Below, piece by piece: positions 1 to 64,000 of a stretch of 64,000 bases of DNA (its first letter is position 1; every line of letters begins with the position of its first letter). The notes below the pieces were generated by a model. That model made no database searches. It was not told where the DNA came from and worked only from the letters and a program-made list of their open reading frames with translations. The stretch is from NCBI GenBank assembly GCA_003024175.1, contig MDYQ01000031.1:1-64000 (forward strand). The letters run 5' to 3'. The position numbers were made by a program, and so were the translations under genes. This DNA is from Planoprotostelium fungivorum. Lineage: Eukaryota > Evosea > Variosea > Cavosteliida > Cavosteliaceae.

Positions 1-3000
1 CCCGATCTCGGTAACCTCACGAACCTCACAGGTCAGTCCATCTACAACGAGCCACTCCTGACCTCACCAGATCTCATCTTGTCCCAAAACTACAACCTCG
101 TCGGTGGTGTTCCCAGAACATTCCAGAATCTAGGCAAGATCCAGACACTCAACGTCAACAATTGTCCCAAATTGGGAGGCGATCTGTACTTCCTAGACAA
201 TCTCACCACCGTCGTACAATTTCAAGGAGGTTTCTCTAATTTCACCGGACAGATCCCAGCCAGCGTGGGACAGATGTCCCACTTGAGCGTGAGATTTCCG
301 TGACATTTCGAGGCTAGGCGTTGACTGGTTGTAGATCTTCAATGCGATGGGTAATCAGCTGACTGGGAGCATTCCTGACTTCCATCCACTGGCCAACATC
401 TCTACCATCGGTCTCTTCGAGAACAATCTGACCGGTCTCATTCCTGCCGTAAGTCCCAATTTTCAAAATTTCGACGGAATGTAACGCTTCCCAGAATTTC
501 GGAGTCGACCTGAGAAATCTGGACGTCAGCAGTAATCAATTGGGAGGTTATCTTAGAAGAGAATGGACTCGTTACAAGAACCTCANGTAATCAGCTGACT
601 GGGAGCATTCCTGACTTCCATCCACTGGCCAACATCTCTACCATCGGTCTCTTCGAGAACAATCTGACCGGTCTCATTCCTGCCGTAAGTCCCAATTTTC
701 AAAATTTCGACGGAATGTAACGCTTCCCAGAATTTCGGAGTCGACTTGAGGAATCTGGACGTCAGCAGTAATCAATTGGGAGGATATCTTAGAAGAGAAT
801 GGACTCGTTACAAGAACCTCACCGTACTCAAATTGAACGACAACAACATCGGCAGCGCAGGTCCCAACTACTACGACAACAACGTGAGTCCATGACGTGT
901 GATGACGTCATCACTCACACCTCGTCAGCTGGCTATCCTTCAGTCTCTGCAGAAGCTAAAGATGTTCGACGTGTCCAACAATCCACTCGGTGGTGAACTT
1001 CTGATCGATGCGTTCGACTATCTAGACAACATCGAAGTCCTCAGGCTATCTGTGAGTCATCTGACACAGAAAAGACATCTGACTCGTTGTAAAGGGGTGC
1101 AACTTGAGTGGTATTGTGGAGGTATCTAGCTCTACGTTAGCCATGCCTTACCTACAGACGATCGATCTGTCGAACAACAATTTCATAAGGTGAGATCAGT
1201 CGTGATTGGGTGGTGATGACGTGGAATGACATCATACAGACAACTACCCTTCTGGATGGGATATTGTCCCAACGTGATCAACGTGAACATGAGCAACAAT
1301 CACGTGAGATATTTCCAATAGAATGACGTTGTAGATTGACGATGACAGTTCACCGAATTGGCCATCTCTTGGGCCATCATGAGCAAATTGGAAGTCTTAG
1401 ATTTGAGGTGATCTATTCATATGAAATTTGAAATTCAAATTTTCTATCAGTCACAACGAAATCGCGGGAGAGATCACGAATGCCGTAGCCATCTGGCCTT
1501 ACATGCAAGTGCTGTTGTTGGACGACAACCAGCTATCAGGTGAACCATAAATCGACTCGTTGTAGATTGACCCGTCCCAGGACCCATTCCGACGGAGATG
1601 GGTAACCTCACTCGTCTCACTCGATTGGGACTGAGCCGTAACAACGTGAGTGACGAGTGATGACGTCACAATGACGTCATCACAGTTGTACGCCGAAAAT
1701 CTAAACTTCCTCTCCTCGATGCGACAGCTGGAGAAGTTAGATCTGAGTCACAACCAGATCATGTCTGAATTACCCGATAGCATGAGTGAGTGACAGTTGT
1801 AGACGGTGACGATTGACGTGTCAGGTGATTCGTTGACTTACGTCGATCTGTCGCACAATGTTCTGTGGGGGCACGTCAACACTTCCATCTTCAATCTACG
1901 TCATTTAGATACCATGGATCTGAGGTGAAGGATCTACAACGTTGTAGACGGAGAATATTGACACCTCACAGCAACAATCGACTGAGTGGTGCCGTGGAGA
2001 CTTTCCGTGGAGATCCGAAGGTGCGTTGTAGATGGATGAAACGATGGTGTCTGAATTGAACAGTACATCGACTTGAGTAATAACACATTCATGGGAGATG
2101 TAAATTTCGTGGGGAATCTCCTATCCATCGTATATCTCAACATCAGGTGTACAATCTGAAATCTCGATGGAAATTCTGACACGTCATCAGTGGTAACCAA
2201 TTCACCGGGCCCATGCCTTCACTCGCCAATCGTCAGAAATTAGAGACGGTACGTCACCTGTTTTATTCATCATCTACAACGAAGGCAGGTGGACATCAGT
2301 TCGAATCAGCTCAGCGGACAATTGCCGGATTTCACTGGAATTTCTGATTTAAGATATCTCAACGCCAGCAACAATATGTTCTCTGGTGCCGTTCCCTCCT
2401 TCTCGCAGAGTCAATCTCTCAGCCAATTTGACGTGTCGTACAACAACATCACCCTGGCTAGAGAGGTCAGTGTGACGTCATCTCATCTACAACGCTCATT
2501 TCTCTCAGGCATCGTTCAATAAGTCTGCCAGTTGTAGTACGAGCCACAATCCGCTGAGATGTCCAGTGGACTGGGCTTACATACAACGCTGCTCTACAAC
2601 CTGCCAGGCCATCGGCAATGAGACCGTTCGATCGGTCGTGTATCACTTGGACCTAGTCTACGAGACATTCGATGCCACTGACTTCTTGTCCAAGCTGTCC
2701 GCAGCTACAAACGTGACACAGAGTCGACTGAGCATCAACAACACGAGGTACACATCCCTTCCTTTTCCCGCCCATTTTTCCCGCCCATTTTTCCGGCCAA
2801 AAAAACTGACGAGAGACAGACCGGGCAGTGTCATCGCAACGGTCGACGTGCATCCACCATCATCTGGTGGATCAAACGAAGGATCAGTGGAAGACACGGT
2901 ACAAGTGATGGAATCCATAGAGATACAAGAATATGAGTCAGCGGGTCTGCCCTTGTTGGCACCTGCAGGACAGACGGCAGAGAAAGCGGCACCGAACGTC

Positions 3001-4947
3001 AGTCAATCCATACCGACCGGTGCCATAGCTGGAGGAGTCATCGGTGAAATTTCATTGATTCCACGTCATTTTGATGACTGACGATGGTGTCAGCTGGTTT
3101 CATCTGTCTCGTGGTCATCACTGTCATCATCTTTGTATTGTACCGCAATCATCTGAGGAGAGAATCGTACAAGAAACAATTTGCCATGGTAGATATCACT
3201 CAACTCAACACTGCCACCGTCAAGAAATCCATGATCGATTACGAGGATCTCAAGAGCTTGGAGCCGGTGGGAGATTTCGATGAAAATTCGATGGACTGAG
3301 CGTTGTAGATTGGATCGGGAGCGTTCGGTATCGTGTACAAGGGAAAATGGAGAGAGACGCAAGTGGCGGTGTGTACATCATCCTGTGTCATTCATTTGAC
3401 TCATTTGTGCCCAGGTGAAGCAGATGAGAGCTGAGCATGTGACACAGAAGCAGCTGGAAGACTTTCTGCACGAAGTGAGTGTGACAGAGAGAAGGAGAGA
3501 GAGTGACAGAGAGCAGGTGTCCATCTTGCAAGGACTCAAGGCACATCCCAACATTGTCACATGTGAGTCACACTCTTCTCCCTCTCTTCTTCTCACCTCT
3601 CTTCTTCTCACCTCTCTCTCAGTCATTGGTCTCACTCTGCCTCCACAGCCAGTCTCTCTTGTCACAGGTACACATCTCTCTTTGCATACACATGTACATA
3701 TCTATGTTTATATACATACATTACTATACATACATCTGTATAGATGTGATCTGATGAGAGTACACAGAATACTGTTCAGGAGGGTCACTGTACAGTCACT
3801 TGCGTAGAGTCAACTGCTCGATCGAAGAGAAGTACAAGTTTCTCAACGAGATCTCTCTCGGCATGCTCCATCTACACAAGGAGAAGGTGATGTACATCCA
3901 TCTGTACACTCCCCTGTGTCAATGCATACTGACTGATAGTAGATCATACACAGAGATCTTGCTGTTCGTAACATCCTGGTATGTCTCTCTCTGTGACCAT
4001 GAATGTACATCTGACATGTGACAGTTGACGAGACATCTAGAAGCAAAGGTGGCTGACTTTGGTCTGTCCAGAGAACAAGAAGATACAGAAGAAGCCTCCC
4101 AGACTCAATCCAAGGGTGAGTCGATATCAACTTTCACATTTCTAACATCACTGCAGTCGGACCTCTGAAATGGATGGCACCGGTAACAACGATGACTTGT
4201 GTGACTTGTACTGATCTACAACGCAGGAAGCCATCACATCTCGAGAGTATTCCATCAAGTCTGACGTCTTCTCTTTCGGGTGAGTGTGACCATCTACAAC
4301 GAGACATGACGAGAGGCAGAGTGGTGATGTGGGAGGTGTTAGAAGTGCGTGAGCCTTGGGACGATCAAGCTGCCGTAGAAGTTGCCTTCGGTGTCGTTCA
4401 CAGACATCAACGTCTTCCAATCTCCGACGACACACCCCCCGTATTGATGGACCTCATGGAGAGTGAGTCACCCACCTTCACCGTCATCCCATCACTTCTC
4501 ATCATCGTCATCCCATCACTTCTCATCATCATCACACGATGTTCATCATCATCAACTGAAGACATTGCAGGGTGTTGGAGAGCAGACCGAACCCTCCGCC
4601 CCGATTTCGGTGACATCACCGAAGCCCTCAGCCAGCAGCGAGAGAAAGACGCAGACACCGCGAACGCCACCGACCATTGCATCGCTCAGTTGAAACAAGA
4701 AGGTTACGATCACGATTTGGGCCCAGGAACAAAGACAGTAGAGAGTGGAACCTCTCACGAGTACATCGACGTCTTCAAAGTCAAACGTTACGAGGGAGGC
4801 GAAGAGTTGGCAATGAACGGAGCAGCCTACGCTCACTGCAGCGAGTTCAACGTGACGCCGGAGCCGAGCGTGGAGGAGAAGGACATCTACCCTGATCTGG
4901 GAAAGTGTGTCATGACGGAGGATGAAGACATACCGAGGAGGAATTAA
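1..4947 (+). CDS. LRR receptor-like protein kinase, 5' end outside window
   Basis: The spliced product is a long series of leucine-rich repeats (for example LDVSSNQLGG-type and MDISSNQLSGQLPDF segments), then one membrane span near 3020-3160 (AGFICLVVITVIIFVLY), a juxtamembrane stretch and a kinase domain from about 3313. Visible kinase parts are the glycine loop GSGAFGIVYKGKW, VAVKQMR, DLAVRNIL, ADFGLSR, PLKWMAP and SDVFSFG. DLAVRN and KWMAP are tyrosine-kinase-like signatures. My splice at 3895-3955 reads IHLDLAVRN, so the usual HRD arginine may be leucine; this depends on the intron choice. A C-terminal tail of about 100 residues ends at 4947. There are more than 20 short introns, many with the CGTTGTAG motif. 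It probably senses an extracellular ligand at the plasma membrane. The gene starts upstream of the window. Positions 351-821 contain an assembly duplication that doubles one repeat. Confidence 0.85.
351..821 (+). repeat. 235-base direct duplication with a single N at the junction
   Basis: Bases 351-585 are repeated at 587-821 with the same length and only three visible differences, and the single N of the window lies between them at 586. The repeated unit holds one LRR exon, an intron and part of the next exon. This is what is expected when two overlapping contig ends, or two alleles, are placed side by side in a scaffold. It should not be read as an extra leucine-rich repeat in the protein. 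Confidence 0.85.
1933..1948. repeat. Palindrome TCTACAACGTTGTAGA
   Basis: A perfect 16-base copy in an intron of the first LRR kinase. The intron runs from GTGAAGGATC to CCTCACAG. Confidence 0.9.
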
Positions 4948-5258
4948 AAGTCATAGTCAACACTCTCGTCTCATGACAGCAGCAATTGGCAATCGTACTG
5001 ACTCCATCATCGAGCACTATATATCCCTCTTTGAGTATCTCGTCGTCTGACCATACCAGACACTTGCAATGTCTTCTAGTTGTAGAGGGAATCATCTGTG
5101 CCTAAAACGCATTATAGCCATAAGGCCTGACGGAATTATTAGTGCCGACTCCATATATTATTACCTTGTAGATGGCTTGAATGTTTTCTGCTGCGCTCTC
5201 TTGTATGATTAGTCTCTTCCGTTAGTGATGATGACTCAGTGATGATTGAAACATCAAT

Positions 5259-6901
5259 TCAAATCCAATTCTTTATTTTGTACCAGACGATGAGAGGTAT
5301 TCCATACATCCCAAAGAACCCCACAATGGCAAAGAATGGCCCGAGGTCGTCTCCACCTATTTCATGTGAGTGACAGAGTGTGACGTCATCACACTCATGT
5401 GAGTGACAGAGTGTGACGTCATCACACCTTTGTAAGGGAAGGGAATGTTGACGGCCAATAGCCCGGTGATCCAGATGGCGGGAATGATGATGGTGGCGAC
5501 GGCTCTGTTTGACGTTTGGCAGGTTGTAGATGGTGAAATCTCACGTGAATTTGAGTACGACCGCACTGATGATGTTTCCCACGTTGGCGATCTCGATGGA
5601 AGCTCTCGATAGATACGTCTCATTGGCATTGTACAAGGTCTCTGTATTTGGTCAGTTGTAGATGGAACGTTCGAAAATCTCACCCTGACAGTTGACCGCC
5701 TTGTCTTCCAGCAGGATAATTTTCGTCAAAATTTCCTCGCAGTACCGCATGTGCTTCATACCGAAGATCTGTCGGATCTACAACGAGTCAGCGACGTACG
5801 ACAATACAAATTCACGTTGGAGTAGAAGAATTCCTTCTTGACGTCTATGGTCGATCTCAGTGGTACAAACTTCTTCCTGGCGTTGCCTACGACCGTTAAT
5901 TTTGGCGGGAACTCTCATCTACAACGAACCGATTCGTCTCAGCAGCTCGTCTTGGTTGTTGATATTGAAGGTGAGAACGAGGTCGAAGAGAGCCGTGATC
6001 TCTATGCCCAATATGGATAGCTCCTCGTCCAATTGAATGAGAACGGCAGACATGAGAACGTATAGAACCCAATCTACACTCTTCATGGCATTCTTGTGTG
6101 AGAATAACTTTCTACCACCTCTCATGATGTTATAGATGATCTGTCATCGACATCATCATCATCATCGTCTTCATCATCGTCTCCATCGTCGTCTTCGTTT
6201 CCCGCCATACGAACGGATTTGAATTTCGAAATGTTCACCTGGAGGGGTGCCTCCACTGTGGTAGGGTGGAAGGTGAGAGCCAGATCTTCGAACAAGATGA
6301 AACGTAAGACGAGCGATTGTGATGAGTAGCTGTCGAAATCGTAGGAGCGAAATTCGATGTAGCGGTAGGGTGCGTGTGTCCACAGAGTCTCTACTCCGGT
6401 TTCTGTTGGAAGATGTGAGATCGTGATCGAGATGGCAGGCACAGACGATATGATTGGAGATGATGTCCATGTGACGAGAAGATGGAACGAACCTGTCTTC
6501 AATCGATTGATGGTGCATGCATCGAGATCGAATCGTGCGCCGATCTGATCGATCTGTTCATCAGTTGCCCCGACGAAATCAAACCAAGTGAGATCTCCCT
6601 CCTTCTTTTTCCATGAACGAGTCACCCAATCGACATCAGTCTCTCGCCACTGTTTCTTCGCCTTCTTTGAGAAATGGAGGACATACTGTAGATCCAATCA
6701 ATCGATGGAATGGAAGATGGGATCTCTCACGGGTGTCGCGTGACTCTCTTTAAAATCTTCGATGAACGTCTGTGATTCGGTCGGGAGAAGAGATACAATG
6801 TCTTCCACGCCGTGAAACTGTTTGATCTCGAGAGAATTTCTCCTCAACACTTGTGTGTCCAACGATTGCGGGGCACTATCATCCAGTGTGAGATCTTCCA
6901 T
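5259..6901 (-). CDS. CorA-like Mg2+/divalent cation transporter
   Basis: The start is MEDLTLDDSAPQ at 6901 (an in-frame Met also lies at 6928), and the product ends IVWYKIKNWI at 5259. The cytosolic N-terminal domain has the CorA signature-like stretch LTWFDFVGATDEQIDQIGA, corresponding to W-x-D-L-x-x-P-x-x-E-E in the family. An acidic run of Asp/Glu around 6145-6200 follows. The C-terminus has two membrane spans, ATIIIPAIWITGLLAVNIPF and FFAIVGFFGMYGIPLIVWY. CorA proteins carry GMN after the first span; here the aligned tripeptide reads AVN. The last intron carries a 33-base tandem repeat. Earlier exons at about 6950-7224 could belong to this gene. The family moves Mg2+ and other divalent ions as a pentamer in the membrane. 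Confidence 0.72.
5363..5428. repeat. 33-base tandem duplication in the last CorA intron
   Basis: Two identical head-to-tail units (5363-5395 and 5396-5428), each holding GTGAGTGACAGAGTGTGACG followed by TCATCACAC. Each unit contains a TGACGTCA core. Confidence 0.85.
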
Positions 6902-7239
6902 CGATATGATAATGTGTCGTTGTGACAATCATCTTCGAGAAGAGACATCTCTCACCGGATGGGAATCTCAGAGCCGATGGACTTTGATCGTTGTCGACGC
7001 TGCCTCTCTGTCAGGATCTGGTCTGCCGAGATACGGTGAGGAGTATCGGTGTCGATCTCGACCGTTATTAATTTCCTTGGCTCTGGGTGAGTCGACATGT
7101 TTCCATGGCCGGCTAGTGTTGAACAGAATTCGAAATCTTCATCTCCTGTGTTTGAGCCCGAAACAAACTTCGGGCTGCCACATTTGATGGACTCCACGAA
7201 GGTTCTCGAACTGAGAAGAGGCACACGATGGGTGACGAT

Positions 7240-8267
7240 GATGTATTTACGGGCTTGTCGTGGTGCGGTGAGATCATTCTACATCGATGGCGATGCAAGT
7301 GTGGCACTGTCTCAATTGGTCCAATTCTTGAAGATCCTCTTGAACCTGCGGGGTCATCAACAGATGGACGCGGTGATGGAGGGAAGTCTTACACTTTTGA
7401 CGTAATCTTCCATCTCTGCTCTCATCGTGTGCATCTCGGTGTCCCTCTCGTCGACCTCACTCTCATCAGTCTCTTGACCTTGTGATTTCTACACCTTCTT
7501 CTGTAATTCGTCGTTGACTTCGGTGGCTTGCTTGAGATCGTCCTTCAACCTGTCCATCTCCTGTTCGAATCGTTAATCGCACAGATCATGATTTCGAATC
7601 TCACCTTCAAAAGATTGGGGACCTGTTCAGCCTGATCGGTGGTCTCCATCCTCTCTTGAACGTCATCGCCCAACACCTCCTGGACTGATTCGCTGGGATT
7701 GGAACGATTCTGGGCGCAGGCTCTGGCGAGTTCCCTCCTTAAAGCTCTGAATGACTCGTTCAAATCTGCCAGATCCGAGATGTACGAGTCCCTACAATCA
7801 TGAATCGATGGTGTGACAAAGTAGTCGTTTACCTCTTGGAGATGTAGTCATCCTTCGCCTTGTCGCAGGCCGCTTTGACCATGTGCACTTCTGAGAAGGA
7901 TGTGAGATCGATGGTGGGTTGATGAAGAGTTTACCGGTCTTACTGTCCTTGACTGCCTGTTTCAGCTGTTGAATGGTCTTTCCATCGTTCTCTTTCTGTA
8001 TTCCAAGGGCGGCGATCTTGTTTCTTTAGAATTTGAAGAGAAGATGTGACATCACCCTCTCTCTGAGAGCGGTTACCACGCTGTCGGCTGCATGCAGTTC
8101 CTTCATCGCTGTTTTGAATGAGACGAATGATAATTGAGAGAGATACCTCTATCGAGTTCGGTCTGGGTGGAGTTGTGACGGGCTACTTCTTCCATGAGCT
8201 TACTACGTTCAACGCGGTTGTTCTCTTCGAGCTCTCCAATCTGTGCGAGGAGTGTCTGAAAGTCCAT
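7240..8267 (-). CDS. Coiled-coil protein, unrecognised
   Basis: The start ATG at 8267 opens MDFQTLLAQIGELEENNRVE. Clear exons follow with consistent phases: MKELHAADSVVTALRER, KIAALGIQKENDGKTIQQ, VHMVKAACDKAKDDYISK, and a long one from about 7790 to 7610. Charged heptad-like sequence continues (RLKDDLKQATEVNDELQKK; ERDTEMHTMRAEMEDY). The 3' end is unclear: coding may end near 7265 or run through 6952-7224 towards the CorA gene. The whole product looks like a long alpha-helical coiled coil, perhaps cytoskeletal or kinetochore-like, but I recognise no family. It starts about 270 bases from the divergent gene at 8535. Confidence 0.55.
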
Positions 8268-8534
8268 CTTCTACGTCGTGTACTGTGTCGTCGTGCAGGT
8301 GAAAGTGTTAATTCAAGAGAATCCAAATCTTATGTCACAATCTACAACGATCAGAATAAAATTCACATTTACATTTAAATCTATCTGTACACCTTCTCCT
8401 GGTGCGAACAGTTAGCTCTCACAGGAAAAGGTTGAGAAACCACTGCAGAATCTCCGACAACGGCAGAACTCCAAGGCCTGGAGGTGGAAGCCTCTTCCGC
8501 AGGGAGATGCACATCTGCCGCACACACAACCAAC

Positions 8535-8898
8535 ATGAAGGCACACTCGCTCCTAACTCTCTGCGCCGTCGCTCTCATCACCTTCACCGTCTGTCAAGAC
8601 GTGTTCGTTATCTTGTCCGAGCAACACTGGCCGACGGCCAGATGGATGAAAGCGATGGAACATCACACCACTCCGCTATTCGTTTCAGACGTGAGTACGA
8701 TGAAAGATGATGATGCACCTTCTAATCGCTGAGAAGGATGATGTATTCCGAAGCAAACCTCCGACGCTTCTGTATCTATACACAGACTGTGTCAACGAAG
8801 ATGATGAGTCTGTGGAGGAAGATGTGATGGTGCACAGAAGGAGGAGAACAGTGTCTCGACCATCTCTGAGGAGGAATGCGAAGATCGTGATCCCATGA
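8535..8898 (+). CDS. Small secreted protein, unrecognised
   Basis: The ATG at 8535 opens MKAHSLLTLCAVALITFTVC, a good signal peptide. After it comes QDVFVILSEQHWPTARWMKA. One intron (GTGAGTACGATG to CTGAG, about 8692-8735) joins to KDDVFRSKPPTLLYLYTDC, and a basic tail RRRRTVSRPSLRRNAKIVIP ends at 8898. The mature protein would be under 100 residues. No domain was recognised. The role is unknown; it is likely secreted or lodged in the secretory pathway. Confidence 0.55.
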
Positions 8899-9117
8899 TG
8901 GATATCAGACCAAAACACTTTAAACACCCACTGATGCTCGATGATTGAAACATATGACATATAAAGAATCAACATAACGTGGATCTCACCTTTCATGCAA
9001 TCTCAGTGATGAAAACATGAGGATCGTTGAGTCTCGCAGCGTCTATAACATGGACTTAGGATCATACGCTGCGTAATTACAATGAATCTATTTCAAATAG
9101 CTGTGGTTGTCGAAACA

Positions 9118-9413
9118 TCATCGTTGATGCTCCACTCTGTACTGTTTATCCTTGAGATCTGATGCTTGGAAGGCATAGTTGTCTAATTCCTCATCCAACT
9201 TCCGTTGAATCATCTCCATCGTTTCTTGTGATACCTGTAGACATCACGTTCGAATCAAACACTCTAAAACAACATCGTTCAACTCACATCACCATAGAAC
9301 AACAGATGTGTATCATCCAATGCCCTGCATCCCAAGTTTAATTGCGAACTCAGCAACAGAATGAATTGCTGCACGGCAGAGTCACTATCATTTCGGTCAG
9401 TTCTCTTCACCAT
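9118..9413 (-). CDS. Small helical protein of about 75 residues
   Basis: Two exons read on the minus strand from ATG at 9413: MVKRTDRNDSDSAVQQFILL continuing to LLFYGD, then, after an intron of about 50 bases ending CTACAG, VSQETMEMIQRKLDEELDNY and on to VEHQR and TGA at 9118-9120. The two exons join in frame, both splice sites are canonical, and the product is amphipathic helix throughout. The size recalls small adaptor subunits such as BLOC-1 or Mediator components, but there is no diagnostic motif and I do not assign one. Confidence 0.5.
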
Positions 9414-9621
9414 CGTCACATATTCTTCCTACCATGTGACCAACACACCACTCACAGAGTATACCATCAGATCAGATGATACCTAATGCCCGAGTGTGGG
9501 CGGGTTTTTATTTTTCTTGAAATGTTTCAAGTGACTGTATGTGCGAAAACTCAACGAAAGGCCACCCACCAAAATCTAAGAGAAGCATCATATAGACGTA
9601 CTACTGCACACAGATTATACG

Positions 9622-12300
9622 ATGACGGATCTTCTACAGAATTCTGGTATCAGGAGTGACCCACAACATAGCGCCTTGGATCCATCCACTGGCAAACAGG
9701 TATATTCAATCATGTGAACATCGCTGAGAACATCTTACTTCTGACGGTTGGAGAGTCGACACGATGTTGAAATGATGCTGCAGGTGACGGCCGCCGTTGA
9801 ATCGGTCAAGATGTTCGCCAAAGGAGACTTTCCTCCCAACGATCTTCTATCAGAGTCTATCTCTTCCACTCAGGTGGGGTTAGCACCAGAGATGGAGAAC
9901 CTTTTGTTGACGTCACACCGACAGACGCTCATCAGAGAGAGATCTGACTCTTTGGATCTGTCTGTTCACGCTCAAGTATTAGTCGAAGATACTCAGAGGT
10001 TATTAGACATTGCCAACCGGTGGGCACCTGGGGCTCATTTTTCTCTCGCTCACTCTCACAGATTTATTCAACAGAAGAATGCAGGAGAAGAGATTCAACA
10101 CGTTTGGACGCTATCTCAGGTGCGGAATCACGGTTCACAGTCATCTGATGTCGCACAGCAAAACAAAAGGATCGAGGCCGAAGAGAAGAAGCAAGAGGAA
10201 GAGAGACACCCCGAGAAAAAAGGAGAGATCAAACAGCAGCCCAAGGTGCCCCATCATCTCATCCATCTCCATCGATTTATGTTTCCACAGATAAAGGACC
10301 TGAGAGACGAGGACATGTTGACCCTCAGTCGAAAGCTCATCTTCGTTCTCATCCGGTCTCACGCCTTTCGAAAGACTCTGTTGCAGTTCATCGATCTCAT
10401 GCAAGACATCTTCTGGGGCAAAGACGTGAGACATTCAACTTCTCGGTCGCATACGAATGAAACGTTGTAGACGCGCAGGAAGGAGGCCGAGAAGAAGGCC
10501 GACGAGAGGAACGCACAGAAGATCGACAGGGCTGTTCTGAAGGACCAAGTGGACCGATCGGACAACCCGAACACGAGAACTCTCCTTTCTGTCAACCTCA
10601 TCAAAGCCCAACAGGTGACCAATCCTCCATCATCTTCCATCACCTTCCATCATCTTGCATCATCCAACTGTCATCTCTTGTGGACCAAATGATTGAGACG
10701 ATGGCAGGATGTAGAGAGGGCTAAAATCGAGAGAAAATACGACCCACATCAGGAGATCACATGGGAGGAGAAACAAGAATACAACGTCAGAGCGAGACGT
10801 CTCATCAGTCGACTGGCGGGAGAGCCAGCTCATCATCACGCCCTGGCCAGACTCTTCGTCGTCTCCACAAAGTTCACAGAATTCTTAGACCTCCTCATCG
10901 GTCAACCGATGACCGATGGAAAGGTGACCCTCTACAACGAGCCATCTCAGAAATTAAAGACGAAAAGGATGCAAAGGACACGGCCGCTTGGCATGACCTG
11001 AGGACAATGATCGAGAGGTTCATCGGTGCAGAACAATTGCAGAGGTATCTCTTCGAGTTGAAGAGAAGGTATCTCGTGTTGGTCACCGAGCCTCGAGCGA
11101 TATCTGTCGTCAGACAGTGCAAGATGATCGTTGTAGAGGGACTCCGGGACGCTGAGACTCTCAACGATCCACAGAAGGTGGCTCGTTGTAGATCGACCGC
11201 TCTGATTCAATTCATCAGATCAAATCGTTGGACGATTGCATCGAGAAGATGAGATCCCTCGCATTAGACCAGAGGTTTTCAGATTCCATTCACATCTGTC
11301 TCGACATCTGCAAAGACATCGTCCGAGGCATTCGAAGGGACCCTCTGACGTTAGAGTTGGATGCAGCTCTCAAAAATTTTGGACGTCACATGGCGTTCAA
11401 TTCGAAGCACAAGTTCAGCGCCGGAATTTTCGCGGAAAGTTTAGAACATCTGAAGAACGTCATGCTGCCGGTGGTGATGAAACAATTCGAATACATACCG
11501 GTCAAGAAGGTGGCGCGTTGTAGATGAAAGGAAGCTGAAGGAGACAGGTGGAAGTGTTCACACCCATGTACGAGGTGGCTCTGTCAGAGATGGTCTTCTG
11601 CTTACCCTCCATGATGCCCTCTCAGATACAAGTGAGTCACAAATCTTTGAGACGGTCCAATTATTCGAGACGGCACGAATTTTTGAGACGGCACGAAATT
11701 TCGAGACGGTCGTGTTCTGATGGATATCTAGGTGCGAGTTCACACCGACATCGGTTTCAACACGTTAGAGCTGGCAGCACAAGACACGTCCATGACTGTG
11801 GAAGTTGAAATGAACAACTTGAACGTAGATCTGAAAGACATTCTCTTCGAATACCACTGGAAGACTTTTCCAAAGATTCAGGACAAGGGTGAGATCATTG
11901 TGAAAAAGAGGTTTTAAAAAGAAATCAGGAAAGATTGACGTCAGGATGCCTCGCAAGGGCATGTATATCCTCTTAACTTTTGTCGTTCAATCCAGAGATG
12001 GATACAAGGCTTCCGTTGTCATGAAGAGTGCATCGGTGATGATGAACTGCACGTGATGATTCTAAATGAGATCAGGTCAAGATCGACAAATTGAAGTTAC
12101 ACGTCTCTCAGGCGGAGCGACACAAACTGTTGGACAAGGCCATCAGCAAGTTACTGAAGACTGCGATTCGCGTCGCGATCCAAGATCAGATGGAGGAATA
12201 TCTGAGCAGTTTGGGAAAGTACATTGCAGAGAGGATGACACGTGTTTTCGCCAGCATTCACGCCACGCAGGGTGGATCTCTGGCCACCAGAAGAATGTAG
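9622..12300 (+). CDS. Probable TULIP/HAM1-like lipid-binding protein
   Basis: The first exon starts at 9622 (MTDLLQNSGIRSDPQHSALD) and joins to VTAAVESVKMFAKGDFPPND. The N-terminal two thirds are helical (DLRDEDMLTLSRKLIFVLIR; LARLFVVSTKFTEFLDLLIG; LRTMIERFIGAEQLQRYLFE). The C-terminal third is beta-rich (VHTDIGFNTLELAAQDTSMT; KGMYILLTFVVQSRDGYKAS) and closes with a long amphipathic helix (LLDKAISKLLKTAIRVAIQD). This arrangement matches what I recall of HAM1-like proteins, whose C-terminal domain resembles the BPI/TULIP lipid-transfer fold. That assignment is an inference from layout. Introns at about 10925 and 11165 carry the CTACAACG/CGTTGTAG motif; the intron at 11630-11730 holds a short tandem repeat. 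Confidence 0.5.
11641..11715 (+). repeat. Tandem repeat of about 18 bases in an intron
   Basis: Four imperfect copies of the unit TTTGAGACGGCACGAA fill most of the intron of the TULIP-like gene. The units alternate between GGTC and GGCACGA endings. The array accounts for this intron being longer than its neighbours. Confidence 0.7.
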
Positions 12301-12949
12301 AATCTATTTATAATCGAATCTTCTTCGATGATGACCATCTTTGTGATCGTTTGAATCGAGCTATGCAATGCGATGGAGGGTGGACGAACATGAATGACTG
12401 GATGTGACCAGGATACTGAAGGTTTCAATGTTCTTTGAGTACTAGACGAACGACTCGTGTATCAGTTGCTTTCTGATTACAAGTTGAACGAGGCGTCTCC
12501 GTTGAGTTTTTGAGGTCACAAACATTTGCGAAGTCACATCGCACTCTTGATGTCCATCGAATGACGATATACATCTACACAGAGGACGAAGAGGGCTTAG
12601 GCCACAACGACCGACCCAATGTTGCGCAGGGGTGTGTTGATCATATGACATCACACCATCTTGCTCACAAACAGTAACAGAGAACCAGTCCTGAGGGATT
12701 TGAATTTAGTTCTCAATTATGTGGACCAGTGAGCCTGCGTTTAATGTTCCTTGTTTGACCGTCTTTCAGATGGAACGATCTCGACCCAATATCCACAGAA
12801 CCAGTGAGACCAGAAGATTTGTCACCTGTCTCACCCACCTCAGAGTGTTGATGATCTGAATCACTCAGACATACTGAAAGACAATAAGATTTTCACCGAT
12901 CGTTACCACGTAAACATTCGATGCATCCATCGCAGCCATTTCTAATCAT
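12301..12949. other. Spacer or unresolved 5' exons of the CLU gene
   Basis: No convincing long exon is visible. Between 12660 and 12900 two candidate short exons with good splice signals occur (product fragments NREPVLRDLNLVLNYV and MERSRPNIHRT, separated by an intron GTGAGCCT to TTTCAG). They could be the start of the CLU-domain gene, whose in-frame ATG I could not find downstream. Confidence 0.35.
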
Positions 12950-15900
12950 GAAAAGGCTATTTTCAATGAGAGTCAAAGTTATCTCCTTCGAGGCATCAGT
13001 CAGAGGATCTATACGGAGGGACACTTTGCACCAGATGTTGATGACGATGAATCCAAACAAGTCGATCTGCAAGAGACATCATCATCTTCCATCTCTGACG
13101 ATGTGAAGAGAACGGAGTATACCGCCAACTACGATGAAGAGATCGACGTCGATGATGATGATGGCATAGAGGTGACAGACGAGATCCAAATCTCGACGGA
13201 TCCCAATCCAAACATGAGGGAGAAGGTGAGATACCATCCATCTACAACTTTGTAGATTGATGATTCCAGTTGAATAAAAATCGCAGAGACCGCAGGATCA
13301 GCACCGGACCCACAGGCATGAGATTTCGAGACTGGAACGAAGAATACCAAGTGAAAACTCGCCGAAAATTCGTCACTGCCTGACTTACGTCCAGAGGTAC
13401 TACAATCAGTTCGTCGGTGCACTACAGACGGGAGAGAAATACATGATGGGAATGTTAAGACAAGGAGAAGTCATGAGAGGCATGCACTGTGTGGCTCAGG
13501 AGTTTGGTGAGTGATGATGGAGCTGAATCATGACGATCATCAGCGGACACGGCGAGCATCTACGCGAAAATCATCGTCAGTGAATTTGAATTGCCTCTAC
13601 ACGAGAAGACCATCAAACCCATCGGTGATGCGACATCATCATCACTCGACACGATCACGTCCATTCTGATTCAAATCGTACACCGTCATCATCTCCACCC
13701 AGGACGTTCGATCATCACACGTCCCATCATCTCACGATCATCATCTCTCGATCATCACTGACACGCATCACAGACATCGGTGGTGCCGCCGGCGGCACGA
13801 AATATCGCGTCCAGAACATCCTCTTCAAATTCGCCTTCGACGCTCTTGTCACCCGAGATCCCGATCTGTGGATGTACGGTGGAGACCAGCCCGACCACCG
13901 GGCAGCCATCAAAGCTGCAAAGAACGAGCTGAAGGGTTTAGAGGCTCACTCTTCACGCTACGTAGAAGGCTTACACTATCCAATGATGGCTCTGGTCGAT
14001 TACAAGGGATATCGCGTGATTGCACTGGCCATACTGCCGATCGATAAGGTGTGATTTCATTCGAATGAAACTGAAGGGGTAGGGTACGTTGAGATATGGT
14101 AGTGATGATGGGGGGATGAATGTACACGCGGAGGATGAGGAGTTGAACGAGAAGATGGAATTGGCGGGAAAGAGATTGGGACTGTGTGGTCACGTGACCG
14201 GAACTCGACAGAAGAAGGTTATATATGGACCTGGGGATATCGAGGGTCACAGAGGTCACGTGAGTTGTAGATGGATGACGTCATCACCAACTCTCACAGG
14301 ATGGTAGGTTGTACGTCGTAGGTGAGTCGAATTGTCTCGTTGTAGATGGTGAGATCTCGCGTAGATTTCGGAAGGGTCTTACCCCCAGAGTATCCCAAGC
14401 TGAGAGTTTTTCCGAACAACCGTTCCGTTTTCTCGGAATTGATCCGGTCAGAACTTCTCGTCACGAGTCGAATTCCTCTCTGCAGCGACGCCTTCACCAG
14501 GTACCATCTACAACAACATCGATGGCGTAACCTGATATCATGATGACGTCATACAGGTGGAGCAGCCACGATGACCCGATAGAGAGGAAGCGATTGAACG
14601 ATGATGTCGCGAGGGTTTCCATGGCAGCCAGAGGACATCGAATCGATCTACTCCTCCAGCGGATACTTTCCCGCCAAAATGTGTTCGCCCGATTTGCTAC
14701 CGACGGTGATTCCATCTACAACGAGCCACTCTGATCCCCCACAGCCATCGACGATGAGCTATTGAGCGTTCTGGATCGTCTCGGTTCGGCCATTCACGCA
14801 TTGGGATTGAACTACAGACACATCGGTGTCATCTACGCCAAGTGCAACGAGCCCTGTGTACGTACCGTACTGCTCAGCATCGCCGCAGCTCGCTGTGCAA
14901 AGTCAGAACTGAGAGACATCATGAGATCAAAGATGAAAGAGATCAAGACACCGTCAGATGAACGTGAGTGGAGAGAGAAAGAAAAGATTTATTCGTGGTT
15001 AGCCTTCAGACTCGTAGTGACGAAATTTCTCAACGTGGTGGCGGGAAAATCGAAATTATCAAAGAATTATTGGCGCCGCGATCTGTGTCGACAATTGGAG
15101 ATGTGGTTTCAAGTGAGACATCATCTCCTCATCTCCTCATCTCCTCATCTCCTCATCTCATCATCTGGACACGTGCATGACGATCTATCTCTATCCTCCA
15201 ACACCTCCACACCTTCTATTCCATCTGAACCTATTCACAGTTCTCTTTCACTCGGGACGAGATAGACAACTTTGATCTAGAAGACATGGCAAACGTTCGA
15301 CTCGTCCTCTCTTTACTCATTCGCCTAAGCCACATCCACGTGACCTCTCTCTCCTCTCTCTCTCGTTCTTCTCTTCTTCTCTCATTCTTCTCAGGTGGCA
15401 GAAGAAGCGAGAAAGACCATCACCAAGCCACTCTCTCCCGGTAGTCGCTTCTCTTTCTCCTTCGTTCCGTCCGATATTCGAGGAAATGACGTCTATTGTA
15501 GACACAGGTATACCTCTCCCATCTCCCCCACTGAATCGCGTTGTAGATCGGACATCTACTTCTCCGCTGGATCTCAGGCCGTTCGAAGGGTAAAGAGGAG
15601 GATCGAAAAAGCCGTGGCGGGTGACAGTGGTAGAGTCCACGATGACAGCACAAAGAGGGACATCCAATATGCCATAGACCGTTTGACTCGTGCGACGGGT
15701 GAATCCTCCTCTATGTGTCATACGTCTCACCTTCTATGTGACAGAGAGTAATCCGATCTGCCCTCTCTATCACATGGCACTGTCTGTTGCCTTCTCAGAG
15801 AAGGCCATGCTGTTGGGTAGATTGAGCCCAACGGAGTACCAGTGGTGTTTCATCAACGTCAGTCGTTGTCTGCAGGGTGAGAGGACGTGTGTGGGAAGGA

Positions 15901-16114
15901 TAGAGAATGAACGAAGACAGCTTGGAAAGATTTCCCACCTGCCCTGGGTGTCCTGGTGAGGCTGCTGGACAACTACGCCAGAGAGTGTGGGAGGAGGGGG
16001 CAGCTGAAGAAGAGGGATAAGATCGAGGAAGAAGCGAAGAAACTGGGCTCGAGGTTGTCGAAATTGGGGGAGTGGAAATTGTATGGAATCAGTCAGGTCT
16101 TTCGTGATGAATAG
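12950..16114 (+). CDS. CLU-domain protein, paralogue 1
   Basis: After an acidic Ser-rich leader (DVDDDESKQVDLQETSSSS) the product contains a full CLU-type domain: FRDWNEEYQ, GMHCVAQEF, ASIYAKIIVSEFELPL, VQNILFKFAFDAL, WMYGGDQPDHRAAIKAAKNE, IYGPGDIEGHRGH, DFGRVLPPEYPKL, PLCSDAF. A C-terminal helical region (HALGLNYRHIGVIYAKCNE; NYWRRDLCRQLEMWF) ends GEWKLYGISQVFRDE at 16114. CLU proteins act in the cytosol, bind mRNAs for mitochondrial proteins and affect mitochondrial distribution; this function is known for the family, not shown here. The first exon is uncertain. Many introns carry the CGTTGTAG motif. The next gene converges, with only 24 bases between the two stop codons. Confidence 0.8.
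13241..13256. repeat. Near-palindrome TCTACAACTTTGTAGA
   Basis: It lies in a CLU paralogue 1 intron; the two central bases differ from the perfect form. Confidence 0.85.
15117..15172 (+). repeat. ATCTCCTC microsatellite in CLU intron
   Basis: An octamer-type array (ATCTCCTC, about five copies, degenerating to CATCATC) lies inside the intron between the exons coding LEMWF and TRDEIDNFDL. It is a simple replication-slippage repeat. Confidence 0.75.
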
Positions 16115-16138
16115 AATCTATGTAAACTTGTTCTTCCT

Positions 16139-16967
16139 TCAGACTTGTGCGGAGGTGTCGAGGTATTCTCCGAGGCTGGCCTGAAGCGACCACTTGTAGA
16201 CGTGAGCTGATGAAGATGGAATCAGTGGAGATGATGGAATGATGGCGGATCGTTCACCTCTTTCCGACATGGGATAGAGAGCGTATTCTCCGGGTCTCTG
16301 TGTTGAGTCACCTTCGGATTCTGGAGCCAGATGAGCTCACCGCGAGGATGGCATCTGAGGCATTCGGCTGTTCGTACCACACAGCCAGCATCAAGTGACT
16401 GCTTCTGTCGAAGATCTTGACGGCACACTTCTCTCTGACGGTGATGGACAGGGTCTCTGCGACGACTCTCTCCTGCAGATCCAATCTGGCGCGTTCGGTC
16501 ATCCTTGTGACGGGAATGGTCTCAGTGACGGTGCTGAGTTGATAAGATCTCATCTGTTGCAGGCAACGGTGAGCGTGGACCCAGTTGACGAGGTAGTGGA
16601 TATGATTCTGATCGTAGATGAGACGGACGAGGGGGACGGGGTGGGGATGTCCAAAGAGCTTCCTCAGGAGGGTGTGTCTGATGGTCTCCCAAACTGGGTC
16701 TCTGTAGAGAACAGGAATGGGATATCTCAGAGCGGCGTGTATGGAGCGCACGAGGTTTTGATTGGGAGTCGAATGGAGGACGTAGACGTAAGGGGTGTAG
16801 CGCTCATCATGAAGCAGGGAAATGACGGCTTCGACGTCGATATTCTCTTTGAGTTCATTGAGTCGGGTCTTAATCTTGGCTCGATAGATTGAGAGGCTCG
16901 TCATCCTGATGAAATCTTTTAATGACTCGAGATGCAACACATGATTTGTTCTACGTGATAAATACAT
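16139..16967 (-). CDS. Uncharacterised protein of about 240 residues
   Basis: Most of the gene is one exon, starting at 16967 (MYLSRRTNHVLHLESL) or more likely at 16904 (MTSLSIYRAKIKTRLNELKE). It reads DVEAVISLLHDERYTPYVYV, then RLDLQERVVAETLSITVREK, and KIFDRSSHLMLAVWYEQPN. A short exon NPKVTQHRDPENTLSIPCRK follows, and a last exon WSLQASLGEYLDTSAQV ends at 16139. No family was recognised. It has no membrane span and no signal peptide. It converges on the CLU gene with almost no spacer. A long plus-strand open frame opposite it (16395-16892) is a shadow. Confidence 0.6.
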
Positions 16968-17130
16968 CGTGTATATGTCTAAATAACGCTCACGAGAAGG
17001 TATTCGTCTCTACACGACTTGAATTCTTCTCTTCCAGGAAATTGATTATCCCACCAAAATAAGGTTCATTGTAGACAAACAATAAAATCACGAAAAAAAG
17101 AATTCTCCCGAATATCACACGTCACAATCT

Positions 17131-19981
17131 TTATCTTGTCTTTGATAATTTAGCCATCTGTCTCTGTGTGAAAATGTCTCTTCCATGCTGCACGGGCTCG
17201 TTCATGTTCTCCATCTCTTCTTCGTCCTCCCTCTTCCTCTTATCCACCGCAGGTGGTGGTGGGAGAGGTGTCTCCATCAGCATGGCGATCATCCCTTCGA
17301 CGTCCACCATCGGCCCTGTCTCCATTCAATCTCCTCTTCTCCTCTTCTTCTCACCTTGCCAGGGTGTCTGTGGTAAGTTCTGCAACAGAGCGTTGACGTC
17401 CGGTGGTAAATTCACGGCCATATATGGATTGCTGGCAGGTGCTTCAAAGGGTAAAGAGGCTGGGTCTCCTGTCTTCAGGGGGATCATGAGGGTGAGGTCT
17501 GGCTTCGGATACTTGTTCTCCATCTTCTCTCCCGTGGCGAACGGGTCGCTGTCGTCTTTCATGTCGTCCGCCAACTTCTCTGGAGTGGAAATTGGTTTAC
17601 CTGGTGAGAGTTGGCGGGTTGTAGATGGATGGATGGTTCACCGAAAGAGTCCAGTTCGGCGAAAGAACAGGGCCACAAGTCGTGATAGCGGTGTCTGTGT
17701 GCGACGGATAATATTCCGTTGAGATCTACAACGTTGTAGTGAGCCGAACGTTGCGTCGAATGTTCTCACATAATTCGGGATAAGCGGCAGCCTTCCTCTT
17801 CTCTAATTTTGTGATGGAATCTAGATCTCCGTAGCTGTATTCGAAGGTGAGGTACATGTTCCATATCTCTAACGCTTCCTCTCGGCTCAAACCACTGACT
17901 GCCTTCTCAAATAATACTCGAATATCTATCGTTCACGTTAATTCAACTTCGGTTTCAATTGATATGAAATGAAAGATGCAATTTATTTATAAAATGTTCG
18001 TTTTATATGGGAATGTGAACAGAGAGGAAAACCACTCACTTCGTTCTTCATTGAGATGTAGAAGAAATTTGAGATATTCTGAGATGTACGCAGCCTCTCG
18101 CGAATACTTGGACATTCCCAGGGTGAACACATTGTTTGCCACCTGTACCAGGTCACGTGACGAACGAGAACACCTTCACCTTCTCGTCCTTCCCTCTATG
18201 CCATTCGATCAGTGCTGCACCTCCGTCAGAATCTTCTTAGAATCTTCCATCTACAACTCGCCTGCGCTGGAAAATACGTGGTGGCTACAGCAGGGGTCAC
18301 CTCTGGCCCTCTTGAATAGAAGACGAAAAGCCTTCAGGTCTTCCGTGCGAATGATGAATTGCATGTATTCAACGTAAACGAGAGGGTCCGGTTTACGCTT
18401 CAGTAACCTCTCGTAGATGTCTTTAGCTCCCTGCGAGGATGAGACTGGAAACTGCGATGCGAAGGTGCGAAGGGCTCACTTTGATGTTCTTCTGTGTTTC
18501 GAGAGAGTTTGCGTAGGCAAAGTAGAGGAGGAGACAATCTGGAATGGCTTCGATAGCTCTCTCGTACACCTACAACAGATGAGTACGTCGTCCGTCATCA
18601 CATCGACATGTCGTCATGTGACACCGTAGAAGATGACTCACCTTGGCGGATTCTTCCGCTCTACCCTGTGCGGCCTCTTCCTCGGCGTATTCGTACCAAA
18701 TCTCTGGATAATGGTAGAGCGACAACAGAGCTTGGTTGTAAGTGAACGCGATCTTGTTCTTCACAGCGTTGGGCTCTAATCTCTGTGGGTTGGTCTTCTC
18801 GTAAGCCACGAGTCCCTTCCACAGTGATGGCTGTAATAGTCAATCTCTTTCAGTTGTATTTCGATGAGAAGGAGATATATCGATGTGATATCTCACTTGG
18901 TTGTCTTCTCCTTTGATTGCGGATGGTGGTCTGGGTAACATGTTGCGATGGATACCTTCGTAGTATCTGTCGCTGTGTCACGTCACATGATGTCGCATGA
19001 CATCACCTCTTCTTCTCTCGATAGATCGCCTTTGCATTCATGAACTTGGGTTGGCAGACGGTAAGAGGTTGTTTGGCCTGAAAAAAGTCAAACGAATTTC
19101 GATTTCATTTTATTCTCGAATCAGACGGAGACGAATGGATGGACTCACCAGTGTCTTGTTTAAGCCGTTTTCGAATGCATCGTATTGTTTCCAGATGTCT
19201 TCTAATTTGTGCATCGGTACCTCTATCGCTCTCTGATAGATTCGTCTCAGCTGCGAGTTCTTCTGTCCTTCATCGAGTTGGTTCTTTGTCTGTTTAAAGA
19301 TGAGCCGATCAGAGAGAAGAGAGGCATGAAAATAGAGTGGACGATGGACAGAGAAGGGATGGAGAATGCATCACCGGCTGTTCATTGATGAAATTGAGGT
19401 AGTCGATCCAGATGGGAGTGGAGGCAATGTCACCTCCAAGTCTGTCTAGAGCGGCCTCGTATGCCTTGGTGGCTTCTTCCGGTGATTTTGTGTTCTGTTT
19501 CATTCACATCAGCATGGATTGAATGGACAAACGTTATCTACCTGGACGTAGTTGACATAAGATTTCCAAAAATCAATACTGGGTATCTTTATCAACTGTT
19601 CAGTGAAGATCGCCGTCACATTGGCGTGATTATTCGATGCCATTTCGTGCTCGGCATAGTATTTCCAATATCTTCCCTGCATTACTCGTTCACTCTACAC
19701 GTTCTCGTGCGAGATGGGTTTAGATCTGACGAAATGGCTCTCACCGCTGTAGGAAAGACTTTCAGGAAGCGAACATAGACATCTCGAGCGACCTCAATGT
19801 CCATCTTCTGTGCCTCTAAGACGAGACTAGTCCATGCTTCTGTGTCCCATACATCTGCGGCGATTCTAACTTCTGCCTTGGAAGTCTTCTCGCGGAGTTG
19901 ATCTATCTGTTCCTGTATAGACTTTGCATTCGATGAATTGAAAGGAGTCGCGATGACGGGTTTGTGGTCCACCTCGCTCAT
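17131..19981 (-). CDS. CSTF3: Cleavage stimulation factor 77 kDa subunit (CstF-77/Rna14)
   Basis: The start is [13 protein letters not shown] at 19981 and the end MAKLSKTR at 17131. The middle is a chain of HAT (half-a-TPR) repeats: [73 protein letters not shown]. The diagnostic part follows the HAT region: [14 protein letters not shown], then a Pro-rich linker and [17 protein letters not shown], matching the conserved C-terminal CstF-77 segment that binds its partners. It acts in the nucleus as the dimeric scaffold of CstF/CF I in 3' end cleavage of pre-mRNA. All introns are short; the one at 17722-17745 is made largely of the palindromic motif. Confidence 0.85.
17725..17739. repeat. Palindrome TCTACAACGTTGTAG
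   Basis: It lies in a CstF-77 intron. On the coding (minus) strand its TTGTAG supplies the 3' splice site before the exon that codes [13 protein letters not shown]. Confidence 0.85.
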
Positions 19982-20520
19982 TGGACCCTGTGAGTTCTGT
20001 TTTGGGTGATGTTCGGTTCGTTGTAGCAAGAACAGCAATATCACGTAACACGAATTTTCAATATTATGCTGCATTGATAGGCTGGATCCATCCATGCAAA
20101 GAGTAACACGAGAGAACCTCCTTGGAGCGTTTGTTGCGGTGAAACGGTCTATCGATGAAGATATCACGACGACATCGGCACATCACCTCTCCTTCGATAT
20201 TGCGTATCTAGATACGATATGAGCTACCTGTGCGACGGAATTGAACAACATCACCCTGCCCGAAGATTGTGAAAACGGCTCAATCGTTCGTCACTGCCCT
20301 CGGGTAAGGACTTCTTATACAAATGATACACTCCATATACTCGAGCTGAATGTACTATGTGAGGCGAGTACCATGGTCACTCACCGGCTTGCCAATGGTA
20401 TTCCGAATACCCTTGAATTCTCAGAACAGTCCGAAAACGTGTGACGTCATTCGGGGCAAACCATTCTCGACCGGCTAACTCTCACAATCCACGAAACCAA
20501 GAAGAGTCACACGCAACAAC
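19982..20520. other. Divergent spacer between CstF-77 and the CipC-like gene
   Basis: This 540-base stretch separates two divergent starts and must hold both promoters. Short open frames exist but none has plausible splice structure. I see no recognisable element in it. Confidence 0.5.
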
Positions 20521-21320
20521 ATGCCCCACCATCACCATCAGAACGGAGGTAATGACGTTTTCTTCCATCATCCGAATTCTCACACGACGCAGAAGGCTTT
20601 CAGCAACAGAACATGGACCCCTTCGGCGGTCAGCAGTTCAACCAAGGCGGATTCCAACAAGGAGGCTTTCAACAGGGAGGTTATACTGATCCCTACGCTC
20701 AGCAACAGCAATTCAACCAAGGTGGATTCCAGCAGCAGCAGGGATTCCAACAAGGAGGCTTTCAGCAGGGAGGCTACAACGACCCTTACGCTCAGAACGT
20801 CCAAGGCATGAACGATCCCAATGTCATCTCCGGTGGACAGCAGGGCTTCTTCCAGAAGATGGAGTCCAGATTCTTTGGAGGCGGTCACCAGGCACAACAG
20901 CAGTACCAGCAGGTGTACCAACAACCCCCTCAGCACCAAGCCAAGTTCACTCATGAAGCGTTGGCGGGTGCTGCTGCATTTGAGGCCATGAGGAAATACG
21001 AGCAACGTGAGACGTTAGAAATTGTCATGATCTCTCCATCGATCATCCCACCGCGATGCCCCCATCACATCATGATCTAACAACTTGCAGATGAAGCCGC
21101 CAACGGAAGACCTGCTTCCCATCATCTCGCAAAGGAGATCATCGCCGGCTTTGTGGGTGTCGAATTAGACAGGCTCATCGAGACGAAGGGTCTAGACTAC
21201 ATCGACCGACAGAAGGCTTATCACATGGCCAAGCAGCAGGCTCACGATGCTTACGATCAGAATCACGGCTACGGAGATAACTACAACGGTGGCTACCCCC
21301 AATCCGGCCCAATGTATTGA
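20521..21320 (+). CDS. CipC-like protein (DUF3759) with Gln/Gly-rich repeats
   Basis: The ATG at 20521 opens MPHHHHQNGE, joined across a short intron to GFQQQNMDPFGGQ. A low-complexity region repeats QGGFQQGGFQQGGY and NQGGFQQ several times. The C-terminal half is the conserved domain: KFTHEALAGAAAFEAMRKYE, then across a second intron EAANGRPASHHLAKEIIAGF, VGVELDRLIETKGLDYIDR, KAYHMAKQQAHDAYDQ. This matches the fungal CipC/DUF3759 family, small stress-induced proteins of unknown biochemical role. The Gln/Gly-rich half is prion-like in composition and could drive condensation; that is inference. It ends at 21320 with GGYPQSGPMY. Confidence 0.8.
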
Positions 21321-21637
21321 ATATAAAATGGGAATTTAGATATTTATATTGGGACTTGTAAACTGTGACCGAAAGGGAAGGTATCGGATCCTCAACTGCG
21401 AGACACGGAATTCGGAACACCGCTCCTCCGTCTTCCGATGGTCATCACCGCATGTTCCTTCATCGTCCATTCCAACAGAATTTGTTCTCTTCGCGTCTGT
21501 ACGTCTTCACTTTTCGTTAAGACAGATAGAGTCGCTGGTGCTGCTGAGTGGTGTTGCACGTCAATACGACCGGAAAAAACCTCCTCAGGGTCGGATTCGC
21601 TTTTCCGCGCATTCAGAACCGAATCATAACAACAAAG

Positions 21638-22682
21638 ATGGCATCCAATGGTGGGAAAGATTTCATCTACAAGACAGCCTCTTTGCATAGTAGTTCTGAA
21701 GAGATGACACAGCCATCTTCGGATGTAAGGTGACGGAGATGATGATGTCGATGGGTATACAACGTTCTGAATGCAACAGTTATTACACGTCAATGAAATT
21801 AGACAATAATGGGCTGACGATGGATCATAATTACTCGACACCAATATCACCGCTATGGTCTTTAGAAAAGCGAGTTATCAAGTTGACGATGTCTTTTATT
21901 TCTCATTTCATAGCAGGAAGCAACATTTCCAACGTTTGCAGACCAGTCATACATCTCTCACAGGATCGAATTGGATCAGTCCAGTTGATCAGTGCGTCGT
22001 CGTTTTTATAGATAGTTTCAAATGATGGAGAGGATGTGTTGATCTTGATGTTAGGTTTCTCGATGAAGAAGTTGAAGAAGATGGACAGAACAATTGCACA
22101 GAGGATTCTCCTCTCATGTTAAGAGATCAACTTCACGATCTCGAACACAAGGTGCGGCAATCACATTTCTCATCGTCCATTTGGTGATGTGTCCAGGTAG
22201 AGGAACAGAATCGAATCATTCAGATCCTACAAGAGAAACTCAAACGATGCGAAACCGATTCCAACAAGTACGAGAACACTTCCCCAACTTGGGCCGACAA
22301 TCTCCCGCCAAAAGTCAGACCGGTGAGTCCAGCCGCGATTGAATCCATCTACAACGGTGTAGATGAACTTATCACAACGATCAAATTCCTTCCATTATTC
22401 GCCGAGAAACAGTCTGACGGACAGCAACAACAGTGAGGCCAGTGGTTTCATGTCTGCTTCACCCGATGTACATTCACCGGTGAGTCACGTGACTCGAGGG
22501 TAGGAGTGATGGTAGAGTAGATCAGTCTGTACCATGTCGATCAGACTCCACGAATACGAAAACCTAAGATGGGAAGGAGAGGTGATCATCATCGTCATCA
22601 CATCACCGCACGTGATGGAAGGTGTTCGATGTTTAAACCAATCGACAGAAGAGCTCATCGCTTCACAATACAAGACGGCGTA
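21638..22682 (+). CDS. Small coiled-coil, Ser-rich protein, unrecognised
   Basis: The probable first exon from 21638 reads MASNGGKDFIYKTASLHSSS. The central exons are clear: DEEVEEDGQNNCTEDSPLML with RDQLHDLEHK, then after an intron VEEQNRIIQILQEKLKRCET, DSNKYENTSPTWADNLPP, a heptad-patterned coiled coil. A Ser-rich exon follows (MNLSQRSNSFHYSPRNSLTD), and a short tail ends near 22682. The exon at about 21920 (EATFPTFADQSYISHRIELD) is likely but its phase is unsettled. No family was recognised. The intron before the Ser-rich exon carries a palindromic motif copy at 22348. Confidence 0.5.
22348..22363. repeat. Near-palindrome TCTACAACGGTGTAGA
   Basis: It lies in an intron of the small Ser-rich gene. 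Its GTGTAG is the likely acceptor for the exon MNLSQRSNS. Confidence 0.85.
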
Positions 22683-22716
22683 CAGTGTAGATTCGAATAT
22701 AGACGAGTGGGTTGTA

Positions 22717-22732
22717 TCTACAACGCTGTAGA
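22717..22732. repeat. Near-palindrome TCTACAACGCTGTAGA
   Basis: It lies just upstream of CLU paralogue 2, in the 3' end or an intron of the preceding gene. Confidence 0.8.
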
Positions 22733-22768
22733 CTGAACGTGATCAGGAAGGAAACAGGTAGTTTAACC

Positions 22769-25700
22769 ATGTCAGGCTACGACTTAGAAGAAGACGTGAC
22801 CGATTCAGAAGACGAAGAGATTCACCTCGTCCAGACCGTCCGAGACAAAGTGAAAGACCATCGAAATTTCGACGAATTCTGACGCTCCCAGATTTTGGCG
22901 GGAAAATACAAAGATCACGATTTTCGATTGGACACGAACCATCGTGATTGGAACGATGAATATCAGGTATATCACGTTCTCCATCTACAATTGACTCCAT
23001 ACAGAGACATTATCACCTGTTCATCTCTTCTCTCTTGGGAAAGAGTGTAGAAGAGCAGATCTTGGAGAGTGATGTTCTCATGGGTTTAAATCGAGTGGCT
23101 CAAGAGTTTGGTGAGATGTTGCGATCGACATCATGTTCATCACATCATGTCCATCACATCATGTCATCACATCATGTCCATCACATCTTTTCGTACATAT
23201 CCGTATCTTTCGATATCTATGTTCATCACATCTGTATTCATCGACATCGAATCGAAATGTCTTCTGACGATTCGCAGCGGACACGGCGACGATTTACGCC
23301 AAAATCATCATCAGTGAATTCCAATTACCATTGGAGAGGAAGACCATCAAGCCCATCGGTATGTGAAATCTCGCGGAAATTCTGACTCGAAGCAGACATC
23401 GGAGGGTTAGCCGGAGGTACAAAGTACAGGTACGTACGCATACGTATCGTACGTTTCTCTGAATCATGATAGGGTGCAGAATATCTTCTACAAGTTTGCC
23501 TTTGATAGTTTACTCTCTGCCGATCCACCCGTTTGGATGTACGGTAATCATCAAGCGGACCACAGAGCGGCAGCGAAGGCAGCGAAGAATGAGCTGAGAG
23601 GTTTAGAAGCTCATTCTTCTTGTCTAATAGAAGGTCTATCTTACCCCATGATGGCATCAGTCGGCTACAAAGGTGTAGATCGTCGAATTTATTTAAAATG
23701 GATTTCGAATGACGGAAAAAGGTTACACGGTGCTGGCTATGGCCATTCTGCCCATCGATAAGGTGAAAGAGTCTTATCAGAATGAAAATGACTCGTTGTA
23801 GACGACGCTGGTGTACGGATCGGACGATGGCGGGAAAACCGTTCACGCCTCTGACCCGAAGATGAACGAACTCATGCAACAGGCCGGAAGAAAGATGAAT
23901 TTATCCGGTCACGTGACTGGCTCAGCTAGAGATCCGAAGAAAATCATCTATGGTCCGGGAGACATAGAAGGACACAGAGGTCACGTGAGTCATCCGTCTA
24001 CAACGTTGTAGATGACTGACGGTCGACAGGACGGAAGATATTACGTGTTAGGTGGGACCGCGTGGTGGTGAGATTCCGCTGAAATTTCGTAGATTTCGGG
24101 AGGTTGATGCCACCGGAGTCCAGTAACGGAAGGAATCCTAGATCTGTCTTCTCGGAATTATTGCGACCAGAACTTGTCTCGGCGTATAAGGATTCTCTCT
24201 GCAGTGACGCTTTCACGAGGTACACTCTCATCTCATCTCATCATCACATCATCACACATGATCACATGATCGCATGATCACACAACACACCGCGCACCAC
24301 CCCATCAAATTACACATCATCACACATCATCATTGTGACTCATCATGAGATATGATGCTGACGCGAAGACAGATGGAACAGCCACCCCATGCATTCTGAG
24401 AGGAGTAAGATCAACCAGAGAGTCAGAGACGCAACAACCTACCTCCGTGACGTCATCGTACCCTCCGTGGCCGAGCGAGCCTCCTCCATACCCTTCCCCT
24501 GGGAAGAAATGTGGAATTCCTGTGAGTTTTCCACTTCATCCTTCCCTGACCTTCCCAGCTCTCAATCGGGTCACGCAGATCATGGACTTTATGGGTAGCA
24601 GTGCCTTTCATCACATGGGTATTAATCTGAGGAATTTGGGACTCGTCTACAACAAGTCCAACAGTCCCAATGTCAGAAAATTAGTGATGAGTCTGGCCGC
24701 GGCTAGGTGTGCAAAGACAGACATCAGAGAGATCATGAGGCATAAGATGAGGGAGGTACAAGTACCTTCGGACGAACGTGGGATTTCGATGAAATTTCGG
24801 AGAGAACTGACGGTATCAGCATTCAAATCCGTCATCGTCAAATTTCTCAACCAACTGTGCGGACAGTGCAAGGTGTGTCGTCGTCTACAACGAGCCAAAT
24901 TACATTTCTCACTTGACAAAGCACTCTGTCGTGTACTGGCGCCGTGATCTCTGCAAACAATTGACCGAATGGTTTCGATTCACATTCACTCCACAAGAGA
25001 GAAAAGACTTTGATCTACAATCAGTCGCAGACATCCGTCTCGTCCTCTACGTCACCTGCCTCCTCACGGGTATCGAGGTGAGATTTCATCGAAATTTCGA
25101 TGTCATGTCGACGTCGACAGTTGGAGCCTTCCGCCCTGGAGCAGATGTTACGACCCGATATGTGCGGGAAATTTCGATTCGTAGAATCAGACGTTCGATT
25201 CACCGCGGCCATCACAAAGCACCGCAGTGACATCTACTTCTCTGCCGGTCTCATCGCTCTGAAACACGTCGTCGTCAATCGAGACAAGGGCAACATGGAG
25301 AAGGAGAACCTCTTACGGCAAGTGCAGACGTCGGCCATTCAGTTCAGAAACGCGTCGAGTGAGAAAAAAATGCCGGGAGTGGGATTCGAAGCGTGACGTT
25401 ACGACAGAGGCCGACCCTTCTTCCGCTATTTATCCGGTCGCCTGGTCGGCGGCTCAATTGGAGAGGGCATCCATATTAGACGGAGAGATCGACGAGATCA
25501 CTTACCGCAGGATCTTCGTCTTCTTAACGAGAGCCTTGGACGGTAAGCTTCCACCGCGTCTACAACGTTGTAGATTGACCCACTCAGCCCACTCTGGCTT
25601 CACGGCCGCAGAAGAATTATACATGAAAGCGTTGAAGTATTACGCCATGTACTGCTGTCACAGGGGATTGAAAGGAAAAGAAAAAAAGTTGATGGAAGAA

Positions 25701-25817
25701 GTGGAGAGGAGAGAGAAAGAGTTTGGAAGTAAGGTGGGAGGACAGTGGATCCTGCCAAAGGACAGAGATGAGAGGATCAAGTTTTGGAGGCAAGGGAAGA
25801 TGAAGAAGGATGCGTGA
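22769..25817 (+). CDS. CLU-domain protein, paralogue 2
   Basis: The start is MSGYDLEEDVTDSEDEEIHL at 22769, with an acidic leader and then HRDWNDEYQ. The CLU-type core follows: GLNRVAQEF, ATIYAKIIISEFQLPL, QNIFYKFAFDSLL, WMYGNHQADHRAAAKAAKNE, IYGPGDIEGHRGH, DFGRLMPPESSNG, SLCSDAFTR. The C-terminal part (SSAFHHMGINLRNLGLVYNK; YWRRDLCKQLTEWF; SDIYFSAG) parallels paralogue 1 block by block. It ends in a Lys-rich helix, WRQGKMKKDA, at 25817. The same exon join DIEGHRGH/DGR is present in both genes, so they derive from one duplicated ancestor. The likely role in handling mitochondrial mRNA is by family only. Three introns contain repeated CATCACATCATG or ATGATCACATG stretches. Confidence 0.8.
23128..23205 (+). 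repeat. CATCACATCATGTC minisatellite in CLU intron
   Basis: Several imperfect copies of TCCATCACATCATG occupy the middle of an intron between the exons ending VAQEF and starting ADTATIYAK. A similar stretch at 24225-24345 fills another intron of the same gene. Confidence 0.7.
23997..24012. repeat. Palindrome TCTACAACGTTGTAGA
   Basis: It lies in the CLU paralogue 2 intron after DIEGHRGH. The orthologous-position intron of paralogue 1 (about 14265) has only the right half, AGTTGTAGATGGATGA. Confidence 0.9.
25559..25574. repeat. Palindrome TCTACAACGTTGTAGA
   Basis: It lies inside an intron of CLU paralogue 2 that starts GTAAGCTTCC and ends ACTCAG, so here the motif is internal and not the acceptor. 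Confidence 0.9.
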
Positions 25818-26018
25818 TGGTGTTTGTATAAAAGAGATCAGGGTGACGTTCACTGATGATGGAACGTCCGGGCGTGATGACTCATGGTGTGTAGACAGTG
25901 GAGCTGTTGTTTTCATCCGTTTATCCGCTGGCTAAAACATGCGAAATCTCTAAGCCGACGGCTAAACTTTTTCGGAAAGGCGGATCCGCTCAACAGCAGT
26001 CACCCTTCTGTGTCAAAG

Positions 26019-27736
26019 ATGGGGGCGACGATGCACTGCTTCGTCTTCTTTCTCTTGGTCGCAGCGGTTTGTGCATACAATGCGACGGATGCCCTGACAG
26101 CAGAAGGTGGGAGCCAAACGGATCCAAAATGGAAACTGATGCATCGTGCAGGTTATGGATGGGAAGTCCACACTGCTCACACTGAAGATGGCTTCGAACT
26201 CATCCTCATTCGGATCACTAGCGGCAGGACGCCACAGAGTCGAGGTGCAAATTCATCAAAACCCGTTGTCTTCTTGCAACACGGTCTCATTGACGATTGT
26301 GCCACATGGGTGAGTCAGTCCATCTCACTACAATGTAATCCGTTTGCATATCGCTACAGATGCAGATGGGAACTGATACAGTTTGTAGGTCGTCAACCAA
26401 CCTCACGAATCTTTGGGCTTCCTCTTGGCTGACGCAGGGTGAGACATCACCCAGCGATAGAAATTCTTGTCTCTTGTACTGATAGTTTCACCAGCTATGA
26501 TGTCTTTCTCGGTAACGTGAGAGGAAACTCTTACAGTATGGGCAACGATAAATACACAGAGAATGACGAAGGTAACTCATCCGTTCCCACATTCTCTTAC
26601 CCGATCAGAATACTGGACACTCATCGACTTTGACCGAATGATCGACCACGACCTTCCCTCCATGATTAACAAATGTGAGATCAAGCACATCCTACATCTC
26701 CAACTGACGACACGGATAGCTCTCGAAGTGAGCGGTAAGAAGAGCCTCATTTACGTGGGTCACTCTCAAGGTACTCTCATGGCTTTTGGTGGACTCACCA
26801 ACCCCACCATCAACACCAAAGTCGATCTGTGAGTTCCTCCATCTGTAATGGCGTCCGATGACCTCCTTCAGTTTCGTCGCATTGGCTCCTGTGGCCTACG
26901 TTGCCAACCAGAAAGTGAAGATCATCTCCATGCTGGCCGGTTTAGATGCCGTAGGTGTTCTCAAGGTAAGACATCCACAGAGGAGCACACATCCACTCAC
27001 TCCTCTCAGTGGTTCGGCGCTCATCGTTTTTTACCACCCGGTAAATCACATCTTTTATTCATTTTATTCATTCTTCACGATAGGATGGCTCCTGACGTTG
27101 CTGGGCAATACAGCTTGTCGATACACCCCCTTCCTCTGTACAACCATCCTGGGAGGACTAGTCGGTTCCGATCCAAAGAACCTTAACGTCACCCGGTGAG
27201 GCCGGTTTCCCGCCCGAAATATATCCACTCTTTCTCACCCCACACAGCTTACCCTACATCTTAACTTTAGAACCTGGAGGCACTTCGGTACAGAACATGG
27301 CACATTGGGCTCAGTTGGTCAACTCGAAACGATTTCAAAAGTTCGACTACAGAGATCCTGATAAGAACTTTGCCAAATACGGCGTACCCTACGCACCGGA
27401 GTACTCGATCGGTGATTTGAAGAGGTGAGAGGTGAGGGTGGAGAGGGGTACTGAGTGGCTCGTTGTAGATCGAGCGGTGTGCCTCCCATTGCCTTCTTCA
27501 GTGGTAGTGCAGATCTGTTGGGTGACCCTACGGATGTCTCTTATTTGGTGAAGATGCTACCGGATGATAACAAGCCCATATTGCACGACGTTCAGCCTCA
27601 CTACAATCACTTGGACTTTGTGTGGGGTGAGTAGAGAGGGAGAGAGGGAGACTGAAGATGAGAAGGTGTGGACGCCCATCAGGTGGTGTATCCGAAGGTG
27701 ATGACCTTGTTGGAGAAATACGCCAGAAGAGATTGA
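26019..27736 (+). CDS. Acid lipase / cholesteryl-ester-hydrolase-like alpha/beta hydrolase
   Basis: The ATG at 26019 gives a signal peptide, MGATMHCFVFFLLVAAVCAY. The lipase core shows the order expected for lysosomal acid and gastric lipases: a start MHRAGYGWEVHTAHTEDGFE, the oxyanion region VVFLQHGLIDDCATW, FLGNVRGNSYSMGN, WTLIDFDRMIDHDLPSMIN, the nucleophile elbow YVGHSQGTLMAF (Ser catalytic), FFSGSADLLGDPTDV (Asp catalytic), and HYNHLDFVWG (His catalytic). The end is KVMTLLEKYARRD at 27736. It would hydrolyse triacylglycerols or cholesteryl esters in lysosomes or phagosomes, or outside the cell. The stop codon overlaps an AATAAA signal. All catalytic residues are present, so it looks intact. 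Confidence 0.88.
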
Positions 27737-27984
27737 ATAAAGATGTTACACGGTTAGACGTGCCGTTTGCATCATACGTATGATGACAGCGGATACCTGG
27801 ATAATAAAACTGTGAAGTGAACTCCAAATAATCAGCAAGGACAAGGCAAGGACCATCTAGAGACGTCCAGCGAAGGTCACCACTGACAGTTCCCGTTTGT
27901 TGGTCCTCCTGGAAATTTCGATTTGTTTATCATCTCGCGACCAATCCAAACTTTGGCGCTCTCGCACGACTCAAACATACGACG

Positions 27985-30900
27985 ATGGCGTCAGAGGTGT
28001 TAGCACCCTCGGTATCTCTAGACGACACACGAAATGCACCCGTTCGAGCTTCATCTTCTTTACGAACTTCCGTATCTGACTTACGAATGGAAGACCTGGT
28101 GGTCATGTTAAACGAGAGGGATGACAAATTAGAACTGGCTGCACATTACGGTCGATCTCTATTGAAGGAAAACGAAGAGCTGAAGAACAAGTTAGCCGCT
28201 CTACAGAACAATCCTATGACCCCCGAAAGTGAGTGATAGTTCGTCTCACAAATAGCCGTTACCACCATATCGATTGTCGATTCACTTTGTAATCATCACT
28301 CACATGTAGAAATCCGACTTTCGGCTTACTCTTTTCAGAAGATCGATCGAATACCTCACAGTCCTCGACGTCACCAGGTGATTCACTTTGCATTTCGACT
28401 CACGAACCGACATTCTAGCAGAGGTCTTACAATCTGTGGGTAAGCAACAAGTGATGACTCCAAGTGCGAGAAAAGCACTCTTCTCTCCAACTATTACAGA
28501 TTCTGAAACAAAGAGGAGAGGGTGATGACTTCATTGTCCCTGTCCATAGACAGCCGACGCGATTGACATCTGTGTAGATATTCGATCGGCGCCATGTTCA
28601 GTGAAGAGAATGTAGACGACTCCAGGAAGAGGAGGAGAGAGCTCGATGCATCATCCCTCCAATGGGACGACGAAGATGACGAGAATTACGAGACCCTCCT
28701 CGAGTCTTTAAAGAGATTAGAGGTGAGTGTCTCTGTCGTCATGAGGTCATCACAGTCAGGGCGACGTTCTGACTGGTTGTAGACGGAGGGGAATTTAACG
28801 ACTTTATTATCTGAAGCATATGCTGGACAAGTGAAGCGATGGTCGGAAAGGTTGACCACTGCTCATCGTCAGATCATCAACTTGACAGAAGACAAATACG
28901 ATCTAGAGGGTGAGATGCAGGAAGTCAGGAAGGCAGTAGGTGAGTGATCGCATCCGTTGATCGCGATCGTGTGATGATCCCATGTGGATCGAGATGATGT
29001 GATGACGTTTCTCAGCGATGGCGAAGAAAGAGAACGAAGAGGAGAAACAAAGGCTGCGCGAATTGAGCGAGGTACATATACCATCTATCCATCATCCACC
29101 AATCAGCCTCGTTGTAGATCGATGATGGATCGATCGTTCACTGAATGATTGACAGGCAGTTGAATCCCAGAAGGAGGCTTTACTGAGAAGTAAATCGCAG
29201 GAAGAAGAAAGTCAACGCACCATCTCTAGGTTACAGAATCTCGTTGACGAGCTCAGCGAGCAGGTGAGATACCCACGAAATTCCACGGAAACTGAAAGAA
29301 ATTTCGAGTGCGAGAAGATGGAGGATGTGAATTGGGAGATCAGGCAGTTGAGCGCCGACAATGAAGAAAAGTCAAAGAAACTTCAAGCCTACGATGCACT
29401 GTCAACCAGGGTCCTTCGGTTGGAACGAGAAAATTTGGAACTGCAATCCTTGCTTAGCGTGAGATTTCGCGGAAAAATGGGATGACGTCACGTGACGTCA
29501 TCGCAGGATAAGGAGAAGATCGCAGATATTGCGAGAGCTCTGGCGGCAGAGAACAACAGCATGAGATCTCAATTGCTCGAATCGGAAGAGCTTTTGGACC
29601 ACATGAAGGTGATCGAAATCCCGACGAAAATTCACGTACTCACGTCTCGTTGTAGAATGATGCGAGGGACATGCAGAGACAATTAGAAGAGGCTATATAT
29701 GACGCGGGAAAGCAGCAAGAACTGTACCACAGCATGGAATTGGAAGATTACGATGCAGAATTTCTCACTCAACAGCCCAATCGATCTACAAGCGTTCAGA
29801 CCAGCCCTTCCCTGGGTAGAAGCCTATCCACCGGGGTGTTACGTACCAGTACGTCCAAACTGGTGCCCCCCGTGGTACATATCGTTCCCGCCACCCCCGA
29901 TACCACAGTCACTCCCATCACCTCGCAGGACGCTCTCACGCCTCTTACGTACGTTACGTCTGATACCACTATCACTCCTCTCAGTTCTGTGGACGTCATC
30001 CCTGCCTCCACAGCTCGAACGATCGCCGGACAAAAGACAAACGAGCCAGTGTACACAGAGAAGATAGACGCTACTTCAAACTCTTCTCATTCCAATGAAA
30101 CGAAGGAAATTTCGACGACTTCTTCGCAGCAGATCACGAGTGGTTCCAGTGGGTCCACCATGCTATCCGAATCGTTACCGGCCGGTGGGAGATTTCGAGG
30201 AGTTTTCTCTCAACTCACCCTCTGCAGAGCTACCGGCCGGTCCATCTACAACGTCTCTCCCCACTGGAGAATTCAAAGAAAAACCGTCTCATTCTTCTTA
30301 CCCCACGGAGCAGCCTTCACTGTCTTCCATCGCCACGAACTCATCGGTAGAATTCACCAAAATTTCGATATAATGCTAAAACGTTGGCAGGTTGTAGATT
30401 CCGTCTACCGGGATACGGCGAGCGTGGCATCGGAGTCGGAGTCGGGAAGTCACAAACGAATGAGCCGCAGGTTCTCCATCATCGGAATTCCAAAGCTCCT
30501 CACTCAATCCTTCACAAAGGACAGTCCACAAAGACAATCCATGGTGATCTAAAAATAGCCTCCCAATCATCGTCTTACAAACGTCGACAGTTATTCACCT
30601 CCAATGTCGACAGCGACGTTTCAGGCTACAGCACGGACATGTCCAACAACACAGGACCACAAGATGTTCCAAGGAGATTTCAAGTACAAGCTCCATCAGA
30701 TCGTGGAGCTGTCATGGAGAAGAAACCGGACAACGCATTGTCGTCATTCTCTCCCACGGAAGTGAGGGTTACCACCCCGGCCCGACGTACCATGTACGTA
30801 AACCCGGAGACGCGTGAGATTTCGAGGAGATTTCGAGGTCGATTGAATCTAAATTTAGCTTCTACGTCGGAGCCTTCTTCAGCTGCCAGTTCGGGAAGTT

Positions 30901-32851
30901 TGTCAAGGAAGAAGGGAAGTAAATCAGAGAAGAAGGTGTTCGATACCTGGGGATTTTCCAGGAAAACGAAGGCGGGAGAAGAGAAGAAGAAGAAGGAAAA
31001 GTGAGTCGATGACGTCACGATATCCAGATTGACTCGTTGTAGATCGATCAATTCTTCCGATTCCGATTTCGGTGATCTATTTCTCGATTCTCCTCGATTT
31101 TTCTCCTTTCTCCTCTTCCCTCTTTTTCTACAGAATTTTTTACGAATCTTCTCATCGTTTCAGGTCAAACGGGTCGATCTAGATCCAAATCAGACGTCGG
31201 TTCACCTCCGACTCCAAAGGCAGGTCCCCCACAGTACCCCACCTACCACGAGGCAACGACACCGAAATCCGCTAAAAATAGAACCATGTCCTTCCGCATG
31301 CCCAAGACTCTATTCAAAACGACGAAATCATCTCCCACGCCGAACCGAAATAATCCTTTATTCGACACGGTGAGGAATTCATCCGTCTACAACGTTGTAA
31401 TTGGAGTAGAAACCGAACGCGGGGGTGATGCCGACGTCGGAGAAGAGTAGTCCGACCCTCTTGCTGACGAGCAGATTGCCGCAGCAAGCGAGAGTGAGCA
31501 TCTACAACGAGGAAAGGGATTTTGAATTTTTATCAGGGTAGTATCGAGCCACAGACACCCTCTTCCGTGGTCAGCCCACATATCGTGAGTTCTCCGCGAG
31601 ATTTCACATCGCTGATGAGGGTAGAACAACGGTATGATGTCAGAATCAAATTACGTGCGACAACCTGTCGTGACATCTTACGTCATCGCTCAAAACCGTC
31701 CGGAGAACATGTACCCCTACGTGACGAAATCATCTTCCCCCAAAGGTGATATCCCATCGAAATTTCGTCGAGATCTCACACACAACCAGTGACGTTCAAT
31801 GCAGAGGAAGAGAAGAAACAAGAAGACATCAACCGAAGCATCGATGAGTTCGAATTCCGCAGAAATTCCTTCCATCAGAAACAGATCGCCCGACTCAGCA
31901 GCAGCCCCCCGCCCAGCCAGGTGACCATCTACAACGTTGTAGATCCAGCTGACCCCATCAGTCCATCGTCCAGACCGAGAGTCACAATCGGATGATCCTC
32001 CTCGAGCAACAACTGAAAGACACCGAATCTCGTCTCTCGCAGATCAGGGAGACGATGGAGTCATCTCACAGGAAGACTGTCGTCTTAGATCAGCTGCTGA
32101 CGAGGCTGTCTGCCTCGGAAGAGAGGAACGAGATGTGAGGGAGAGAGAAGGGATCACAGATTGACGTGGAGTAGGAAAGAGGAAGAGATCAAGAAGTTGC
32201 ACAGGGAGTTGTACAGGAATTCGACGCAGTATAATTTGGTGCAACAACCACCGACGGTGATTTACAACAATCCGACGTATAACGTCATACAACCTGGTCA
32301 GGTGAGACATTCATCCGTCTTTCTTTACAGATAGTAATCCTTCTTCTTTTCTCGAATTTGAAAATATGAAATATCGATTTGAAAAAAAGTATCGAAAACA
32401 TTGAGAAACAGAGAATATATATTGAACGTGAAAATGAATGAAATCAGGTGACGAAAGCTGGATGGCTAGAGAAGCAGGGAGCTATCTTCCATTTCTGGAA
32501 GAAGAGATACTTCTTCTTATCCGGTGTAGACCATCACCTCTACTACTCCCGCGATCACACCCAACGTTTCCTCGGCTCCATCGTTCTCAGTGGTACGTAA
32601 TCGATGACGTCATCACTTCCCTGACCTTCCCAGGTGCTACGGTCAGGCGGGAGACTGTCGCGGGCCGCGATCACACCTTCGTTGTAGTCGCCGGCTCTAA
32701 GAGGACGTTCGTGTTGGCTGCAGAATCAGAGGAAGAGATGAACAATTGGATCTTGTCGATCGAAGATCGAGTGCACTTCTTGGCAAAGAGTGTCGTCACC
32801 TCTCTCACTTCGGCTTCGTATGGAAGTCTATCGACGGCGAATACGTCGTGA
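27985..32851 (+). CDS. Coiled-coil protein with CC1-box-like N-terminus and C-terminal PH domain
   Basis: The start is MASEVLAPSVSLDD at 27985. Residues 49-66, LELAAHYGRSLLKENEEL, match the CC1 box (AA-x-x-G) of BICD/HAP1/Spindly dynein adaptors. Long heptad-rich coiled coils follow (28790-29690: VKRWSERLTTAHRQIINLTE; VNWEIRQLSADNEEKSKKLQ; RVLRLERENLELQSLL). Next is a Ser/Thr/Pro-rich basic linker (29760-31650) with SLSRKKGSKSEKK and RMPKTLFKTTKSSPTPNR, a short coiled coil (EQQLKDTESRLSQIRETMES), and a PH domain at 32448-32790 (GWLEKQGAIFHFWKKRYFFL to NNWILSIEDRV, with the invariant Trp). The PH domain suggests membrane targeting. The adaptor role is inferred from the CC1-like motif. The stop is at 32851. 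Confidence 0.75.
31386..31400. repeat. Near-palindrome TCTACAACGTTGTAA
   Basis: It lies in an intron of the CC1/PH protein gene; the last bases are altered from TAGA to TAAT. Confidence 0.8.
31928..31943. repeat. Palindrome TCTACAACGTTGTAGA
   Basis: It lies in another intron of the CC1/PH gene, between exons ending PPPSQ and beginning PSSRPRV. A one-sided copy, ATCTACAACGAGG, lies in an earlier intron at 31502. Confidence 0.9.
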
Positions 32852-33071
32852 TAAAGAAGGGAACAGAGACGGTGTTATGATCTCCTTCGACAGTGCAAGT
32901 GTCTGATGATAGAGTTCATGTTGTATCCACATGGCATGCAAAGATGGGTGGATTGCAGCAGCTGTTGTGAAAAGCACCATCAACCGAGATTAGATGTGGT
33001 TGTAGAATGACAGTTTTATTGGGAATTTCACCTTTCAAAGAGTCGGCTCACCAGATTCCATCACAAACACA

Positions 33072-34957
33072 ATGACTGGTTGGAAGCTACCACCCCCTCC
33101 CAGCGCCGTCAACAAGGTTCAATCGACTCGACCAAACAACGGTGGGCTTACATCATGTAATTGAATCCTAACGGAGCGCAGCACCAACTGCCCAGAAGCC
33201 AACCAACACCCCAGTCGTGAGATGTATACCTTTTATCCTCTCCTGACGATGAATTAGTCTCAAGCTCTTCCGGCAGATCTCTTCTCGGGTGGTCAGATGC
33301 CTCCTAATTCTGCACTTCCCTCTCAATTTCAGACGGTGAGCTTCTTCACGCTCGAAAGTTTGTAATCCATTCAATCCACATCACATCATCTTATCACGAA
33401 CCTCTTTGTCAAAGTATCCAGAACCCAAACAGCAACAACTTTTATTCCAACATTGTTCCACAACAGACGTCTACGCCCTATTTTCCACCCTCCATCCCAA
33501 CTCCCGGAAATTTCAACGATTTCTCTGCACCATCCGTCGGTGTACTGCCCCCTCAGCAGTCTGTTCCCGCCCAAAATTTCAACTCCAACGATTACGGAAA
33601 CCCATTCCTCCATTCTGGAGTGCAGCAGGCCGTATACTCTCAGCCTCAGCCGAATTATCCCGTTCAGCAGAACGCATACGGTCAGACTTTTTCTCAACAG
33701 CAGAACATACAACAGCCGAACCCTCCTTTCAACCAATTTTCTCAGCCCAATACAACGAGCCAATTCCAAAATTACCCGATGAATCCCAATGCCAACTTTT
33801 CGCAGCCGCAGTATCAACCGGTGAGTCGTCTACATCGTTGTAGATGAATATATCGACTGACATTCAAAGGCCGCAAATGGACAGCCGATGTATCCCTCTC
33901 TCAATCACCTGCAGCAGACCAACACTCCTCAGAATTACGCACCTCAGCCCGTTCAGCAGAACCCACCTGTCAATCCACAACAGGCCCAGGGAGGAATATA
34001 CCCTCAGGCTATACCGGCGGCACAATCAAATGGTCCTACTTCGTACAACCAACCGAACCCCTACGCACAGCCGTCGCAAACGAATGGGACGCAACAGCCC
34101 AGCCAGGCTCAAGGTTTCAACGGTCAACCTTCTGCCCCTCAACCCAATCTACAACCTGCCACACAGCCCCAGGCACAGCAGCCAGACAATGACATCATCG
34201 TGACGTACCAGAAGAGTACCTACCGCATCGATCTCAAGTGAGAAATCTCCATAACAAATTCCCCTCTTCTCTCCGCCTCTCCTTTTGTTCCCGTCTCATT
34301 CAAATGTCAGACAACTGAACACCGTGGGTGACCTGAGAGCAAAGGCAGCAGCTGCAGCAGGTGTAGATCCAAAGAGGACAAATATATTCTTTGCATCTCA
34401 GGTACTCCGTGATGATTCAAAGAGGTATAGACATGTCTCGATTCTCGTCATGATATCATGACAGGTTGTCGGATATGCCCGTCAGACCTGGCACCAAATT
34501 CATGATGACAGCCACGGCCGAGGTAGGAGAAAAATATTCCGAGAAATTTTGACGAAATCTCAGGGAGATTTCGCTTCGAAGCCTCAGGTGGCATCGCCCC
34601 CACCCCAGCAGAAGACTATGAGCGGTGCAGACGTAAGTCGAAATTTCGTTGTCGACGTTCTGATGTCGACAGATGATCTCGAACATATTGGATGAAGTGA
34701 ACATTGGATTGTTACCACAAGTAGAAGACTTCTGCAAATCCAAGGGCGTTGTAGATGAAGCGAAGAGGAAGGATATTCACCGAAAATTGGCCGAGTTTCT
34801 GTTGCAGAAGCAGCTCAAGTTTGACGGTATAGAGGGAGACGATCAGGTGATGATGATGATGATGATGGAAGACTGACGAGAGCAGGTGAGACAGAGACGC
34901 AGAGAGGGTGTTCGGTACGTTCAGAGTCTGCTCGATCGCTTGGATTCGGCCTTGTGA
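33072..34957 (+). CDS. Ubiquitin-like and BAG-domain protein with Gln/Pro-rich N-terminus
   Basis: The start is MTGWKLPPPPSAVNK at 33072. Short exons (KPTNTPV; SQALPADLFSGGQMPPNSAL) lead to a long Gln/Pro/Asn-rich region (33427-34170: NIVPQQTSTPYFPPSIP, QPQPNYPVQQNAYGQTFSQQ). A ubiquitin-like domain follows (IIVTYQKSTYRIDL, LNTVGDLRAKAAAAAGVDPK, QVLRDDSKRLSDMPVRPGTK). The C-terminus is a BAG domain (ISNILDEVNIGLLPQVEDFC, KRKDIHRKLAEFLLQKQLKF, GVRYVQSLLDRLDSAL). BAG1-type proteins bind the Hsp70 ATPase domain as nucleotide-exchange factors and link it to the proteasome; that is family knowledge. The stop overlaps AATAAA at 34955-34961. The long disordered N-terminus is unlike animal BAG1. Confidence 0.8.
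33829..33844. repeat. Near-palindrome TCTACATCGTTGTAGA
   Basis: It lies in a BAG-protein intron that begins GTGAGTCG. Confidence 0.85.
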
Positions 34958-35301
34958 ATAAACCGTCTACAATGATCGAATCATTTGTGCTGCAATTCTC
35001 TCCTTCTCGAGACGACGAGAATATCTCACGTCTTGATGATGGCGCACCTTACCGTGTCATAAACCCGTGAGATGCTCAACTTCTTCTCAACATGATGAAG
35101 GTGTAGGGATGATCATCAGCAGCACACTGTGTCCAAAGTATGTGCAGATGCCTCTACTGGGACACCGAATCCACTCAGCCTCGAAATAGACCTTATGTGG
35201 ACCCACGGTCCTTCTACATTCCCACTGTAAGTGCTCCGTGGTGAGTACGATCCGTCAGAAGCTTTCATCTGAACTGCCAAATATGGACCACTCGGCTTTC
35301 T
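34958..35301. other. Spacer, possibly with a 5' exon of the kinase gene
   Basis: A possible exon at 35131-35227 (MCRCLYWDTESTQPRNRPYV) ends at a good donor, GTAAGTGCTCC, and might be the first exon of the downstream kinase. Otherwise nothing is recognised. Confidence 0.3.
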
Positions 35302-36567
35302 ATGTGTCAACTTACAGTCTGGGTCTGGCGCCCCACGCTCATTCCAAATTCACCTGATTCTCCTGATCAATGGGAAATTTCCACCGCTGGGCCACCCTCG
35401 CCTCACCGATCAAGTCATCAGACTGCCGAAGAGATGGAACATCACAACACCGACGGATGCTTGAGAGGAGGAGGCCACAAGTATAGTCACCTCAGATATG
35501 TAAATCACGGCAGCTACGGACACATCATCTCCGCATTGCAAACGCCGGGCGATGCTCGCGTCATTTTGAAGAGGATCATGAAGAGGGACAAACAGATCGC
35601 AGTGTCGGCCGAAATCCAGGCTGGGATCAAACTGAAGGACGTAGAAGGGGTCTGTAAACTTTATAACCACTTCGAGACACCCCAACATCACTGGTTGGTG
35701 TTCGAGCGGGCACCAGGAATGGACCTCTTTCAACACCTCGAACAGAGACAGTTCAAGCCGTTCGACGAGCGAACTGCCAGACACATCATCCGACAGACAG
35801 CAACCATCTTGCAGCAGATCCACGCTCACGGCTGCGCCCACCGAGACGTCAAATTGGAGAACATCATGTACTGTTCGGTCACACGGACTATCACCTTCAT
35901 CGACTTTGGACTGGCCACCCTCGATCCAAATTGGAGTCATCACTCTGTTGGCTCGGTCGAATACGCCTCACCAGAGACGCTTCACGCGCCTTCTTATTCT
36001 CCTGTCATAGCGGACGTCTGGGCTCTGGGTGATTTCATCATCATGGCAAGAACCATCGTGCATCTCACACTCCGTCAGGTGTCACCTCTTACGCTCTCCT
36101 CTGTGGCCTCTTTCCCTTCACCGTATGCGAGACCGATCTACACCGTTGTAGATTGACCGGCTACCACCCCCCACCCACCTTCTTGGACACCAACTTACCT
36201 CCCAAGGCAGAGCAGCTGCTGAGGGGCATGCTAGAAGTGGACCCTCTAAAGAGGATGTCGCTGTCACAAGTACTCGCCCACCCCTTCCTACAGAAATCCC
36301 CAACGAAAACCGCTTGCCACATGCAAACCCGCGCCAGGTGAGAAGGGGATCATCAATGATTTGCGAGTGATACTTCTGCCAGCCAGTAATTCCTCTTTCA
36401 CTGCAGGAGTCACGAAATGTACCCAATGCTGTGAGTTGTAGAACATCTCTCTTTCTCTGACATGATGATTCACAGCGGAGGTGAATGATGTCTGCAAGAA
36501 GCCCATCTCAGGTGAGTGCGTGATGGGTTTGTCTCTGACGAGAGGAAGGATCCTTTATGCAACGTGA
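35302..36567 (+). CDS. Serine/threonine protein kinase
   Basis: The kinase domain is mostly one exon. It shows YVNHGSYGHIISA in the glycine loop position, VILKRI with the ATP-binding Lys, EIQAGIKLKDVEGVCKLYNH, HRDVKLENIM as the catalytic loop, FIDFGLAT for DFG, and GSVEYASPE as the activation segment. After introns near 36040-36155 come GYHPPPTFLDTNLPPKAEQL and VDPLKRMSLSQVLAHPFLQK. HRDVKLEN indicates Ser/Thr specificity, in the CAMK-like group. The N-terminus is uncertain (35302, 35434 or an upstream exon), and so is the last exon; reading through gives a stop at 36567. The intron at 36137 holds a motif copy TCTACACCGTTGTAGA. Substrate unknown. Confidence 0.75.
36137..36152. repeat. Near-palindrome TCTACACCGTTGTAGA
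   Basis: It lies in a kinase-gene intron before the exon coding GYHPPPTF. Confidence 0.85.
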
Positions 36568-37587
36568 TGGAAAGCCCTTGTGTGAGGGCTGCAAAGCCAA
36601 ATAAATCACTTCTCCTCTTGTACAATTTCAAGAGCTCGTCTCACGTGACTTTTGTTTGCACATGGGACGCGGTAGGTCTCTTTGTGATTGGAGTAAGAGT
36701 GCAATCGAGACATGATCTTCGAATCGATGTTGTACATGGAGACACGCAGTGCGAGAGATCACAAAGAAAGTTGAGTCAGTGACGATGAAGAAATGACTGT
36801 TGACGAGCAGATACCAAAATCAGCAGTGAGGTTCTGATCAGCGAGTCGATAAACAATGTTTAGAATGGATGATGATGGCCTCACACGAATACCAAATTTA
36901 AAATGGTTGAAAGAAAAACGTCCACAGCTCTGGGTGCCAGAACAATCAGAAAGACAGCTTCCTCCATTCGTATTGTTTCATGTATTATCCGCTCAACTCG
37001 GTTCTTGACCTTCCAGGTTCTCCCGCAAATCCGACGAAGAGACCCCGTCAGATTATGTCCCCTCAACAATAAATACACCATTTTCTTTTCCTTTGTTTAT
37101 TTTTCACAGAACATTCCATCGAGCCAGCGCTGGCCTGCCCACGATGCACGATTGAATCACTAAAGATATCTCTTGATTCTTTATTACAACAGCGTGATCC
37201 AGGCACAGGTCCAGGTCCAGAGTCCAGGGAAGGTAGTTGAATGGCTCATCATGCACTGCTCGGTATGCATCGTTCGGCGTCTTTTGGTGTGTCGTTTGGT
37301 GTGCATTGCTTGGGCTGAATCATCTCAGGAGAGGTCTGCCGGTGTCCTGTGGAGGTGTAAATTTTTTAAGTTATAGGCCGTCACGCAGGGGGGAGACCCC
37401 CTACGGTTCCGCGTGGGAGATAATAAGATTCAGTTACCAATACGACGAGAAGTTCGTGAGAAAAGATTGCGAATTTCAGCACAGAACACGAAAACAAAAA
37501 TCCTTCGTGAAAGTTGAAGAACAAACTGAGCGGAGTTAATCATTCACTTCTCTCACAGCACACCAACAGACAATCCAGCGATACAAC
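36568..37587. other. Spacer of about 1 kb without a supported gene
   Basis: Open frames here are short, lack splice support and have no recognisable product. The region contains a Cys/Trp-rich short frame at 37237-37539 that I do not trust, a CAGGTC short repeat near 37200, and the stem-loop at 37382-37415. It also has to hold the promoter of the membrane-protein gene at 37588. Confidence 0.5.
37382..37415 (+). other. Strong two-stem hairpin with GAGA tetraloop
   Basis: CACGC (37382-37386) pairs with GCGTG (37411-37415). Inside it AGGGGG (37387-37392) pairs perfectly with CCCCCT (37397-37402) around a GAGA loop, which fits the stable GNRA tetraloop class. An eight-base bulge, ACGGTTCC, sits on the 3' side. 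It lies about 175 bases upstream of a start codon, so it could be part of a 5' leader or of a separate non-coding RNA. No known RNA family was recognised. Confidence 0.5.
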
Positions 37588-37989
37588 ATGGGTCACTACA
37601 CCACACAGACTGCTGCACCAACACTCATCGATTTAGAGGCAATGGAGAGGGGAGATAAGGACTTCGACTGGGAGAAGTCAGAAAAGCTCTTAAGCTACAA
37701 ACCAGACGACCCAATCACCCGACTGGTCAACAAAGTCCATTTCTGGTCGCATCGTGCCGGGCTGATCGTGATCATGATCTTACTGCTGCCCATCGTCCCC
37801 ATCACTTCGTTCTTGGTCGGCGTCAGTGACATGAGTATCGCCCTATTAGTCCGTCCGTGGATCAACCTGTTGGACCCTCTCTTTGTCAGAATGAATTGGA
37901 AGACGGCCGTCTTCTATACCGTCATCAGCGGCTGCACGATCCTCATGACCGGATTTCTCATCGTGGGAGACATGAACAGGCGTAATTAA
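37588..37989 (+). CDS. Small multi-pass membrane protein, 133 residues
   Basis: This is an intronless frame starting MGHYTTQTAAPTLIDLEAME. A soluble acidic N-terminus is followed by hydrophobic segments HRAGLIVIMILLLPIVPITS (about residues 55-76), a moderately hydrophobic stretch SIALLVRPWINLLDPLFV, and AVFYTVISGCTILMTGFLIV, ending GDMNRRN at 37989. No family was recognised. It is unusual here in having no intron. It probably sits in an internal membrane. Confidence 0.65.
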   Translation: MGHYTTQTAAPTLIDLEAMERGDKDFDWEKSEKLLSYKPDDPITRLVNKVHFWSHRAGLIVIMILLLPIVPITSFLVGVSDMSIALLVRPWINLLDPLFVRMNWKTAVFYTVISGCTILMTGFLIVGDMNRRN

Positions 37990-38251
37990 GATAAAGATAT
38001 AACTATATGATATGTCTCTTTTCACCGTCGTCATCTCAAATTGATCGTCATCGTGATTGGGTGGACAGACTTTCAGTATCATATGGAACATAAAAATCGT
38101 AAAATGACGTACGATAATGACTCATTTCTTCATGTGCTCTCAACAGTCTGTACAGTTGACATATGTAAGGCTGTCACGTCGTCTTCTCCCGACAAACCTA
38201 AAATCAAAATATTCAAGTAGTCCACCATATCACATCACCATCCAGATCCGA

Positions 38252-38448
38252 ATGGACCGCCGCCCACCTTTAAAAGAGAGAAAGTTTGTCTCAGAAGAAG
38301 TCGAACGGGTCATAGAAGAGCTCGGTTAATAGAACCTCTCGAAGAGAATGTGTGGGCGAACGATGACAGAGTGATGCCTCCGACTCCACCTCTCGTGTGG
38401 GAAGCCAAATGGGAATTAGACTCCTTAGCGGCCTTCTTGAAAACTTGA
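38252..38448 (+). CDS. Tiny gene, structure uncertain
   Basis: The ATG at 38252 opens MDRRPPLKERKFVSEEVERV. A second coding-like stretch in another frame (VMPPTPPLVWEAKWELDSL, ending AAFLKT at 38448) suggests an intron between them, but the best donor (GTTAAT) is atypical. The C-terminal fragment faintly recalls small anaphase-promoting-complex subunits. I do not assign it. Confidence 0.3.
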
Positions 38449-38506
38449 ACCAGTGACGGAAAGTGTTTCCAAAAATGAACGTTCACGCATTCTTTTTTTC
38501 TCCTCT

Positions 38507-39491
38507 TTATTTGGCGGGCTCAGTTTCCATGTCTTCTACTTTGACATCGGAGGATGACTCTGAAGTGGCTGCGGGGGCTGCCTCTACCGGCTTCGAGTCC
38601 GACTTCTCATCGGGTTGACTGACGTCCATGCTCTGAACGTCTGAACCCTTCGATGCCTTTCTATCGTCAGTATCTCGACCTTCTTTCGATGTCGTTTGCG
38701 TTCGAATGTGAAAGGATGAGATGTACGCGGTGGAACGTGGATTTTGATGATGATGATGAATGGGATGGTGATCGATCACGGTGATCAAACCGATGTTCTC
38801 TCACTTGAGCAAATTTGTTCTGTTGATCGGCAACTTGAGCGTTGTAATCTTCAGGCGCCAGAATATTCTGAACGCTGCTAACGAGGAGAACCTGCATGTG
38901 TCAGCGTTGCGGTGATCTCCACACACGATCACCTTTTGTAGGGCAAACAGATACTTCTGAGGTGACTTGTAGAGGTTGGGTCGGAGCAGTAACTCTGCGA
39001 TTCTCTGTATTGTGAAGGGCGCGCTACGGATGTCAATGGAGTCGATGCAGGATGGATCACCTGGTGAATTCTTCCAGCGATTGGAAGATTCCCTTCTGTA
39101 ACGATTCGGATTCGGGAGTGGACGGAAAGCCGGCGAAAACCTGGGAGATGTGAGAAGATGGTTCACATTTGGAGATGTGAATCGATAGATGAGATCGGCC
39201 TCTCACGCTGTTCATTCGGTGGGCCAATAGGACCTTAATATGGGCCCATTGGTAACTGTATCGTTGTCAGTCGGTCCGTCTCACATACAAGATACAATTA
39301 CCATAGAAGACCTGTTCCGGCCAATTGTTCTAATATGAGCGATAACTCTGGGGTCAGAGTCTTGTTCGTGTTCGTTTCGGAAGAGAAGTCTGATGGAAAT
39401 CAGGAAAGGCGTCCAATCATACGACATCACCGGTCAGCAACTTGTCCAGATCTGCAGAATAGAGGAGAGGATTTGCAACTTGAGCAGTCAT
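38507..39491 (-). CDS. PPP4R2: Protein phosphatase 4 regulatory subunit 2 (PPP4R2-like)
   Basis: The start is MTAQVANPLLYSADLDKLLT at 39491. Exons then give PELSLILEQLAGTGLLWYQW, HIKVLLAHRMNS, FAGFPSTPESESLQKGIFQS and the family hallmark SAPFTIQRIAELLLRPNLYK, matching PPFTIQRLCELL in PPP4R2. QKYLFALQKV and LLVSSVQNILAPEDYNAQVA follow. The C-terminus is an acidic disordered tail (SSSDVKVEDMETEPAK) ending at 38507. The subunit targets the PP4 catalytic subunit in the nucleus, with roles in DNA-damage response and centrosomes in animals. The gene is compact, with short introns between each block. Confidence 0.8.
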
Positions 39492-39630
39492 GACGTGTGG
39501 TTCAACGATCGAGCGATGTGATTCGCGTCTCTAGGAATTAACTTTTCATAAAAAAAATTTGGAAGTTTCGAGGTCTTCACGTCCTCTCCTTCCCTCTATT
39601 TATCAAAATTGTTCTCATCGTCTATGGACA

Positions 39631-40180
39631 TTAGTACTCTTGCAGCTCGTCGACCATCTTCCTGTGTCGTTGCAACCGACTGGACACCTTCTTCCTAGTA
39701 AGTCCCAGCAGATCGACCCCCTCGGCCATGTCATTCATCTTCTGAAAGACCTCCATCGCTGTCGGTCGATTCGTTTCCACCTCCTGAGATGGGGTTTAGG
39801 GCGGAAGGTTGTGACATTGCATGACATCATCAACGCCTCACCTGAAGAGCCCGCAGAAAGAGATCATCTAAAGCTTTCGTCCACACGAACCGAGAAGATG
39901 GGTCTGGACTTGATGGGTCGTGATGCTCTGTCAACAACGAACTCTGCATCATGATTGGGGGAGGAGGGGACAAGGCATCCACTAGAGTCTTCTCGAACGT
40001 CCTCTGTATGTCTTCCCCTGCTACCGGAATGATGTGATGGACGGTAATCGGCGTGGGATGATGTTGACCAGATGGAAGCCACTACCATCGTTAGAGATGC
40101 CACTGACGGTGCCTCACTTGTGAGCAACACGAGCAGTACGTTCTATTCTTTCTCTCATCTAACGATGAGCCGCCTCGCAT
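39631..40180 (-). CDS. GARP/SHAQKYF-like Myb DNA-binding protein
   Basis: The start MRGGSSLDERKNRTYCSCC at 40180 is joined across a short intron to WLPSGQHHPTPITVHHIIP, then IQRTFEKTLVDALSPPPP. The C-terminal 75 residues, split by one intron, carry the domain: RFVWTKALDDLFLRALQEV, then MNDMAEGVDLLGLTRKKVSS and RLQRHRKMVDELQEY. This follows plant GARP domains: VWT-x-x-LH-x-x-F-x-x-A, then MNV-x-GLTRENVASHLQKYR. It would bind DNA as a single Myb-like three-helix unit in the nucleus. The Cys pair near the N-terminus (CSCC) is of unknown meaning. The family assignment rests on pattern and spacing only. Confidence 0.68.
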
Positions 40181-40289
40181 GTAATTCGTCTTTCGTTCTA
40201 TCTGGTGCCAGACTTGCTGCCATGTGATGACCTCACTTTTGAGCAGAGATATAAACCCTTCCCGTTTAGGTAAAAAGATATCTCGTGTT

Positions 40290-41461
40290 CTACAGTTTTA
40301 TCGAGACCAGCAGCAACAGACTGAAACTGACGTTGTGAAACGAAGTCCTCTCCAGTAGATCGAATGGGATGACATTCTTAAAGGACAAGACGGTATGGGT
40401 GCTCTTCTTCTCTGGTGCAGCCGACAAGAGCATGGTGAGCGTCTTTAGATTCCCTGGAACAAAGAGGGCCAACAAGACGACGCAGCTGTAGGACGGAAGA
40501 GATCCGATGCTGCTGAGATACAACACGGTGGCGTACTGACCGAGCATAGACAGTAAGGTGACTCTCGTTTTAAGAGGTGAGCCTATGAATGTCAGATTGA
40601 GTGGGCTTACGATCCGAATTCTCACTCGTGCCGCTCTGCATTTGGACTGGAACGATCTTCAGTGAAGAGGCAAAATCTGGACACGGTTAGTAAGAAACAC
40701 GAGAGATATACGCTTCGAGTTACGTCTGTGGATGTCGAGACGCACCAGATGGAGGCCTCGTGAAAGTAGTTCGATCGATGGTCTCCCCGATCTGATCGGC
40801 GACGGCACCCAAAATGACGGGGACGCAGCGAACGAAGGCGGTGAGATGGAAGGTGTTGTCAATGTGAGCTGCCTCCCAGACGGCGACGAGACTCCACAAG
40901 AAGTTGCCCGAGATGGAGTTGTCTGTCCTGAGGGAGAGAAAGGCCAAGAAGAAGGGGACCAGGGAGTAAGCGAGAGCCAGGCCCGACAGATGCAGAATGA
41001 AGACGAGGCATACGACGGATAATGCGTTGAGGAAGATGTAATGGAAGAACTGTTGCTCTGTGGCGATGGATAATGGATGTTGTGAGCCGTAGATGTTGGG
41101 TCGCTCGACTGCCTTCCAGCAGACCCAATCGTGAACGAGATTTTGAAGGGAGTGGGATAGACATAATGTCACACCCAATAAGATCCATACCTATATCACA
41201 TTGATAGGGTGCCTCTAAACAAGATATGATACAGATGTGTCACATCTAAATCATGATTGATCTCACTTTGATGTCTATGTTAATCTCGGGATGTGAAGGA
41301 TTCGTAGATGCCAAAGCCCCTGCGACAGCTGTGGCCACCGCTGTGGTCGAGACGTGTCGCAATCGGGATAGCACCGACCAGCGTGCAAGAGGAGACCATT
41401 TGCTGGTGTTGAAGTTGCTTGATGGTATGACGCCTCGAAAAGAAGCGAACCAGCTGCTCAT
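40290..41461 (-). CDS. Multi-pass membrane protein, unrecognised
   Basis: The start is probably MSSWFASFRGVIPSSNFNTS at 41461 (another Met lies upstream at 41515), a basic Ser-rich leader that could be a targeting peptide. After an intron of about 75 bases it reads WILLGVTLCLSHSLQNLVHD, then hydrophobic spans FFHYIFLNALSVVCLVFILH, LSGLALAYSLVPFFLAFLSL and FVRCVPVILGAVADQIG. Later exons add RVTLLSMLGQYATVLYLSSI, CVVLLALFVPGNLKTLTMLL and SFSLLLLVSIKL, ending at 40290. There are about six spans. No family was recognised. Confidence 0.6.
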
Positions 41462-41928
41462 GGATGGATATGTGTCGTGATGTGATGATCTGTGAATATT
41501 TTGAGAAACTTCCATGCACCATTTGAATTTTGAATCACCATCTCTTATTAGTCAGCGTTGAGAGCGTCGCCATCCAACTCCATTCCAATCAACAAGAGCA
41601 CCCACTTCAGACCTATAGACGAGAGGTAAACGGCAAAATTGGTCAAATAATGAGGCGCTCATTTTATATTCGGACTTTCACCCAATGTGGGAAGCTCTAT
41701 TTGCGTGCCAAGTTAGCCTCCAGCTGCTACCACATATAGTTCTACTGTTGAGATTTACGTGTACAATGAAAGGGCTCGTTCTCGTCGTGTTGCACACGCC
41801 ACGATAATGGATTATAACCCAGCCCCGAGAACCTTAAGTCTGGGGCAACCGGGGAACCAACGAATTTAGAAATCGGGTCTGTGAGATAAGAAATATATTT
41901 TGAATACTATTCAGATACACAAGATGAG
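41462..41928. other. Divergent spacer
   Basis: It lies between two divergent start codons and should contain both promoters. No supported gene is present. Confidence 0.5.
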
Positions 41929-43775
41929 ATGAGCAGCCTCCACTTGAGATGGTTCAGCTTCTGCTTCTATTGGTCGTTCGCCCACGCTTACATTGGGTAT
42001 AATAACTATCCGGCTCTGTCTTCGTGGTATACCACGGCCTCTACATTTGGATTCGATGAGGGTGGAACAGCTGCCGTCTATGTATCTGTAGACGTTTCGA
42101 ATACTACGCACGTGAGCATCCAGCTCTGCAATTCCACCGAATATGATGCGGTGGTCAACAGTGCATATCGCTACCGAAGTGAAGCTCAGTGTTTACCTTA
42201 TCCATGTTCTATGGGAGCAGTAGCCAGGTGAAAGACGCTCAGATGTAGGTCAGTTGATGTTTCGTGCAGAGGAAGTAATACCTTCACCATTCCTTCGAGA
42301 GATGTCTATTCTCTCGTTCTGGTCAATTGCGGAAAGGCCATCAGTGAGACATCAGCGTTTTAAGATGCAAGCTCTTAACATCACAGGTCTAAACATGAAT
42401 TATACATTCAGCAACCCGAATGGCTGCGCGTTGAACTATGGTTATTGCCCGATGCCTCTGTTATCAACCATCTGCTGGGTCGGGTGGATCGTAGTGATGG
42501 CTGCGTGGCTGGCGGCTGAGATACACATGAGGCTCTATTCTACGGATATGCAGTGGACGCATATACACAGCGCGATTTTCGTCATGATCCTTCTTCGAGT
42601 GTCGTCCAATCTCAATGCGACCATATATTGGATGTCTCTGCAGGTGATGACATTTGATGCAAACTTGGCAGATCTGAAATCCACCAGAAATCGAATGCAT
42701 CTCTGGACGTCGTCAGCTACGCATCAGAGGTGATCAGCTGCGTGTCCGAAGCTTACTTTTTTGGAATGCTTCTCGTGATCGCCAGGGGTTGGCTCATCAT
42801 CCGATCGGGTGTGTCTCATTAAACAAAGTGAAAAGATCCCATCTTCTGACTCAAACAGTCGTCAAGACACCAGAGATAAGAGTCATCGCCTTCGCTTCGG
42901 CCATTCTCTTAGGTACCTCCCTCTTCTTCACCTTCTACAAGACAAATTATTTCTTCTTGGAGTTGATTGTCCTCTACTTCTTCATCCTCCCAAAGTTGGT
43001 TGCCTCCATCGCTAGAAGCCGACGTCTCATCGCCTTGCACATCAGGGTCATCGAGAGCACGTCTTTTCTCCCAGAGGTGAAAGAGAATCGTTCCCATCCA
43101 CATCTTAATCCATCACCTGCTGAATCGATTCTCCAGATCACACGCAACGCCCACGGTATGTCACTAGACCATATCCCCGCTATGTTGAAGAAGTACAACA
43201 TGTTTGGCTACTTTCGATTGGGCATCATTGCCTTCTTTACCCTCTATCTCGGTTCAGTGGGAGTGCATCTCTTTACACCTTGGTACGCCGCGTGGATCGT
43301 TTATTTATTTTCGGAAGGTGAAAACGGCGTCACCGTCCTCTCTCTGACTCGGTCATCAGCCATCATGTTGCTCATGATCGTCTTTCTATCCTTCCTCTTA
43401 TCTCCTCGCCAGTGGATCATCTTCACCCCTCCTTACATCGTTAGCAACAATGGAGTCCTCCCGTTTAAATTAGAAGACGATGGCGATGACGATCAGACGC
43501 CGCTGTCGGACATCATGGTCATCGAATATCCTCACAACATATCGTGAGTGGTACCATCCCAACGACCGATTTTCGCTGACTTTTCCAGTCCCTTCACAGA
43601 CTACGACAATGCGTGTACGCCGGGGTCACTGCCGGACGGTGATCGGACATTGAATCATTCACCGAATCGTTTTCCCATCGCCTTCGCCATACCCGAGACG
43701 TTGCTGAGCAACGAGGCTGTCACGGCACCCGAGCTGATGGAAACGGAGCTCATCGTAAGCACACCTTACACCTGA
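41929..43775 (+). CDS. GOST-type seven-transmembrane protein (TMEM87/GPR107/GPR180-like)
   Basis: The start is MSSLHLRWFSFCFYWSFAHA at 41929, a signal peptide. A luminal domain with Cys and N-glycosylation sites follows (VDVSNTTHVSIQLCNSTEYD; NITGLNMNYTFSNPNGC). Seven hydrophobic spans come next, including STICWVGWIVVMAAWLAAEI, HIHSAIFVMILLRVSSNLNA, AYFFGMLLVIARGWLIIRSG, VIAFASAILLGTSLFFTFYK, FFLELIVLYFFILPKLVASI, FRLGIIAFFTLYLGSVGVHL and AIMLLMIVFLSFLLSPRQWI. A cytosolic tail ends at 43775. A luminal domain plus seven spans, with conserved Trp/Arg near GWLIIRSG, fits the Golgi/endosomal GOST family. The exact subfamily is not settled. Confidence 0.65.
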
Positions 43776-43911
43776 TGATGCTACGGAGAATTTTCTGAGA
43801 AAAGTCATGATGTACGGCGTAGGCGGCGAAATTTCGCGCGAATAAATTCTTCCGGTGGTTTATTTTTCCGTATGTACAGGCCGTTTCGGCGCCATGTTTA
43901 AAATTCAAATT

Positions 43912-45882
43912 TCAATCTTCCTGTCGATCGTTGATGGCATCGTATGTCCTCTGCAGCCTCGGTGACGTCATCAGAGGTGTCTCCACGATCGGCTGCCCGT
44001 AATCCTAAATTTCCGTCAATTTTCCACCGTCACAACGCCTCACCCTCTCGGCTATGATGTCATAGTATGGCCTTACACTTCTCTCCCTCTTTCTCATCTG
44101 AAAAACTCTGTGGATGACACAGAGTAGGGCAGTCGTAATTACGCACGGCACGCCGATCATGAGAGACAGAGGCATGACCCAAACGGGCACCCGATCGCAG
44201 CCCTCTCTGCCGTCGGGGCAGAATTCTGCGAAACTTCAGTCGAATTTCGGTGAATTTTCTCACTCGTGAGGTTGACTCGGAGGAGGACTCCGTTCTCGGC
44301 GGCGATGAAGGCTACGTCACCGTTGTAGATCTTCGCTGCGGCTAAATTTGGCATCGAATCGGCATCGTAATCGGTCTTGGGAGCGTAATGTTGTTTCAAG
44401 AGGGTCATCTCACTCGAATTCATCTTTCCCGCCAAATCGAATTGTATCTACAACGATCAATATCATCGGAATGAAACGCAGGGAGGAACAGAATAGAATA
44501 AAATAGAATAAAATACCAGCTCGGCACCGTGAGTGTAGATGAAAGAGGATTCGTTGGTTGACAAGTGTCCGGCGAATTCACGCGAAGAGAATTGGATCTG
44601 GTCGACGATGGTGAGATTTTCGGTCAGTAAGCGGTACAGTGTCATGCTTCTGTCGTCAGACCAGTGTTTCCCCCTCTCAGAATCGTCGACAAAGAGGGCG
44701 AGGAGGTAATGGTCTCTGTGTGTGAACAAAGCTTTCATCTGTATATACACATGAGAAATGAAATGATGAGAAGTGAAGGGATGAAAAGTAAAACGATAAA
44801 AATGAGACGAAGAAAAAATATTTCACGATAAAAAATAATAATCTCACGAGAGAACTTTTTCTTGGAATAATCTGTCGATTACTGTCCTCATCCTGTTGGA
44901 ATTCCACCCAGGGCCAAGTCTGATAGATCGTCGTGTGATTCACTCTCTCGTCTGATGCTTCTACGACATACAACGTCCCCGTATTTCGATTGTGCGCAAA
45001 TATGTGAACTCGAGGGGAGATCTTGATCTACAATGCGTCAATTCGTATCGAAATTTCGACGAGATTTCGCTCACTCCATTGCAGGGGAGTACGGGTTTCG
45101 CATCTCGCGGGGAGAAGCTGCCGAGAGGGATCTGAACGATGGTGCCATTATAGAGGAGGAGGTAGATGATGTCCCTCTTCAAATCGACGGCTCCTCTCGA
45201 TACCTTGTCTTCTGTGCACAGGTCAGGGGAGATGATGGATCATGATCATCATCACGTGAGTCGTAGCGTTGGTAGTGTCCAGATTGGATGTGAACTCGAA
45301 ATATACCTCCACTTTCACTTAGAAGATAGACGTATTCCCGCAGATCTGTCGTAGTGAGTGGATGTCGGAATGGTATATGGACCCACCGACATCGAATGGG
45401 AGGAGATGTTCACTTGAAAATCTCTCCGTTAAATTGTTAAGATGATAGATTTGTGAAATCTGACGAGTTTCAGAATGATTCTTAGATGGATGGAAATGAT
45501 GAAATAGAGACCTTCAGTGATTCCATATCCATACGAACTAAGATCTGTTTCGAGTCCAACCGATTCGTACAAGTGTAATCACGAGGGCAGACTACATATC
45601 TCATAGACAGAAACCCGGATCCGTTATAAAAGGCGATTGCATTCGTGTGTACTCCGTTGGGTAGTCTGTGACGACATCAGACCATGCATTTATACTCATA
45701 ATATACATGATATGAATCTCGTAAGAACACGATCGAGAGTCGCCCACTCACTGAAAAATCTCGTATGTATCAGTCGACCAGATGGATTCTCCATATTCGT
45801 CGCCGATTCGAAGTCGTCCATCGACATAATCGCTCTCCACCGTGTTGATCCACAGCGCGATGACCAATAGAAACACCGACAT
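43912..45882 (-). CDS. Type I membrane protein with large ectodomain, unrecognised
   Basis: The start MSVFLLVIALWINTVESDYV at 45882 is a signal peptide. The ectodomain exons are beta-rich (YVVCPRDYTCTNRLDSKQIL; DIIYLLLYNGTIVQIPLG; NTGTLYVVEASDERVNHTTI; MKALFTHRDHYLLALFVDDS; GDVAFIAAENGVLLRVNL), which suggests a beta-propeller-like fold. A single span VWVMPLSLMIGVPCVITTAL is followed by a basic cytosolic segment HRVFQMRKRERSVRPYYDII, and a last exon DYGQPIVETPLMTSPRLQRT ends at 43912. No named family was recognised; the propeller idea is inference from repeated short strands. Confidence 0.55.
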
Positions 45883-46231
45883 TAGACCATGAGAGACTGG
45901 AAGATGGTTGCCGTTGGTGGACTGAGAACGAGAAGATGGACCATCGAATTCGCAGAAAATCCGGATTCTAAACTCGCGATCCAAGGATCTGATGATCGCA
46001 CCTCTATGCCTATGCTCGTGACTCTGCTCGAGCGATACAATATGCAGTACGGATGTTGGACTATTGCAACAAAGGAGCGACAACCAAAGAGCAGTACATG
46101 GAGGTTATCACTAAGATCGTTTTCAAAGGATATCCTCTTGACTTTATAGCAGTTTGGATCAGCACGGTGAAGTGATGCTGATCGTCCTTATAACAAGTGA
46201 GCAGCATCAGGAATTGTGAAATTCAGGGAAA

Positions 46232-47730
46232 ATGGAGTTTTGGTGGAGACGTTTTTTCAATGAATTATACACGTCTACAAATACTAATGCCACACTGACA
46301 ACACGCAACACCATGAGCTGGGCTCTGCACCCCGTCAGACAACTGAGAACGCAGAGAGAAGATACAGATGTGATGAAGAAACCGAAAGAGGACAGATGGT
46401 TGGAGCTGCTGAATCGTGTGCGATTCACAACCACAAAGACCGACGACAAACCGAGAGACAAGTTGGCCAGAGCACGGTGGCGACGAGCCATGTTTATCAT
46501 CAAGCGGATGCAAGCAGCCAATCTTCTTTTGACACCAGTGGGGGGAGGTAAATTGAGACATCCGTCGATACGATTACTCACCAAGGTGATGTCCACTTTC
46601 ACCGACGTCTCTGACTATCTTTAGGATATGGACACTGGATATTGGTTAGAGCTCATCGATCCAGCCCATCGATATGGAAGTAATCTCAAGTACTATCACT
46701 CTGTCTGGAAGGATTCTGACACGAAACAAAACTTTTTCTATTGGTTGGACTTTGGAGAAGGGTGGGACTGTAACATTATCGTCATCACTTACGCTCACCA
46801 TCTTCCAGGAAGAACTTGGAAATTCCAGAATGCAGTCGAGAACAGTTGAACCGAGAGAAGATCGTCTATCTCAACGCAGAACAGAGGAAACATTATCTGA
46901 CCTCATTCAAGAACGGCAGAATCGTCTGGAAGTTAACTGGACAGCCCGTCACAACCGACAATAAGAACAAGGTGATGGACGATCTCTCTTGTGATGATGA
47001 AATGATTGACATCCATCCAGGAAGAGATACGAGAAGATTATCCCATCATCACGGATTACCTCGACGAAACATCCTCTTCAGGATATCATGTTCAAGGCAA
47101 AGCCACTATACCTCGAGTGAAGAAGGTGAGACCGATCGATCCGTTCATCATCTTCTAATTTTCTCAGTGTCTGCACCTCAACGTCGTTGCTCTCATCGAG
47201 AAAGCCCTGAGGAAATCTCCCATACAAAAGAACGCGTGAGTTGTAGATCGATGACGTCGAGTGACGTCACACAGTTGGATGTTCGTCACAGACAGCCAAT
47301 TCAACTTGTACGTGGGAGCAAAAGAGGCGGGAAAATTTCAACACACGAGTTTCCTGGCGGGAGGCAGGGTGACCTGTGCAGGTGAACGAGATATTTCGTG
47401 GAAGATTCTGAACCCATCAGGCCTGATTCAGATCAAAGAGGGTATTTTGATGTCGCTAGCTCCTCTATCTGGTCATTACAAGTGCAGCAGCAAGCACTTC
47501 GAGTTGTTTGTAAATAAATTAGAAGAGAGGGGAGTCAACACGACACACGTCAAGGTGAGTTCCATCCGATGATCGTGACGACTGACGCGTTGTAGATCGA
47601 CTGGTCGCTGAGGCTGTTGAAAGGGTTAGGTAAGGAGGCTTACCATGTAGAGAGGTGCTGACATTGCACAGAGATGATGAAACGATGGAAGAACAAGAAG
47701 AGAGAGAAGATGAAAGGCAAGACGAAATAA
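46232..47730 (+). CDS. IQM-like (plant IQ-motif calmodulin-binding family) protein
   Basis: The start is MEFWWRRFFNELYTSTNTNA at 46232. An Arg/Lys-rich helix ARARWRRAMFIIKRMQAANL could be an IQ-like calmodulin site. The core matches plant IQM proteins in order: YWLELIDPAHRYGSNLKYYH, NFFYWLDFGEG, IVYLNAEQRKHYLTSFKNGR, WMFVTDSQFNLYVGAKEAGK, FQHTSFLAGGRVTCAG, LAPLSGHYKCSSKHFELFVN, KLEERGVNTTHVKIDW. A Lys-rich tail, RWKNKKREKMKGKTK, ends at 47730 if the intron after LLKGL is used. In plants IQM proteins bind calmodulin independently of Ca2+; the role in a protist is unknown. The stop overlaps AATAAA. Confidence 0.75.
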
Positions 47731-47770
47731 ATGTGGAATCGAAACGACGCATCTCGGTTTTATATATCGC

Positions 47771-47786
47771 TCTACAACGTTGTAGA
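47771..47786. repeat. Palindrome TCTACAACGTTGTAGA
   Basis: The exception to the intronic rule: it sits at the apparent 3' end of the PPR gene, where its TAG forms the stop codon on the minus strand, 41 bases from the end of the IQM gene. Confidence 0.85.
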
Positions 47787-49844
47787 TGGAGAGCCGGTGG
47801 AAGCGGGAGAATCGTCCGACTTCACTTCAAAGTCCATGCTGGTGTCTGGTTTACCGTTCTCGATGTAGTCTAAATCTTCTTCTGTGAGAGGTGTTTTGAA
47901 TGACAGTTTGAGTTTGATGATGTGGACGAGCCTGGGCTCTTTCATCTTGTATCCCCTGAACAAGAGCTCTTCTAATAAGAACTTGTCGGCTTCGACTCCT
48001 GGTAGGGATAAATAGGAGTTGTAGATGGAGACAATCGTGATGATGGTGTGATGATGGGTGTGATGAGATGCCATCGATGATGAAGATGACGTTGACGGGG
48101 ATGCTGGTGATGAGATGCTGGTGATGAGATGCTGGTGATGAGATGATGGTGATGAGATGATGGTCGATGATGGCTTTCACCTCTCTTCTGCATCTCTCTC
48201 AATATAGATACCGCCGTGGACAGAGATATCGAATTGGATTTCAACAGACTCGAATACGTCGCCACATTTGGTGTCTGCCCGCTGGCGATCAACCGTTTAT
48301 ACCACAGTCGTGCAACTACAACGCGTCAGAACGACAGAAATTCGATGAAATCTCACCCTCGGGCCGATCGTTCATCTTTGAGAAATAATTGATCAACACG
48401 TTGTAGTGCTGCAGTATGAATCGCTGTTTGCAGTCAATCTTACACCTGCGAATGCGATCACCTTCTTCAAGCGAGTGTACAATGCCTCTAGCGTATCTGG
48501 CATCAAAGAGGCCACTTCTTTCAGTACGTGTGTCACTAGAGATTTCAGTGGAATTTCAGTATCTACAACGCTCACTGGTGTATGAATCCATGGGAATGCC
48601 ATCTTCTTCCAATTTACGGAACCATTCCATGAACTGACGAAACGATCAATCTACAACGGTGTAGAAGAAGAAAATACCTGCACGTCCCCTTGGTAGGCTC
48701 TGAGGATGACGTTGTAAGCGTACTGTACGTGTCAGAATTTTCGACGAAATCTCTTCCTCCTCACAATGTTGAGCTCTACGTTCTTCTCTTCGAAAATAGC
48801 CCTCCACTCTTCTAATTTCTGTTTCGTTTCAATCTTTTGATTATTAGGTACAATGTTCACCCCCTTGTCCTTCTCGTAAAACTTTAAAATGATGCCAGCC
48901 AATATGGGATTCAATAGATCCTCCTTGTTCGCATAATTGATCCATTCTTCTGCTTCCTCTCTTCTTCCCCTGTATATCACGTGAGCGTACTCATCCAATC
49001 GTCCATCACATCATCATTATGTGATGAGATGATGTCAGCGAAATGTGAAACGGAAGGAAACGTGCCACTCACATTCGGTCGTGGAAACGGATCAATTCAC
49101 CCACTGCGGCCTCTGATAGAGGCAGACCCCTCCGCTCTGATTCTCTCATGTAAAATTCTACTCTCTCACTGATGTATTCCTGAGTGGTTCCATCAGCATC
49201 CGTCATCGATTCAACTCGGGTGATGGAGGGAGAGATGAAGGAGGGAGAAGACGAAATGACATCTCACCGGCGAACGACCCAAAGCATTCGATAAGAAGGC
49301 GATGATGATGGTTCCCATGCTGTACTTGGTGTGGTTTCCCCTACCCTGTTGACAGTTGAGAATGCCGCAGATGTCATCGAATGATAGCCTACCCCTGCTT
49401 GATTATCGATGTATCGATACAGCTCGTCGATTTCTTCTAAATTTCCTTTCTGAGAGTGAAACAACAAGAGAGGAGTAAAGACACTGGCTGGTGTTGTGCC
49501 GCCCATCATTTTCATCCACTTGAGAGCGCCTTCTACATCTCCTGAAGAGGCGTGAGGGATCGAGGAAGAAAGTGCATGCTATCACCTTCATCACAACAGC
49601 TCTTGACCTTCTCTTTGTACCAAAGGGAACGTTCTCTGTGTTTATTCATCACCCACGGCTCTCTCGATGGAGGTGTGTTCTGTGTCTGAGTATTGGTAGA
49701 TTGCCATCTTTGTTGAATGGAGATCGGGTGTATGTGATTATGTGTGAGTGTTCGACCTGCAATACAAGATGTATTTCTGACAACTGATTGTTGCACGAAA
49801 CTCGATCGACATAATCCTGCGAGTGCCCTCATCTCTGCTGACAA
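47772..49844 (-). CDS. Mitochondrial pentatricopeptide-repeat protein
   Basis: The start is MSAEMRALAGLCRSSFVQQS at 49844. The N-terminus is basic and Ser-rich with QQRWQSTN, typical of a mitochondrial presequence. Helical-hairpin repeats follow: DVEGALKWMKMM, STPLLLFHSQKGNLEEIDEL-like, EAAVGELIRFHDRM, REEAEEWINYANKEDLLNPI, YAYNVILRAYQGD, and a good PPR unit, ASGQTPNVATYSSLLKS. The C-terminus is KPDTSMDFEVKSDDSPASTG and the reading frame ends at 47772 inside a palindromic motif copy. PPR proteins bind organellar RNA for processing or translation. The intron around 48050-48170 carries GATGAGATGCTGGT repeats. Confidence 0.68.
48060..48170 (-). repeat. GATGAGATGCTGGT minisatellite in PPR intron
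   Basis: About eight imperfect copies of a 14-15 base unit (GATGAGATGCTGGT, GATGAGATGATGGT on the plus strand) fill the intron between the exons coding LREMQKRG and GVEADKF. It is a slippage repeat and explains the unusual intron length. Confidence 0.75.
48650..48665. repeat. Near-palindrome TCTACAACGGTGTAGA
   Basis: It lies in a PPR-gene intron between two short exons. Confidence 0.85.
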
Positions 49845-50159
49845 TGATCATGCAGATGTCCTTGTTGTAGTGAATAAAAGCTTCATTCACTGCATTTATT
49901 TCTCATGCACCCCAATATCGACCGATCGACTCCATATCCACTCATCAGGTCGAATAAACTGACCTCGTCGCTGTCTGATAGAGCATTCGTCGTTGATCTT
50001 GTCCATCATCGCCTGTCATTTGATTCAGAGGAAAATCAGAATAAGAATGTTTCTCACTTCTTTCACTGCGGAAACTGTATTGCATCATCAGGGCAAAGTC
50101 TAACAACAACCCTCTCTACCGTTTCTTTAGACAATAGAGATAGGGTTAACGTTTACATC

Positions 50160-53100
50160 ATGGTGTGGACAACCTTTGAGAGAAGAGGGAAATGTATCTC
50201 ATTCACTCCAATAGTCTTCACATCAGATTCCCTGTGAGTTGATGGACATTTTAAACAATATAATATACTTGATGGCATCCAGATGGATGTATGTTTGTGA
50301 TATCTGATTGTGATCAGGCATTTCTTCAATGCCGCCGAGAACACCCTTCAGATGCATGATGTCACCAGCGGAGACATTCTGAGACGAATGGAGGGACATG
50401 AAGCAGCCATTACATCGATAGTTCTGGACCCTTTCAACAATCAACAGGTATGTCTTAGATCTTTCATCATTCGGTCTCTGATTCAATGGGTAAGGTGTTC
50501 ACTTCTTCTTACGATGGCACTATTCGAACATGGGATTATGTCGAAGGCAGAATGGTGTCGGTGAGAATACCTTTGTGCATTCGAAGATCTTGACCATTCT
50601 AAACATATCTAGGAGTTTAAAGCTGGCGGTCTGATCCACGCCATGGCATATTCTCAAGAAGAGAAGACATTCTACTATGCCACAGGTGACACGTCTTCCG
50701 AAACCTCTCATCGTCTCCCCATGTGTCATTCTCGTCCATCATATCGTCAATTCATCTCGATATCACCATCCATCACCTAATGTCCGCAGGCGCCAAGAAG
50801 AGCTTCGAATTGCATCGATGGAAAGAGGGCTCCAGCGCCGTCATCACCAAGTTCCACGGCTTCCCCACCGGTCTACACGTCGTCCCTGGCAATTTCGTTC
50901 TCCTTTCAGAGATGAGCCAACTCCACGTCTACCACAAGAATCGCCTCTACCACACGTGAGACCTTCCATCATCATCACGTCCAAATATTGAAACGAGAAA
51001 CAGTTACAATCACGACCTACCCATCTTGTGTATTTCGGTCTCCCCGGACAACCAGCTCGTTGCCATAGGCGACGTAGGTGGACACATTGATGTCATCTAC
51101 GAGTTGTACAACCGAAATGTGGAACACAAACAGAAGACGAGGCTGTTGTGGCATGCCAACGGTGTGGACAGTCTGGCCTTCACCCCTGACGGGCGGGAAA
51201 TCCTCAGCGGTGGTTCAGAGGTGACTTTTCCCGCCAAAATTTTCCCGCCCTTTTCGAAACTCAAATTTCAAACAGGGAGTCGTCGTCATATGGTCGATCG
51301 AATCACAGACGAAGAACTTCATGTCCAGAGGAGGTTCTCTGATTCGAGCCCTATCAGTCAGTCCCGATGGATCAACTTATGGCGTATCTTACGTGGAGAA
51401 TATTTTGAGACTGTACGATTCACAGAGAACTCTCATCCACGAACTTACGGGTCTCAAAACCGGTGAGCGCCACTTTTCTCGGAAATTTCGAGCGCGTCCC
51501 AAATTCTTCTCACCTCTCGAACCCTCGCGAGAATGCACCGAGAATTTCTGACTGACTCGTTGTAGATCCATCCACCAATAGAGACTGGAAGGGTAGCAGT
51601 GCCTTGTGCACTTCCACTCAGACCATCGCCGTCACTCACCGTGGTACCGTCCAATTTTACGACCCCAAGAACGACAGGTTCCATTCGAATGAAACGATGA
51701 CGTCATCTGACGTCATCACAGGGTCATGTCTGACGCAGAGGTGGCCCGTAAGGCCGAGATATTGACGCCAGGCATCAATTTAGACAGCGAGATCGTTCAC
51801 TTGAGCATGTCGAACGAGACGAAAGACCTCGTCACGGTGAGATCGTCGTCGCGTCTCAAATATTTGGGACTGACTCGTTGTAGATCGAGGCCCGGCGTGG
51901 ATTGGGACTCGCCCCCGAGTACAATTTGAGATTCTGGGAGACAAATAACCACACCATCGAGTGAGTACTCTCTACTCGTCCGTTCACTGAACGAACGCAG
52001 CTACACCATGAACACTCTGGTACCCATTCACGCGGGTGATCACGTGACCTCCCTTCACATGTGTCAAGGTGCACGTCTGGTCGTGACGACGAGAGAGAAG
52101 GGAAATTTCGATCTGTGGGAGAGATCTCAAGATGGCTGGCAGTGTAGATTGACCGGTACGTACGGTACGTACGTACGTTCGCTGAACGGTCTCAGGTACG
52201 TACAAGAAGATACGTCCCAATTGCTGTAACGTGTCGTATGATGGATCGCTGGTGGCCATTGCTTACGGTGAAATCATCACACTTTGGGACACTGTGAGCG
52301 GCAAACTACAATGCGAGCTCGTCCACGGTAACGGCGAGCCCGTCAAGTGAGTCGATGACGTGTGATGACGTCATCACTGACGCGTTGTAGACGGATGACG
52401 TTCCTGGGAAACACACCGTTCTTGGTGACGGTGAGTGTGAAGCACGTCAACGTGTGGAACCTGTGCACCTTGTCTCTGTGGTACACCTACGAGCTCGAAG
52501 CGAAATCCGACACCGTCTTGGTGGCGGAAGATTCACAGGGAAGGTGACGACCATCTACAACCCGCCACACCTCCTCACCCGCCCGCAGGTTCGTCGTCTA
52601 CAACGAGGGCCCCCGCGTTCCCGCCAAAATTTCGAAGCCGGAGTGGGCCAAGTCCAAAGTGAAGAACCCAAAGAACAGAGTCACAGGTCACGGAGCTTTC
52701 CGAGTCGAGATCGAGAAGAGACAACCTTCCAGCAGTGTCCAAGGAGGCTACGTCTACCTCTTCTCCGTCCACTCGGTAGCACCCCTGTTGGTATGGAAGA
52801 CGGGACAGGTGAGAGGGTGGGGAGGAGGGGGGAGTGACTCGTTGTAGATACCCGTTCGGTCGCTCACGTTCGGGTCGTTCTCGGGAAGGGACGACGCGGT
52901 GGTGGCTCAATTGGCGTACGTAAATGCTTTCCAGGAATTGTTCGTCAGCGAAGAATTGGACGCGAACACGGTGGTGCCCGCCGCCGCGGACGGGACGAAC
53001 CAACAGGTGGGCGGGAAATTTTCGGCGGGAAACTCATTTGGGACTAGCCGTTATTCACCCCCACCGAGTCCGGAGCGGAGGTCGCCGTATCATCGAAGAC

Positions 53101-53666
53101 CGGAGCCGCCGCGAGCGTTGTAGACGTCCAAGTCCACTTGACGCAGAAGAAGATTTTCGAACAGGTGAGAGTTTTGGTTCGTTGTAGACGGCCAACCTCC
53201 ACAGCTATTGGGCGACACACCGGCACACGTCTTACCCCCACCTTCTCTCCTCTACTCTTCACTCATCTCCCTTCTCATCGAGAAGAAGCCCGTCGTTCAT
53301 CGCGAAGAAGGTTCGAACGACAGACAGTCCCAGATCACCCCGCATGAGGTGAATGTCTAAACGGCCACGTCTAAAGAGTTCTCTGAGACGAAACAGGTGA
53401 ACGGAGACGCACCGACCAGACCGAGGAGCTCTTCGAAGAGTAGAGAGGACAACAAGTTCTTGGGCATGGTGTCCCTCTTTGACAAGATGAACACTCGAGA
53501 CGATGCATCGCGCGATGATGGAGACGGAGACGAAGAGAAGACGCAGACACCAGCGACGAAAGAACATGAGACGGCACCGATGGCAAAGAAGAAACGAAAG
53601 GAAAGCAACGGAGGAACGGAGGTGCCCTCCACACCGAAAGAGAAGACGAGAAGAACGAGAAAATAA
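50160..53666 (+). CDS. WDR75: WDR75/Utp17-like WD40 nucleolar protein
   Basis: The start is MVWTTFERRGKCISFTPIVF at 50160. WD40 blades follow: MEGHEAAITSIVLDP, FTSSYDGTIRTWDY, ILCISVSPDNQLVAIGD, LLWHANGVDSLAFTPDGREI, VVIWSIESQTKNFMSRGGS, RALSVSPDGSTYGVSY, then a second propeller (HAGDHVTSLHMCQGARLVV; NVSYDGSLVAIAYGEIITLW; VTVSVKHVNVWNLCTLSLWY). The C-terminal part resembles WDR75 (VRSLTFGSF, ELFVSEELDANTVVPAA; DNKFLGMVSLFDKM) with a Lys-rich tail ending RRTRK at 53666. WDR75 belongs to t-UTP in the small-subunit processome. Introns show the CGTTGTAG 3' splice site repeatedly (51556, 52389, 52848, 53117, 53186). Confidence 0.75.
51690..51720. repeat. Double TGACGTCA palindrome filling an intron
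   Basis: An intron of the WDR75-like gene contains GATGACGTCATC followed at once by TGACGTCATCACAG, so the acceptor directly follows the second palindrome. Comparable intron cores lie near 900, 1655-1682, 14275, 29483, 47250, 52358, 55869 and 60298. Confidence 0.75.
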
Positions 53667-54409
53667 AGAGGCGACGGTGATGATGTTCCATCGTGTCACG
53701 TCCAGATGTTCCATCAAACATCTCTGTCCCTCTCTCATGCATCACACGAGAACATGTGGATCCCATCTTCTTCATTCTTTCTTCTCTTCGGCATGTGTGG
53801 TTCCACGATGGAAGAGCTCGCGTCCTTCTTTGTAATCTATTTTTCCACACGTGTTCTTCTCATCCGTTGCTGTTGTATCGCAGGAAGCAACGATCGATAG
53901 AGGATCCTGCCTGGAAATGTCTGAGGCACGATGTGGGTGGTTCTCGTCACGTTCACAGAAAGATGAGAAGAACAGACTTGGAGAAGAAGAACGTTCGTAG
54001 TATGTGCGTTCTATATCGTCGATTAGACGCAGCTCTCTCGTTTGTATCCTTTCGAGAGTGGTGCCTGAGTAACGTGTGTGTCTCCATTTCGCCTACTAAT
54101 GAAAGACCCTAAAGAATTGCGTGTATTGGAGGAAATTTGCACGAAAACTGAACACGCTGACAGCCGAATGCTCTATCGCCGCCCTCAGGAGGACACAAGA
54201 AAGAGACCATTGACTACAAACAACGTGTCCTGTGTGAGCATTCGCAGGGTCGCCTTCTTAATTGCATGCGATATCATCATTTGGAATTTCAGTTAAACCG
54301 AAGCAATCCCGCCACCCGCTCTTAGATCGCAAGTTTACAACATCTCATCGACAACAGCACCCAATTCAAATACGAAACGTGATACGGCGTGTAACTACGC
54401 CACGAAACA
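53667..54409. other. Spacer or unresolved small gene
   Basis: A coding-like stretch at 53960-54060 (MRRTDLEKKNVRSMCVLYRR) and a following one (LRVLEEICTKTEHADSRMLY) flank a possible intron with a CTAAT branch site, but the frames do not join. I leave the region without a gene call. Confidence 0.35.
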
Positions 54410-57400
54410 TGTATCATGCTTTGACTAGAGCGATATTGTTTATCGTCTGCATCGGTATGGTACATTCTCAACCTTCAGCGAGGGAGCTTCTCAACAGTAT
54501 ATTCTATAATACAGGAGGTGATCATAGAGAGGATGACTTTGGATGTTGATGTGATTTTCAGGAGCGGCATGGATTCGTCAAGACAATTGGACGAGTTTAG
54601 AAGTACCCATCTCTCAATGGTATGGTGTCACCACCGATGGAGCAGGCAATGTGACTCAGTTGATTCTGCCGGCCAATCAGCTGGCGGGCTCTCTACCTGC
54701 TTCCATGAGCTCTCTCATCTATTTGAATTATCTTGACCTCTCCTATAACTCGTTGAATGGTGATTACACACTTGAAATCATCGGTTTATGTGATGAAGGT
54801 ATCATTCCAACCACATTATCGGCACTCTCTCTCAACTTTGTCAATCTGAGTCGAAACCTCTTCACGGGCTCACTCGGCCCACCATTCTTTAATGTAGATA
54901 ATCAACCCATCAGCATCTCACTCGCCACGCTCGACATCAGTTACAACTCTTTCACCAGCGGTACTCTATCACCCAAGATCACATCCAATCTCCAGATACT
55001 GCATGCCGAATCATCGGGCGTCACAGGGACCATGCCCCCTTTCGCTTCGAACATTAGTCTGAGTCAATTGTATCTAGACAACAATTCGGGGCTGAGCCTA
55101 CTCAACATGCAGGGGAGTTTTCCACCATCATTGAGAGTTCTATCTCTCACGAGGTGCACTCTCAGTGGAGACATCAATTTGTATCTCATCAATCGTCTTC
55201 CCAGCAACATGACCTTCCTCGATGCGGTGAGAAGCGTTCATCGATCCATCATTCATCTTCCATCATGTCTGAATCCACCTTCCCGTCGATCGTTCATTCA
55301 ATCTCCATCATCACCGTGAACGATTCACATCACATCACCATATCACATCATTCCATCATCATCTCACCCATCACCTCACCTCTACACCGACTGAACGACG
55401 ACAGTCGAACAACTTCTTAGCCGGAGACCTCCCGAGGTTCTCTCTCTTCACCCAATTCAGAGTCATAGACTTGTCCAACAACCAGCTGGCCGGCGTCGAT
55501 ATTTCAGATTACGCTTTCAATTTCACCAATCTACAACGCTTCTCGGTCTCCAACAATCGACTCACGGGCTCCATCCCCCAGAATCTATTTTTAGCTCCCA
55601 TTCAGATTGTACACTTGGAGAACAATCGAATGTACGGGGGCCTACCCTCTCTACCTTCCAGCCTACAGGAGCTATATTTGTCATCGAATGGGTTCAGTGG
55701 AACGATCGGAGAGGTACCACAGGGTATGAGGTACCTGGAATTGGCGGGAAACCAATTCTCCGGGGAATTCAACGTCAGCTCGTGTGGAGGTCTGATACTG
55801 CTGGATGTTTCGGATAATTATTTCGGAGGAAATATGCCCGATTTATCCGGGGCGCAGAACCTAGAGGTGAGTGATGACGTCATCGTTCGTCATCGTGATG
55901 CATGCGACAGGAGATCGATTTATCAAACAATCTCTTCTCTGGAACTCTATCAGGGGCCCTCTCTCAATTGAAACAATTGACCTACCTCGACCTCTCCGGG
56001 TAATTATTCTATTTTATTTATGATCTACAACTGACAACCGTCAGCAATGAATTTATCGGAGATATCCCACCCATCTACAGTCCCAATTTGAAGACGATCG
56101 ATGTGTCAAACAACCAACTGACAGGTCCTCTACCCTCTTTCAACGAGAGTCTACTACTGGGTCAACTCGTGAGTCGAACGCGGCTCGTTGTAGTCTGACG
56201 GTACGTACAGAACGTCGCGAACAATAATTTATCCGGAGAAGTTCCGAACACCCTGACATCGATGCAATTGTCCTCTCTCGATCTGGTGATCCATCTACAA
56301 CGCGCATCCACTCATATTTTTCAGTCGAGCAACCAATTTTCCGGGAATTTTCCACCGCTATCTTCACTCATCTTATCGTATTGCAATCTATCGTACAATC
56401 TGTTCAACGGAACCATTCCCAGCATGAACTCCAGCCAACTCATCACCCTGGCCCTCTCGGATAATTTCTTCACGGGAAATTTACCCCCCTTCTATTCCTC
56501 CTCTCCACAGCTGAGGGTACTCATCGTACATCAGAACCGCTTGAACGGAGTATTACCCCCGGATTTATTTTCTAGCTCGAGTTTATTGCAGTATGTCGAC
56601 GTATCGAACAATCATCTGATGGGCGCTGCACCTACAATCGATACTTCATCGGTGAGATTTTTTTCTTTTTTTTCTTAAAGTGTTTTTCAAAAAGAATTTT
56701 AGAGTTACGATTTTTCGGTGATTTGCGTCTGACGAGGGTGACAGCTGTTATCCTTGGATCTTTCTTCGAATTTTCTCGAGGGACCCCTGCCGACACTGAC
56801 TAGCAAGGCGACCACCCTCTCTACACTGAATGTCTCTTACAATCGTTTCACCGGTTCCATCCCATTGAATTACGAGGTGAAATTTCGGCTAAGTCGAATC
56901 TTCCGGTTCTGAAAAACACAGGATTACGGTATGAGATATCTGTACGTGCAGGGTAACATGCTGTCGGGTACTATTCCCTCCTTCACGCAGCTGCAGAAGT
57001 TGGACATCAGGTGAGATGACCCGTACGATCGTTGTAGATGGCTCATGGAGCTGCAGCTCCAACAATTTCTCCGGTTCTCTGCCTTCCGTGGGCGGCAGTC
57101 TCATCATGGCAAATTTCTCCAGGTGAAAAATCTCCGAAACAATCACCCGATGGAGCTGATTCTCCATCAGAAACGCGTTCACCGGAACCATCCCAGATTC
57201 CCTGGGAGGCTCGGGCTCCCTGACGTCCCTGGACTTTTCCTGGAATCGTCTCACGAATGTTCCAATGAGTCTGAGTGGTGCACAGCAGCTCAACAATCTG
57301 GATCTGTCACACAATGCCATCGGTTCACTCGCTATCACGTTCGACAAGTGAGCCCACATCGAATCGAAATCAAACGATTACATGTCCTTATTCACATCAC

Positions 57401-60400
57401 AATTCGTTCTCTTCTTTACTCTCTATTCGTTGTTCTCTTTTCATTATTCTCTTATCATCATCCTCTTATTGATTGTTGATTATTCTCTTCTCCTCATACT
57501 TTGTTTTATGATCGTAATGGAGAATAGAGAAAAGACTGACGCGATGAATAGATTTCCTTATCTCGTGAATCTGAGTCTGAGTTCGTGTGGATTGAGCATG
57601 GCCATACCTCCATCCATTGGTTCCGTTCGTCTGTTGACTCTACTGGACATCAGGTGAGATGATGACAGACCTCTCGACTCACTCGATCGAGTAACAACAC
57701 CTTCTCTGGCCCCATACCTGATTCATTCGGTAATTTGGCTTACCTGACCGAATTCTACGGGGGGTGAGGGAGGTTTTATTTCATTTTATTCATTTTTTAG
57801 GATGAACCGGATCAACGGAACAATTCCGGCGTCATTCAAGTACAGCAGGCACTTGTCCGTAGTCGACCTGTCGAACAACATGATGACAGGAGGTGACCGC
57901 GAAATTTCGTCGAAATACCGATGAAATCTCAGGTATCACGGACAACATCGCCTCTCTCATCAGTCTGCAATATTTGGACCTATCGAACAATCGACTCAAT
58001 GGTAACATCACGTCAAAGATAACGTCACTCATCGCCATACAATATCTCAACGTATCGCACAATCAGCTGACGGTGAGTGTCGCGTTGTAGATGGTGTCAC
58101 TCGTCACACGTCATGTCTGACTTGACTCAGGGACCGATTCCGTCTTCCATGGGATTTCTCAATACTTTGGAAGTCGTAGATTTCTCGGATAATCGGTGTG
58201 AAATTCGATGAAATTTCGTCTGACAGGTACGACAGGCTGACTGATGTCATACCCGATCTGAGTTCACTCAACGTATTGAACACTCTCATCGTGAGCAACA
58301 ACACCCTTTCCGGGAATTTTCCGGAAACAATGGATGCAGTCAAGTCTCTCACTTACTTAGACATCTCGAACAACCTCTTGTCCGGTAATTTCACGGAAAT
58401 TTCCATCTACAACGAGCCTGACAGTGTCTAGGTATGGATGTCGTGAATCCTTCTTTCAATCTGTCAACGATCACTTGCCTCTCTGCGAACAATTTATTCT
58501 TGTGTCCTCTACCCTGGTGGGCTCTTTCTCATTGCAATGCAACTTGTATTGTGGAGGACTACGTCAATTCCGCTCCAGTGGAAATCCGAATCGATGTGAG
58601 AAATTTCATAGATTTTTCGCAAAAAAGTGACGGAGATTTCAGGGAAATGTCACGAGCTTCAATCGAAATAACTTTTTGAATGCGCTGGCGAGCATTTTGA
58701 ACATCACAACGAGTCGATTAGACATCGTTTACGTACGTAGTGGAAGCGTAATCATCGGTCTCAACATATTACCCCCCAGTCGAGGTGAGAAAGATGATGG
58801 AAATTCGGTGGAAAACTGAGGGAAAACCTAGGTTCAGTCAATCAGGGATCTGCGAATCGCACGCGATCCCTCTTAGACGGCAACACGAAAGTCGCATTCG
58901 CAGCTTTCGGGTACAACCTCCTCGGAACTTCTTTCGCACTCACCGCCGAGGCGTTACCCTCTTCGAATGGAAATTCTGGTGAAATTCCATCGAAATCTCA
59001 TAGAAATCTCACCAACTCCAGCTTCCTCTGGTGGTCTCAGCGATGGCGCAAAAGTGGGAATTATTTTGGGCGGGAGTGTTCTATTATTAGCCATCGTGTC
59101 CATCCTCATCTTCATCGTCGTCAAGCTGGTCAGGAAGCCAAATGCACCCGAATTAGAAGGTTTCAAGAGAGATGTGAGCGTTGTAGATGGAACTTTCTCG
59201 GAATTTACGGTGACAGGTCTTACTGAAAGATGTTGTCATTCTGGAGGCGATCGGAGCGGGTCATTTCGGTCACGTGAGTCAGCGTCCCAATCGATCCGAA
59301 CGGATTTGGGACGTCCCCATCGAAATCTCACCGAAATTTCGCAGGTCTACCGTGGCAAGTGGAACGGCACGGACGTTGCCCTCAAATCTCTGAAGCCATC
59401 GAACCAACAGAGAGAACTGTGGCTGAAAGAAGTCTCCCTCTTGCAGCGACTGAATCATCCAAATGTGGTGAGGCTGTTGGGTATCTACCAGCAAGACGAG
59501 CAAGAGTTCATGGTGTTGGGTGAGTTTCATCTACAACGATGTAGATTGACGTAATGGAGAATATTACGAGAGGGGATCGCTGGATAACTTTCTAAAGAAC
59601 AAGGAGAATGCGGATAAATTGTCGCCGGAAGATTTGATCTTCATGACAGTGGAGATTGCCAAGGGAATGCTGTACCTGGAATCCGTGAGTCTATTTATAG
59701 AACAGTTGGTTCGTTGTAGATTGACATACAACCAGGTGGGTATCATCCACAGAGACCTCGGCGCGAGAAACCTCTTGGTCACGGAATCGAACGGAAAATT
59801 CATCGTAAAGGTGTGTACCGCTCCCCTCGCTTCCACCCTCCACTGACTGACTCGTTGTAGATATCCGATTTCGGTATGAGTAAAGGTACGGCCGTGGACG
59901 GAAAAGAAAAGGAGAAAATTCCGATTCGCTGGGCGGCACCCGAAGTCATCAGAAAAGCCAAGAGCTCCATACGTGAGAATCTTCCGAGAATTTTTCTACG
60001 TAAACTGAAATTTCGCAGAATCGGATGTGTGGTCGTTCGGAGTCTGCGTGTGGGAGATCTTCTCGGAGGGGCAGCGTGAGTGAAATCTCCTCGAAATTTC
60101 ACTCACGTGTACAGTGCCATACGGTCACGTCGGTAATTCCAGGGTTTCAGAATTAGTTCTGAACGAAAACTACCGTCTACCACGCCCGACAAAATGCCCG
60201 GAGGCTGTCTACTCCATCATGACACAGTGCTGGCACAGCGATCCTACATCCAGGCCGACGTTCCAAGATATCTTATCGGACCTGTCACAGGTGACGTGTG
60301 ATGACGTCATCACCACGAGCTGATCCTCGTTGTAGATATACAATTTACGTAGCAACATGACGTCGCAGCAGCTGGCGGCGTTGGACACTGTGGTAACCGT

Positions 60401-60731
60401 AGCCTCACCACCTTCATCCTCTTCTTCCAGAAGCTTGTCACAGCAGGACCTATATTTAGTCAATCCAGTCGATCCTTATCTCAGTAATGCCTCGTTCAAC
60501 ATCACCATGCAGTCACCTCAGCCTCCCGGTGACGGCATCCACGCCTCGAAATCAGCTCCAGAGATACAGAGGAGTAATCCTAAATATAGACCCAGTAGCA
60601 ACGGCCAAGGGAAAGGGGGTTGGATCGAGATGATCAGGAAGAACCAGCAGAAGAGAGAGCAGAAGAATCGAGAGAAGAAGGAAGAGAAGGATCAAGTTCA
60701 CATGCAGGATGTGACGCAGAATCAAGTGTAG
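54410..60731 (+). CDS. LRR receptor-like kinase with tyrosine-kinase signatures, complete
   Basis: The start is MYHALTRAILFIVCIGMVHS at 54410, a signal peptide, followed by an LRR N-cap (LLNSIFYNTGG; WTSLEVPISQWYGVTTDGAG). More than 25 LRRs of the LxxLxLSxNxLxGxIP type follow, cut by short introns. After a Cys-containing cap (NLFLCPLPWWALSHCNATC) and a linker comes one membrane span at about 59060-59135 (VGIILGGSVLLLAIVSILIF), then the kinase: GAGHFGHVYRGKW, VALKSLK, HPNVVRLLGIY, IIHRDLGARNLLV, KISDFGMSK, IPIRWAAPEVI, SDVWSFGVCVWEIFSEGQLP. HRDLGARN and IRWAAPE are tyrosine-kinase hallmarks. A Ser-rich then Lys/Glu-rich tail ends at 60731. Likely a cell-surface receptor; ligand unknown. Confidence 0.88.
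57890..57932. repeat. Paired CGAAATTTCG-type arms in an intron
   Basis: In the second LRR kinase gene an intron starts GTGACCGCGAAATTTCGTCG and continues AAATACCGATGAAATCTCAG. GAAATTTCG and its imperfect copies form most of this intron. The same composition recurs near 23365, 24780, 25078, 30810, 45050, 58200, 59320 and 60080. Confidence 0.7.
59530..59545. repeat. Near-palindrome TCTACAACGATGTAGA
   Basis: It lies in the second LRR kinase gene, in the intron that splits the kinase sequence MVL/EYYERGS. Confidence 0.9.
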
Positions 60732-60848
60732 ATAAAGAGAAAGAGAAGGGGTGACTTATTGGATGGCTCATCATCCAGTCGGTGATGTCTCATGCTCGCA
60801 CGGGTTGAATTGTTTGTGGTCATTTCGTAGAAAAAAGAATAAATCGAT

Positions 60849-61118
60849 TTGCAATGTTTCGATGGATTGATTTCATCCAATCGACCCCAGCGACAGGACT
60901 TTAGAGGTGCCCACCTGTTCATTCTCTTCCTTTCATTCTTCCTGACACGTTCGACAGTCACCAACAGACCATCATCACAGACACGCTTTGATGCCAGCGA
61001 GACAAGAGAGAAGGAGAATTCTCCCATCGAGATTTTGGCAGCGGCTTCACCATCAAATCCCAGAAGAAGAGTACCGAAAGAGGTGGCTCCCACTGCGAAC
61101 AGAAGATGGACAAGATGA
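60849..61118 (+). CDS. Possible small protein, low support
   Basis: MQCFDGLISSNRPQRQDFR at 60849 joins in frame across a candidate intron of about 50 bases (GTGCCCAC to CGACAG) to VTNRPSSQTRFDASETREKE, ending at 61118. Composition is polar and disordered. It may be real, or the region may only be spacer after the receptor-kinase gene. Confidence 0.25.
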   Translation: MQCFDGLISSNRPQRQDFRGAHLFILFLSFFLTRSTVTNRPSSQTRFDASETREKENSPIEILAAASPSNPRRRVPKEVAPTANRRWTR

Positions 61119-61298
61119 CTTCTACGAAGAATCAAGAGAGACCACCACACAACAGATTTCGCGGAGTCGACTCATCAAATGAGGAATAGATGAGATGCCG
61201 AAAGAAATTGACTATGACCGCTGGAGATTATACATGAAGTATCTCAGACTTGCCGATGAAAGAGGAGACATCGTAACTAAAATCTTTACATGAAAGTA

Positions 61299-61791
61299 CT
61301 ATGCTCTCGTTCGTCTTCCCACAACTTGATGGCAGTTGGGGCAGGTGTGGACCGTATCTTGCAGTGAGTTAATACAGAATGGTATAAGACAACATCCGCA
61401 GATGCAACCGAAGAGAGATATGACACCTGTGACCTTCAGATCTTCACATCGCGGTAGATAAACTAACCGCATGATATCCAGGTGATCAATCCTGGCTCAG
61501 GGTTGGTCATAGTGACTACATTCGCTCCACAATATTGGCACACGTGCGGCTGTCCACTGAAATGGTCGGCAATTCAGGTATCTCTCAATACTCACCAATC
61601 ACTCTGCCATTGTCGTATCATCACTGGAGCTACAGGTATAGCATACGTGACCTGTTGTGAATAGGCGACCATTGGAGGAGGTTGGTGCATCGCTGGTTGT
61701 TGGTACCGCGGATCATTCAGGAGTGGGTTTTGTTCGCCTCCGTAGCCCTAGTTCGATCAGGATGCGAGTCTCTCTCTCAACTCACTGCCAT
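61299..61791 (-). CDS. LITAF-domain membrane protein
   Basis: The first exon is only ATGGCA (61791), joined across an intron to GYGGEQNPLLNDPRYQQPAM. The Pro/Gln/Tyr-rich N-terminus (PPPMVAYSQQVTYAIPVAP) contains PPxM/PPxY-like short motifs. The LITAF domain follows: PHVCQYCGANVVTMTNPEP, the hydrophobic segment LITWISCG, then VISLFGCICGCCLIPFCINS and the second zinc knuckle VHTCPNCHQVVG. It ends RRTRA at 61299. Both CxxC knuckles are present, so zinc binding should be intact. LITAF proteins sit on the cytosolic face of late endosomes and lysosomes as monotopic proteins. The two short introns have good splice sites. Confidence 0.83.
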
Positions 61792-62070
61792 GTCTTTGGA
61801 TCCTTCGTGCTCTTGTGTGGGTCTTTGAAATCCCGTTGCGACTTTACAATTCTCGGCGGTTCAAGAAAAATCGTTGATTCAATCAAAAGTGTGAAACTGT
61901 TCCAGCAGAAGCAACAGTCTCAGCTTCTGATTTCTGATGGAGTGATGAGCAAGAGATTCTTACTCTTTTTTGGTAGTTTGACAGTCGTATTACAACGAAA
62001 ATTGGGTCAGCGGCCCAAACCAAAAGGAATTGATTAGGGTAGATCATCTTGATCGCACGACCTGATCAAC
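61792..62070. other. Divergent spacer
   Basis: It lies between the LITAF start (minus) and the next plus-strand start. The plus-strand open frame that crosses it (to 62037) has no supporting splice or motif evidence. It should hold both promoters. Confidence 0.45.
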
Positions 62071-64000
62071 ATGGAGGATTGCGACGCCTACCTAGAGATG
62101 GTCGAGGGAGGTAGTGAAGTTCACTACAACCAACACGCTGATTCCTCCACAGATCGAATGCTCACAATAGATGAAATGATAGCACTCATTGACGTCTCAT
62201 GGGAGGAACACCTGGCAGCTTCAACTAATCCAGGGATGGTGGACCTCACAGATCAGCAAGTATCTGAGAGGCAGCAGCTGACGGTCGTTTCACATGTAGT
62301 ACCAATGGATTATGTCGTTCACTCCTTGCCTGATTCGGCTCCTCAGACCCTACAAGTGAGACGCGGAAAGAACAAGAGGGCTGCCTCCGAATCTGAGGGC
62401 AATGCATTCCAATCGAGAGCTACAAAAACCAGTGGGTGATCTTCAGCATCATTTTGTGACTCACATCTCAACAGAGAGGATCGGAGGAAAGACTTATTTC
62501 TTTTGCAATCTGTGCACAGGAGAAGGAGAACCCGCAGAGATGAACGATCTGATTCGACACACCATGATGAAGCATGAAGCTGCCATCTCGAGCTGGTGTG
62601 CCAATCACAACCTGACACTCACCGGTACGAGCCAAAAGGAGAGGTACAATAATGCCTTCAAACCTGCTGATACCAAACCACTGAGAGAATTATTGGAAAG
62701 ATTCTGCATCAAGAGTGGCTTCCTCTTCACAGTCGGCCTTCGAGAAATCAAGAACAACCCGCTCACAGAACATGAAGCTCACTATTACATGTACCGCAGT
62801 TTGCGTGAACAAATCAACTCGGGTTATCTATCCGGCAGCAGGTCAGCGACGCACCACAGATTCCACTGAACGTCTACAGGAAGATGAAAGAGTGGTCCGT
62901 TGAGTGGTCGAACTTTCTAGAGAAGAGCGAAGGGTGTTGGAGCCCTGGCAACGGTCTCGTTCTATTTTCGAATGCAGCGAGTTGGTTCACCGTCCGAATC
63001 GTCGAGGAGACAGATTCCATAGATGAATCTCTACCAAGGATGATTGCGGGAGAGATAGAAGACGTGAGCGCTCATCCATGGTAGATTTTGGGCGTGGTCT
63101 CCTTTGCTTCACCGATATCTCATTGTCTCACCGATTCAGTTGACTCGTCACATGGAAAAACGCTTTACTATCTCTGACAGCGATGATTCAAGGATCATGG
63201 AGGCTGCGGAGGTGGCATACAATCAACTCAAAGTCAACACGAGCCACGACAAGTTCATTCGCGACATACCGTCGAAGGACATCGAATGTATTCGACAGGT
63301 GAGCTCCATACCGTCACGTGAATGACGATCATCAGGGGATCGATCATCGCGTGTGGGATGATCGCGATCATGACATCATCACGAGTCATGCCATATTGGC
63401 CGCTGTACGCACGAACGATGTAGAGATCGTCAAGATGGTATCTCGCCTGAGATTAAATCGACTCGAAGAGGAGCCGTGGAGCGATCTGGACCAATTTCTA
63501 GAAGGAGAGATGAGAATGACGAGAGTTGTGGGTGCGGGAACGTTCGAAGAATGTGCCCGGTGGATTTTGCAACAACGGGAGCTGGAACTCGAATGTATGA
63601 TACAGTGCATGATGGAGCAGAGGTACAAGTATTGTTCGAACAGTCGACCGAAACAAATGTGGCAGGTGAGATGACATGCAGTTGCACACGATTTCAATAC
63701 GCCGAGTTTCATCTCACTCTCAATCGTCCGTGATATTCATCAATGAGCACATTTATCGTGATCGGACCTCAGGCAGACCAGCGAATCGAAGCCTATGAAT
63801 TTTACTTGGAAAATATTCGAGGGACAACGATCGTTTCGGACGATGAGACGATTGTGCAGTCCATCAACTCTGATATCCTCGATAAAGTCTTCACATCAGA
63901 AGGCGAAATCAGAAGAGCTTCTCGGTGGTACAAGCTATGCATCAACAGCAGATTCGATGAAGAGGGTTCGTCTTTGACATACGAGATCGTCGACATTGCA
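62071..64000 (+). CDS. Zinc-finger-like protein of unknown family, 3' end outside window
   Basis: The start is MEDCDAYLEMVEGGSEVHYN at 62071. After a nuclear-signal-like RRGKNKRAASESEG an intron joins to DLQHHFVTHISTERIG and a single Cys2-His2-like finger: FFCNLCTGEGEPAEMNDLIR then HTMMKHE. Further parts are helical and mixed (LRELLERFCIKSGFLFTVGL; MKEWSVEWSNFLEKSEGCWS; TFEECARWILQQRELELECM; IEAYEFYLENIRGTTIVSDD). The frame is still open at 64000. I recognise no family. The Cys-x2-Cys-x15-His-x4-His spacing is close to BED or C2H2 fingers; domesticated-transposase origin is possible but nothing else supports it. Confidence 0.55.

Follow-up and report, generated by a model that had tools for sequence, protein, structure and literature searches.

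The sites of the yeast general regulatory factors Reb1 and Abf1 are protein sites with a chromatin role that lie in promoters, and the signals of plant intron-mediated enhancement act near the promoter and are orientation-bound. The amoeba intron words described here resemble the yeast sites in being sharp and often two-part, and the chromatin role considered for them would be that of the yeast sites, but they lie in gene bodies; with plant enhancement they share short words in the introns of expressed genes, whereas the amoeba words are distal and two-sided. A report that covers Theileria and earlier work describes intronic regulatory sites, which typically concentrate in first introns and toward 5′ ends (PMC2612703). 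The likeness to our case lies in short motifs, short introns and a compact genome; here, however, the gradient is reversed, with motifs that are scarce near the start codon but frequent in the gene interior, and the motif that we call M1 is nearly absent from spacers. Introners and introner-like elements, as described in two further reports (PMC9860276, PMC7789003), include families with inverted repeats and, as here, show a short repeat common to introns of unrelated genes throughout a protist genome. Unlike in those cases, a word of about 18 bp and not the whole intron is shared here, direct repeats at the borders were not found, old introns carry the motif, and neither intron length nor intron density along genes is altered. 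A literature search returned no work on an M1-type intron motif among the titles and abstract beginnings of the matches listed.

The window analyzed is a stretch of 64,000 nucleotides of contig MDYQ01000031.1, from a 36.9-Mb genome deposited as Planoprotostelium fungivorum, which according to print equals Protostelium aurantium. The original paper on this genome is reportedly that of Hillmann and others from 2018. M1 is found as a single site (CTCGTTGTAGAT, a 12-mer), as the palindrome TCTACAACGTTGTAGA, built on the half CGTTGTAGAT, and in mixed forms. A sequence-only reading had noticed that the motif recurs dozens of times, and this is confirmed: CGTTGTAGAT occurs 29 and 23 times on the two strands of the window and 7,984 times (3973 + 4011) in the genome, against 62 (27 + 35) for its letters reversed. 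The genome likewise holds 1800 copies of TCTACANNNNTGTAGA versus 7 for the reversed letters and 84 + 83 copies of GACTCGTTGTAGATNGA versus 0 + 0, together with an excess of GATGACGTCATC and CGAAATTTCG. Within the window, GTTGTAGAT was counted 37 and 29 times per strand, CTCGTTGTAGAT 11 times on the plus and 6 times on the minus strand (expected 0.00 from 100 dinucleotide shuffles), and GACTCGTTGTAGATNGA 3 times; fourteen full 16-mers had been reported, but TCTACANNNNTGTAGA stands at 12 places (expected 0.02). At 0.81 copies of CGTTGTAGAT per kb, the window exceeds the genome-wide density of 0.22. The core is sharp, and the information content of the flanks reaches background about 10 bp out from it.

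Introns and exons are predictions of a gene finder trained on the same sequence, and intron-level results come from about 0.31 Mb (less than 1% of the genome), including the window, the stretch C1:140-240 kb and a motif-poor stretch, C1:1-100 kb. Compared with deposited proteins, 23 of 28 predicted introns agreed, including 12 of 14 motif introns. By their centers, the 52 copies of CGTTGTAGAT in the window fall into introns (45), exons (6) and the space between genes (1), so that the copies do lie mainly in introns of unrelated genes, as had been claimed; 34 of the 45 are wholly intronic and 11 cross an exon-intron border. The same reading had named equal density in introns and spacers as evidence against itself; within the window, we found 2.99 copies per kb of intron (2.26 for wholly intronic copies only) versus 0.07 per kb between genes, and 2.02 versus 0.05 in C1:140-240 kb, the overall range between genes being 0.02 to 0.07. 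Sixteen of the 17 CTCGTTGTAGAT twelve-mers and 10 of the 12 palindromes in the window lie in or across an intron, and the lone exonic twelve-mer (40-51), inspected by eye, lies close to the end of the window in what seems to be a 39-nt GT..AG intron that the gene finder missed. The window and C1:140-240 kb hold 16 exonic copies, of which 6 encode Ile-Tyr-Asn in frame, 4 encode Val-Val-Asp, and the other 6 fall in different frames; part of these copies can thus be put down to codon coincidence. Representative features are listed in the table.

Table. M1 sites and related words in the window, with their host introns.
Feature	Position	Strand	Context
Single M1 CTCGTTGTAGAT	1556..1567	+	intron 1540-1580
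M1 palindrome TCTACAACGTTGTAGA	1933..1948	.	intron 1865-1971
Antisense M1	4292..4303	-	intron 4280-4319
Sense M1, CorA gene (on -)	5776..5787	-	intron 5769-5815
M1 near donor	11182..11193	+	intron 11178-11218
M1 palindrome, CLU-family gene	13241..13256	.	intron 13226-13269
Intron with M1 and TGACGTCA	14260..14299	+	position common to 7/10 CLU paralogs
M1	14336..14347	+	intron 14322-14364
Antisense M1	14714..14725	-	intron 14683-14744, position common to 9/10 CLU paralogs
CstF-77 41-nt intron, antisense M1	17601..17641	-	junction matches deposited protein
CstF-77 intron, acceptor GTTGTAG	17726..17769	-	junction matches deposited protein
M1 palindrome	22348..22363	.	intron 22323-22412
M1 palindrome	22717..22732	.	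intron 22707-22746
M1 palindrome, CLU-family gene	23997..24012	.	intron 23985-24029
GAAATTTC	24791..24798	.	intron 24778-24819, position common to 8/10 CLU paralogs
M1 palindrome	25559..25574	.	intron 25543-25587
M1 giving predicted acceptor, lipase gene	27459..27470	+	intron 27425-27468
M1	29108..29119	+	intron 29072-29155
Intron with two TGACGTCA copies	29459..29506	+	
M1	31033..31044	+	intron 31001-31182
Antisense M1	31500..31511	-	intron 31494-31541
M1 palindrome	31928..31943	.	intron 31921-31961
M1 palindrome, BAG gene	33829..33844	.	intron 33821-33869
M1 palindrome, PPR gene	48650..48665	.	intron 48634-48683
M1 giving acceptor, WDR75	51556..51567	+	intron 51463-51565, junction matches deposited protein
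M1 giving acceptor, WDR75	51874..51885	+	intron 51837-51883, junction matches deposited protein
WDR75 intron, TGACGTCA and GTTGTAG acceptor	52347..52390	+	junction matches deposited protein
M1 giving acceptor, WDR75	52838..52849	+	intron 52809-52847, junction matches deposited protein
Antisense M1 adjoining GAAATTTC, receptor kinase	58405..58416	-	intron 58385-58431
M1 palindrome	59530..59545	.	intron 59520-59559
M1 giving predicted acceptor	59851..59862	+	intron 59811-59860
M1 with TGACGTCA	60326..60337	+	intron 60296-60352

The preference for introns extends to three other words, TGACGTCA, GAAATTTC and TCACGTGA, and a word of the lexicon is present in 225 of 647 introns versus 19 of 647 for reversed words. 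A fifth candidate, GGCGGGAA, is over-represented in the genome but was rejected, with window densities of 0.42 per kb of exon and 0.46 per kb of intron and no gradient along genes. It occurs in 11 of the 647 introns and is still included in the pooled counts for that sample and for intron length, motif load, splice-site position, density, CLU paralogs and the gradient. Motif introns in the window are mostly about 40 to 50 nt long and so barely exceed in length the words that they host, which are over-represented over the genome.

Wholly intronic copies are orientation-neutral (66 sense, 60 antisense), and it is this balance that makes the signal look like double-stranded DNA, as the sequence-only reading had suspected; the strong orientation bias that it had set down as counterevidence was not found among these copies. 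When border-overlapping copies are included, the counts are 92 and 55. The motif does overlap in part with splicing signals: GTTGTAG ends 36 of 787 introns outside the motif-poor stretch, and in two tested genes 6 of 6 such introns agree with deposited proteins. These introns are a subset, however, and M1 is not a mere acceptor consensus, which holds for those 36; instead of one orientation and a fixed distance, positions relative to the splice sites are broad, with a small peak of sense copies 5 nt past the donor. We also considered an action of the words at the level of the pre-mRNA, through splicing signals, hairpins or intron-intron pairing; the GTTGTAG acceptors would lend weight to this view. 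Compared with shuffles, better folding was seen for introns with the palindrome (mean z −1.98, n = 25), TGACGTCA (z −1.20, n = 32) and, weakly, GAAATTTC (z −0.51, n = 36), but introns with a single M1 showed no excess (z −0.10, n = 65), and the palindrome result is not independent evidence because a palindrome must fold. Hairpin RNA was therefore rejected as a general cause. Opposite-orientation copies match no better within a gene than between genes (5.31 versus 5.26 ± 0.20), and in several genes all copies have one orientation, which argues against pairing among introns. Together with the orientation neutrality, these results make an RNA-level signal very unlikely. At gathering scores, Rfam gave 0 matches to known structured RNA in the window. 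A resemblance of TGGCTCGTTGTAGATGG to a tRNA A-box was dropped because there is no B-box-like word among the 70 intron words listed.

The words are distributed unevenly along genes. The share of introns with a motif rises from 5 of 65 at less than 200 bp from the start codon, near chance, to 40 of 69 at 1.5 to 2 kb, and about half of the introns past 1.5 kb carry one; in permutations within genes, the distance effect (z = 4.86) was matched in 0 of 5000. M1 eight-mers alone go from 1 of 65 to 21 of 69 over the same bins, and TGACGTCA, GAAATTTC and TCACGTGA pooled from 3 of 65 to 14 of 69. Intron regulatory sites are usually near the gene start; when the motif-rich stretches are pooled, more than one unrelated word shows the opposite trend. 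Motif load also varies among genes above chance (χ²/df 1.92, 0 of 2000 permutations), and was not shared by neighboring genes (rho −0.005, 46 pairs). Distances between motifs show an excess at 100 to 150 bp only (z 3.2), without a repeating period, so that strict nucleosome phasing is unsupported.

Variation in load among genes is also what classical intronic enhancers or internal promoters might produce, that is, ordinary transcription-factor sites controlling the host gene or an internal transcript, and TGACGTCA and TCACGTGA resemble bZIP and bHLH sites. We nevertheless consider this unlikely. Spacers, the usual home of such sites, are nearly empty of full M1; the enrichment of CGTTGTAGAT in promoters or spacers expected of such sites was not found in the window or C1:140-240 kb; and only 1 of 59 first introns has M1 (scored by TTGTAGA). 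One gene carries motifs in 25 of its 46 introns, too many for discrete promoters.

Whether the motif arrived together with its introns bears on the sequence-only proposal of introner-like elements or their worn remains, namely, copies of mobile intron-making elements. A motif common to introns of unrelated genes is by itself no evidence of introners, and we regard this origin as extremely improbable. Motif introns have ordinary length, without increase, and no target-site duplication was found in 84 of them scanned for direct repeats (offsets −8 to +4; k = 3, 4 and 6); at k = 6, the six top-ranked offset pairs gave no more than one match each. Total intron density is flat along genes, at 5.4 to 7.0 per kb of coding sequence in all eight distance bins; motif introns thus take the place of other introns. 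The flanks of the copies are unrelated, and similarity between unrelated genes, judged by information content around the core, does not span most of the intron. Across ten CLU paralogs, a motif is present in 20 of 102 introns at exact positions common to at least five paralogs and in 12 of 46 at unshared positions, a slightly higher share that is not significant (Fisher p 0.39) and does not tie the motif to new intron positions as introner insertion predicts; moreover, widely shared positions have a motif in some paralogs and lack it in others. On the side of introners, motif-rich genes have a somewhat higher intron density (6.55 per kb of coding sequence) than their motif-poor counterparts in those stretches (5.29) or than the stretch C1:1-100 kb (4.85).

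Alternatively, biased gene conversion, or insertion with matching deletion, may have copied a short palindrome into introns that already existed, and the motifs would then not have arisen under point selection. Numerous near-identical words in both orientations are consistent with copying, as is an intron-plus-exon patch around a TGACGTCA intron, almost unchanged among three C437 paralogs with 60-72% protein identity. Positions −7 to −3 of the motif are interdependent (mutual-information z up to 11.7), which we read as alternative left halves and which copied subfamilies would also fit. Yet similarity is slight past about 10 bp either side of the core, introns are not lengthened, and variants within a gene are not clearly more alike than chance (5.45 versus 5.26 ± 0.15; for copies in the same orientation, 5.56 versus 5.26 ± 0.21). 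We therefore hold copying to be quite unlikely.

A protein-binding site, which the sequence-only reading had named as an alternative, fits best, and the interpretation given in that reading is, as a whole, partly supported. We give an even chance to the view that the motifs are protein-binding sites gained and lost within old introns and acting in gene bodies. M1 is orientation-neutral, with a sharp, degenerate core and dimer symmetry, as expected of a site in double-stranded DNA. Sequence-specific proteins would recognize M1 as a dimer site, in which the half CGTTGTAGAT faces its own mirror image (TCTACAACGTTGTAGA) or a different half (TGNCTCG), while TGACGTCA, GAAATTTC and TCACGTGA may be sites of other proteins doing the same job. 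Such sites would have been acquired and lost through ordinary mutation and selection in pre-existing short spliceosomal introns, which could act as docking places within the transcribed gene body. Because the motif rate rises from the start codon to beyond 1.5 kb, we think that the bound proteins would act on the gene body, where the influence of the promoter has faded, for example, by keeping chromatin open or ordered or by supporting elongation. More tentatively, and on the weaker side of even, the words may form a cis code of the gene body, read by several DNA-binding proteins and kept mainly in introns far from the gene start, with ancient introns turned into docking sites that mark the gene interior. 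If proteins do bind, the dense tiny introns of a free-living protist would have a use, and sequence-specific protein action inside gene bodies could be tested directly.

Several observations sit less easily with protein sites, among them that neighboring genes do not share motif load, that distances between motifs have no repeating period and that GGCGGGAA is about equally dense in exons and introns of the window. Promoters contain a weak signal of M1-like variants, at 15 places 50 to 200 bp upstream of 121 genes, which is odd for a transcription-factor site. The near-absence of motifs in C1:1-100 kb, where 8 of 218 introns have one versus 5 of 218 for the control, about chance, is not predicted by this model. 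A mix of two species in the assembly found no support as its cause, since splice sites are the same and codon usage is similar, although CpG observed/expected between genes was 0.73 versus 0.95 in the comparison involving this stretch.

The main motif, M1, recurs in the window far above chance, as the sequence-only reading had claimed. Its twelve-mer CTCGTTGTAGAT occurs 17 times (11 on the plus and 6 on the minus strand) and its shorter core word CGTTGTAGAT 52 times, while the twelve-mer count expected from dinucleotide shuffling of the window is 0.00. The palindrome form TCTACANNNNTGTAGA, for which shuffling predicts 0.02, was found at 12 places; the proposed recurrence of full 16-mer palindromes stands, but their number, put at fourteen, does not. 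Across the 36,859,091-bp assembly, CGTTGTAGAT is present 3973 times on one strand and 4011 on the other versus 27 and 35 times with its letters reversed, and TCTACANNNNTGTAGA 1800 times versus 7 for the reversed control. At 0.81 copies of CGTTGTAGAT per kb, the window exceeds the genome average of 0.22.

Genes were predicted with a hidden Markov model trained on the window, on R, a motif-rich stretch, and on P, a nearly motif-free stretch. This yielded 109 genes and 803 introns (median 45 nt) with donor GTGAG, acceptor CAG, and a branch-like TGAC. The third-order noncoding model can hardly learn the motif, and the 12-base acceptor model could favor GTTGTAG. Deposited proteins agree with 23 of the 28 junctions predicted for CstF-77 and WDR75, and with 12 of the 14 that belong to motif introns; since five of the 28 disagree, individual intron calls may be wrong. 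The CstF-77 model of the window has a full-length match at 91% to PROFUN_05320 of Planoprotostelium fungivorum, to which long window exon pieces are identical, so that the window appears to come from that genome; a passage in a minor-intron survey states that the record under this species name is really Protostelium aurantium (PMC10639083). Among the 25 gene models of the window, Pfam named eight of nine tested models or parts (CorA, HAM1_N, CLU, abhydrolase lipase, PH, BAG, PPR, and tyrosine-kinase-like) and had no match for the ninth, and these eight different names bear out the suggested spread over unrelated genes. All positional results cover about 0.31 Mb of 36.9 Mb on a few contigs, and genome-wide figures are word counts only. 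Loci with CLU paralogs were picked by homology, and eight small loci picked by the motif itself (L001 to L008) were left out of every density and gradient. One LRR gene contains two identical 46-nt introns. In its predicted protein a stretch recurs on both sides of an X, so the pair may stem from a duplication in the assembly at the window's single N.

Coordinates of the stretches and features discussed
Feature	Sequence	Positions	Remark
Identical 46-nt introns of an LRR gene	window	449-494; 685-730	
CLU-family genes	window	12561-16114; 22116-25817	
Motif-poor stretch P	C1	1-100000	loci L009-L018
Motif-rich stretch R	C1	140001-240000	
Paired 17-mer hits	C168	2860-5658; 98297-101095	equal spacing (2782 bp), inverted order

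When copies of CGTTGTAGAT were assigned by their center base, the window had 2.99 per kb of intron versus 0.07 per kb of spacer and 0.17 per kb of exon (45, 1, and 6 of 52 copies), in agreement with the intron concentration noted earlier. The corresponding densities in introns, spacers, and exons were 2.02, 0.05, and 0.17 in R (43, 1, and 10 of 54) and 0.17, 0.02, and 0.07 in P (2, 1, and 3 of 6); with wholly intronic copies alone, intron densities were 2.26 per kb in the window, 1.41 in R, and 0.08 in P. Ten of the 16 exonic copies in the window and R would be translated as Ile-Tyr-Asn or Val-Val-Asp, and six lie in other frames; one, at the window edge, resembles a missed intron by eye. The short word TTGTAGA falls within introns at 74 of 103 window places (19 in exons, 10 between genes), and 38 of the 51 window introns carrying it are at most 50 nt long. 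The M1-related word GTTGTA[AG]A, which includes GTTGTAAA, is weakly clustered 50 to 200 bp before the start codons of 121 predicted genes (window, R, P, and the sampled loci L029 and L030), P included; GTTGTAAA is rare in introns.

The signal appears to act in DNA rather than in RNA. Outside P, wholly intronic copies of TTGTAGA number 66 sense and 60 antisense, which supports the proposal of a double-stranded character beyond a mere splice signal; GGCGGGAA gave 8 and 6. With border-overlapping copies included, TTGTAGA reaches 92 sense and 55 antisense, an excess that we attribute to introns using the motif's own TAG as acceptor. Outside P, GTTGTAG forms the 3′ end of 36 of the 787 introns, and all six such introns in CstF-77 and WDR75 agree with the deposited proteins. 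Introns with the palindrome fold better than shuffles, as palindromes must, and single-M1 introns show no folding excess over shuffles (mean z −0.10, n = 65). Pairing between introns of one gene was rejected, because variants of complementary copies should then match within genes but do not (5.31 versus 5.26 ± 0.20). Motif positions −7 to −3 are mutually dependent (mutual-information z up to 11.7), which may reflect either different versions of the left half or subfamilies that arose by copying.

When k-mer counts in 577 introns from the window and R were set against a second-order model, M1 words ranked first, followed by TGACGTCA, GAAATTTC, and GGCGGGAA, the latter three being rare or missing in 206 P introns. 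Counting only copies wholly within a class, window densities per kb of intron, exon, and spacer were 1.06, 0.17, and 0.07 for TGACGTCA, 1.26, 0.14, and 0.22 for GAAATTTC, and 0.40, 0.08, and 0.07 for TCACGTGA, of which another 5 of 15 window copies span an exon-intron border. GGCGGGAA, although over-represented, was excluded as an intron word, since it is about equally dense in window introns and exons (0.46 and 0.42; spacer, 0). Genome-wide, GATGACGTCATC occurs 993 times versus 4 with letters reversed, CGAAATTTCG 522 versus 6, and TTGGCGGGAA 727 + 755 versus 2 + 12 (1482 versus 14); given the equal densities of GGCGGGAA, the excess of TTGGCGGGAA needs an explanation other than that of the intron words. 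A lexicon of six words or their complements, including GGCGGGAA (in 11 introns), was found in 225 of 647 introns of the window, R, and two further 10-kb stretches versus 19 of 647 for the reversed words, and in P in 8 of 218 versus 5 of 218, near chance.

The proportion of introns with a lexicon word rises with distance from the start codon, from 5/65 (<200 bp) through 11/65, 19/86, 23/80, and 37/100 to 40/69 (1.5 to 2 kb), followed by 38/85 and 52/97. Shuffling labels within genes gave z = 4.86, reached by none of 5000 shuffles, versus z = −1.19 for the reversed-word control. M1 eight-mers alone rise from 1/65 (<200 bp) to 21/69 (1.5 to 2 kb), and TGACGTCA, GAAATTTC, and TCACGTGA together from 3/65 to 14/69 over the same distances and 24/97 beyond 3 kb; GGCGGGAA is flat with start-codon distance. 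The pooled rate is also lower near the stop codon (13% within 200 bp). Within genes, however, motif introns are shifted toward the 3′ end relative to chance (z −2.27), so it is at gene starts that motifs are depleted. In Theileria, constraint is described as weaker in later introns, and first introns are said to be commonly the site of functional elements (PMC2612703); compared with that account, the direction here is opposite, with motifs scarce at the gene start. Adjacent pairs of motif introns within genes number 95 versus 79.4 ± 4.2, which may be caused partly by the gradient. Between 55 genes, P included, motif rate correlates with coding-sequence CpG (rho 0.58; 0.39 without P) and with weaker codon bias (rho 0.37; 0.42 without P).

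The motif introns do not behave as introners. Introner-like elements or their remains had been offered as the explanation, but motif introns are of ordinary length (medians 44 versus 45 nt for other introns in the window, p 0.34; 41 versus 44 nt in R, p 0.04), and a scan for direct repeats at their borders found none that stands out. Genes of the window, R, L029, and L030 keep a total intron density of 5.4 to 7.0 per kb of coding sequence along their length, while motif introns increase from 0.69 per kb to approximately 3 and other introns drop from 5.8 to 2.2, indicating that motifs replace plain introns and add none along the gene. The most motif-rich genes have 6.55 introns per kb of coding sequence, motif-poor genes of the same stretches 5.29, and P 4.85.

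Motifs also occupy old intron positions in the CLU family, which has two genes in the window and many relatives in the genome (loci L033 and L039 to L044). An alignment of ten paralogs has 13 intron positions common to at least five genes; introns there carry a motif in 20 of 102 cases versus 12 of 46 at single-gene positions (Fisher p 0.39). For positions present in two to four genes, the count is 1 of 16. At the same old position, the motif is present in some paralogs and missing in others. Where at least two paralogs carry one, the motif family is the same at six of seven positions, and thus some sites may be inherited. Motif load ranges from 0/16 to 13/21 introns per paralog, a difference that is not significant over shared positions (permutation p 0.12). 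On contig C437 (L039, L040), three paralogs are nearly identical over a patch of approximately 100 bp that runs from one exon through a TGACGTCA intron into the next exon. Their proteins share only 60 to 72% identity and their other introns have diverged, which makes this a possible case of gene conversion.

A sharp 18-bp core, palindromic and mixed forms, both orientations, and varying places in old introns are typical of sites for DNA-binding proteins. Proteins would bind M1 sites on DNA and, because of the motif's position, would act inside gene bodies; our guess is that they might order chromatin or support elongation far from the promoter. Motif-to-motif distances show their sole excess at 100 to 150 bp, which counts against strict nucleosome spacing.

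P is almost without the motif system, although it lies on the same contig as R, its splice sites do not differ, and its codon usage is similar. It has more intergenic DNA than the window and R, and its observed/expected CpG ratio in spacers is 0.73 versus 0.95. Even so, the 100 kb of P contain 6 copies of CGTTGTAGAT, exceeding the 0.2 expected from the reversed word. Elsewhere, contig C168 contains two pairs of 17-mer motif hits in an arrangement that would fit either a large inverted duplication or an assembly artifact.
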